Assembly (NCBI GenBank): GCA_964019415.1
Contig: OZ025869.1
Location: 9,159,214-9,223,213, forward strand
From: Ianthella basta
Lineage: Eukaryota; Porifera; Demospongiae; Verongiida; Ianthellidae
DNA: 64,000 bases
Direction: 5' to 3'
Shown: one piece after another, positions 1-64,000 of the stretch
How positions within the stretch are numbered: the stretch's first letter is position 1
How the letters are laid out: every line of letters starts with the position of its first letter
Position numbers and translations under genes: made by a program
The notes under the pieces: model-generated
Database searches by the model: none
What the model saw: only the letters and a program-made list of their open reading frames with translations
Told to the model about the DNA's origin: nothing

Positions 1-253
1 CATCTGTAATCGTTTCATTTCTTGCATATGGTAATTTTTCTTTAACGTATTGTTACACTGAGTGTGAATGTGTAAGTATAACGTAGTGAGTTCTTAACAT
101 TTGGTAATCACGTGCTGTTTGTAGTAACTACCGTACACAGGTTTTACATACAGTGCCATGTTAAATTTCCCCTTAGCCCTAACTTGAACCCACTAACCTT
201 ACTCACTACTGCAAACATAATATTATTACTGATGTTTCGCACTGTAATTACAG

Positions 254-298
254 ATGATGAGCTTATTGCAATGCTAGAAGAACAAACGGAAACACAAG
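254..298 (+). CDS. Gene A linker exon 1 (45 bp, phase 1-1)
   Basis: A short exon between a TTACAG acceptor and a GGTTTGTG donor. It reads DDELIAMLEEQTETQ in the frame shared by the other linker exons. Two similar exons at 4145 and 5888 have the same phase, a similar length (45, 42, 45 bp), a shared EEQ core and homologous donor-side intron sequence (GTGAAGCCCA...). It is acidic and hydrophilic, so it probably forms a flexible or helical spacer. The ISL2EU transposon sits only 64 bp downstream. Whether it is constitutively spliced is unknown. Confidence 0.6.
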
Positions 299-3200
299 GT
301 TTGTGAAGCCCACCCTAATTATATGTTGGGTTACTATTCAAGAATTGTAATTCTATGTGATTTATAGACCACTTCACAAATGAAATAATAATGTTGTGCA
401 ACACCGAATATGTTGGCAAAAAGGCCTTTGCACGTGTTGGCAAAGTGTTCGTAATGCCTCTTCTCGCGTTAGATGAAGCCATAATCGGCTTTGAGAAGTC
501 GTCCAACGATGCAGAACTGCAGGAGATGTTACGTGGCTTGAAGAAAACCGACCTAGTGCAACTTTGCAAGAAATCTGGGCTGAAATCGAGTGGGAAAAAG
601 CCCGAACTGATTGGTAGAGTGCTGGAGAAGTGGAGGAGCGACAACAGCGTAAGCGCAGACAAGGATAAAGAATTGACGGGTGCTGTAGCATCGCTAGGAA
701 AGACAAGAGATATTCTGGAGCAAGCCAAGGACTGGACCGGTTTGAGCGACTTCACTTTTGCGGATTTGTACACGTATCTTGTGTCTTCACGCAACAAAAC
801 GTTCGATCGTGAGAGTTTGAAGGCCTTCAAATCACTGAAAGCTTACCGATATTTGGAAGATGACCTAGTTAGGAATGTGTACACCTGTCACATTCCTGCT
901 AGTGAGCTTGTTGCCATTGAAGCTCACTGCCACTCATCTTTGAAAGCAGGTACTACATATTTCACTTGATTTTAAGGCAGAATGACACAGTTGTTGCTGC
1001 GCAGTGTTCATGTGTTGCTGGGCAGGGATAAGCATGCAGTCATGTAGCTGCACTGATGTTTTATTTAGATGATAGAATGCGACAGAAACACACCCATCTC
1101 CCTGCTGACACATCATCTACTGGGCAACTGCAGCAATGGCATGTGCCTTTGAAACGAGTAGTGCAGCCTAAGCCCCTAAAAGAAATTTCTTTCAGAAAGG
1201 CAGAATATGGCAAACCAATGACATCAAGCAAATCTACTGCAGTGACTCCCTCACTGTCATCATTGCCAAAAACACCTACAGCAGATATTGAAGATCTCAT
1301 TTCTGAGGTTCAGTGCTCAGTAAGTAACTCTGGCATATCTCATTTTAGGGTGACACCAGAAATTTGAGAACAAGAACCTAGGTCTGCATCTGAATTAGGA
1401 CTAGCAGCAGCTGCACAATCACTGATAGTGTTTTCATCTAGATGCTCTACTGCTTTGTCAGCATCTGCCATCGAGCTTGCTGATGCCAATGCCAGTGCTC
1501 CCTACTATATGGAACTCTGCGAAGCATACATGCAGGAACAGACCATATCTCAGGACTTAGCAGAGTACATTCATGCCACTACCAAAGACCAAATTTCATC
1601 TACTCTTTGGTTGGATTTGAGAAATGGCCGCTTCACCAGCTCTATGTTCGCCACAGTACTTAATTATCGTACGGAGACGGATCCCTCTTCACTGATAACC
1701 CGCCTCATGAGCTATCAACCCTTTACAGCTGTGCCACCTGCAATCAAATGGGTACGGACAATGAGAATCGAGCAAGATGCCACTAAGTTGCCCATATGAA
1801 GCATGCTGGTTTCACAGATATAACAGTTAGCCCATCTGGCCTCACACTCATGCCCAGTCACTCCTTCATAGGAGCATCTGGAGATGGGTGGATTCACGAA
1901 CCACGGGACCATGAGTTGAATTTGGGTGTATTAGAAATAAAATGCCCTTTCTCCATTGACAAGCACCCAGTGCACTGCATGAGTCCACAGGAGATAGCCA
2001 TTCAATATTTGTCTTTCTTTATGGAGGTACATGAAGACACGATTCAATTGAAACGGGACCACAGCCATTATATGCAAGTGCAAGGGGAATTGGGTGTCAT
2101 GGAGTGTGACTGGTACGTGCCATTTTATTGTTTGGACAGAGAAAGGCATATTTGTGGAGGAAACCCACTTTGCCGAATGCTTGTGGAAGGAAACAATGTT
2201 GCCCAAATTAAGTACATTTTATAGAGACACATTAGTACCAGAGATTTTGTGCCGCAACATTCAAAAGAAACTGTTGGATTCAAACAAGTAGTATAATGTA
2301 CATAATTGTTAGTACATTCATTGATAAATACTTTGTGGTAAACTGTTTACTGCAATTAAGCTCTAATCAGTAAAGAATTATTCATACAGTCCATTAGCAT
2401 TAACTACAGGTGGCAGAAAATTAGTCAGATAACAGCAAACAGCAAACATTTCAGATGCCACACCAGCTAGGGTAATTGGAATAATGTTTGATAGGATTCG
2501 GTAGTTTTTAGCCCTCCCAATAGCTCTCTCTACATGAATACACAGCTCTGCAATGCGCCGTGTCTCCTCCACTTCTGTGGCTGTCAGTTGTTTGCGCTGG
2601 CCTAGAAATGGGGGGATGTTCAGGGTTGCATCTTTATGAGACAGCAAGTCTGCAATGTCAAAACCTCTATCCGCCATGACATTGTCCCCCTTTTCTAAAG
2701 TACCACACTTCTCTGTGATCATTGCATCACTGACTCTACCTCCCAAAGCTCCGATACAAAAGTGATCACACCCCCTGGTGATATTCCTACTAGAGCTTTG
2801 TAGGTATTGTGGTGCTTGTAGTGGGAGAAGCTTATAACTTGGCTCTGCAATGATGTAGGTCGCTGAATATACAATTCCGTGCTGTCATTCATGACCCTTG
2901 TGTTAGGATACTTGCGAAATTGTACTGGAGTCCTGGCTGTTGCCATTTCCCTAGTTGGCCAAGGAAATATGTCCTTCAGTCTAGTGGCTAGCACCTTGAT
3001 CCAAGTCTTGAATATAAGTGAAAATAAGGAGGTTGAGATGGAGTAGCGATCTGCTACATCTTCTCCCAGTAGCCCTAGTCGCAATCTCATCAAGACTGCT
3101 AAAAATTCTTCGATGGTTGAAAGACAATTCTTTCTGCCTTTGGAAGAATTGTCAGGATCACTGAGACGTTGGCGGGCCACTGTGATATGTGGCTCTATAA

Positions 3201-6200
3201 ACTTGAGAACAGCTGTGAACACAGCAAAGGTAGGTAGCCCAGTGTAATACCTAGTCTTTGCATCATTGTCCTGTATTAACCTCAAGTTCAATTTCTTTTC
3301 ATCCACTTTCCTCTATAAGTCAACTACAACTTCACTCAACCTTAATTCACTTGCTTTATATTTGTTACATTCAGCAATCAGACCATCTAAAGCTGTGCAG
3401 CTTAGGTCCGTTTGTACGGAAGCATATGTTGTGGGAGGCAAGCTAGCTGACGAGGTGGACAAATCTAGAAGCACTTTTCAGCTGCAAAAAACATTTCTTC
3501 GCGCTCTTTGCATACCTTAACTCTCTTGTTGGCTCATCCACATTGCCCAGACTTCTCTGATGGAGTTGAGCGCCTCTTCTTGCCATCCATGAAAAGGCTT
3601 GGCACGTAGTCAACGTCTTCTGGGGCGGATGATGGTCTACCAGTGACGAAATGAGCACTGCACAGGCGATCGTGCTTAGAGGGGAACCACTTATCTCGCG
3701 ATACGGCAACTACCCATTGTTTCTGCCGCTTCGGGTCAGCGGGAAAGACGAAAAACTTCACCGAGGAGCCCTTGGTCCATCTGTTGGTGCAGTTCACAGC
3801 ACTGCAACTCACTGGCATCGCGTTCCCAGTGTGTACGCTTCCCACAGACACTGATAACAGTGACTCGTGCCAAAATGTTTGCCAACACGTCCAAAAATGC
3901 GTGAAATGTGACATCATTTGTGAAGTGGTCTATAGGAAAAAAAACAATCTGGTTTTCTAGAACTTGCATCACGGTTGTTTTGTGTATGTTGGGTAATGGT
4001 TGCTGTTGAAGAGATGTATGTATTAGGTATGTGTATAATTATAATTGTATGTATGTTCCAATGACCCTAATCTGAGCTCACTAATTTTATTCATTTAATT
4101 TGAGGTCACCAATATCATTCTTCTGTTTCCTGCCGCGACTGCAGATGTGGCTATTGCCATCGATGAAGAACAGTCAGTAGCACAAGGTTTGTGAAGCCCA
4201 TCCTTACTATTTTGTCGGTTGTGTTATTACTTATAGCAACCTTTCTGTGGAACTACCTCTGCAATCACCTTGTATGATGTTTGAGAAGGTGCATGTGCAT
4301 GTATTACTCTTTTGTTGAAGTGATCATCACCAGCTTGTTCACAACATGAAATCTCTGACTACCATAAAACTTCCAAAATTTGACAATCTGATTTTTACAA
4401 ACTTTTCTGCAATCTTGCATTGAGATACTCTAAAATTTTAACAATTTGGGTGCCTCTAAAGTTCATGTAGCCCTCTAAGTTAGGCGATGATTACCAGGGT
4501 GCAGCATAATGCACATATTGAAATAGTACATACCTATGGTACATGGCAGAACAAATCAGCTAGTATACTCGTCGTACATGCATAAATGTTAATTGGTACA
4601 CCCGTATTGGTAGATTAGAATGCCTGTAGCTAAACATTTCCCCGCCTGCATCCATACTCTACGCTTGTATGTATCCCTATCTGTAGTACACATACTTACT
4701 TGTACCCACAGTGCACTTGTGCAGGTAGGGCCACTACAGTAGTAGGTTATCTGCGTACATGGACCTTACTAGTCTTAAGCTGGTATTCCTGTTAGAGTAC
4801 CGTATGGCCGGAAATTTTGGCGGGAATTTACTTTGGCGGATTGCTGAAATTTCTGCATTTGGCAGAGTTTTCTTTGGCAGTTTGGCAAAGCCTGTGCCAT
4901 AATGATATTCATAGCAAAATGGCCAATCCAGACGAACAAAGCTAGATTGCCGAAGAGTCTCTGAGGAGTACACGCGCTATTGGTTGACCATAATCGGATT
5001 GTTTTCGTTCCAATCCTTAGCTTTTCTGAGGAATGCTGCGTGGTACAAAGGCTTTTAAGCCTCATTTTGGCAGATCTGCTGACGCTCGCCCCAAGCCTGT
5101 GACCTTGCACACAATTATACCGCTTCAACACAGAAACAGAGAACAGGCTGCTGAAATTGGTGACAGTAAGTTACCGACAATGATCTCAACGTTAGTCTTC
5201 ACAGCGACCGCATATACGACGCCATTCGGATTGCCTACGGCTTCCTCGTGCTCTTCTTCCACCTCCGGTGTGCAAAACTCTTTGGAAACAGGGTGTCCTT
5301 GCACTGCTGCCAGTTGTGAACTTAATGGTGATGATTAATCTATAGGCCTGGCGCAACCAGTCTTGTTAAGTGGGAAAACTATGATTGCACAAATTTTGGC
5401 AGAAGAAATATTGGCGGATTACTCTCAAAACCGCTAATCCGCCAAAATAAATTCCCTGCCATAATTTCTGGCGATACAGTATTTGGCTCATTACCAGGTG
5501 AGTGTACATGTATACTACGAAGCTAAAGAAGCTATACATCTGGATGGAGGCCCAGTCCGCTAGATATGGGGATGTATTAGAACAAGTGCAAACGTGAAAG
5601 CCAGCAGGCGCCATCTTCCCACACGGCATGGGACCCTAGACACAAGAAGTGTATTGAGCATACTATGAAGTCATGTAAAGGTCCACTGCCATGGTACAAG
5701 ATGGCTTATCCTGTATCATGACAGTTCCCCTATTTGACATTTTGTTATGAGTATCATTATGGCCTGTGGCTGTTGACTCAACCACCGAAATACATTTCAC
5801 CTAATGCCATAATTTCAGCAATCTACCAAAATTAATTCCCACCAAAATATCTGGCCATTTGGTATTGTGTTCTTGCTGTGACTGCAGACGATGCGGCTAC
5901 TGCCTGCCATGAAGAACAGCCTGCGATGCAAGGTTAGTGAAGCCCACCCTAAATATATTTTTGGTCGTATTATGTTACTTCTGCAGTATCATTTCAGTCT
6001 ACAATCACCCTGTATGATATGTGTGAGAAAATGTGTGTGTATGCATTATAGTTTTGCCTAAGTGAGTATCAGAGTGTGACAGCAACATGAAGCCTCTGAC
6101 TGCCATAAATCTTCCCAAAAGTTGTCAAATTTTACCACAATCTCGCTTTGAGATGCTCTAAATTTGAACTTTTGGGTGACTCTAAATGTCATGTAGCCCT

Positions 6201-9200
6201 CTATTTTCAGCAACAGGTATCAGGATACTGTGTAAGAAACATAACAAAAATTACCTAGCTATGGTAAACGCAAATGCACCTTACGTTTGCTTTGGATATG
6301 ACCAGGATGACAGCTTGCCTGGCTCAGGAGAGTAATGTCAATGATGTTAGTGCACTTCTTCTAGCCCTTCAGTAATGATAGTAAAAGATCTCCAAGGTTC
6401 TGTTCAAGTATTGGCCATCTGGGCATCCCAGAAGGCAATGGCAAAGGAAACAATGAATTATGCAAAAGCTAAGAGGCTCATACATGACAATTCACTCCTG
6501 TCCATTACCTATACACATGTTCAGTGCACACAGACTGCAAAGCTGAAAGAGATGCCTCCATCTTTGTATACTTTAATTAATGTTACAATTTAGTGGCTAA
6601 GACATGGGTACGAGGGCTCTACAGCATATAAAATGTCAAGGGCAAGTGCATTTTATATGCTTTAACGCTTGAGTGTGCATATCTTAACCAGTATAGCGCC
6701 TGTTGCTCTAGTAATACACACACTACGCTATTAAACTGTATAAAATAGATACTGTTTAGAGTTCAGGCAGTAAAACTGTCAGTCGGTGTGAGTTAGATGG
6801 AAAATGCTCCCCCGGGTTTGTGCCTAAAGCTCAGTCTGAAGAGATGATGTTGCCACTATTGGAAAGAGAAGTCGACCAGTATTCCTTAGTGAATGTTCCC
6901 AAATGTACGGAACGGTGCAACAACTGGTCTGTGAGCAATTTTGAAGAGTGGCAAAGGGATTGCAAAGGAAGACACCCCGGCAGCGTGATTTGTAGTGATA
7001 TCTTAAGGTCTGCAGACTGCCAGGAGTTGGATGAGGTGCAGTCTTCTTTCATTTTGTTTGAGCAATCCCACCTTTTGCTTTCTGCGTATAAAATGCTGAG
7101 TCCCAAGGGCATGAAATAAAAGCCCTGGGCAATTTATATGTGGGCAGGGTGATTATACTATGCTGAGTATATTATTCATTATCTAATACCTGATAATTGA
7201 CCTGTTGCCATGGCAATCAGTGCTAGCGATACATAAACAATACAATGGTGTGCATGCACCGAAGTGTGCCATACGCACTATATACTGTAGAGCGCTTATG
7301 TTCATTGCTATTGTTCTCTGTTGTCCACTGTCACCTTGATACAGGTGATGGCATGAACTTCATCTCAACATTTGGTTGCAGCAAGGAGACAGTGACTGTT
7401 GAGACAGAAGGAAAAATCACTACAATACGCAGTTGTAATGAAGATTTTGGTATTGCTGGCATATCAATGGAACAGACCATGAACGAGAGGTGGAATTATT
7501 TCGAGGTTAAAATAACGGACACAGTCGATGATGGGGAGATTGGAATAGGACTTGGCCACAAGAACTACCCACTCTGCAACATGCCAGGCTGGGGTATTCG
7601 CAGCATCGGGTATCATGCAGATGACGGTGGATTGTATCATGAGCGTGGATTTGCACGGCTGCATGGACCAACCTGTTCCATTGGAGATACAATGGGGTGT
7701 GGTATAGATTTCACCTCAAGTGCAGATGGCAAAGTTCGGGTGTGGTTTACCAAGAATGACAAGGTGGTTTTTCAACCTCGAACATTGGATCTTCTGGACG
7801 ATTCAGAATCCATGTTCTACCCACTGATATGTATGCGAGGATCAGGTCAGGAAGTTCAGTATGTGGGACATCAGCAGAAACCCTATCCTACTGAGAAAGA
7901 CAGTAAGCTTAAACTGTTATTGACTTCAATGCTTGTAGGGAATATCATGTTCACCAGAATACTTCTAGTTATACAAGGTCATGTGTGTACTATGCAGCAT
8001 GCTGTATCATACTTAACCCTTATGCTTCTCTAGTGAACTACAACAGTAATGTTTGTGTGCCAGATTTAAGATTAATGTACATTCCTGTACCTGTGGAGAA
8101 CATTGTATATTTAATGTTTGGTTATCTATTAAAGCCCCCATTCTGGGAGACACTCTTATATTTTAACTTTATGGGGACCTCTAAAATTTCTGTAGCCCTC
8201 TAATTTTGGCAACAGTACCAAGGTACTGCTGTGTACACCTAGCGAAATGTAATCTAACGATGGTAAACTACCTAAATGTTGTCGAGATTATGCAATAAGA
8301 GTAGCACAGTTCTCGACTACAGCTTTTCTTCATGGGTATTTCTTCCTTGGCAAAGCATATTAAGCGTCTCCAATATTAGGCTCATATATACCTCCTTGTA
8401 GACATGGTATATATCAGCATAAATTACACAATATTATGATGAGCTAGTGGCACCCATTTCATTCAGGGAGCTTTCCATAAATTTGGGGCAGAGAGACTGG
8501 CTGGCTCCAAATTTGAAAGGGGCTGTAATATCTGCCAGATGTAAGTGAATAAATTTTCACATAAATTTTTCAAGGTGAGACTTCTAAACATTACAGACAT
8601 CCCAGCCGTACCTTCATGCTGCGGTCTATTTTGTCCAAATATTATTGTGCGACCTTCTTGTGACAACTTATATAATATAGTATAAATTAAGCCCACACAT
8701 GATAAATGTGACATCCTGGTGACATTCCCTGTCAACTATATTACAGAAATAAACTCCTCTCACATGTATAATTCTCTTACGGTACACATCAGAACTTCCT
8801 CCCGTTCGACTGCAGCTGGTCTGCCCTGTTCTCTGTGAAGCTCCACTAGGCAGATTGCAGTCGTCAGCAACTTGTCTGTGAAACGGTAGCAGATTAGCCT
8901 TGGGCTATCACATAGCAGAACAAAACATTGACGGGTACCTATGGAACATTATGCTCAAAATTTGCTACTGGAATGTTCAGAAGAAATGTACTAGTAGCGC
9001 AAGCCAAACCTAGCTTCGCATAACTTGTCCATTAACTGATGGCTACATGAGACTAAGCCAGACCCATGTGGCCTGACTCCATTCTAGATTATGTCAAGCA
9101 ATGATGTAATCTGAAAATGGAGGCAAGTTACATTGCGGTCTGGCTTGTGAGTGACAAGAATGTACATCCAGCTTTTATCTCGTTCCTAACCAATTGGGTT

Positions 9201-12200
9201 GCTAACTAGCATATGAACATGTTGGGTTACCAGCGTAGATTTTCACAAAACCGATGCAGACAGGGTGCAGATTTTGTAAACAGGGAGCAGATATTTCATA
9301 GTTAGCTGCTTGGCTATTAATGGGAAACAGTATGGACATTTGCCAAGTTTGTTGGATTTTGGAAACTTAATTGTGACATGTACCGTATGTAAGAAGATGC
9401 ACTTATTGACTGCTTGATTCAGTACTTTCTACCTTTGTGTTCTTAAATCAGGCTACTTTGCAAGTGCTTTTGCAATGTCTACTTTCAATGTTTTCATTAT
9501 TATTATGCCAACCAAGCTACACCTGTACAGCCTTTGGCGTTTTGGGAGTACTTGTGTTCATGCTGACATTCATTCATATCTTTGTTTAGGTGACAGAATG
9601 AACTTTATCTCAACGTTTGATACCACCACACATCAGGTAACTGTTAAGAAGGATAGAGAGTTTTCTGTCATACAGTCTCTTAGTGGCCAAACTAGACACA
9701 GTGGTATCAGAATGGAACACGCCATGAATCGAGAGTGGAACTATTTTGAGGTGAAAATTTTGAATACAGTTGGAGATGGAGAAATAGGAATAGGAGTTGG
9801 CCACAAGGATTACCTCCTGTACAGATTGCCAGGCTGGGATGATGATAGCATTGGCTACCATGCAGATGATGGGGGACTGTTTCATGAAGCTGGATTTCCC
9901 GAGCTGCATGGACCAACTTGTACCACTGGAGATAGGATGGGGTGTGGTGTGGATTTCACCTCAAGTGATGACGGCCATGTTAATGTGTGGTTCACAAAGA
10001 ATGGCCAAGTGGTTATCAGCCCTCGACATGTGGATCTTCCAGTTTATGTGGATTCCAAACTTTATCCTCTGATAGGCATGAAGTGGGCAGGCCAGGAAGT
10101 TCGATACTTGGGACACTGGAAGAAAACTCCTCCTACGGAAGATTTTGGTAAGCCTACTGCCATTCAGGTCCAAAGGTCTATCTCATGTGCTAACATGGTG
10201 TTGTACAGTCACCAGTACTATGTTATGTATAATGGCATCTACGCAGGTAAATATTGGCTTGATATAGATGCTGTAGAGGCTTATAGTTGCCTACACACAT
10301 ACATAATCAGACCTGAAGGTTTACATAAATATGGTCTGTTTGTATGACTTTGCAGGTATGCTGTATGACAGTGATGTTGAAGAGGACCCTATCAGTAAGC
10401 CATGCATACAGTGGAATGTTTTTTCTCAATGTAGTGTCCTTGCAGCCCTTTGGCTTGAGATGTTAGCAGTATTATTCAGACTCACTGGAAATATTCCACC
10501 AACACAGTAACAAATGCACTGTGCAAAGAACTGCACTGAATTTATGTAACTTAATGGGACGCCTGTGGGACATGTCCAAAGTAAACAATACACACTGTCG
10601 CTGCAGCCGATTTTAATCTTCGTATTTTCAGCTCTATCTCTTAGGGTATGGATCAGAGTGAAACATATACCATAAATTGGAGAGAGAAAGAGCTATGATT
10701 GCTGTTATTGATGGTTTAGAAGATTGAGAAATATTGCTGCCAGTGTTGCCACTAAATAACACTAAATGCCCAACCTGTCTTAGATGGAACACCACTGACA
10801 GCAAAGACAGGCACCAATTTAATTGTAATTATATTATCTAACTTTTTCTTGTGGAATTAAGTTTTAAACCAATCCTTTTGAGACCTATGGCAAGAAGGCT
10901 CCGACTACTTCACGGTGTTGAAAATGTCCAATCCTATATCTTGGTGAAGTAGCTTTGTGAAATTTATCCCACATACAAAAGTTAGAAACATAACTGTACT
11001 AATCATTTCAATCTTAAGCGCCAAAAAGCAGTCTCTCAAAGAAGACTAGTAAGTGTTTTTGTTGGTGTACATTCACTTTCTTCTCCAGCCAGGCTTATCA
11101 CATGACATTCTAGTGACATTGCTACTCATGCGTCCACAACTACACAATAACTGCAGATGTCATTGGTTCATGCTGCTTGAGCTTGGCTAGGAAATCCAGA
11201 TCTAGATATTCCCGCTTGCTGCCAGCTTCATATTTGTAGTTCTTGGATCACATTTAGGTCAGCCTAGGCCAAAGATCCCTTATAAGCCTTCGAGTTTCAT
11301 GCCAGATGTAATGTTTAACATGACGTACGCACAGTGGGCTCTCGGATGCACTTCACACGCAGGTACTCGAGTAACCACAGAAGCTCTGCAGAAATGTGAT
11401 GAAAGCGCTGGGTTCATTAATTTGTAAATGCAGCAGACATGTCCCAAATGCAGATCACATTTCTGTTTTCATCTACATTGAACTTTATGACAATAATTCT
11501 GTTGATGCGTCTAGTATGTGATCTAACTGTGTTGCATTGTATACAGTTCCAGTTTCACCGAGAGGCAGGATTATGCGATCACTATCTCAGAGGTCAAAAT
11601 GTAAGTGCTGTAACATTAATGACTAACACTGCACAATACACTATTATTCATGCTGCAAACACAAAATGTGACATGTCAAAGTAAACACTCTAAACAAAAA
11701 CACTGTTTGCTTGCAATAGGTGCCTCTGTATGTTTTGCATGTAGCACTCAGTTCCTCATGGTATGGTTTAAGTCCTTCAAGTAATATTTTCTAGTGCTGA
11801 ACATATTTCAATTACCATTACCTTATTTATATCATGCATTCTGTAATTATCTTCTAAGTTCAAGTTTTATATGGTATACAGTACTCATATCATCATGGGT
11901 GGTCTTTTGTTTCACCCTTTCTAGCCTTGCAAAGAACAGTACTACTGCTCAAATGCTTTTCTACATGCATAACAAACCGGTTTATCCAGAGTGTGTGTGG
12001 CGTTTGTATTACATCATCACTTCCTTTTATAGCTTGTAGTATGTACTTGGTCGCTGTGAACTATTTCTACAGTTCTCGGCAGACCCCTTGTCTCTATGAA
12101 GTACAATTAAGCGCAGGCAGGTGGCGAAGAAATAAAACGACAAGGCTCACATCGGTTACCCATGATACAGACATTATTAAGAGGAGAGAAGGGAAACACT

Positions 12201-15200
12201 TTAGGCTGAGTTAGTGAAGAGTTTTGAATCTATATTTGTGAGCAGATTTGAGAAAACAACCCGCTTTGCGCAATATGTAAACAATAGCTATAGGACAAAA
12301 CAGTCATGCGGGTGATATTTCGCCAAAAAACAGATTATGGCATCATTCATATCTATGGTACAGTCCCTATGTTGTGGCCAAGATTGAATCCTGTAATCCT
12401 TCTCTGAAGCTCAATTTAAGACTGCAAATTTACACAGTGGCCGTCACACATGACTTATATGACCATGTCACATAAGCGTGAAAAGCTACGCACATTATTC
12501 AAGGCAACCAGGCCTTGCTCAAAGTCGAAATACACACACTATTCCAGCATTCCCCACGAGCATGAAGACCTTCCCGTGCCGAGGACAGGGCAGATACACT
12601 TCCCACCAAGACCACTACAACTAATCTGCCATTTGTGCCATGACCGGAAGTCCATGTTTTAAATTACTTTTCCAGCCAAGCACCTAGCATATTTTTGTAT
12701 TTTCAGGAACTGAAGCAGCTATTGAAGCGCAACAAAGAGCAATAAAGAGCTCGACCACTCTGCTTTAACACTGTGTCACTAACTCAAAATTGATAAACTG
12801 CGTGAAGTGGGTTGTTTTCTCATATTCACTCACATTTGTTAAATGCCACCCAATCAGTGTTTAGACCACTCAGCACTTGGGTGCTTCACACTCCCAATCT
12901 AAATTTGTGTACACCTATCGGACAGCATTTAAGATGCTTAAAATGGCCTTATAGCCCTGCTACATGGGCAACTTGGTCTTTATCGCAAAAATGGCAATGT
13001 ATGATCACTGAAGGCATACTGTCCAATGATTTAAACAAAAATTGTCACAAATTTTGAGCTTCAGAGACGTCAAAAAAGTTAGAGACACTTGCAGTTCATG
13101 CGCATTGTACAACATGCTCAGGATACCACATAATTGTTTTCATTATGCTGTAATGATATTTGTAGGGCATGTGCAAATGGTGACTAACCTACCACCTTAA
13201 CTATTACATAAACAGCACTACCCTTGGTATCTGAAACTGATCTAGTTACTGCTGAACAGCAATGGTATTCACTGAGGTACTTCATAGCGTCCTATATGCA
13301 GCATAGAGTGCTAGTATTCATTGCTATTGTTCTCTGTCTTCCACTGTCACATTGATTTAGTTGACGGCGTGAACCTCATCTCGAAATTTGGTTGCAACCA
13401 GGAGCAGGCAAATGTTCAGACAAAAGGAGGTCTCACCAAGATATGCAGTTGTCGTGATGTAGGAGGTGTAGGAATGAAACAGGCAATTAATGAGAAGTGG
13501 AATTATTTTGAGGTAGAAATAACGCACAGCGTCGAAGATGGGGAGATTGGAATAGGACTTGGCCACAAGAATTACCCACTCTCCAACATGCCAGGCTGGG
13601 GCAATCACAGCATCGGGTATCACGCAGATGATGGAGGATTGTATCATGATTGTGGAGTTCCTCAGCTGTTTGGACCAACCTGCACAACTGGTGATAGAAT
13701 GGGGTGTGGTGTGGATTTTAGTCCAAGAGAAGACGGCCATGTTAATGTGTGGTTTACCAAGAATGACAAGGTGGTTTTCTACCCTCAAACAGTGGATCTT
13801 CCAGTCGATTCAGAGTCCAAGTTTTACCCACTTATATGTATGCAAGGAACAGGTCAGGAAGTTCAGTATGTGGGACATCAACAGAGACAACATCCTTCTG
13901 AGAACGTTGGTAAGTCTACTGTTATTGCCCTTTTGTACCTATAAGTAAATACCTGTTCATCAGATTAACTCCAGCTGGACAAATCATATGTTCTGTTGGA
14001 ATTATCGTGCTTAATTTTGTATGCTGTATGTCTGTTGTCTGGTTTTAATTGCAGTTCCCGTTCCCTGGTGGAGAGACATTGGTTTTGAGTGTGAGGAAGC
14101 TGTACCTTTCTACACCAAGGAAAGGACACATCAGAAATATGGCAAGTGGGACACATCACCAGAAGTTAGACACATATTTCAGCACATTCAAAACTTTCAG
14201 AAATCAATCTGTGACCATTTTGGTGACACCAGGAGTGCTTCAGAGTACAGGGAGAAAGCAGAAGAGTTTGTTCAAGAATACGCAAATGTAAGTTGCAATG
14301 TATAATCCTAAGATGTTATGTGTTCAGTAACAAATAGCATGCATGGATACAGAGGCTACTCAGCCAAGTGAAATGAGTGCTGGTCACTGTTGTGATGTAT
14401 ATACATGGTGATGGCCGGCTACATATGCATAAAGAATGTATAATGTGGTGGGTAATGTATAATAGTGGGTAAGATGTGACTTTAGTAACAGTGTGAGCTA
14501 AATACATATTTGTGTTGCCTAAATTAGACAAGCAAGATTAGTACTAGTAGGTAGTTTACCTAAAATGTGCATGTGTACTAAGTGCGGATCATTTGAATAG
14601 CAGGTGTCTAGTGGATCTCATTGCAGCTTGTAGTTATAATGGCAGACTTCAAGCATTCACAATCTTTTTTATTTTTATGGTGAATACAAACTGTGCAGTT
14701 GCTAAGGGGATGGGGTGCTACAGAGATGAGTGATTAAAGTCAGTTGGCTAGTTGTGCATGTACACATTTGTTCTCTTTGTTAGTTATCATTGTAGTTCTC
14801 TTCGACAGGCCTTCCAGTCTGGACTAGGGGTCTTCAGGCACTCTGATTCCAAGTCATTCCAATTACTGTGTATTAGCCCTCTGAAGCTTCTTTTGAATGC
14901 CTCCAGTGATCTGGTGGTAGTCTGACATTGCAGCTGGTGTTGATGTTGTTGTCTGTGGCCCCCAGTCTGGCCTTTTCATCAGGGTCCTTGAGTTTTGGAG
15001 TGAGGGTCTCTAGTGGTCGTTCCACATCTCCATGAGCCTGCACATTAGCCCAACTGCTGCTGCCCCACGTCTCTACTCAAGAGAGATGATTTCATTGTCT
15101 TGCAGCTGGACTTGGTCAAGCTTGACCGGGTGGGTCTTGGCTGTGCTCCAGTAGGTTAGGCTGCCATGCTCTTCACTTTGGTCAAATGAAAGACTTATAA

Positions 15201-18200
15201 GCCATGTACACCCCATTACCATTGAGATATCTTCTCACACAGCTGATAGCTCCCAGTCATTATCGGGTTCACAGTTCTGTCAACATGTGCCGACCACGTG
15301 TCTTTGTTGTCTAAGGTAAATCCTATGACTTCCAAGGTCTCAGTTTCGGCAATCACTGTTCCATTCATCACTGGTGGTGGATTTTTGTCAGGATCTTTCT
15401 TCTTGCTTACTGTGATGGCTTTCGTTTTCTGGCCTCAAAACTCAAGCAACCATTTCTTGCCAAACATTAAAATTCTCTCTAGGTCAGAGTTGAGCAACAC
15501 AGCATATCTCTGCCTAGCATCTGTTGGTACTCTCATCAAAATGATTGCGTCCACAGCATAGCATCACCACATGCTGAACCCCTTAGTCAATCTTCGAACG
15601 AGCAAATCAAACAGCAGCAATGACCATATTCTTCCCTGGGGGACACCTGATCTGATCTGTGCGTGCCACCTTTAACACTGGTCTTTTACTGTGCCAGTTT
15701 TTGTAGGGGTGAGCTCAGAAGACAAGCCCTGTTTCATTACAGTTGAACACAGCTTCTGGTCAGTATGCTGAAATTATGCCTGAAACTCTGTCTTCGAGGT
15801 TACTGACAACAGCTACATCCACATCTGCACTTTCACCCAAAATTTTGTACTGCTTGATGTTGTATCGCGCCTGCCATTGCTAGCATGAAAATCCTCTGTG
15901 TCAAGTCGATGGCCAAATTGCAAAGCTTTGCTTTCAAAGTTGGTTCACTCACCAGACTAAGAAAGGAAAGCATCAGTTCATTCAAAGCATTTATGAGAGT
16001 GTTTTACATGATGTACTATTTATTGCAGAGCAAGTAGATTCCCATGCGTCCAAGTATTGGCTATGTTTTCCAACCATGCTTCTTCTAATTCCAAAGTGTT
16101 TACTAAGCTCTTCCTGTTTGGGCTTGGGAAATTATTTACTAGCTTTAATCATTTCCATTTTCTATTTCAATGAGATCTCAGTGTGTTTTCTCTTCGTGGC
16201 CTTTTTAACACATGTTTATCCTATGTCATAAGCATGGTGTCAGAGTGAACTGTCTGAATGCCAAGGCTCATTTGTCGGTTTATAAAGGTAATACCCATGC
16301 AATGTGTACTCACAGCCCATTGGATTGAAAGATAACGTTCGGAACTACACTTGGTAAGGAAAGAAGGGGGGAAGGAGAAAATGGCAGTGAACCAGACCAG
16401 CACCGGCAACCTCCAGATCTTTAGCCAACCCTTTAGCAGCTGGGTCACTGGTCACTGCCAACAGCCACCGATCTATGCCCTCCTTATATTAGCATTTCCG
16501 AGTGTCACTGATTAGTCAGTGCCCGGCGTGGGAGTTTCAAAGGAGGCTCTGAATAGAGCCCACCCACATCGGTATATAAGGAGGGAATGGATCGGTGGCT
16601 GTTGGCAGTGACCAGTGACCCGGCTGCTAAAGGGTCAGCTAAAGATCTGGAGGTTGCAAGTGCTGGTCCGGTTTGCTGCCATTTTTCCCTTCCCCCTTTC
16701 TTTCCTTACCATGTGTAGTTCCAAACGTTATCTTTCATTCGTGTCACCATGGTACATAGACCATCTTAGTTAGCCCATTGGATTATGGATTAGATAGGTT
16801 CCAGATTATTCAGTGCATTTTGTATATAAACTATCCATATATCACTTTAGCATTAGTTTGTGGGAAATTCTGAATTATGCAGTAATCAGATTATGCAGCC
16901 GTCACTGTGCACCAAATGTTAGCTTTCAGTGATGCTATGGATGAAAGTAGATCTTGATGGCTGCAAGAGTATTTTTGTGTCAATGCTGTAGTTAGAACAC
17001 TCTTCAAGAGGGGACAAAACAGAAGTTACAAGAAGTGAGGGAGGGGGGGCAATGCAAGAAGTAAGGGGCACGATATAGTGTTGACATAAGGTTTTCTAAA
17101 CTGTCAAGGGTGGACAATGCCCCCTGCTCTCCTAAATGCTCCCACGCCTGTATTAGTGTGCAGGCTTTGGGCACGACATACACATATACACATATATAGC
17201 CTGACCAGAGAGTATTGCTTTATGGGGTGTGAACAATTATGTAAGGAAGTTGTGTGTTGTATATTTTCATACACCTGTAGGAAGCAGATGATTTTAAAGA
17301 GTTCAAAGCTCCAAATGGAAAGAGGCTAGAGCCTTGTGATCATATTGCCCTCTTCTTCGCAAATTTGTTGATCAGTGCAGTGGGTGAAAGTCGTGCCCTT
17401 GAATTTTTCAAGTATATTGGAGGATTGAAGAACAGCATTGTGGTAAGTGTTGAGTCAGAAGTACATTTGCGACCATCCTATGACTAGTTGTTGAAGAGAT
17501 ATTTACCTGTGTATCGTGCAGAGCAGGGAATTATTAACCTGAGCAGTCAGTAGAAGTGACTATTCGTTAAATAATGGTTTAGCATGACAATGTTTCTGCT
17601 GCATGGGTTAGGATTGTCAATACCGTTAGCACCCTTACATTGTTTACGGTTTAGGTATTTATGTGGCTTGATATTCGTACTGATGTACATTAGACAGCAT
17701 TACTGTAAGGATGGTGGAGGTAGTTTATAACCTGTATACAACTGAATTTTTGTGCTTTTCCTATATGAATCTAAAACCAGCAGAAGGGCTGCCCAATAGG
17801 CATAGGCAATTGCATGCCAGCCAGATCTAACCTTATTTCCAAGCAAATGTGCATACTCCTGTAGAAAGCAACTATGGCAGTACATTATGAGCCCACAGCC
17901 ACAGTATTACCTGCTCTTAGCTGGATGTATATTATTTTGCTCCATGAGCAGTTCCACAAATGGAGGATTCCTGCCCTTAAGCAATATTGTTAAATGAGTT
18001 GAATGAAGTTGAGCCAAGTTTGTTGACTGTTGACTGTGGTACTCAAAGCATGCATGCAGCTACCTCATTATGACTAGTAATGTGAGTGTTGGAGGTGCCT
18101 ACACAGGTACTCTATGTTTTTTTTAACCCAGTATACTTGTTGGGCAAGCATAAATAACCAATAGTGTTAAATCAGTATGTTAGCATAATTATGTGCAATG

Positions 18201-21200
18201 TGTGAGCAGCCTGGAACGTGCACACATTTCTCTGTATTATACACTTTGGCTTGCAGGATAAGACCGTGTTTGGAGCCTTGCTGTACATGGGATTTCCCAT
18301 TGATGACCTCTTCTTGCAACATCCTGCATACATGGATTTTTTTCTCAATTGGGGAGCCAATGCTAATGTCCATGACAGTGATGGTAAAACTGCTCTACAC
18401 TTGCACCAAGGTAATGTGAGACAAGTGAAGATGCTTCTTTACTTCAAAGCAGAGGTCGATGTGCAAGACAACTCAGGAGACACACCACTCCATGTTGCTG
18501 CAAGGAATGGTAGAACTGCAGTGGTGAACGAATTACTGAACAATGGTGCATCAAACAGCTTAGTCAACAACAGGGAAGAAACAGCCCTTGTCACTGCTGC
18601 TGTACATGGTAATTTAGAATGCTTCAAAACTTTGTTTGCCTATGCCACTAAAAGTGAGATGAGTGAAGATCAGAGTGGCACACAGAATTGGAAAAAGGCG
18701 TGGCAAGGTCTGGCATCAAAACGAGGACAAGTACATCATGAGAATATAGAAAAAATGACTCCAGTGCAGTAAGTGTTTTAGGCCCTATATTGTTTTTTGT
18801 ATTGCAATTTGCTTGTATGGCTTCATGTTATCTTATTATAATAAATGTAATGCACAGTTTCGATGTTTGGGATAAACTCCTTCAATTCTGGATGAAATGT
18901 CACGAAAAGTGGTCAGATTATGAAGAGGTGTAGCAAGAGTAACCTCGTCAAGCCAAAATTTGGTTTAACATCGTTCCAATCGGAGTTCTTGCCACTTTTA
19001 CAGTCACCGCCATATCTAAGAGATAGGAAAAGATCATGTTTCGTTGTTCAGAAACTCCTCCTTCAATTTTCCACAAATCTTCACCAAACTTGAGTATATT
19101 ACAGAAATAATGTTGATAATAATAACCAAAATGTTCCACCAAAACTTTCCCCTGTGGCCCAAACGGACTTACAACACATACAGACAATTGCTGTACAACT
19201 GATCAGTGTCGGGCTTTCTCAGGCTCACCCCAATAAACATACATATTGTATTTGTCCGAATAGAGGCCCGGACCTCTATTTCTTTCCTGGGAGTTTTGAC
19301 CCGGCCTCTATTCGAGCCCAGCTTCTATTGGAGCCTGGCTTCTATTAAAATTGTTGTATATTTTTCCTAATGCTTGCCCTTGTTTCCAATAATTATAAAA
19401 TCAGTGATGTATAGTATTTTGTCTCTGCACACGGGGGAGAATGACTGCAAGTCAAGATTCGCATACGACTAGTTCTGTTGTGAAAGAGAGTGTTGTTAGA
19501 GGCCACCACGTGTATAAGGTGGCAGCGGCTTCTTTGGTCATCTTCTCTGCACACTCAATGGCTTTCAACTTGAAGGAGACAACGTACAAATTTCTTTTAG
19601 ACATCGCTCTTGCAACTCTGATGATCCTTGGCAACTGTGAAGTGTGACAAGCAACTCGCAGTTGCTAAGGAGCACAAAGGCGTCAATCGAGAGGCATTTT
19701 GTGTCGATTGTGGTGATTCCGGCCAATATTCGGACCTGGCCTCTATTAATGAACTGGCCTCCTGACCCCCGGCCACTATATGGACAAATACGGTACATAT
19801 ATGTATCGACTAGAAGCATTAGCTGAATGCCTTCCCTTCGGGTGGGTTCCCAGCATATCATTTGAAATTTGAGTGTTTAACCAATCAAAACTGTCCATTT
19901 AATTGGGAGCTGTCCATAGACTTGCTCTGTAAAACTTTGTATGTACAGAATGTACTTAAGTTAATCCATTTCATATACAGGAGTTCAGCAGCGAAGGCAC
20001 CAACCACCTTAGGTCACCCTCCATATTTCCATGATATACTCTTTCAAGTTTGATGAGGATTGGTGAAAAATTGAAGGAGTTTCCGAACAACGAAACACAA
20101 TCTTTTTCCTATCTCTTAGATATGGTGGTGACCATAAAAGTGGCAAGAACCCAGATGGAACAATGTTAAACCAAATTTTGGCTCGACGAGGTTACTGTTG
20201 CTACACCTCTTTGTAGTCCTACCACTTTGCATACCATTTCATCCAGAATTGAAGGAGTTTATCCCGAACATCAAAATTGTGTGTTATGTTTATTATAATA
20301 AGATGCGTCGTATGTCCATTTGGACCACGGGGAAGTTTTGACGCAACATTTTGGGCACGGGGACTGCAACACGAGCAGTAGCCGTATCAGACAGCACGGT
20401 AGTGCTGTCTATGTAGGGATGGCAGTGGTTGTTTGTATGCTGTAATACAAACAAAAAGTCACGCTACTCCTGAATAAGGCCAAAAACTGGCAAATGAAGC
20501 TTACTGCGACGAAGCGGGGACTGAATAGTGCACATAACTATCCTTACTTCCCAGCGAAGGTGCGCCTACACATAGATAACGCCCTCAACATTTCTTACGT
20601 TTCGTCTTCTTCTTCTTCTTCTTTGTCTTCTTCTTCTTCTTCTTCTTCTTCTTTGACAGCTGTAGCGCACGAACCAGAGGGACCAGGAACATATTTATCA
20701 CACCATATATCACCATTTTTGGCTGGCTGCATTCCTTTTTAGGTTAGAAGGCGGCGCGAGTTAGTGCGGAAGACAGCGCTTGCCACGACTCCTGCCGTGT
20801 TGTTTGGCCAAGCGGGATGGACGCTATTTTCAAATTACATAATTAAACCGGATGAAACCAGAGTGACTGGTGCCATTGTTAGCAGCTGCAGCAGTTAGCT
20901 TGTGCGTCGTTTGAAGGACTTTTGCGGTCGTACGTGCATTTCCCCACCACGGTTGGCTTCTGGTCGCCGTTTCTCGCTGGTTTAGCACGGAACCTAGGTG
21001 CTAGACCACACCTTGAGCTTCAAGTTACAGAAATGAGGTATAATGCCTGCACCAATGCCCTATGGTCGAGACTAAGTGTGTTGCTTCAGCTTAGCTGTCC
21101 ACTATAAATGTAAAGAAACTAGAAATTATAAAAATTTGCTACAAAAATTGTAAGGATGTAGGGATGGCATAAAAAGGACAGAAACAAGTAAAGGCTGTTA

Positions 21201-24200
21201 CACAGTAGAGCATTAACCATCATCCCTACATTCAAGGGTGTAGGACTATACGGTGCGACATTCTTGCATGTAAGGACCATGGTTAATGCTCCACTGTGTA
21301 ACAGCCTTTACTTGTTTCTGTCCTTTTTATGCCATCCCTACATCCTTACACTTTTTGTAGAAAAGTTTTATTATTTTATTATTTCTAGTACACAATATAG
21401 GTGTGTGTATATGCCATTTATACCATTCATGTTGCATCGCATAAACATTGTGGTTGCATTATTATGCATATCATTATACCTGCACTGCACAAGTACACAA
21501 TGTAAGGTATCATATTGTTGTGGGGAAAGTTTTGGTGGAACATTCAAGGGTGTAGGACTATATGGTGTGGCATTCTTGCATGTAAGGACCATGGTTAATG
21601 CTCCACTGTGTAACAGCCTTTACTTGTTTCTGTCCTTTTTATGCCATCCCTACATCCTTACAATTCATCATCATCATCATCATTCATAACGTCAATGTCT
21701 CCTCTACAGGAGGTCCTTACAATTTTTGTAGAAAATTTTTATTATTTCTAGTACACAATATAGGTGTGTGTTATGCCATTTATACCATTCATGTTGCATC
21801 TCATAAACATTGTGGTTGCATTATTATGCATATCATTATACCTGCACTGCACGCGTACACAATGTAAGGTATCATATTGTATATCGTAAAATGGCTGCTG
21901 TTCGTGAACCTCTAGAACATTTGCCGGGGAAAGCTTTGAATACCGGTTTAAACAAACGAAAAGAGGGCAAATTCCCTAACTACTATCCAGCCAACGACCA
22001 CTGGTACCCACAAGCCATCACACGACTCCTTTAGCTTCAGACTATCAACCATGCTTAGAGATAACAGCACAGGTGCTGACTACTAGCAGCTATGGAGATC
22101 GGGCACAACCACGTAGGAACTACAAAAGCTGAGACCAGGCTCAACAACAGTAGTACAACAGGAGTGCTGATTGCACCCTAGCTACCCACCGTGTAGGCCC
22201 ACTGCACATAATGTCACACTAGTTAAATGTGCTGTTCCGCTGCATTTGCACAGTCTCAGAACTACTATGCGGATCCCACGGAAAGTTGCAGCACTACCAG
22301 ACTCTAATCTCGCTCAGGCCCGCCCCCACAATGAAGATCATCTGTCTAGTATAATGCATGGAGCTGTTTCAGGAAAATTAAATGAGCAATACTGCAGCTG
22401 TGCTTTTGTTGTTTGAAAGCCTTTGTCAACTGCTTACAGTTGACAAAGGCTCTCAAGCCAAAACATACATGCATGATGAAGATGGTGAGAATGAAGTACC
22501 TGCAACAAAACTGCTAGCAAACTAGGGCACTTTACTGCGTATTATGGGCGAGATGCAGGGCCGGATGAACCAGGGAGTTGGGAGAAGTTCTGCCATTGCT
22601 GCATGTCCTGTGAAAAGGGCAAGTGTATAGAACTAGCCCTGCTAAAGGAAAACAAAGTTTTTCATTCCTCTTTGCTGTGATGCATATCTGTGTCATTCAA
22701 TTTTATTCACAATCTAATCCACAATCTACTATATAATGCACATATGCATCATTTATGTCTAATGGGTTAATATTGATTATACATGATTATTGCGAGAAAT
22801 TACAAGGAGTAATATTAAGTGACCAGATCTGGTGTTAACCAAACGCTGCCACACCTAGGATGCCCACTTTGATCAGAGATAGATATAGCAGGCTAAACTG
22901 AATGTGAATAATTATAATTGTACTATACATCCGCGTTCTGGAAGCAAAGGCCTCCTTCACACTGCCATTATTGCAGTGCACACTGGTGGCAGATGTGTCT
23001 AGTAAGTGCTAGGGGCTGGGTCGTGAGTCCTGCAACCATTGCTATTATAACAATGGCTACAATACCCTATTTGACCTATCTGTTACCCTCCTGACCCAGT
23101 AGGAGGTACCCGTAGACTGGGTTTGCTGTTCTCATTCGCTCCTACCTGAGTTAGATCCTAGGCCAGCTCACAACACTTTACTGTTTGAGTCAGGTGTCCT
23201 GCTGTCTGCACCAGCCAGGCAATCATGTGAATGTGAATGTGAATACCAACTAAAAAATTCTAGCCATAAGATGGTTTTGATTTGAGCATAATGTTTTTCT
23301 GCAAGTGAAATTGTCTGTGCTGTGGTAAATTGCTCAACTACAAGTTATGTATATACTTTAACATCTACTTCTTCTTGTGTCTGTGTTTCTTTCTTTAGGA
23401 TTTACTGTGCAACTGTACGTAAAACAGATGATGATGAGGAAGAGCTGCGGTTCGAAGCAGTCCAAGATCAAAAGACTTCAGTGCAACGATTGGTGACACA
23501 GGCTGCAAATTGTGATGTTGATCTCACTGTAAGTACAGATTGTTTGTAGTCTGGATAGTCAGACCTTGTACAGGGTACAACTATGGTCCAATGTCACTTG
23601 TGCCAATACTTTGTGAACTACGGGTGAAGTGCCTACAGATTCACACTATAGTTATTTCATATGTACACTTCAAAGAATGTTGATATTGTAGAGGCTAACT
23701 GCTAGCGGCTAACTTAAGAGTGCATGCTAACGCTAAGCTTTGCAAGCCAAACTTGGCTGCAGCTTGTCAGTTATCTGGTGGTGCCGTGAAGCTATTAAGC
23801 CAGAACTGAACTAGTGGTTTGCGACAATGTCACTGTAGAATAGTGTTTGATTGTAGCTGTGCTTCCCAAAGGCCTTTTGTGGATCTACTCGCAGAGCAAT
23901 TAAACCGACAGCTGAATAAGATAGTCGAAGGTGGTATAAAACAGTCACAGCATGGTCTGCTTTTCTGAAGCATGGCCAGCTACAAAATATATCTCCGTGG
24001 CAAACCCTTTCCCGTGTGTGGAAAGTTGGAAGACGAATTTTTTTTCTAACCTCTTGCGCCATTCTCTCATTGGCTGTAAGCTATCAGAGAACGGCGACAT
24101 TTTTGTTGCATCCTACAGCACAATGTCGTAGTACTGGTAACGTTTGGTGGCAATTCGTTCACAGCCGCGTGAGAAAAGGTGGGACGAAGTTCTGTCCGAC

Positions 24201-27200
24201 TTCTCTATGGCAACATGGAAGCCTCCGCTGATTAAAAATGGCTGCTATGTGGGGATAGCGAAGAACCGTCTTCATGCTGCTCAGAATAGGCATGCTTTCA
24301 AAAATTATCAGCAACAGATGACATGATTTGGGAAAGTTTGGTAGCAATCCAGCTGCCGCCATCGGATTAGTCTGGTTTGCAAGTGTGCCCAAGCATTTCC
24401 CTCTGGTACACTGAAAGAGTAGCCCATTTCCCAACACCTCTCTCCTGGTAACGCTCTATGGCATAGCGCTGTGCCTCTGAGAGTATGCAGCTACTGTACA
24501 GCTTAGCTAGCTATACACTATAAATAGTACAGAAACTGGAAATAATTAAAATGTCTACAAAACTAATAAAGATGTAGAGATAGCATAAAAAGGACAGAAA
24601 CAAGTAAATGCTGTTACACAGTGGAGCATTAACCATGGTCCCTACATTCAAGGATGTAGGTGACATTCTTGCATGTAGGGACTATGGTTAATGCTCCACT
24701 GTGTAGCAGCCACTTGTTTCTGTTCTTTTTATAGCATCCCTACATCCATACTATTTCTGTAAAAAAAATTTTGTTTGTATTTATATATAGATAGATGATT
24801 GTGCGTGCATGCATACATACATGCATATACATTACCTGAAGCATAACATCAAGCCATACCACACAATCACAATGTGTTATATGTGATCCTCTGTGGTCTG
24901 CATAAATTTACCTTTAAGCTAGAAATAATATAAATTTTCTACAAAATAGTTAAGGATGTAGGGATGGCATAAAAAGGACAGAAACAAGTTACACAGTGAA
25001 GCATTAATCATGGTCCCGACATGCAAGGATGTCGTACCGTATAGTCCTACACCCTTGAATGTAGAGACGATGATTAATGCTCCACTGTGTAACATTTTAC
25101 ACATGTTTACTTGTTTCTGTCCTTTTTATGCCATCCCTACATCCTTACTATTTTGTAGAAACTTTTTTTTTATTTTTTCTAGTTTCTGCACTTTTTATGG
25201 AGCATGAGCTAAGATGCATGATATATTTAACTTCCTTGTGTAGCTCCTGATAAAATTAGCTGCAATTTGCATCTGAGTAATTGTATTGCAATTGAAAATT
25301 CCACACGCCCAATGCCACGCTATAGTCATAGAGCAAGGCGAAGAATTCCACCGTTGTGCAAAACAACGGGAGAAGGAGCCTCTGGACACTGTATGCAGTT
25401 GTTTGCATTGGCACTAGTCATGCCAGTTTCATCCAGTTGAATTATGTAATTTGAAAATGGCATCCGCCTCGCTTGACCAAGTGCTACAGCAGGAATCATG
25501 GTAAATGCCATCTTCTGCAGTAAATTGTGCCACCTTCTAATCTACAAAGGAATACAGCCAGCCAAAAATGGAGCAATATGGTGCAAGAAGTATTTTTGCG
25601 GTCTCGTTGGTTTGTGCACTATCAGAGAAGAAGAAGATGACGAAACATGGGAAATGGCTGCTCTCTACATGTAGGTGCACCTTCACTGGTATGTAAGGTT
25701 AGCTATGTGCACTGTTCAGTCCCCACTTCCTCATGGGAAGCTTCATTTGACGGTTTTCTGTCCTGTTCGGGAGTAGCGCGACTTTTCCGTTGTATTACAA
25801 CATACAAACAACCACTGCCACCTCTACATAGACAGCACTACCATGTTGTCTGATACCAGTTATTGTTTGGCTGGATAGGATTTACCTAGTAATTGCTGCT
25901 GTGTTGAGCTTTCTGATTGACATGTTATGTTCTTCACTGCAATTAGCCTGAGTTGCTGTGGAAGATCTTTGATGCTTGTCTCTTTGGTGAAAAGCTGGTC
26001 ATCACCGATATCCTGGAAGCTGATCTAGATGGCTACCTGCCAAACAAGAAGTTGCTTCCTGGCCGGGAATCTACTGATGGGGCACAAGGAAGTGAAAATA
26101 AGAAAGATAAATCACAGGAGACCTCACTTCTTTCCTACCTGACAGATCGCCCCAAATTGGTGAGTTTCCTTAAGAACAGCTTGATAGGCTGCTTAACAGT
26201 TGCAGTGGTGAAGTGTGAAGTTCTATGTCCTTCATGAATTGCATTTTCATAGGTAGTAGATACACTGTGCATCAATATGTACATTCAGATGTTTAACTCA
26301 ATGGCATGTATTCATAATTCCAAATAGAGCCCACCTAAAATTTTCTAAGTGTGCTGGTGATTCATGTTTTCAGCACTGGTAGACCTTGCGGTAAGTATGG
26401 AAATTTCTAAGTGTGAAGCCTAAATCATGCTTGGCTTAGTAAATACAAGCATTTGAAACTTGTGTTTTCTGCATACATTACATAGGCAAGGGGACACCCT
26501 TGCCCTTGCCTAGGTAATGTATGGGGAAAATGTCAACTATGGATGCTTATATTTACCAAGCCAACATGTTTTTGGCTTCAAACTTGGAAATTTTACTACT
26601 TACCACAAGGTCTACCAGTGCTGAAACAAGTATTTCGAGTTTAAAAACTCGTTGGGCACTGGGGTGCCCCTGAACTTGAATTACTTGCTAGCAATCTCCC
26701 TATGAATGTTCAGTAGTTCCAACTGGTGCCATTCGACTAGCACCAACACTGTACTTGCATTCATAGTGGTCCCCCACTGCATGCCGATCAATGCTGGTGC
26801 CGGTCCCCCTGACTTTCAGCAACTTGCGCTGGTGGTATTTTTCCTTCCATCAAATAGCGCAAACATTCTATTTGCACTCAGGGTGGTCACCCTCGGCAAC
26901 TTGCACTGGTGGTCCATTGTGAACATGAAGCCATACAAATGCCTAAAAGTGAAAACAATATAGGGGCGCCAAAGAATTGGATCACTAGCACGCTTGGAAA
27001 ATTTTAGGTGTGCTCTATTTGGAATTATGAATATGTGCCATTCATCAGTGGATCATTAGAGCTGAGACTACAAGTGGTTATACTGTACTTTTTAAGTCAG
27101 TTACATCTCAGTAGTACGTACAGGTAACTGATCTGCAAATTGTGGCTCAAGCCATGTAGCATGTAGCGAAAGTCTACGAGATAACTGCAGTGACATGAAC

Positions 27201-30200
27201 TTCATTGAATTGTGCCTTGTCCATATTCAACAGTTTTTTAAGCTTGCCAAGCACCCTACCTTGAAGACATTTGTGAGTGAACAATGGAAGGAGCAGGCTC
27301 GCTATGTATTCTGGTATGTTTGTTGGTTAAGACAATGCATGATTGCTTTATTGTTTGGGCATATACATATAGCCTACCTCTGAGATGTGACACCCCTATT
27401 ACCTTGTTCTGTATTGTAGGTTCCACTGTGTATGCATTGAATAACTATTTGTAAATGATACTTAGAAGAAACAGATTGTGAATATATAGTTGTGACAGGG
27501 CAGTATTCTTTGGCCACACAGGTCCAGGCTTGTCTACTACATATTCCAGATGATCATTCTCACCTTTGCTTTTGCCATTGCTGCTCGTCCAGAGCTGACG
27601 GATGACCAGCTCAACAGATATCCCTACCCCTTGGACTATTTCAGAGGGATCTGTGAAGTGCTCTTGTTGCTCATGACACTGGTAAAGATTGTGGAAGAAT
27701 TTGCTGAAGTAATAGTGTAAGTAGCACTGTAATGAGTTAATTTACAGATGTGTTTAATAATGTGATTGAAGCTTTTTGAAATGTAAATTTCTGTCATCAA
27801 GAAGTATCCAAACCCTAACCTTAGCTGGATTGTATGGTAGGAGGACGCTGCACAGACAGTCTCAATAATCATCTATTCATGTGTGACTGAGTGAATTTCC
27901 AAGCACTAAGAAACGCTTAACCAATATTACACATTCTAATAGGCCACCTTTTTGGGTTGATGTGCTTCCCAAGGTGGTTCAGTTGGTGGTGCTGTAAGGG
28001 ATTATTGAATGCTTAGTTGGTTAACTAATTCTAGAATATGTGGCATTGTTGCAAGAGAATGGGTACAGGAATGCTCTCTCTTGTTCCCTTCATAACTCTC
28101 CATTCTGCACTCAATGCAAGTGAGACATGTCCAGTTCATTACATAAGGTGATATGACATGTCAAGGTGTGAATTCCTGCATTGCCATGGTAATGCGAGCA
28201 TTGGCATGTGACCTGTGTGATCTGACAGGCTCTTTAAGCTGAGATTGCTTTATAATATGGTATCTTGCAGCTAGATACGTGCTTAAATACAGTGCAGCCT
28301 TACCTTGCAAGTTTAATCAAACTCTGTTGAGACACAACATCGTTGGCCATTTTCTGGAATGTCAAGGGGACATCACGTGTTATCATGTCTATGAAGAGCT
28401 TTCAGCTAATGCTGTCAGGAAAGTGTCATGTAGTGATCACTAAGATGTTTTCTTGTTGATCAACAGTGAAAGGGTTAGTCAAGTAAATTTTCTGTTTTGC
28501 CATGTACAATAATGTTACCCAAGGTTCCCTATCTCAAGTTGAGTGACCCAATATTTTTGGCACCAACTGTTAGTTGTTTTATTACAATAATTTCAAAGCA
28601 GAATGCTTTAGCAACTTATCCTACATGGATAAATTTGATAGTACAAATGCACATCAGTTGAAACCATTAATTCTCTACTGCCTGTGACTTACCCACAAAA
28701 ACTGCACAGGCATTTATTGCTTTTGCAATCACTTTGGTATCGCCTATGCATCTCTATGTCAGAAGGGATCGTTAGCATGAATTATCCACAGTCTATATAT
28801 AGAAGAGCTCTTTGTCTTTAGTTAGTGCTAGTCTTGTCCTGATCCAGCTTAGTATGTACAAGAACTAAGTTAAAATATGAAGGTCAAAATTGGCCGCCAC
28901 AAAGCCACATCGTTTGCATTCCTCACATGCAAATCTAACTGTGCATAGGTGGAGTCGGATATGTACATGGACCAGATTGATTATGTTATCTGCTCCGTAT
29001 CTGAACTTGATGACCATGTGTAAATTCCTGAATGTGCAAGTTATGTGAGACTTCAACCCTCTGTGTTTTATGCCATCATTACTTATGTATAGGCTATATG
29101 CAATGAGTATAAAGGGTTTATTGATATGCACACACTGTGGGTGAAGCCCAAGAATGTGTATAATTGATGACCCCGAGTCTGAATTGTACAACCAACTTGA
29201 ACCAGAATGTGGAATCTCTAGCCCATGAGATTCACTTGTCAAAATGGCTGTTGTACTATGAATTTAATTCGAACACTGAGTGGCCAATCAGAGCTAATGC
29301 AAGGTTTGTAAAAGCTGTTGTCCTTCACAGCAACTTCATTTCCCAGTGTAACAAAGAAATCCCAGGATAGCAGACAGAAGTACAGCTACGGTACAGTGCA
29401 AAGAAAAGGCAACTGTGAACCTTGAAGTGGTAACGTTTACTAGTTCTTTTTATTGTTTCGCATTTACCAGCTAGCAGTTAAACGTTAACAGTTAGCAGTT
29501 GGGAGTTAATGGTTCACCCTTAACTGTTGATGCTTTATATGACATACATAGAGCATTTGATTACAGCAGCAACAAAGAGAGCAGATTCAAATAGTACATT
29601 GCAAATAGTGAATTGTGCAACTACACCATGAGCGAAGCGTGGCCTTTTATATTATTGTGAACTTTCAGGTAGCAGATTTAGACTATGCAAATGGCAAGAC
29701 ATGTACACAAAGAGGATCTATTCATTATGGGAGTGCCTCATCAGATAAATTACTACATCTTCGGAAAGGAGCTGAGTACTTCACTACCTCAACAGCCATT
29801 TTTCATTACGTTATTACTGATTATCCATTACTGGTTACCAACCAAACGGTAACAGAATGGAGACAATTTATTGGATAAGTGAGACAATTCACTGAAAGTG
29901 TCAAACGACAAATGGAATTAGCATTACACTTTATATGCACTGTACCATAGATCCTTCCATCACTGCCCTCCTACCTTGATTTTTAAATAAAGGTAATGAC
30001 ACAGGGGTTGCTAGTAAGACACCTGGAGTCACTAGTTTCACGCACCAAATCCCACTGCGGAAGGGTCTGGTAGTATTGCATAAACCAACTTGTGCCATAG
30101 GAATGTAATATTTCATAATTGTGGTTAACTCTTGCACAATGTTGTCCGTAGCATGGAATGCCCAAAATTTTATTGTTTTGCTTGTATGTCTCGTTCTTGC

Positions 30201-33200
30201 TCTATTTTGAGAGTGTACCCTAGTGAAGTCACAGGGTCACCAACCAAGCATCCTTCAAGCAAGCCAACGTATGCCTCTAAATTTTAGATCGACATCATCT
30301 AGCAAACAACGAATCTGACTGGTCAGGGCAGGATCTCGTCCTGTACATAAGACTACTGGAGTCACTAGTTAGATACCTGCAAACAATGGTCTTACACCTG
30401 TATGAATATGTGGTGACCATATGAATGTGGTGACCTAACCACATTCAAGGAAACACCCACACATCTTGGTACAAATGATTGGATAACCATATGACAATTT
30501 AGCTGATGCACTCACACATACCTTATTTACTTTTCTTACCTTCCACTATACAGGAGTCGTTGGTCCTATTTGTTAGACTGGACTAACTACATTGAGTTGC
30601 TCACTATTCTCTTCACCCTTTCCATCATTCCCTTTCGAGTGTGGAATCACCCTGGACAGTGGATTGTGACTTCCTTGGCATACTTCTTCAGTGGATTTAA
30701 GATAATTGAATTCATTGCTCTCTTTAGGTAAGTTGTGTTACATAATCTTTATTTATTAGAGAATGATTGCTTTCTATAATATCTAAATTCAGCCTGGGTT
30801 CATGTATGTATCTGCATATAAAATGACTCAAGATACTAATCTGAAGCTAGAATTGCTGCCTTTCATTTGATTTCTGTACAGATGGACTGGTGCATATGTG
30901 CACACACTGTACATCATCATTTCAAGAGACATTGTGAGGTTCATGGCTGTGTTCCTCATCTTGCTGGTCATATTCTCCGGAGGATTTTATTTCTCCCTGA
31001 GGTATGATGATTCATTTGTCACACATCCAGACAATAGCACTTTGATGGGAGGTGGAGTAAACTCTGACTTACAGGCATTGGATGGAGTGGCAAGGCTGCT
31101 CCATGAAGTCTACTTCACAGGACTAAGGGCACTCATTGAGGCCGGCAGCGTACTCAACTACTATGGAGCCAATGGCAGCCTCAGGTATGTGTTGAAGTAA
31201 TGGAGAGGTTTAGCATGGCATAAAACAATAATATTTCCATATGATATGTGCGGTATAACTTTACTGTATTTAATGATATATCTTCAGTTTATCACTAATA
31301 TAACCCCTATTGTACATGTTGTAAAAGCTATACGCCTCCAACACTTAAGATTATGCTGTTGGACTAGTTTGTTAATTCATCTTGCTATCTCTTTTTTCTC
31401 ATCTCCCTTATTCAGGGCACTGAGTGTCATAATCTACATGGTGTTTCTGTTCATTGTTGTCATTGTTCTTCTGAACGTGCTGATTGCCCAGGTGTCCGAC
31501 ACTTACGGCAAGGTCCTCTCAACTGCTGAGGGAATCTATCTGTATCATCAGTGTCGATACATTGCCCGGCTAGAGGCGCAGCAGTTTTATCCTGGTGTGA
31601 TATGCTACCTTTTGCCAAGGTGCTTCGAAAGATGTGGTGGTGCCTGCTTCCGTAGATGTGGTTTTGACCGCTTCCCAACATGCTTGCAGATATGCTGTCT
31701 TATCAGCTGCATTATCCCATTGTGCTTCTACTATTGCTGTGACGTCTGTTTTCCGAGGTGCAAGTTTGACAACATTGTAAGTTATATTACAACTGTGTTG
31801 CTACATTAACTGTATTGCACTCGTAGTTATTTACTACAATAATTACTGTGCCTAATTTCTGCATTAAGTTTAACACAGTGTTGACAAGTTCATGAACTGT
31901 TTGCAGCGAAAGTGTGCCTGATTCTATGTGCCCCTTATTGGGCTATCGACATTCCATTCATGTGTGCAGTCAGTATTATGGCAAACATTAGATCTACTAC
32001 TATAAAAGACACATATGAAGTTGAGGTACATAGCAGGGACCAGCCTTTGTAAGACCTATAATCACAGTGGGTATTGTATTGTGCATGTAACATTTGTCAT
32101 CTGTCCCTCTGTCAATAGTGTTCAAAGGAACGTCAGTGGCCTAATTTAGTTTGGATCGGGAAGAAGCGCAATCAAAAAAACCCACGTTGGGAGTCATTCA
32201 AGAAGAAGGTTGTCTGGTTCTTCACTGTGTGAGTGGAGGTTGCCTTGGAATATTATTATATCTATTCTGGTTGCGATTTAACTGTATACTCGCATATGAG
32301 GCATGTCCTCATTATTTAAATGACCCAATACTGTACTGGTATGGCTACTACATGTGGTAATAGCAATGTGTTGGTTTCTTTGCCAAGTTTCAGGACCCAA
32401 CATTTTGACGTCCAGAAATGGTCACAGCCTTTAAGCCATAGCATGGGATGGATTCGTTTGTAGCAAGTGCACACATGCAAGGTGGACAGCACAGCTCCCC
32501 ACTCTGTCTTTCATCACTGACTGCCCGTATTACTGTTCTTAATGGCTTTGTTAGCAACAATGTTTATAGACATAGGAAGGCGTTATAACCAGCAGTCATG
32601 CACAGTATTATACATGGATAGGTTCTGCTAATACTTGTTTCATTCTGACCGAGCCATATCTGCAGAAATAACAATGAACATGAGGTCATTATATGTCACA
32701 GTGGAAGCCTGCATGCATGCCTACATAGTCCCACATGTGCTTGGTCTGAAGTTAGTTTCAATGCAGTGGCCATTGACACAAGTACCACTTCCTTGTACTG
32801 TTGCAGGTATGCCTTTGATGAAGATGATGACTTGGCTGCAGAGGAGGGCACTCAAAAACTGGAGTGAGTTAACTCAGGATTTAGTTTTGACAAAGTATTA
32901 TAAGTAGTGGGTGTGTGCATTTTTGGTTGGGCGTAGAAAGTTGCACACTTCATACCATTCAAATCCATCTAAGCAAGGGAATATATATATTGATTATGTC
33001 TTGAAATACGAACAGACATCTTGAATATGCACTTTCTCACCTGTCTTGTCTCACAATGCATTGCATAGAGTACTATTAGAGACACTCTCTATGTAGGGGT
33101 GGCCTGAAAATTGGTGACGCCCTAATGGAATTGCCTAAGGACCGAATTCACTGAATCATCGCTAAGTGCCAACAAATCATACTGAGGTTGTATGGAACCA

Positions 33201-36200
33201 GTACGCAAGCATGTCAGGGCCACAAACGGTGAAGGCCATACCCTGCGCATGGCATGCGGGCAATTTAAAGGTTGGGTTTCATCATCTTCTTTCTTCTTTC
33301 TTGCACACGCATAACCAGTGAGCAAAAACAGTACAGTGTAGCTCAAGCACCAAACTAGAAGGCTTCTCCGGAGCTATGTGCTTTTGTAGGTGCTAGAGTC
33401 CCACAAGCAAATTGTCTCTGAACAATTTCCTGCGCAACCCAGTGGAACCTCTAAGGAATCTGCCTTTGTGGTGCGTGACGTCGTGACGTGGCACTATAAC
33501 AGTAATGGGCTCCTAGTGCTACTAGTGTATAAAAATTTCTTTAGAATTAAAAGGGATTTAGGAATGGCTGGCAGAAAAAGCACAGAAACAAGCAAGAGTA
33601 ACTCAACATCCTGATAAACCACATTTCTGTGAAGTTCACTCTACATTCCTAATTTCCTTGTAGCTACATGGGACTGTATAGCTGCTGGACATTTGGTCCC
33701 ATGTAGCTGTACAAGGAAATTAGGAATGCAGAGTGAATTTCACAGAAATCTGGTGTATCAGGGTGTTGAGTTACTCTTGCTTGTTTCTATGCTTATTCTG
33801 CCAGCCATTCCTAAATCCCTTTTAATTCTACAGGAATTTTTATACACCAGTTTGTACACTTTTTGCATATCCAAAGGACTATATCTACATCAGATTAATA
33901 TTCGTGCTGAGTATCCAGACGTCACAAATGTAACGTCTGATACAGTAGCATGCAACAAAATGGCAGCATTGGTGTATTGTTAATACATGGGAGCAACAAA
34001 CTTTGCACTCGCTCCAACGCTGTATGAATTGGATTGTTACCGGCGCTCAGATCTTCACCCTTCAGGTACATATGTGAGTCCTGGTACGTGATTTAAGTCC
34101 ATAGATGTCCTGTGTCTTGCACTAGGACCGCGCAAAAGTTCAGTGGGAAGGAGAATATGAAAAGACAAAGTGGGGCAATAGTGGCATGCGACGCTTTCTT
34201 CTTACATGTACTCAAGGTTGACTTCGGGTACATTGTGGTCCATAACCCTTTGATAAATGTTTATCCATGGCCATCAATTGTTCTTCTTCGCCGCAGTTTG
34301 GCTAGTTTTGCTGATGCGCGCTAATACATTAAGATAGGAGTAGCCATTTTTATTGGGTACATTTTTAAATACTGATATGTGTGCTAGCATAGGAAAACTG
34401 TGCATGATGTAATGGGTGCCCAAGTCAATGTGTTTGGATCCTGAATGTGCTGTGGCTGTAACGAGACATGCAGTTTACCTTTTACAAGAACACATACTCA
34501 CGAGACAGCCACTCAAAGTTTTCCAGACAGCAAGGATAGGTTAGGGTTAGTTCACTTGGGCACCAGATGAGTGTGATTCAACATTGGGCATCTGGTGCCC
34601 CAGTGAACTTCACCAGGGAATGCGGCATCCCCTGCAAACATTGGGCATCTGGTGCCCCAGTGAACTTCATCGGGGAAAACGGCATCCCCTGCAAACATTG
34701 GGCATCTGGTGCCCCAGTGAACTTCATCGGGGAAAACGGCATCCCCAGCAAACATTGGGCATCTGGTGCCCCAGTGAACTTCACCAGGGAATGCGGCATT
34801 CCCTGCAAACATTGGGCATCTGGTGCCCCAGTGAACTACGCCAGGGAATGTGGCATCCCCTGCAAACATTGGGCATCTGGTGCCCCTGTGAACTTCACCA
34901 GGGAATACGGCATCCTCTACAAATATTGGGCATCTGGTGCCCCAGTGAACTTCATCAGGGAAAACGGCATCCCCTGCAAACATTGGGCATCTGGTGCCCC
35001 AGTGAACTTCACTATCAGTACTCCCTAGTGAAGTTCACTGGGGAATACGGCATCCCCTGCAAACATTGGACATCTGGCCCCAGTGAACTTCACTATCAGT
35101 ACTCCCCAGTGAAGTTCACTGTGGAATACAGCATCCCCATCAGAAATGACATGACAGTGCGGATACTGGTGTCAGTGTGAACATCACACTATAGTAATGG
35201 TGTGACTGATCACACCTTTAGTGTGAGCACTGACTGGTGTGATGGTCACACCATATTTTTAACAGTGAACACTTCTTCAAGACACCTTCGATATGCTTTG
35301 ACCATTCCTACCTCTGGCAACCCTTTGCCACACATCCTACCCCTGCACACCAATTCCATGGCCAGCTAGCTAGTTTTGTCACTTTAATAATGATATATAT
35401 TCAGTTTTCATTTTATTATTATGCTTGCTACCCTTGCTGTTCATATGTACTGCTGCCTTCAAACACCACTGTCATGCCCTTACTTTGAAATGGATTGTGG
35501 ATTTGGTTTAACTGTCCAGTACTCATGATAGGCCATGTTAGTTGCTCACTCACATTGCAATGCTGTATATTTCTGATGCAGGAGAAAGATGGAAATTGAA
35601 CATAAAAAGCTCGAAGACAAGATAGAGAAAGTACTTTCAGACAAGCTAGAGTGAGTCAGCTCAAGTCTCAGCTTTGATAAAGTTCCTTACATACCTTAGT
35701 GGGTGTGCATTGATTTTGGTTGGATGTAGAAGGTTGCAAACTGCATACCATTCAAATCTATCATGCAAGGGGACATATATGTATATTCAATCTTGAAGTT
35801 CTGTAAATGCATTACGTCCTGTAGAAGCTCAGTAGTAACTAATTCATTGCCCAGTGGGGAGCATCTAAATTGCACATTAAGAAGTGTATTTCAAATACAT
35901 CTTCTGAAGATAGCTCAGTGGCAAATTGAATGCAGCTTTCTATGAGGACAGTTCTTCTCAGTCTAAAGACACTGCAATTTCAATCTCACTGATGAAGTAT
36001 TTGAACAATTTACTTGTAGTCTTCTCACAGACCCACGCTGGAAGAGTCTTGGGTATTCGTGTGTAGCTAGCCCCTTTCCACTGTTCTGGATACTGCCTGC
36101 CAAGGCTCACCATCATTCTAGCATGAATCTACGACAAACCAATGAGTCACTTTGTGAGGGTGATCATCCATCAGCAGAATGTTCACGCAGGACTTAGTCT

Positions 36201-37423
36201 CTTGGAATGGGCATGTTTCTGGCCTGCCCCCAGCTCTAGAAGAGTTGCATGTACTACTCCACAGTGTTGTGGGCATGAAGCTGAGACACAAGTCTTTGAG
36301 CTCATTGTTGTCAATTGAGTTTGTTCAGTGTGTTCACAATATACTTGGCGTTTACTTAGCTTAATGAATTCTCATGACCTTTGTGAATCACTGTTATGAT
36401 AAGAACAAGTATTTCAAGTTAAAAAAAACTCGTGGGGTGCCGGGGCGCCCCTGAACTCAAACTACTTGCTAACAACTTCCCTGTGTATGTTCAATAGTTC
36501 AGATAGTTGGGTATGCAGCATAGCTGCTGGACTGAAAGATACATCTCGATGCCATAGACTGGGGCTGCAAGAGTTTCAAGTCTCCAGACCAGGAAGTCAT
36601 CCAGTGAAAGCACCCCTACCAAACTGTCAAAATGCTTTGCTGATGCTTTTTGATCTACATAACATTCTGAATGAGGATGTACATGTTTATTAGTGCCTGG
36701 AGTAGGAGTGTACTGACTAAAACCGCTACCCTAAGTGGTAATGCCATGATTTGATTTCTCTCTCATTCGACCTCTGTTGTATTTGGGGCTGTACCTCGCA
36801 GGAGAATAGTTAGATAAGCTTTCTTCTACAATAGTATTACTTAAACATGTTCTAGAAAGAGTTTGCTTTCCTTGGGTACACGGCGAAATACGAAGAATGA
36901 CGATTATGAGCCTAGCAAACAGAGAGCGTCGAGCGCGGCCATTTTATAATGTCTGTCAGTGATAATTGGAGCTCTTTCTCGCAGAAGAGACATTCCTTAG
37001 GCTTTTTATTAGTATCACTCTATTAACACATGTTCATGACCACATTTCGTTCGATTCAAAGACGGAGAAACGCCAATGGAGATGATTTTAAGCTTTGTAA
37101 AGATTGACGTGAGTGCCGCCATTTGCAAAATGACAGAAATATATATACGAACATGAAGCCATACGAATACCTAAATCTGAAAACAATATAGGCCAAAAAG
37201 CTCAGCCAGTTTACTACATGACTGCAATGCAGTTAATGATTTTCTTATATATCAAAGCGGACCTTTGATGTAGGACATCATTGGGCAATAAGGCATTTCC
37301 TGTTCTGTTCTTCTTCCTTCCAGGCACAAGATGGAGGAGGAAGTCCAGAAACTTGCAGATCAACTGCAAGAGAAACTTGCAGACCAACTGCAGGAATTGA
37401 AGTCTCTTGTGCTTAAGAAGTAA
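254..37423 (+). CDS. Gene A: SPRY-ankyrin-TRP cation channel (multi-exon, 5' partial)
   Basis: Twenty-one exons chain with consistent phases: 254-298, 4145-4186, 5888-5932, 7345-7902, 9590-10147, 10356-10394, 13361-13909, 14055-14287, 17281-17442, 18257-18768, 23399-23528, 25947-26159, 27234-27313, 27522-27716, 30554-30727, 30882-31184, 31416-31776, 32119-32228, 32807-32863, 35582-35650, 37324-37423. They give about 1,510 codons and a TAA stop. The protein has three SPRY domains, ankyrin repeats, six membrane segments with a pore loop, a TRP-box-like helix, a cysteine cluster and a coiled-coil tail. By family knowledge it is a tetrameric cation channel, with cytosolic ankyrin and SPRY domains as sensor or partner-binding modules. 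The first in-window exon begins in phase 1, so the start codon and perhaps more SPRY units lie upstream. The ligand is unknown. That all exons form one transcript is inference from phase and order; two adjacent genes (SPRY protein, then TRP) are a less likely alternative, because no stop or start separates them. Confidence 0.82.
391..2224 (+). pseudogene. YqaJ-type nuclease gene of the ISL2EU element, broken
   Basis: The first open part (391-969) has a SAP-like helix-extension-helix (LVQLCKKSGLKSSGKKPELI) and then a segment typical of metazoan YqaJ proteins (SLKAFKSLKAYRYLEDDLV), ending near a probable splice donor (GCAGGTACTAC, about 949). The next part (1056-1367) ends at an in-frame TGA (1365-1367) and resumes in the same frame at 1428. 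A frameshift near 1796 leads into the YqaJ core (1796-2224), with GASGDG, LEIKCPFS and HYMQVQGELG. These match the Asp and Glu-x-Lys metal-binding pattern of lambda-exonuclease-like nucleases. In ISL2EU elements this protein travels with the transposase; its role in transposition is not settled. Confidence 0.8.
2378..3306 (-). pseudogene. DDE_4 transposase domain of the ISL2EU element, frameshifted
   Basis: The minus-strand frames 2719-3306 and 2378-2746 together cover a DDE superfamily 4 transposase core. The expected acidic residues are visible: Asp in MNDSTELYIQRP, Asp in VMADRGFD, and Glu in ERAIGRAKNYR. A one-base shift near 2745 splits the gene between SELW and GGRVSDAM, and an upstream TAG near 3315 separates it from the coiled-coil segment that should join it to the THAP domain. 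The family cuts and pastes DNA at terminal inverted repeats. This copy is inactive as read. Confidence 0.85.
3534..3818 (-). pseudogene. THAP zinc finger, N-terminal part of the ISL2EU transposase
   Basis: Starting at the Met at 3818, the minus strand reads MPVSCSAVNCTNRW, followed by FPADPKRQKQWV, WFPSKHDRLCSAHF and DYVPSLF. This is the C2CH THAP pattern: two Cys near the start, the conserved Pro and Trp, a Cys-x2-His, and a Pro-containing AVPTIF-like end. THAP domains bind transposon ends. The frame closes at 3534, and the segment linking it to the DDE core at 3306 holds a frame change and a stop, so the gene is broken. It is the 5' end of the same minus-strand gene. Confidence 0.85.
4145..4186 (+). 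CDS. Gene A linker exon 2 (42 bp, phase 1-1)
   Basis: A CTGCAG acceptor and a GGTTTGTG donor flank a 14-codon exon reading DVAIAIDEEQSVAQ. It is homologous to the exons at 254 and 5888, and about 300 bp of the following intron match the intron after 5932. This marks a segmental duplication. Confidence 0.6.
4798..5481. mobile_element. Non-autonomous DNA element with ~47-bp imperfect TIRs
   Basis: The left end (4798-4845, TACCGTATGGCCGGAAATTT...) is the imperfect inverse of the right end (5432-5481, ending ...TTTCTGGCGATACAGTA). Both share the GGCGG-GAATTTA-TTTTGGCGGATT core. The interior of about 590 bp has no protein I recognise. A related terminus lies at 5804-5867. It sits in a gene A intron. 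Confidence 0.7.
5804..5867 (-). repeat. Solo terminus of the 4798-5481 repeat family
   Basis: The reverse complement (CAAATGGCCAGATATTTTGG...) follows the left end of the 4798 element for about 60 bases, including the GATTGCTGAAAT stretch. No matching partner end is visible nearby, so this looks like a truncated second copy. Confidence 0.6.
5888..5932 (+). CDS. Gene A linker exon 3 (45 bp, phase 1-1)
   Basis: A CTGCAG acceptor and a GGTTAGTG donor flank 15 codons reading DDAATACHEEQPAMQ, similar to exons 254-298 and 4145-4186. It directly precedes the first SPRY exon visible in the window, which accepts the same phase. Confidence 0.6.
6820..7119 (+). pseudogene. Possible DUF3504/Crypton-like fragment in intron
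   Basis: A 99-codon open stretch contains VNVPKCTERCNNWSVSNFEEW and CSDILRSADCQELDEVQSSFIL. The pattern of a VPK-T---W-V--F--W helix followed by a C--DIL segment resembles the N-terminal part of DUF3504 (tyrosine-recombinase-derived, KIAA1958/QRICH1-like) proteins. The resemblance is partial and from memory. It has no plausible splice sites into gene A, and the downstream catalytic part is missing. Confidence 0.35.
7345..7902 (+). CDS. Gene A SPRY domain exon 1 (558 bp, phase 1-1)
   Basis: The exon runs from a GATACAG acceptor to a GACAGTAAGC donor and encodes 186 codons. SPRY hallmarks are WNYFEVKI, DGEIGIGLGHKNYPL, MPGWG, SIGYHADDGGLYH, GPTCSIGDTMGCGIDF and VWFTKNDKVVF. By eye the pattern is closest to the SPRYD3/RanBP9-type SPRY rather than PRY-SPRY of TRIM proteins. 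SPRY domains are beta-sandwich protein-binding modules. Symmetric phases allow duplication or skipping without breaking the frame. Twin exons lie at 9590 and 13361. Confidence 0.88.
7903..9589 (+). other. Intron between SPRY exons 1 and 2, no gene seen
   Basis: Intronic sequence. Around 8150-8220 it carries the motif CTCTAAAATTTCTGTAGCCCTC, which also recurs in the introns after linker exons 2 and 3 (near 4450 and 6180). No coding domain or RNA gene was recognised. Confidence 0.6.
9590..10147 (+). CDS. Gene A SPRY domain exon 2 (558 bp, phase 1-1)
   Basis: A TTTGTTTAG acceptor and a GATTTTGGTAAGC donor flank 186 codons, exactly the length of SPRY exon 1. Hallmarks are WNYFEVKI, DGEIGIGVGHKDYLL, LPGWD, SIGYHADDGGLFH, GPTCTTGDRMGCGVDF and VNVWFTKNGQVV. 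It is clearly paralogous to the exons at 7345 and 13361. Differences cluster in the first 40 codons and near the C-terminal loop, so the binding surface may have diverged. Confidence 0.88.
10356..10394 (+). CDS. Gene A linker exon 4 (39 bp, phase 1-1)
   Basis: A TTTGCAG acceptor and an ATCAGTAAGC donor flank 13 codons reading MLYDSDVEEDPI. It is acidic and symmetric in phase like the other linker exons, and it sits between SPRY 2 and SPRY 3. Sequence similarity to the other linkers is weak. Removing it would not disturb the frame. Confidence 0.5.
10395..13360 (+). other. Intron before SPRY exon 3, no gene seen
   Basis: About 3 kb of intron. The last ~65 bases before 13361 (TTCATTGCTATTGTTCTCTG...) match the sequence before SPRY exon 1, so the duplication includes flanking intron. 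Near 12708 a TTTTCAG is followed by ACTGAAGCAGCTATTGAAGC, which resembles a linker exon but has no donor. Nothing else was recognised. Confidence 0.6.
13361..13909 (+). CDS. Gene A SPRY domain exon 3 (549 bp, phase 1-1)
   Basis: A TTGATTTAG acceptor and an AACGTTGGTAAGT donor flank 183 codons. Hallmarks are WNYFEVEI, DGEIGIGLGHKNYPL, MPGWGNHSIGYHADDGGLYH, GPTCTTGDRMGCGVDF and VNVWFTKNDKVVF. It is nearer to SPRY 1 than to SPRY 2 in several blocks, such as GHKNYPL and the SKFYPLICM / SMFYPLICM pair. It is the last SPRY before the ankyrin part. Confidence 0.88.
14055..14287 (+). CDS. Gene A exon after SPRY 3 (phase 1-0)
   Basis: An AATTGCAG acceptor and an AATGTAAGT donor flank 78 codons. The frame contains VPWWRDIGFECEEAV, RTHQKYGKWDTSPEV and a helical run to FVQEYAN. 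No known domain was recognised. The composition (Trp-rich start, then amphipathic helices) suggests a structured linker joining SPRY to the ankyrin region. The phase change from 1 to 0 marks the end of the duplicated symmetric-exon block. Confidence 0.7.
14800..15900 (-). mobile_element. Non-LTR retrotransposon reverse transcriptase relic
   Basis: The minus strand reads GVPQGRIWSLLLFDL (RT motif with the GVPQGS-type box), a degraded catalytic region (CYAVDA where YADD is expected), LNSDLERILMFGKKWLLEF and VIGFTLDNKDTWSAHVD. These are the thumb and connection segments of jockey/CR1-like non-LTR elements. Several in-frame stops interrupt it and both ends are lost. It lies antisense within a gene A intron. 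Confidence 0.75.
16326..16737. repeat. Foldback element, ~165-bp arms
   Basis: The left arm (about 16326-16490) begins TGAAAGATAACGTTCGGAAC. The right arm (about 16572-16737) ends in the inverse, GTTCCAAACGTTATCTTTCA. Between these the arms remain complementary with few mismatches (for example CACCGATC / GATCGGTG and CAGATCTTT / AAAGATCTG). The spacer is about 80 bp. It is a MITE-like hairpin in the intron before the ankyrin exons. Confidence 0.85.
17281..17442 (+). CDS. Gene A exon, pre-ankyrin segment (phase 0-0)
   Basis: An ACCTGTAG acceptor and an ATTGTGGTAAGT donor flank exactly 54 codons. The sequence includes FKEFKAPNGKRLE and HIALFFANLLISAVGESRALEFF. It has two predicted helices and could be a degenerate ankyrin-like pair leading into the next exon. 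It joins the phase-0 ends of both neighbours. Confidence 0.75.
18257..18768 (+). CDS. Gene A ankyrin-repeat exon (phase 0-2)
   Basis: A CTTGCAG acceptor and a GTGCAGTAAGT donor flank 512 bp. About three to four ankyrin repeats are visible: NWGANANVHDSDGKTALHL, AEVDVQDNSGDTPLHVAARNG and NGASNSLVNNREETALVTAAVHGN, each with the G-TPLH / A---GN logic. In TRPV/TRPA channels the cytosolic ankyrin stack binds ligands or calmodulin and couples to gating. The repeat number is smaller than in TRPA1 (usually over 14) and nearer to TRPV (about six). Confidence 0.88.
18831..20303. mobile_element. Element with ~272-bp long inverted repeats, nested insert
   Basis: The left arm 18831-19102 (TCTTATTATAATAA...) is inverted at 20031-20303 (...TTATTATAATAAGA), and both arms share matching blocks such as CTCCTTCAATT and AGAGATAGGAAAA. 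The ~930-bp interior holds a second, smaller element (19233-19795). It lies in the gene A intron directly after the ankyrin exon. Confidence 0.8.
19233..19795 (-). mobile_element. Nested DNA element with helix-turn-helix transposase fragment
   Basis: Termini TTGTATTTGTCCGAATAGAG (left) and the inverse-like ...ATATGGACAAATACGG (right, ending near 19795) form imperfect inverted repeats rich in GGCCTCTATT. The minus strand at 19452-19634 reads VVSFKLKAIECAEKMTKEAAATLY, which resembles the N-terminal helix-turn-helix of pogo/CENP-B/Brinker-type proteins (S-KLK-IE-AE-----AA). No DDE domain is present, so it is non-autonomous. Confidence 0.5.
20380..20895 (+). repeat. Left copy of a ~480-bp inverted repeat pair
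   Basis: The sequence GTAGTGCTGTCTATGTAGGG... through TTTTTGGCTGGCTGCATTCC and CAAATTACATAATTAAACCG reappears in inverse orientation at 25400-25862 with roughly 80% identity. It includes a (TTC)n tract at 20602-20655. The protein reading of one frame (GQA---FSNYII--DET) is conserved between the copies, which hints at a former coding element. Confidence 0.75.
21120..21388. repeat. Foldback MITE family A, copy 1
   Basis: A near-perfect palindrome: GTAAGGATGTAGGGATGGCA and AAAAAGGACAGAAACAAGTA on the left are inverted on the right as TACTTGTTTCTGTCCTTTTT and ATGCCATCCCTACATCCTTAC. Further copies are at 21540-21745 (partial), 24540-24785 and 24920-25185. Confidence 0.85.
21233..21890 (+). repeat. 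Direct tandem duplication, ~360-bp period
   Basis: The block from GGTGTAGGACTATA (about 21236) through AATGTAAGGTATCATATTGT (about 21518) is repeated from about 21549 to 21878. The second unit carries an extra ~55 bp with (ATC)n near 21664-21684. The unit contains the right half of MITE family A plus unique flank. Confidence 0.8.
23399..23528 (+). CDS. Gene A exon after ankyrin repeats (phase 2-0)
   Basis: A TTCTTTAG acceptor and a CTCACTGTAAGT donor flank 130 bp. The first base completes a Gln codon from the previous exon. The frame contains YCATVRKTDDDEEELRFEA and VQRLVTQAANCDVDLT. This is an acidic stretch followed by a helix, placed like the linker between ankyrin stack and membrane domain in TRP channels. 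No domain was recognised. Confidence 0.72.
24540..24785. repeat. Foldback MITE family A, copy 3
   Basis: It has the same arms as the 21120 copy (AAAAAGGACAGAAACAAGTA ... CCACTTGTTTCTGTTCTTTT) with a few changes, in the same gene A intron. Confidence 0.8.
24920..25185. repeat. Foldback MITE family A, copy 4
   Basis: The arms GGATGTAGGGATGGCATAAA and TTTATGCCATCCCTACATCC are inverted about a centre near 25050. The centre includes ACCCTTGAATGTAG in inverse orientation to copy 1. Confidence 0.82.
25400..25862 (-). repeat. Right copy of the ~480-bp inverted repeat pair
   Basis: This is the reverse complement of 20380-20895 at about 80% identity by eye, including CAAATTACATAATTCAACTG, TTTTTGGCTGGCTGTATTCC and GTAGTGCTGTCTATGTAGAG. 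The ~4.5 kb between the copies contains the MITEs and one gene A exon (23399-23528), so the pair is either two independent insertions or an inverted duplication. Confidence 0.75.
25947..26159 (+). CDS. Gene A exon, pre-membrane segment (phase 0-0)
   Basis: A CAATTAG acceptor and an AAATTGGTGAGT donor flank 71 codons. It begins PELLWKIFDACLFGEKLVIT, then has a Lys/Asp-rich low-complexity stretch (GSENKKDKSQETS) and ends LLSYLTDRPKL. The low-complexity part may be a flexible insert. Phase 0 at both ends makes it skippable. Confidence 0.75.
26310..27032. mobile_element. Non-autonomous element with ~55-bp TIRs and inner palindrome
   Basis: The left end ATTCATAATTCCAAATAGAG is inverted at the right end CTCTATTTGGAATTATGAAT (to 27032), and the inverse match continues through CCTAAAATTTTC. 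An inner palindrome pairs CAGCACTGGTAGACCTTG (near 26374) with CAAGGTCTACCAGTGCTG (near 26606). The part from 26629 on (AAGTATTTCGAGTTTAAAAA) recurs at 36404 and 56096. Confidence 0.75.
27234..27313 (+). CDS. Gene A exon, pre-S1 segment (phase 0-2)
   Basis: A TTCAACAG acceptor and an ATTCTGGTATGT donor flank 80 bp encoding FFKLAKHPTLKTFVSEQWKE and then ARYVFW. The HP...W pattern just before the first membrane helix is typical of TRPV/TRPA/TRPC pre-S1 regions. The last Trp codon is completed by the next exon. Confidence 0.82.
27522..27716 (+). CDS. Gene A exon with membrane segments S1 and S2
   Basis: A CCACACAG acceptor and a ATAGTGTAAGT donor flank 195 bp, phase 2-2. Hydrophobic helices LVYYIFQMIILTFAFAIAA (S1) and GICEVLLLLMTLVKIVEEF (S2) are separated by a short extracellular loop of about 24 residues with PELTDDQLNRYPYPL. 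That is a voltage-sensor-like half without the S4 arginines of Kv channels, as usual for TRPs. Confidence 0.85.
27717..30553 (+). other. Intron between S1-S2 and S3-S4 exons, no gene seen
   Basis: About 2.8 kb of AT-rich intron. No domain, RNA gene or clear inverted repeat was recognised. Confidence 0.6.
30554..30727 (+). CDS. Gene A exon with membrane segments S3 and S4
   Basis: A TATACAG acceptor and a CTTTAGGTAAGT donor flank 174 bp, phase 2-2. It reads LLDWTNYIELLTILFTLSII (S3, with the DW-NY motif common before TRP S3) and WIVTSLAYFFSGFKIIEFIA (S4), followed by LFR, the start of the S4-S5 linker. There are no regularly spaced positive charges in S4. Confidence 0.86.
30882..31184 (+). 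CDS. Gene A exon with S5 and pore loop
   Basis: A CTGTACAG acceptor and a CTCAGGTATGT donor flank 303 bp, phase 2-2. It encodes a S4-S5 linker, S5 (FMAVFLILLVIFSGGFYFSL), an extracellular turret with a possible N-glycosylation site (DNST), and a pore helix region VARLLHEVYFTGLRALIEAG. The canonical TRPV GMGD-type filter is not present, so the selectivity cannot be inferred. Confidence 0.85.
31416..31776 (+). CDS. Gene A exon with S6, TRP-box-like helix and Cys cluster
   Basis: A TTATTCAG acceptor and a AACATTGTAAGT donor flank 361 bp, phase 2-0. S6 is VIIYMVFLFIVVIVLLNVLI, followed by AQVSDTYGKVLSTAEGIYLY. That matches the S6-TRP helix transition of TRPV-type channels (LLN-LIA---DT---V). After it comes a run with about 15 cysteines in roughly 75 residues (RCFERCGGACFRRC, LQICCLISC, FYYCCDVCF). 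Such clusters can be palmitoylated or redox-active; the function here is unknown. Confidence 0.87.
32119..32228 (+). CDS. Gene A C-terminal tail exon 1 (phase 0-2)
   Basis: A GTCAATAG acceptor and an ACTGTGTGAGT donor flank 110 bp reading CSKERQWPNLVWIGKKRNQK and then NPRWESFKKKVVWFFTV. It is a basic, Trp-containing segment, possibly a membrane-proximal or calmodulin-type amphipathic helix. The donor was chosen because GTGAGT is strong and restores phase with the next exon. Confidence 0.7.
32807..32863 (+). CDS. Gene A C-terminal tail exon 2 (57 bp, phase 2-2)
   Basis: A GTTGCAG acceptor and a CTGGAGTGAGT donor flank 57 bp reading YAFDEDDDLAAEEGTQKLE, an acidic stretch. The donor and about 130 bases of the following intron are homologous to those of the exon at 35582, so this is one half of a tandem duplication. 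Confidence 0.72.
33523..33850. repeat. Foldback MITE family B, copy 1
   Basis: The arms AAAAGGGATTTAGGAATGGC and GCCATTCCTAAATCCCTTTT, plus TTCCTAATTTCCTTGTAGCT and its inverse, form a long hairpin with ends near GTGTATAAAAATTTC / GGAATTTTTATACAC. A second copy lies at 62538-62818. Confidence 0.85.
34015..34335 (+). repeat. Dispersed repeat, copy 1 (partner 63385-63720)
   Basis: Shared blocks with 63385-63720 include AAATGGGG-like runs, GTGGGAAGGAGAA, ATATGAAAAGACAAA, CATCAATTGTTCTT / CATTAATTGTTCTT and CATTAAGATAGG. Both copies lie downstream of a MITE family B copy. Function unknown. Confidence 0.7.
34575..35140 (+). repeat. 57-bp minisatellite, ~8 units plus degenerate end
   Basis: The unit starts GGCATCTGGTGCCCCAGTGA and ends CCCCTGCAAACATTG. 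Units follow from 34586 to about 35010, then degrade with GTGAACTTCACTATCAGTAC. The 57-bp period is 19 codons, so several frames on both strands stay open (for example HWASGAPVNF per unit on plus). It sits inside a gene A intron with no splice signals joining it, so I read it as a repeat and not a protein. Confidence 0.9.
35582..35650 (+). CDS. Gene A C-terminal tail exon 3 (69 bp, phase 2-2)
   Basis: A TGATGCAG acceptor and a CTAGAGTGAGT donor flank 69 bp reading RKMEIEHKKLEDKIEKVLSD and then KLE. This is a charged heptad-like helix, part of a C-terminal coiled coil. The donor and following intron are duplicated from exon 32807. Confidence 0.75.
36404..37190 (+). repeat. Dispersed repeat related to the 26629-26965 segment
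   Basis: The start (AAGTATTTCAAGTTAAAAAA, then CTCGTGGGGTGCC) matches 26629-26730. The end (GAACATGAAGCCATACGAAT ... AAAACAATATAGG near 37150-37192) matches 26920-26965. About 640 unrelated bases lie between, so this copy is longer or has an insertion. A third partial copy begins at 56096. Confidence 0.65.
37324..37423 (+). CDS. Gene A last coding exon, coiled coil and stop
   Basis: A CTTCCAG acceptor is followed by 33 codons ending TAA at 37421-37423. It reads HKMEEEVQKLADQLQEKLAD and then QLQELKSLVLKK. The repeated KLADQLQ units form a leucine heptad coiled coil with exon 35582, a common tetramerisation device at TRP channel C-termini. No AATAAA was noticed close after the stop. Confidence 0.82.
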
Positions 37424-39792
37424 CAACCATGATAGCTTTAGTTTACATTATTAGTAGCAGTACAATAGGACTTAGCATACTGAGTGAAAACTACTATTGC
37501 TATAGGGATCTGTAGTCTACCTTCAGCACTAGCTAACTGAGTAGCACTGTAGTCAGCAGCTGTAGCTTGTATGCTGCACTTGTTTGCATTGTAGCCACAA
37601 GATTGTTTTTTGATGCTGTTATATATAAACCCACTACATGGTGACACAAGGTACAATATATATGTGCCAACCGCACCATGTATGCGGCTAACTGCATACC
37701 GAGTGTCGTTTGTGTCAAATTGCGACAAGTGTCATGTTAACCATCATGGTCATTATATGGCATAACTGTGTGTATGCAGTAATGTATGGTAGCTATGTCC
37801 AGGAACCAAGAACTATGACTAGTCTATTTACTATAGCTATATACTTTCCATGCTACAACATAATTACATACACATTCTCTACCTACTGTGAAGTATAATA
37901 ATACAGGCATGGCAAGCTAGACCAACTGGCGGAAAACCCTCAGGAACAAGGAAGGGGGGCGGTCCATGCAACAACCCAGGTCAACACTCGCCTATCCTTA
38001 AGCATGTGCTGCCAGATGTCCTAGGATGATAACATGCAGCTTGCTTAATTGGTACTTATAAAGTTGATGCCAATGTCCTTGAAAGTACTCAAAGTAACAG
38101 GAAACACATAAGTACACGCGATTGTGCATTGCAAACTAGCACAAACATTCAGCTTTCAATTGCACCACCTATGCAAATTCCTTTAGCATGCAGAACTAGT
38201 GGTCCCTGCAGCCCATGATTTCTACTGTGGTCTTGACCACAAAACTTTGAGCGCATTGTAATCACAGTGACAGGAATAGATGATTAATTAACCAATGTAC
38301 ACAGTTCATGCCATCAACAGTGCACATCTTATGGAGTAGCTGAAGCTTGCAAATGCCTGATTTTCATAATGTAATCCTGAATGCAGGACAAAGTAATCCC
38401 ATTTGGGGTGTATATCCAAGGTGCCATTTGTATTCTTGCAGCTAGCCCATGCATATGGAACTAGTGCAAACGTGACATCAGCAGGAGAAGCAGGAGGACT
38501 CCATGTGCATATATAGCATATCATGCTGCATTCAGTTACTTTAACTGCATGATCTTGAGCACAGTAGCAATTGGCTTAAAGCAGCAGCATTAGATGTAAA
38601 CATTATTAATACAGAACTACAATACATGCGCAGTGCCTGTACAGGGGAAAATACAGCATTGTTATGTATAGACTCATCTGTGAATAAAGGAAGAGAGAGA
38701 GAAACACACTGTACCAGCTGCAGCAGCATTAGATGTACAGTACCTGGAAAACTGATTAGTAGCAGTAGCTGCCAGAGGAAATGCCTGCTTCAGCCGCATC
38801 TCTGCAGTTAGTGGATTATCCATGAATCTATAGAACAGTATGAAGGTATTAAGATTTACTTGTATTCATGATCAATGCACAGGCTAATTAGCTAGTGTGT
38901 AGCTACACATTGTGCTGCTTATCCTATACTTAGGAAGATAGTATAATTATAATTATGGTTAGGTTGTTCTGTACATTTTGCTGAGCTGGCTGCCTGGTTC
39001 GTGTCGGACAATTAAAGTAAATTCGGTATTAGAAATTCTACGTTGCTTCCTGTTGCCTTCCCACGCAGTGGGCGGTTACCCCCATTGAGACTGAGACATT
39101 TGAGAGGCTAATCGACTTGGGTGGTACTGTGTGATTGTTTCACCCCCCAACACTCTGAGAAGGCAACATCTGATAAAGACCGCCAAATTGGACGCGTACT
39201 GATCTGTAAAGAAGACTGGGGAGTCAAAGGCAGCTAGCGCGTGGGGCTGTTTGCGGACCGATCAGGTTAGTGAAGGCGGCGTGTTGCGCCAATGTTAAGG
39301 GGGTGCTATTCCTTGATCGATGCCATGGAGCTTAGCCCACGAAAAGAGCAAGTTATAGATGCGGGTACAGTTACGCGTATGCACGGCCCTCGTGTATCCC
39401 AAGCCACTGCGCATTCACGCAAGCGCCAACACTTGGCATAGCCTCTCTCACAGTTCGCTCCGAGCCCTCACCAACGGGCCTGGCGCGCACGGACACCTGT
39501 TGCTTTATGGCATGTCCAGCACTGGGAGAAATGCGTGTGGCATGTGGGGGATGTAGTCTGGGCAACACCATGTACGGTACCTTGGCGTTGTATGCCACAG
39601 CCTAAAACCGCAAAGTAACTCAGCTACATAGCGTGGCACACACAAAGGTTGTCCCTGGATACAGACCACAGTGTGCTGGGTAGCTATTGGTGTTTGGCAA
39701 TTACATGCCACCCCCTAGCCCTCAACCATGTTCTTGATGAAAAGCACTTCAATATAGGTAATAGGTGTGGGAATGTTTAACTCTGCACACAG

Positions 39793-39793
<1 letters not shown>

Positions 39794-39871
<78 letters not shown>

Positions 39872-39895
39872 ACGCACACACACACACACACACCA
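39794..39895 (+). repeat. (CA)n microsatellite
   Basis: About 100 bp of pure to nearly pure CA with one CACGCA interruption near 39871, ending in a short (CAC) run. Confidence 0.95.
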
Positions 39896-41948
39896 CCACC
39901 ACTGCTGTATGAGTTGCTGGGAGACAAGTTGAAGCTGTGCCCTTGATTGGGACTGGGAAGAGATTGTAAGGCTTCTTGATGTCACTGTAAAGTGGCAACT
40001 AGGAGACTGCATGGTGAAGCCTTGAACTTGCCCCCTGTCACCCAGCCACCTGGCCTGTTGTCACCTGTCATACAGTTCTCTGTCACCCAGTCACCTTCAC
40101 CTGTCACCCAGCCGCCTGTTACCCATCCGTGTTCATGGTAACACTGAGGTTGTTGGCGTTTGGATCACGGTTGTTCACGGAGGAGTCTCCTAGTGGCATC
40201 CGTTCAGGGACTGAATGTGATTGTGTGCCAATACTATTGTTGCAGTCATTCATCCATTTCCACGTCACTTTGCCTAGAAAGGCAGCAAGCTGTTCTCTAT
40301 GAGTTCCTCCAGTGAATTCATATTGAAATTGTTTCTATCCTGATACATGTATAATGAACAGTATTTGTACCTGTGCACAAGTATTTCTACAAAATGCACA
40401 CTGTATCCTTGTTTGTGTGGCGGTTATTGTTTCAATGTTGTGTGCTGGTCAGGACAGGATGTTGTTGTGTCGTCTTGGTCCAAAAGAATGCAGAAATCCA
40501 AAATTTTGAATTATTCTTATCATTTCCATGTACTAGTGTCAATATTTGCTTTGTGATGGGCTGTGTGTCTTATAAATAGGCCAGTGGCCTATGGGGCAAG
40601 CATGTTACATGTGTATGCTATGGGGCACCTGTTTTGGATCACAATGCAATATATCACTTGTGCATCACACTTGAGTATGGTATAACTAATACGTAACATC
40701 CTGTGTTAATTTCACTGTATTTTATGAAAGTATGTATGTATGTAGTGCAATGTGGTGAATGTTGTGAAGTAGAAATGCTGTTACTTGTAGGATGAAGACA
40801 TAAGTGTGCTAAGGTGATGTGGAACGATTGTAAGCGAAATGGGGAGAATTCCAGTTGACTGAGTCTATTTGCACGATACTATCCTTCGAAACAGAAAACC
40901 TTTAAAACGGCAGTGTCGATCCAACTTTTCTACTGGTAAGATTTCGCTTATTATATCAAACACCACACACAGCAACCCACGTCTCGTAAAGGCATATGTC
41001 TTAGTAAGATACAGTGGTGATACCACTCGGCCCTTTGATGTGGTATGTAATGCATCACTGTCATTTCTACTTCAAAGAACTGCAGTGACTTTTAGTTAAT
41101 GACACCCCTTTATGCAGTAACGTACGTAGCCACCCAGGTTTTATGTGCGTGCCTTGGAGAGGCCTGAGTGGCTGTGTAGTTCACACATGCGTAGATTTGT
41201 TCACACCAGCTGCCGTTGGGTTTTCAACAATTTCTGTCGTTTCAATAGCTTTTAGCCACAGTACCGTCATGAGTAAATTGCTTAAGATGTTCTTTTTTAT
41301 TTTGGGTCCGTTGCTTTCAGTGGATGCATTCTTCATGTGTTGTGACAACAGTTTGAAAGCTGTCACTATACAACTATGTTCAACCTTGTTTCAGTTGCTA
41401 TCTGTAACACTTAGTACATGTTGCACTGCTTTCTGCATGTGTTCAACTCCGCCGGGCTCAACGCCGTCCCATCCTTGTATGTTGTACAAAGGGCCACTGT
41501 GTAGTGGTACTGAATAGGGGACATACATGGGACCTCAGGTGTTGGTCTCCTTTGTACAGGTATGTGAAAGGTTTGTGTTGCTGGGTTTGTCCTCTATGTT
41601 CTTTCACACCCAACAGACCGTCTCTTCCTTTGTGCAACTCTTTATAGTTTGTGGGTTTCAGTTGTTGGGAAAGGCCAGCTCATGCAGTGAACTATAGACC
41701 TGTGTGATGTGGTGTGTGTGGAGGGGTGTGTCTACATGGAGAGCGTGTCATTGTCTTCCACAAGGTAGCCTAGGTACTGTGCCTGCGCTTCATTGCCACT
41801 TGACTGTGTTGTGCTGAGAGTGGATTGCAAAGGGGTGTGTCAGAGTGTATATGGTTGTATTTCCATTAGCCTGCCCATTAGGGTAGCTAGCTGATAGCGA
41901 CTGTACCACTCACACATTGTACAGTGTACCCAACTACATTAACACATG

Positions 41949-41951
<3 letters not shown>

Positions 41952-42027
<76 letters not shown>
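41952..42027 (+). repeat. (CA)n microsatellite
   Basis: About 75 bp of pure CA. Confidence 0.95.
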
Positions 42028-42029
<2 letters not shown>

Positions 42030-42154
42030 GTAGTGACATATAACACTTGTGCAGCACATGTACACTTTATCGCATACACATGTGTATGTGCACTGTTCGT
42101 GGGCAAGCTCAATTTTCACTGCTATTTAAGTAATTGATACCATCATACACAACA

Positions 42155-42346
<192 letters not shown>

Positions 42347-43837
42347 GGTACATGTACATGTCTGTGAACCATACCTCATCTCCTCACACAAGACACAGAG
42401 AGGATACACACTACACACACTGTAGCAACATGCATCTATTGTACATACATAATACCCAAGTACATGGAGTGTGTGTTTCAGAAAGACTTTACTATTGAAT
42501 ACACTGCCAGTACATCCCATACAATACACACTCCCCTTATATGCCTAGCAATGTGACTGAACAAATTGCTCTTGCATTTCCACTCCTCTTGTTATGCATT
42601 GTACCGCAGTGCTCCTCCCCCAGCAATTAGGAAGCCTGCAAGTGTAGCAGGTAAGGGCTAGTAGATGGCACTTTGAGAGAACCCTTTGCAGTGTGCTGTA
42701 ATCACATTAGATGACCTACACCATCAGGCTGTGGCACCCATACGTGTACAGGAAACCCATTACTGCATTGCAGAGGTAACGGAATTCCCTCCCATTTGCC
42801 TCTTACACGGGTGTTAGCGGGAGAGACAGAAAGTGCATTAGCCAGTCGTAGTAGCCACTGTTCTCCTACCCACCCAATTTCTATGGCTCTCTCACCTGGC
42901 AATATATGTACTCTACCCATGTTAATCAATTAAAGGTATAATTACTGTTCCATGTTATTTTATTATGTTATTATTTATTAGCTCTTGTACCACATAATAA
43001 GTAGCTCTTTTTTTGCTTGTTTAGACTTGTTTATAGCCAGGTTCAACAGTTCTGGATGTTTGGAAGCTTTCAGTTGCATGCCTAAAACATATACAGTTGT
43101 CATTAACTGTAGGTATTCTGAGCTTTCTATGATTACTGAGGCCACTTTAAACTGTCAGCAAAGCCAGTGGCTTAAGAGCACTCTTGTTGATGTGTTGTTT
43201 CCCATGTACTGTAAGCTACAGCAGGCGGGATATGCAATCTCTAGCCAATCATCCACGTCTATTGAAGCTTGTTTTGGTGTACTCTGTGCAATCTGAGTTT
43301 CATATCTGTCATGCGAAATATGCGGCAATGATGTACAAAATAGGATTGAGGGAGAGGGTGCGTGCTCAGATGTTCTTAAGGATGCTGTCACAGCCAACAA
43401 CTGATGGTTCATCCATCTGACTGCACTGTTGCGAAGACCCATCATCTTGCTTTTGTATCTGTTCCCACGTATCTCTGCTTTTCGTTGAGTTACAGAATGT
43501 TGTGAGGGTTCATCCTTCCCACACTGCCACACTGACTGCCTTGTCTGTGTACCAGTAAAGGTCTTCATATCAAAGGCATACATGTGTTGTCTTGGCTTCA
43601 GCTGGGACAGCTTGGAAGCTTGGCCAGCTAGCTACACTTTCGTTCTAACTTGAGCTAACCAAGCTCTCTCTGATTTAGTGTTGAGCTACTTACCACATAG
43701 TCCCAATGGAGTCATGCTGGGCTGCACATTCCATGTCAGTTTGCGCTCTGGGGTCTTATACAGGTATTATGATATGCCATCTCGTTAACTCTAGCATATG
43801 AGTATATTTCAGTTCTGTTATTTGAATCAATTGGAAA

Positions 43838-43962
43838 TGGATTGTGTGTGTGTGCATGGTGTGGTGTGTGTGTGGTGTGGAGTGTGTGTGCGTGTGTGTG
43901 TGCGTGTGTGTGCACGTGCGTGTGTGTGTGCGTATGTTTGGTGTGTACGTGCGTGTGTGTGT
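43838..43962 (+). repeat. Imperfect (TG)n repeat
   Basis: TG-rich with CG, CA and GG interruptions (TGTGTGCGTG, GTGGTGTGTG), an older, degraded microsatellite. Confidence 0.85.
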
Positions 43963-44995
43963 TAATGTGTCTAGAGGAACTTGGTGTTAATGCATGGTGT
44001 AGTAGGACTTGACATAGGTAGGTAAGTTGCAGCAAACACCATACTGTGAGTGTAACATGACTGCACCTATCGAGTCGAGGAGGAAAGAATGTAAGTGTAA
44101 TCGCAGCCAGGCCTGATGGAAGGTGCTACATCCAAAGACCTTAAGGCAACGTGTTGAAACAAAACACAACCGAGGTTGTCACTGTCCATAGACCTTTGAA
44201 ATGACTCCGCTGGGAATCGAACCCAAGGTGCCACTTTCTTTCTAGCCTATCTTGTTTCAAAGGTGTAAAGACAGTAACGACATCGATTGTGTCTTGCTTT
44301 GAAGTGATTATACCCAGAATTCTTTCCTTCTCGATCAATTCTACGCAGCAATCGTCCAGTAATCTAGCACCTACAGAGTCATATACTGGACAAGTCTTAA
44401 CACACATATATACATGGGTTGCTTTTTACACGTGGAGTCAGAAGATGTTTATATAAGTGAAATGAAAGTGTGTTTGTGAGTGGGTACATCTGTTCACTTT
44501 TGGGATTGAAGGGTTTCTACCACCTGTGGACCATAGCCGTCACTAGGACGATTGCTCAATGAGGTACACTATGAAGGGTGGGCAGTAGAACATGTGTAAT
44601 GGTGTTGAGTTTGAGTAATGTCTATTATCACAGTATTTTACAATGTTATGTGACATGCATAAAGGAAAAGGTTTCCAACCCTGCTAGGTTACGGCTTCGT
44701 GAAGCACTATATATATAACCAGCCACCCTACACATCATTATAGCCTGCAGTGGGTGTGAAGCACTAGAAGGTGACCTCTGTAGTACTGGTGGGGGACCTT
44801 GACCTTTCATGTGTGTAGTGACCTGCGCCACCGTATATGGGAGCCAGTAGATGCAGTGTTTATTGGTTGTGTAAGAGACAGTCCTCAGCTGAAGCAGTTG
44901 CATCATGCCACAATAACCTTTGAGACACCCATCTGTACTGTATTCAAAAACGTCTTCAAGGGGGAGCATAACTGAGGTTCCAAGAATTAAGGGGG

Positions 44996-45165
44996 GGGGG
45001 GGATACAGAAGTAAGGGGGGCGGGTCCAGAAGTTAAGGGGGGTATACCAGAAGTAAGGGAGGAAGGAGGGATACCAGAAGTAAGGGAGGAAGGAGGGATA
45101 CCAGAAGTAAGGGAGGAAGGAGGGATACCAGAAGTAAGGGGGAGGGATACCATAAGTGGGGGGGG
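44996..45165 (+). repeat. G-rich tandem repeat, ~31-bp period
   Basis: Units of ATACCAGAAGTAAGGGAGGA followed by AGGAGGG repeat about three times after a run of about ten Gs. The G-runs could form quadruplexes on the plus strand. Confidence 0.85.
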
Positions 45166-45539
45166 ATAATACTGTGACATATGGCTTACATCCATGGTAC
45201 TACCAATTATAAGTGATGTCCGGCAGTAGTTGCATCCTTATCTTATCTTACATTGTTGTGATAAATGGTTGCAGTAAACATCAATCAAGTCAATATTTAC
45301 TCTCGGCTCTCATCTGATTTTAACATCTTGTTGGCACACGATAGTACATTATACCTGAATAGTTTAACCCAATTGCAAATGATGCCAGGTGAAGTCATGC
45401 TAAGATGTTAGTGAGGGGACTGATGTTCACTGCTCCACATGCCAGCATGGGACACATTGACCTTGCTGAGCACAGCTGAGCATGTTGTAAGTTTCTCCAC
45501 TTTTGTTACATGTATATAAAAGAGACTTGGATTGTTTGT

Positions 45540-45835
45540 GTGTGTGCACGCACATGTACACACGCATGCACAAACATATGTACACACACATGCACAAACA
45601 TGCACACAGACATGTACACACACATGCACACACGCATGCACACACACATGCACACACGCATGCACACACACATGTACACACCCATGCACACACGCATGCA
45701 CACACGCATGTACACACGCATGTACACACACATGTAAACACACATGCACACACGCATGTACACACGCACGTACACACGCATGTACACACGCATGCACACA
45801 CACATGCACACACGCATGCACACAAACACATTTTC
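45540..45835 (+). repeat. 12-bp-type (ACACACGCATGC)n tandem repeat
   Basis: Roughly 24 imperfect units of ACACACGCATGC / ACACACATGTAC. Alternating purine-pyrimidine throughout, so Z-DNA-prone. Frames on both strands are open only because of the repeat. Confidence 0.9.
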
Positions 45836-46084
45836 GTATCCTTTCCTCATGTACCTGCATGGTTTCTCAACAGCCTTGTACTACATGCCATAGCCCTATA
45901 GCGTGTTCCTCGTGCTTAAGTATATGACCACTACACTTGCTGCCATTAGCTTATGCGATTGAAAATGTTTGTGTAGTCAGGTGGTTCAGGGGGTTATTTA
46001 TTGCCATTCTTGGAATGACCCTTGTTTATTATTGCTGTTTTGGGGGGAATCTCAGCATCCTGCTTATGTGTATTTGTATGTGTG

Positions 46085-46241
<157 letters not shown>

Positions 46242-46713
46242 ACGTGCGTGTGTAAGTTTCAATGTGTTTGTGTACATCATCTAAATGGGAGGTGCAGTGA
46301 TAAGTATGCTATGTATATCAGAGTGGACTAAGACTTGTTTCACTGTCAACAAACTTTATTTTATACACACGTTTTTAAGCTCACTGATTGCCTTTGGTGC
46401 AATTTTACACTTAACTCCTAACACACATAATTCAAGCTACTAAGCAGAATGTATTGACTGTGACGGTGATCTACAACAGTGCATGTGTGGGTGGGCACAG
46501 TGATAGAAACTGAGTTGTGAGCCCACCTACCATTGAAAGTCTGGAACAGGATGCTTAATCTGGAAGCCCATCTGCTACACTTGACCTGGAAAGCTTTACA
46601 ATGGAGCAGTATTGCTGGGAGCCATCATAAAGTTGGTGTGATAATGTTGTGGTAGAGGCCTACTGCAATGACTGGAGATTTGACTAGTCATTTGGGTGTA
46701 TTAGTGGCCATGC

Positions 46714-46715
<2 letters not shown>

Positions 46716-46811
<96 letters not shown>

Positions 46812-46827
46812 TGTGTGTGTGTGTGTG

Positions 46828-46867
<40 letters not shown>

Positions 46868-46884
46868 TGTGTGTGTGTGTGTGT

Positions 46885-46965
<81 letters not shown>

Positions 46966-46990
46966 TGTACGTGTGTGTGTGTGTGTGTGT
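46716..46990 (+). repeat. (TG)n microsatellite with TACG interruptions
   Basis: About 275 bp of TG broken by GTACGTG and GTACATG at several places (46808, 46828, 46864, 46884, 46962). The recurring interruptions suggest internal block duplication. Confidence 0.95.
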
Positions 46991-47128
46991 TGTTTGTGTG
47001 TGCATCCAGCACTGCACTATGCTTGTGTGAGCGTGCAAGAGTGGTGATGTTTGTGTGTTTGTGAACAAGTGCCTAAGTGCAAGCATGTTACACTTCAATG
47101 TCCAAATAGTACTCCTGACAGTGTCATA

Positions 47129-47796
47129 CCCCCTTTTCACACGGGCACCAAGACCCGGGTTATATCCGGGTTTTGGTATTCTCACGGGCGCGGTAACCCC
47201 GGGTTCGATCCGGGTCGAACCCGGGTTACCGACCCTGGTGCCGAGCAGGGTTTCGACCCGGGTTCGCGAGTCGATTACATCATAACCGTGTCTCGAGTGC
47301 GAAAAGATGGCCGCGGAGAAAGAGAAGCTGTGGAGCGATAGCGAGACAAGGCTGCTTCTGGAGCTGTGGAGCGAAGACCGAATTCAAAGTCAGCTGCAGG
47401 GTAACACGCGGAAAGAAAACGTTTTTAAAGAGATCGTCGAAGACTTGAAAGCACGCAGGTACAAGCGGGAGGTTCAACAATGTCGTAAAGTACGACTCCT
47501 CCTGCTCCTTAAACGCATCTTTCGTCGCTGCTTGAGCCACACCATGGACAACAGTCCGAAACAAATAAAAACACGATCATCACCGTAGCCGCCATCTTTA
47601 TTCACACTAGTGCACGTAGTTGCGTGTTATTTGTTTACATAATTGACCTGTAGGATTACATCATTAACCACAGGAATGTTGCTGCCCGTGTGAACGTTAC
47701 CGGGTCGAATCGGGTTAGAACCCAGGTCGACCCGGGTTCGAACCCAGGTCGACCCGGGTTCGAACCCGGGTCACGGTGCCCCGTGTGAAAAGGGGG
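47129..47796 (+). mobile_element. PIF/Harbinger-type non-autonomous element with Myb/SANT fragment
   Basis: The termini CCCCCTTTTCACACGGG and CCGTGTGAAAAGGGGG are inverted repeats. ATA lies on both sides (47126-47128 and 47797-47799), a 3-bp duplication typical of PIF/Harbinger. Subterminal regions are full of ACCCGGGTT repeats. The plus strand from 47307 reads MAAEKEKLWSDSETRLLLEL and QCRKVRLL, a Myb/SANT-like trihelix start as in Harbinger accessory proteins, but it diverges after QCRK, suggesting a frameshift. No DDE transposase is present. Confidence 0.8.
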
Positions 47797-48161
47797 ATAG
47801 TGTACTCGGTGAAACTCCTATCACCTGTACTTTCACACATTTTTATACATTACATTAAGTACATGTAAGTATGTATGTGTGTGGCTACTAGTATACCTTA
47901 TGGACTTGCTTTGTTGCACATGTACATTGCACACACAGTGTGTGCATACTGTACATATGTCCTTGACTTCATTACCACGAATACACCATGCATGTCTGCT
48001 CCATTATCCATAATGTCTGCGGCTGGGATGATGCGTCTGACTGTGTATGTTTTGCTAGACTCTACACCTTAGTCTACTTTCACTACACAAGGTCATAATG
48101 TGATTATGAGTGTTTGCCTCTTCACGGTGTTTTCATTGCAGCTGTATAGGTGCTAGTCAGT

Positions 48162-57534
<9,373 letters not shown>

Positions 57535-59769
57535 GCATTACCAGCTGTGGTTACCTGTTCATGATAAACAAGACTGTTTGTTCAAAGTGTATCTGTTGTC
57601 TGTATTGTGTCAATACATGCTATTTGCACATACACAATTTAAAGCATATGACTCTAACAGTCGGCCTATGCTACTGTAAATTACTGTATGCCTTTACCAT
57701 AGGGTACACTACATTGCTCATTGCTGTATATTGTGTGTGTGTGTGTGTGCCCTCTTTTGCCATCACATTACTTCTTAAGATTGTATTAGATCATACACAT
57801 TGTGTGAGATGTTTCTTTTGTATGTGAGTTACAGTGATGTAGTCTGTATAAATTTCTATCTATGTTCAATTCCCTAGCAACTACACGTGTTTTACACTCT
57901 GGAAACTTAACAAATTCACTTCATTGTTTATTGTATTGGCTGTGGCACTTTTGTGATGCTGTCTCGCTAGCTCTTTACCATGCATGTGCATGTGTGGAAT
58001 TTGGTATGTTACTGACTGGTATTGGTACTTATGTTTGATTGAGTACATGTTATCATAGGTGTGTGCTATGATGTGCATATTAGGCGCACTGCACTTTACA
58101 GCAATTGATGCAGCCACATACATAATAACATTGAAAGTAGAGGTACGTATCTACTGTTTATGATGGAGTCATCTAGCTACTGCCTTTGATATAGCGCTAA
58201 ATGCCTCTACTATCTGTGATGTATGGGACCTGGGTATTTTGTATCCTTGTTAGTAAATCTACTGTCCATGATTGATGTGAGGGCATGTGCTGTCTATGAT
58301 AGTAGCAGCATCTACTTTTGTCAGTGCCGTGTGGCATGCATATTGCATAGGGCCAGCTAGTTGGTCAACATGCTAGCTTCCTTTTCTTAGACACAACTTT
58401 CCTGGAATCACATGTAAAGTATTGCATGTATTCAAGGTATCTTGGTATGCACTAGTCGATTGATGAGTCAATCCCACTTCTGCAGAGATAGGTGCTGTAT
58501 CTATATCATAGATGGTGCTGGCGCCCAGACAGCCGTGGTAGCAGCTAGATGATACATAATGGAAGTGTTCCCATCCACACCCAGAGCCAGGCATGGCATG
58601 ACTTGGCCATGTTGTGGCATGGCTTCATTGTTGCTATCTTCCTGTTTGAAGTATAATATGCTACTGATATAGTAAAGTCTGTTTATGCGTTAGGCAGTTC
58701 TAGAATATACGTTTATGTACATAGCTAGCTGGTGTACATTTGCCTGGCATGATTCCATGAATGAAGGTGTTCCTTACACAGTATGTGTAGGTTCTAACTT
58801 TACAGCATGCTTTGCTACCTCAAGCTTCAACGTGTATTTGCCCCTTGGTAAAAGCATTGGTAAATGCATCAGCCATAATGATCAGTTGTGCTTGGCTTTG
58901 AACGTGTAGCCTTTTCTGTTCTAAAGCAGCATGTGGCTGTGTCAGATCATGCAAATGCATCTGATAGTCAGAGGTGCTTTGAAGCAAAGAGATCACATTC
59001 ACTTGTGGTACCGGTTGCTCAATGTTCCCAGGGGATGCCAAAATCCCTAGTCAGTTTCACTTGCTGGTTTCCAGATTCCCTATTTGACAGGGCATGGATG
59101 CAAGTATTGGGCCTAATCTGTGTGAATGTGGAGTAGAGCTCAAGGTATTAACAATTATTAATTATTATCAATTAAGGTATTATTAAGGTATTTGCAGGTA
59201 TTAGATATAACCTACAGTATGTTCCATGACAACCCACTGAATGACATGTTTATTTGCCGTTGCTAGGTGGTTGCCATGTTTATTGAGTGCCTACATAACT
59301 GGCACTTGTGCATGCTGGCTATATCCAAGTGGATGGGGACAGCGTGCTTATCTTATTCGATGGAAAGTATATCTGATGTAAGAGTACCATTCATTCACAC
59401 GCACAAGCTACATTATATTATAGTACAGGTAGAATCAAATGGACATAAAACGAAATTCAACAAGGAGGTAGTTTCTGAAGCAAGCTATTAATGAGCATAT
59501 ATAGTCTTCTTTATAGGTGTATAAGTCAGATCTGCTTAAAAGGACTGCCAGAAGTATGGGCAATGGGGGAGGCTGTGGAGTAGCAGGTTCATGGTATTTG
59601 AAGCACAACTTTTGTCCTTTCTTGCTCATAATGAAATCTCAACACTGAACAGTTGGTTTATTCAACCATTAGTTGCAGGGTGCAAGGTTCTCCTTGTCTG
59701 TCAGCAGAGATGGATCAAGCAGAGAAGTCAGCAAACAAAGACAGATCTGCTGTGCATGATTGTTCTACA

Positions 59770-60200
59770 TGATTCACTACTGTCCCCCCACCATCCCTCT
59801 GTCCTTTTCCTGTCCCGCAACAGTACCTCCCACCTGTCCCCATCTTCCCGCCCACCTGTCACCTATCCCCCACAGTCCCCCCCACCTGTCCCCTGTCCCC
59901 CTGACCCGCGTCATTTCCACCTGTCCCCTGTGCCCCCACCTGTCCTCCCATCCCACGCACCAACCTATCCCGCATCTCTGCACTCACCTGTCCCCTCTGT
60001 CCCCCTGTCTTCCACTGTCTGCTCACTAGTCCCCCGTCCCCCTGATCCCTGTCATTCCCACCTGTCCTCCCCACCTGTCCCCGTCTCATGCACCAACTTA
60101 TCCCCCATCTCTGCATCCACCTGTCTCCCACCTGTTCCCCTGACCCCTGTGTCCCCCCCGTCTTCCACTATCCGTTCATCAGTCCCCCCACCTATCTCCC
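59770..60200 (+). repeat. C/T-rich tandem repeat (CCACCTGTCCC type)
   Basis: Irregular units of CCCACCTGTCCCC / CCCCTGTCCC repeat for about 430 bp. A similar tract is at 61500-62000, so the motif spread locally. Confidence 0.85.
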
Positions 60201-60502
60201 TGCTTGTATACATATGTATGCATCTGCATGTATGTTTGGATTTTCAATTAATACGTATTATGCTTGTATAAGTAACGTGCATGTATCTGCATGATTGCAT
60301 CTACTTGAAATAGGGCGAACAGCTAAATCAGAGGTACAGCAGTGTACCGCTACTCACCAAGCTTCAGTCCCACGAGGGAATGCATCAAAATTGTGAGATT
60401 GTGATTGCTGCCAGCAGTTGTGTGACCATCTGCCAACAACCTATATACCGTATAAGAGATATAATTGACATGATGCTGTAGAGGTTGCTGCGTGGTGTAT
60501 TG

Positions 60503-60682
60503 TTGCTAGAAGGGGGGAATTACTGGAGCAGATCGCAGCAGGAAACATTAATTCAATAGAACAGGATGTTTTGATCTGAAGATCTTCCACTACTGATGAA
60601 GATCTTCGGATCGAAACATCTTGTTCTATTGAATTAATGTTTCCTGCTGCGATCTGCTCCAGTAATTCCCCCCTTCTAGCAA
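60503..60682. repeat. 85-bp-arm hairpin, nearly perfect
   Basis: The left arm (60503-60586, TTGCTAGAAGGGGGGAATTA...) is inverted at 60598-60682 (...TAATTCCCCCCTTCTAGCAA) with only one or two mismatches and an 11-base loop. The near-identity of the arms implies a recent origin or active gene conversion. Confidence 0.92.
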
Positions 60683-61499
60683 TATAATTGACATGTACCT
60701 CCTATTAAATTCTCTGTATTGTCCTGACACAGAACAGTTGGTGCATGGCTTGTCTGTGGTTCCATCATGCTAGTGTGCTTATACTTGTGTGCATGCATGT
60801 GTCAGTGTGTCTTAAGTGTACGCTAATCTCTCAGTGCAGCCCCTTCCTCATGGAAAGGTCAGGTGACCTTGTACCTACATACATACCCTGAGTCATCTAT
60901 GTTACATTGAACTTTCTCTGTATACAAAAAGGAAACATAATACATTCAACATTACATGTACTGTAATGCGTCATGGAAGATGTACAGTACAATGTGTACT
61001 TTGGCCATGTACGTTTTGTTAATCAAGCTGTTATCATTATGCATACATGTTATATTTTATGACATATGTATGTGTACAGTACAAGTAAAATAAAATTACA
61101 AATAAAACATACTAATGGTTTAGCTATTACAGTGTATAGTACATAGAAGGTACAGAGCAATCAACAGTAGCAGTAAAATATGAAAACATCCCTTACAAGG
61201 GTTAAATGGTCTTACCAGTTCCAACAAACTGAATGTAACAGTTTCCCCTTGGTTGTCTGTTTCTACATATGTGGTAAGTGCCAGGGCACAGTGCAGTGTT
61301 GTACATGATACGCTGCAGAGAAGACAAGGTCTGGGGTAAGTGAGGGTGTTGGTATGGTGACGATGTTGAGGTAGCTATCATGAGAAAGTGGAGTACAAAG
61401 GTTTAGGGTGCAGCCTGTGATGAGGGGACGGTGTGAGGTGTGGGTGTAGCATGAAGTGCGGGTGAGGTCTGAGGTGTGGGTGTGGCATCAAAGGAGAAT

Positions 61500-62000
61500 G
61501 CAGCTTGGGGCAAGCCCCTACCTATTCCTATCACCTGCTCCCCTCACTTGTCCCCTGCCCGACCCTTTCTGTTGTCCCTCCCACCTGTCCCCCAAGCTTT
61601 ACTACTCACTTGTTCCCCCCATCCATCCCACCCATCTGTCCCCTGTCCCCTCAGTCACCCATCACCCCCGTCTCCCCACCTTCTCTCGTCCCCCATCTGC
61701 CCTATCCCACCCACCTGTCCCCCCCACCCGTTGCCCTCATTGGTACCCTATTCTCTGCCCCCCCCCATAACCTGTACCAACCACCTATCCTGTCTGTACA
61801 TGCCCATTCCCCAGTCCCCTTGTCTCCCCACCTATCCCCCAGTCCCTCCACCCACCTGTCTCACCCAGTCCCACCTGCCCAGCTGTCCTACCCACCTGTC
61901 CCCCATCCCCTCACCTGTTTCACCCCCCCCCCCTCCGTTCCACTCACCTGTTCCACCCACCCACCCCCGTTCTACTCACCTGTGCCCCACCTGCTCCCAC
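61500..62000 (+). repeat. C/T-rich tandem repeat (second block)
   Basis: Units of CCCACCTGTCCCCC with variants for about 500 bp. It is related to 59770-60200. Confidence 0.85.
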
Positions 62001-62109
62001 ATTAGTCATGTGGCATAGGCTGCATGCATTACATTTTTGTCACGAAGCTCTCCATGCATCCTCCCACTTTGCTGTGCAGCTGACAACCTTTCCTGAAGTG
62101 ACGGGCATC

Positions 62110-62385
62110 TGGGTGTGGCATCAAATGATGATGTAGCAGGAGATGAGGGCCTGGAGTGGAATAGGTTTGGCATGTGAAAAGGGTGTGGTATGAGAAGAGG
62201 GTGTGGCATGAGATGGGGTGTGAAGTGTGGGCGTCAGGAGAGGTGTGGGTGTGGCATGAGGTGAGGGTGTGAAGTGCAGTGTGGGTGTGGCATGAGGTGA
62301 GAGCGTGAAGTGCAGTGTGGGCGTGGCATGAGGTGAGGGTGTGAAGTGCAGTGTGGGTGTGGCATGAGGTAAGGGTTTCACAGGT
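62110..62385 (+). repeat. ~38-bp G/T-rich tandem repeat
   Basis: The unit GTGTGGCATGAGGTGAGGGT then GTGAAGTGCAGTGTGGGT repeats about five times, clearest at 62240-62375. A degenerate variant (GTGTGGCATG-AGA) extends to the left. Confidence 0.88.
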
Positions 62386-62537
62386 ATCTTGTTGCAGAAA
62401 AATATGCTATTGTGTATTACATTTACACTCAAAAACTGAAATACATATAGTACGGAGATTGCACAACCATAGGGAGTTCAGCATTGGCAGGTGGTCCTAT
62501 ATATCTCATGCAGACCTGACAAGTGATCCCATATTAC

Positions 62538-62818
62538 ACAAGTGTATAAAGATTCCTTTAGAATCAAAAAAGGGATTTAGGAATGGCCAGCAGAAAAAGC
62601 ATAGAAACAAGCAACAGTAACTCAACATCATGATGAACCACATTGCCATGAAGTTGGCTCTGCATTCCTAATTTCCTTGTACAGCTACATGGGCCCAAAT
62701 GTCTAGCTAGCCAGTCCCAAGTAGCTACAAGGAAATTAGGAATGCATAGAGAACTTTACAGCAATGTGGTTCGTCACGGTGTTGAGTTACTGTTGCTTGT
62801 TTCTATGCTTTTTCTGAC
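62538..62818. repeat. Foldback MITE family B, copy 2, right end truncated
   Basis: It matches 33523-33850: AAAGGGATTTAGGAATGGCC, TTCCTAATTTCCTTGTACAG and the inverse blocks. The copy stops after TTTCTATGCTTTTTCTG, where copy 1 continues with CCAGCCATTCC, so about 35 bp of the right end is lost. Confidence 0.82.
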
Positions 62819-63384
62819 TGATACTTCACACCCCATCTCATGCCACACTCTCTCCTTATGCCACACCCTCCTCTCATACAATGTGTCCAGTCTGATGAAG
62901 GTGATATGGCCAATGCTTTTTAGTGAAAGACTCTCCCGTGTAACAACATCAAATTTCGGTTGCCAATCTTGTTGCCAGCTGTTGGAGATTGCTTCTAATA
63001 GATACAAGACTTTTAAATTGGCTGTACATAGAATCGAGGAAGCTTTTTCAAGTTCGGGGCATTTTCCAGCATCATATCTAACTTCGGCATTTACCATCAA
63101 TGTGCTGTTGCCTCCGGATGATGAGCGCTCCACATATCTGCCTGGTTCACAATAAAAGACACTCAGCAAAACGTCTCTGGCACGCGGTAAGAGTCTATCC
63201 TATTTGACTTTCACGTGATACCATGTGACTGTTGCGCAAGAAATGGCAATTCTGCGATTTGATTGACCACCAGGAAGATTCGCTGGTGACGCCAAGGATT
63301 TTGCAGATAGTCCCCAGACCCACCTCGCCTAAATGAAAATGGCGGGCGGAAGTGGGGCTGGGTACAAGACTAGCCCGCTCAAGG

Positions 63385-63720
63385 GCTGTACTTATCGGAT
63401 TGCCACCGGCACTCAGATCCTAGTCCTTGATCTAGGTACGTAAGTCCTTGTACACGACTGACTTGGGTCCGTAGGTGCCCTGTGTCGTGCGCCAGGAGCA
63501 CGCAAATATTCGGTGGGAAGGAGAACAAGAATAATATGAAAAGACAAAATGGGGTAAGAGCAGCCTATGACGCTTTTCTCTTATGTGCACTCCAGGTTGC
63601 CTTTGGGTTGCCATCGTCAAGACATTAAAAGACACTTACCCATGACCATTAATTGTTCTTTGCCACTGCCATTTGGCTACTTTCACTGAAGCGCCATTAA
63701 GATAGGGACGCCATTTTGAA
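63385..63720 (+). repeat. Dispersed repeat, copy 2 (partner 34015-34335)
   Basis: Matches include GGTGGGAAGGAGAA, ATATGAAAAGACAAA, CATTAATTGTTCTT and CCATTAAGATAGG. As at 34015, a MITE family B copy lies a few hundred bases upstream, so the two may travel together. Confidence 0.7.
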
Positions 63721-64000
63721 CCGGGCATCATGTTTGTCCCAATAACTTGTGAAAGGATTCCACGGTTAGCAACCGACACTCACTTAAGCATCACTGCTGA
63801 ACATGTGTACCAAGAATCGAGAGTAATGAAAGCGTTATGGCCGAGATTGACAGTCCTATTATAGATGGTGTCTAAAAGTGATGACGCACTTTATATAATT
63901 ATATCAGCCTCTGCATGGCCACAGATATTGTTGGTCAGCTATAGCCCGCAATGTATTGTACTTCCTCAAGTAGTTTGGCTATTATATATATGTGGCAGGC

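Follow-up and report, generated by a model that had tools for sequence, protein, structure and literature searches.

In this DNA we recognize what appears to be one gene, here called copy C, joining an array of SPRYD3-like SPRY domains through a two-exon linker to ankyrin repeats and a TRP-type pore; we put the probability of this reading at about 85%. The window, the whole stretch of 64,000 nucleotides that was analysed (G000:C2:9159214-9223213, part of a 209-Mb genome; window coordinates count from its first letter), holds 16 exons of the gene on the plus strand at 7345-37423, encoding three SPRY domains, the linker, the ankyrin repeats and the six-helix TRP-like pore. When the exons of copy C are joined, all junctions used are AG/GT, the exons are in phase and there are 0 internal stops. 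The exons are:

7345..7902, plus strand: SPRYc exon, phase 1-1, with a Pfam SPRY match
9590..10147, plus strand: SPRYd exon, phase 1-1, best PDB sequence match SPRYD3 (2yyo)
13361..13909, plus strand: SPRYe exon, phase 1-1
14055..14287, plus strand: 'post' linker exon, phase 1 in and phase 0 out, no Pfam match
17281..17442, plus strand: 'pre' linker exon, phase 0-0, no Pfam match
18257..18768, plus strand: ankyrin exon, Pfam Ank_2
23399..23528, plus strand: x234, coding exon of the ankyrin-to-S1 stretch
25947..26159, plus strand: x259, coding exon of the ankyrin-to-S1 stretch
27234..27313, plus strand: x272, pre-S1 exon
27522..27716, plus strand: S1-S2 exon (helices named by eye)
30554..30727, plus strand: S3-S4 exon (helices named by eye)
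30882..31184, plus strand: S5 and pore-loop exon (helices named by eye)
31416..31776, plus strand: S6 (LLNVLIAQVSDTY) and post-S6 exon
32119..32228, plus strand: x321, C-terminal exon
32807..32863, plus strand: x327, C-terminal exon
37324..37423, plus strand: last exon, with a coiled-coil-like end and the stop (37421-37423)
-6291..-5737 (upstream of the window, in window coordinates): SPRYa of copy C, its fourth SPRY
-29118..-21585 (upstream of the window, in window coordinates): u1-u4, four N-terminal exons of copy C

The window holds only the 3' part of copy C; the rest lies 5.7-29 kb upstream of it, and from u1 to the stop the gene measures about 66 kb or more. The pore exons span 27234-31776, and the last exon is also present in the sister copies described below (A at 9094308, B at 9126526). 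With the upstream SPRYa included, the copy C protein matches Pfam SPRY at 3.7e-55 (4 stretches), Ank_2 at 1e-23 and Ion_trans at 2.2e-8; the values for copy B are 9.1e-70 (5 stretches), 3.3e-25 and 1.2e-9. All three families exceed their cut-offs in both scanned proteins, and each of the three SPRY exons of the window exceeds the PF00622 cut-off in a scan of the genome.

The boundaries 7345, 13909, 17281 and 37423 of the initial annotation coincide with ours, and the single SPRY-ankyrin-TRP protein that it proposed gains support from six paralogues, from the phase chains and from relatives that lack SPRY but have the N-terminal exon and the linker on either side of its site. Its three SPRY domains are those in the window, but the gene has a fourth (SPRYa), its sisters have five and gene D has one. 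Its extension of the gene back to position 254 has been dropped: the ORFs at 361-2221 encode SAP and YqaJ domains and weakly match a viral alkaline exonuclease, probably belong to a mobile element and are no part of the gene. In copy C they separate SPRYa from SPRYc, in the place that SPRYb occupies in the sisters. That the SPRY domains are SPRYD3-like agrees with the best solved structure for SPRYd (9592-10146), which is 'SPRY domain-containing protein 3' (2yyo, 5.2e-23); RanBP9/10 are the next PDB matches. SPRYD3, the closest SPRY by sequence, is not a channel, unlike the product of the SPRY-TRP gene. A repeat at about 17.8 kb, once read as an exon (x178), was rejected; its frame is closed in some copies and similar stretches occur elsewhere. 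An Rfam scan of the window gave no family at gathering score.

We compared the window exons with a 223-kb stretch containing the window. It contains three tandem units on the same strand, which share the order SPRY exons, 'post', ankyrin, x259 and pore exons; 'pre' is likewise present in all three. A fourth SPRY-bearing gene, D, lies on the same contig:

about 9044.6-9094.4 kb, C2: unit A, five SPRYs (a-e)
about 9099.5-9126.6 kb, C2: unit B, five SPRYs (a-e)
about 9128.0-9196.6 kb, C2: unit C, the window's copy, four SPRYs (a, c, d, e)
C2:8827589-8836374: gene D, one SPRY

Each unit model is one open frame (A, 17 exons and 1772 aa; B, 18 exons and 1797 aa; C, 17 exons and 1615 aa plus stop; the counts exclude the N-terminal exons and, in A, the last exon). 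Intron phases are identical exon by exon across A, B and C, the models being built on conserved GT-AG sites. Upstream, u1, u2 and u4 are present in all three and u3 in B and C, where u1-u4 also join SPRYa in phase; B and C share another conserved block, u0, which is a candidate exon. We take A, B and C to be tandem duplicates of a multi-SPRY gene. On another contig (C12:626094-627689, minus strand), exons with scores identical to those of the S3-S6 exons of D are probably a partial segmental copy of that gene.

Two further paralogues, E and F, share a chromosome with A-D and are encoded on its minus strand:

5312123-5312452, minus strand: E ankyrin exon
5388312-5388635, minus strand: F ankyrin exon
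5294107-5302432, minus strand: E pore exons
5347454-5361909, minus strand: F pore exons

In the parts of these loci that were examined, u4 (42 bp) and 'post' (245 bp) are separated only by a 71-bp intron, and their junction is of phase 1. None of the 32 genome-wide SPRY matches (33/33 candidates scored) lies near E or F. Since E and F have this 71-bp phase-1 intron, we place the SPRY exons of A-D inside an intron of a TRP gene. Genome-wide, 'post' has six matches at E up to 0.1. They are genes A-F, each with a TRP pore downstream on the same strand; four are preceded by SPRY (A-D) and two (E, F) by u4 and the 71-bp intron. The u2 donor is present in E and missing in F, so F may be decaying.

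More distant relatives of the pore occur on C17 and C18. Pore identity to B is 71% for E, 65% for C17 and 55-56% for the three C18 rows (in an alignment without F). In a tree of 10 pore sequences the C17 and C18 loci fall outside (100/100), while D, E/F and A/B/C form a trichotomy, so that gain of SPRY in A-D and its loss in E/F are both compatible with the tree. Over the 15 kb examined, the C17 locus shows ankyrin and pore but lacks 'post', and its best SPRY match reaches no more than E 0.46. The ankyrin-TRP paralogues E, F, C17 and C18 are of the same pore family as A-D, with u4 and 'post' in E/F, but no SPRY was found in them. One genome therefore holds channels that lack SPRY (E, F), have one (D) or have four or five (A-C), a natural series for the effect of a SPRY array on a TRP channel. 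With the pore as query, 144 matches at exon level (E up to 0.01) were obtained across many contigs, C3, C5, C10 and C20 among them, and the host genome appears to hold a large TRP expansion.

In a tree of the 15 SPRY exons, type a stands alone, b groups with d and c with e (the d and e groups being open forks). This suggests that the array grew by duplication of a two-exon block. Values of dN/dS, calculated by NG86 without a significance test, are 0.20-0.71 for SPRY (13 comparisons), 0.22-0.27 for the pore and 0.17-0.46 for the ankyrin exon (three each); they are 0.76-0.99 for 'post', 0.43-1.29 for 'pre', 0.50-0.90 for x234 and 0.45-0.70 for x259 (three each). SPRY and pore look to be kept by selection, and the linker exons 'post' and 'pre' seem to evolve fast, with no clear constraint. 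A SPRY-linker query of a protein database returned 78 proteins, each of which carries a precomputed SPRY domain; linkage to TRP was seen in none. Nine are at least 95% identical to SPRY exons of this genome and come from the same or a close assembly (P0007 is the window's own), six are 70-95% identical and 63 lower. Among proteins from other sequence sets, P0012, P0010, P0006 and P0008 are 72-84% identical to SPRY types a, d, c/e and D. A lone SPRY exon (C12:814760-815329, minus strand) is 82% identical to SPRYa of B and appears to be a stray copy; the 787-aa single-exon ORF downstream of it is GTPase-like by eye. Single-sequence structure prediction of SPRYd gave no usable model (pLDDT 31).

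SPRY is a peptide-docking fold in RanBP9/10, SPSB and TRIM proteins. By analogy, the array, encoded by one (D) to five phase 1-1 exons lying between u4 and 'post', where an ankyrin-TRP gene would have its phase-1 intron, should form a multivalent cytoplasmic docking surface for a protein or peptide. Binding would be passed through the linker and the ankyrins to the S6 region, and the pore would be opened or placed. We tentatively propose that docking on the array gates the pore. With the same reserve, A-D may be a TRP subfamily in which the SPRY array serves as stimulus reader and partner binding gates calcium entry. Gating through the ankyrins is a guess, and pure anchoring is about as likely. 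Indeed, one gene whose array just tethers the channel, determines its location or controls its turnover, without a gating role, is a serious contender, although we hold it at somewhat under even odds. The docking known from RanBP9/10, SPSB and TRIM would suit such an anchor, and the SPRY-less E and F keep their ankyrin and pore exons. The fast linker is in keeping with it too; its dN/dS points to weaker constraint than a gating linker should show, which counts against gating. If the gating proposal is right, each subunit would carry 4 or 5 SPRYs, or 16-20 per channel if tetrameric, and a receptor design would have arisen from one symmetric exon placed in a channel gene and then multiplied.

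It is improbable that copy C itself is decaying and weakly or not expressed, with A, B and D as the working genes. SPRYb was not found in it and the probable mobile-element ORFs lie in its place, in a gene stretched to the length given above; against this, its splice sites are intact, its frame is free of internal stops, and dN/dS of C versus B is 0.29 for SPRY c, 0.40 for d, 0.32 for e and 0.53 for a. The database protein P0031 is a b-type SPRY, 84% identical to that of B, and P0011, P0014 and P0015 match Ba, Bd and Cd. P0031 lies on a contig of 154581 bases, and the longest contig of the other three is equally long. Going by this length, another assembly or haplotype may contain the SPRYb of copy C.

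The initial annotation had named 13909-17281 as the weak point of a one-gene reading. The gap from 'post' to 'pre' is 2993 bp in C, including repeats found elsewhere in the region, but 479 bp in A (9067802 to 9068282), 851 bp in B and 317 bp in D. A phase-0 donor on 'post' meets a phase-0 acceptor on 'pre' in A, B and C. The 'pre' exon lacks an ATG in copy C, and in A and C a stop codon in frame lies at its very acceptor, so that it must be joined by splicing to an upstream exon. Similarity between the gaps mostly adjoins the exons; the main internal stretch, 26 residues that are 62% alike in A and B, was not seen in the A/C, B/C, A/D or B/D comparisons and is possibly a small exon. Two neighbouring genes duplicated together, a multi-SPRY protein ending at about 14.3 kb and an ankyrin-TRP protein starting at about 17.3 kb, are very unlikely: the gaps of C and B contain two and one AATAAA/ATTAAA motifs and the 26-residue stretch lies inside the A/B gap, but A and D have 0 such motifs, the gaps in D, A and B are short, the phases of 'post' and 'pre' match, and u4 and 'post' are joined in the SPRY-less paralogues, so that exons of the TRP gene bracket the SPRY exons. 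The short gaps in A, B and D, together with E and F, strongly support one gene, and we would expect a single transcript to run across the linker.

The pore appears to be TRP-like, and the nearest pores, at distant E values, are those of Chlamydomonas TRP1 and TRPV. Ion_trans scores 38.2 bits in B and 34.1 bits in C against a Pfam cut-off of 25; this family also takes in non-TRP channels. The NCBIfam trp model TIGR00870 matches at 2e-13 with 49.3 bits, far under its cut-off of 498.75. A nine-row pore profile gave CrTRP1 (2.2e-7), TRPV2 (1.8e-6) and Inactive (5.1e-6) as best PDB matches. TRPV1 and TRPV6 also rank among the top ones, but for TRPV2, TRPV1, TRPV6 and Inactive the E values are no better than about 1e-6. 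TRPV-type channels and Chlamydomonas TRP1 (PDB 6pw4) share with the SPRY-TRP gene the six-helix Ion_trans unit and N-x-L-I-A in S6, and they too have N-terminal ankyrins; they differ in having no SPRY array and are distant in sequence (E about 1e-6 to 1e-7). TRPA1 is absent from the best 60 of 111 PDB matches of the pore profile, and in another search its best stretch was the ankyrins.

The S6 N..IA motif is present in 9/9 aligned pore rows. In the presumed TRP-helix W column (placed by eye), A-D have R, E has Q, one C18 row (C18a) has Y, and C17 and two C18 rows (C18b, C18d) have W. Among the rows listed in PMC9242649, W stands at this position in TRPM, TRPC, TRPN1 and TRPS, R in TRPA1, Y in TRPY and A in TRPVL; R in A-D is thus compatible with a TRP channel. 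Metagenome homologues of the pore (P0002-P0004, 411-559 aa) are 46-50% identical to the B pore over the aligned part and indicate that the family is present outside this genome; their contigs of 1555-2011 bases are too short to show SPRY. A structure prediction of P0002 from three-row input gave no usable model (pLDDT 40). Residues 1230-1797 of B gave no match at E 1e-3 in the protein database (7162 full-length candidates); P0002-P0004 were recovered with a shorter query.

The view of the initial annotation that no described TRP subfamily carries SPRY agrees with searches of the open-access full-text literature (subscription papers and annotated eukaryote protein sets being outside their scope), in which none of the listed titles and opening lines of abstracts describes a SPRY-bearing TRP channel; nor did the papers searched yield a description of SPRY laid out within an ankyrin-TRP gene. 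The main texts of PMC9242649, PMC3890488, PMC7385117 and PMC11526382 do not mention SPRY, and the three SPRY passages found in PMC3194816 all concern ryanodine receptors. According to PMC7385117, TRP channels have diversified greatly in a freshwater sponge and group there with TRPA and TRPML.

The ryanodine receptor resembles the SPRY-TRP gene product in carrying several SPRY domains on a cation channel. It has MIR, RIH and RyR domains, of which scans of B and C at E up to 0.1 showed none, whereas the SPRY-TRP gene has ankyrins and is much smaller. To our knowledge, SPRY and a cation pore are otherwise paired solely in these far larger receptors. Elsewhere, at C14:107353-112275, lies a 1921-aa ORF with several SPRY matches that may encode the ryanodine receptor of this genome. 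Two repeats were also observed in the window: a 57-bp tandem repeat (7.6 copies, 34580-35012) in the last long intron of copy C, and long CA/TG dinucleotide arrays at 39786-47002, downstream of the gene.
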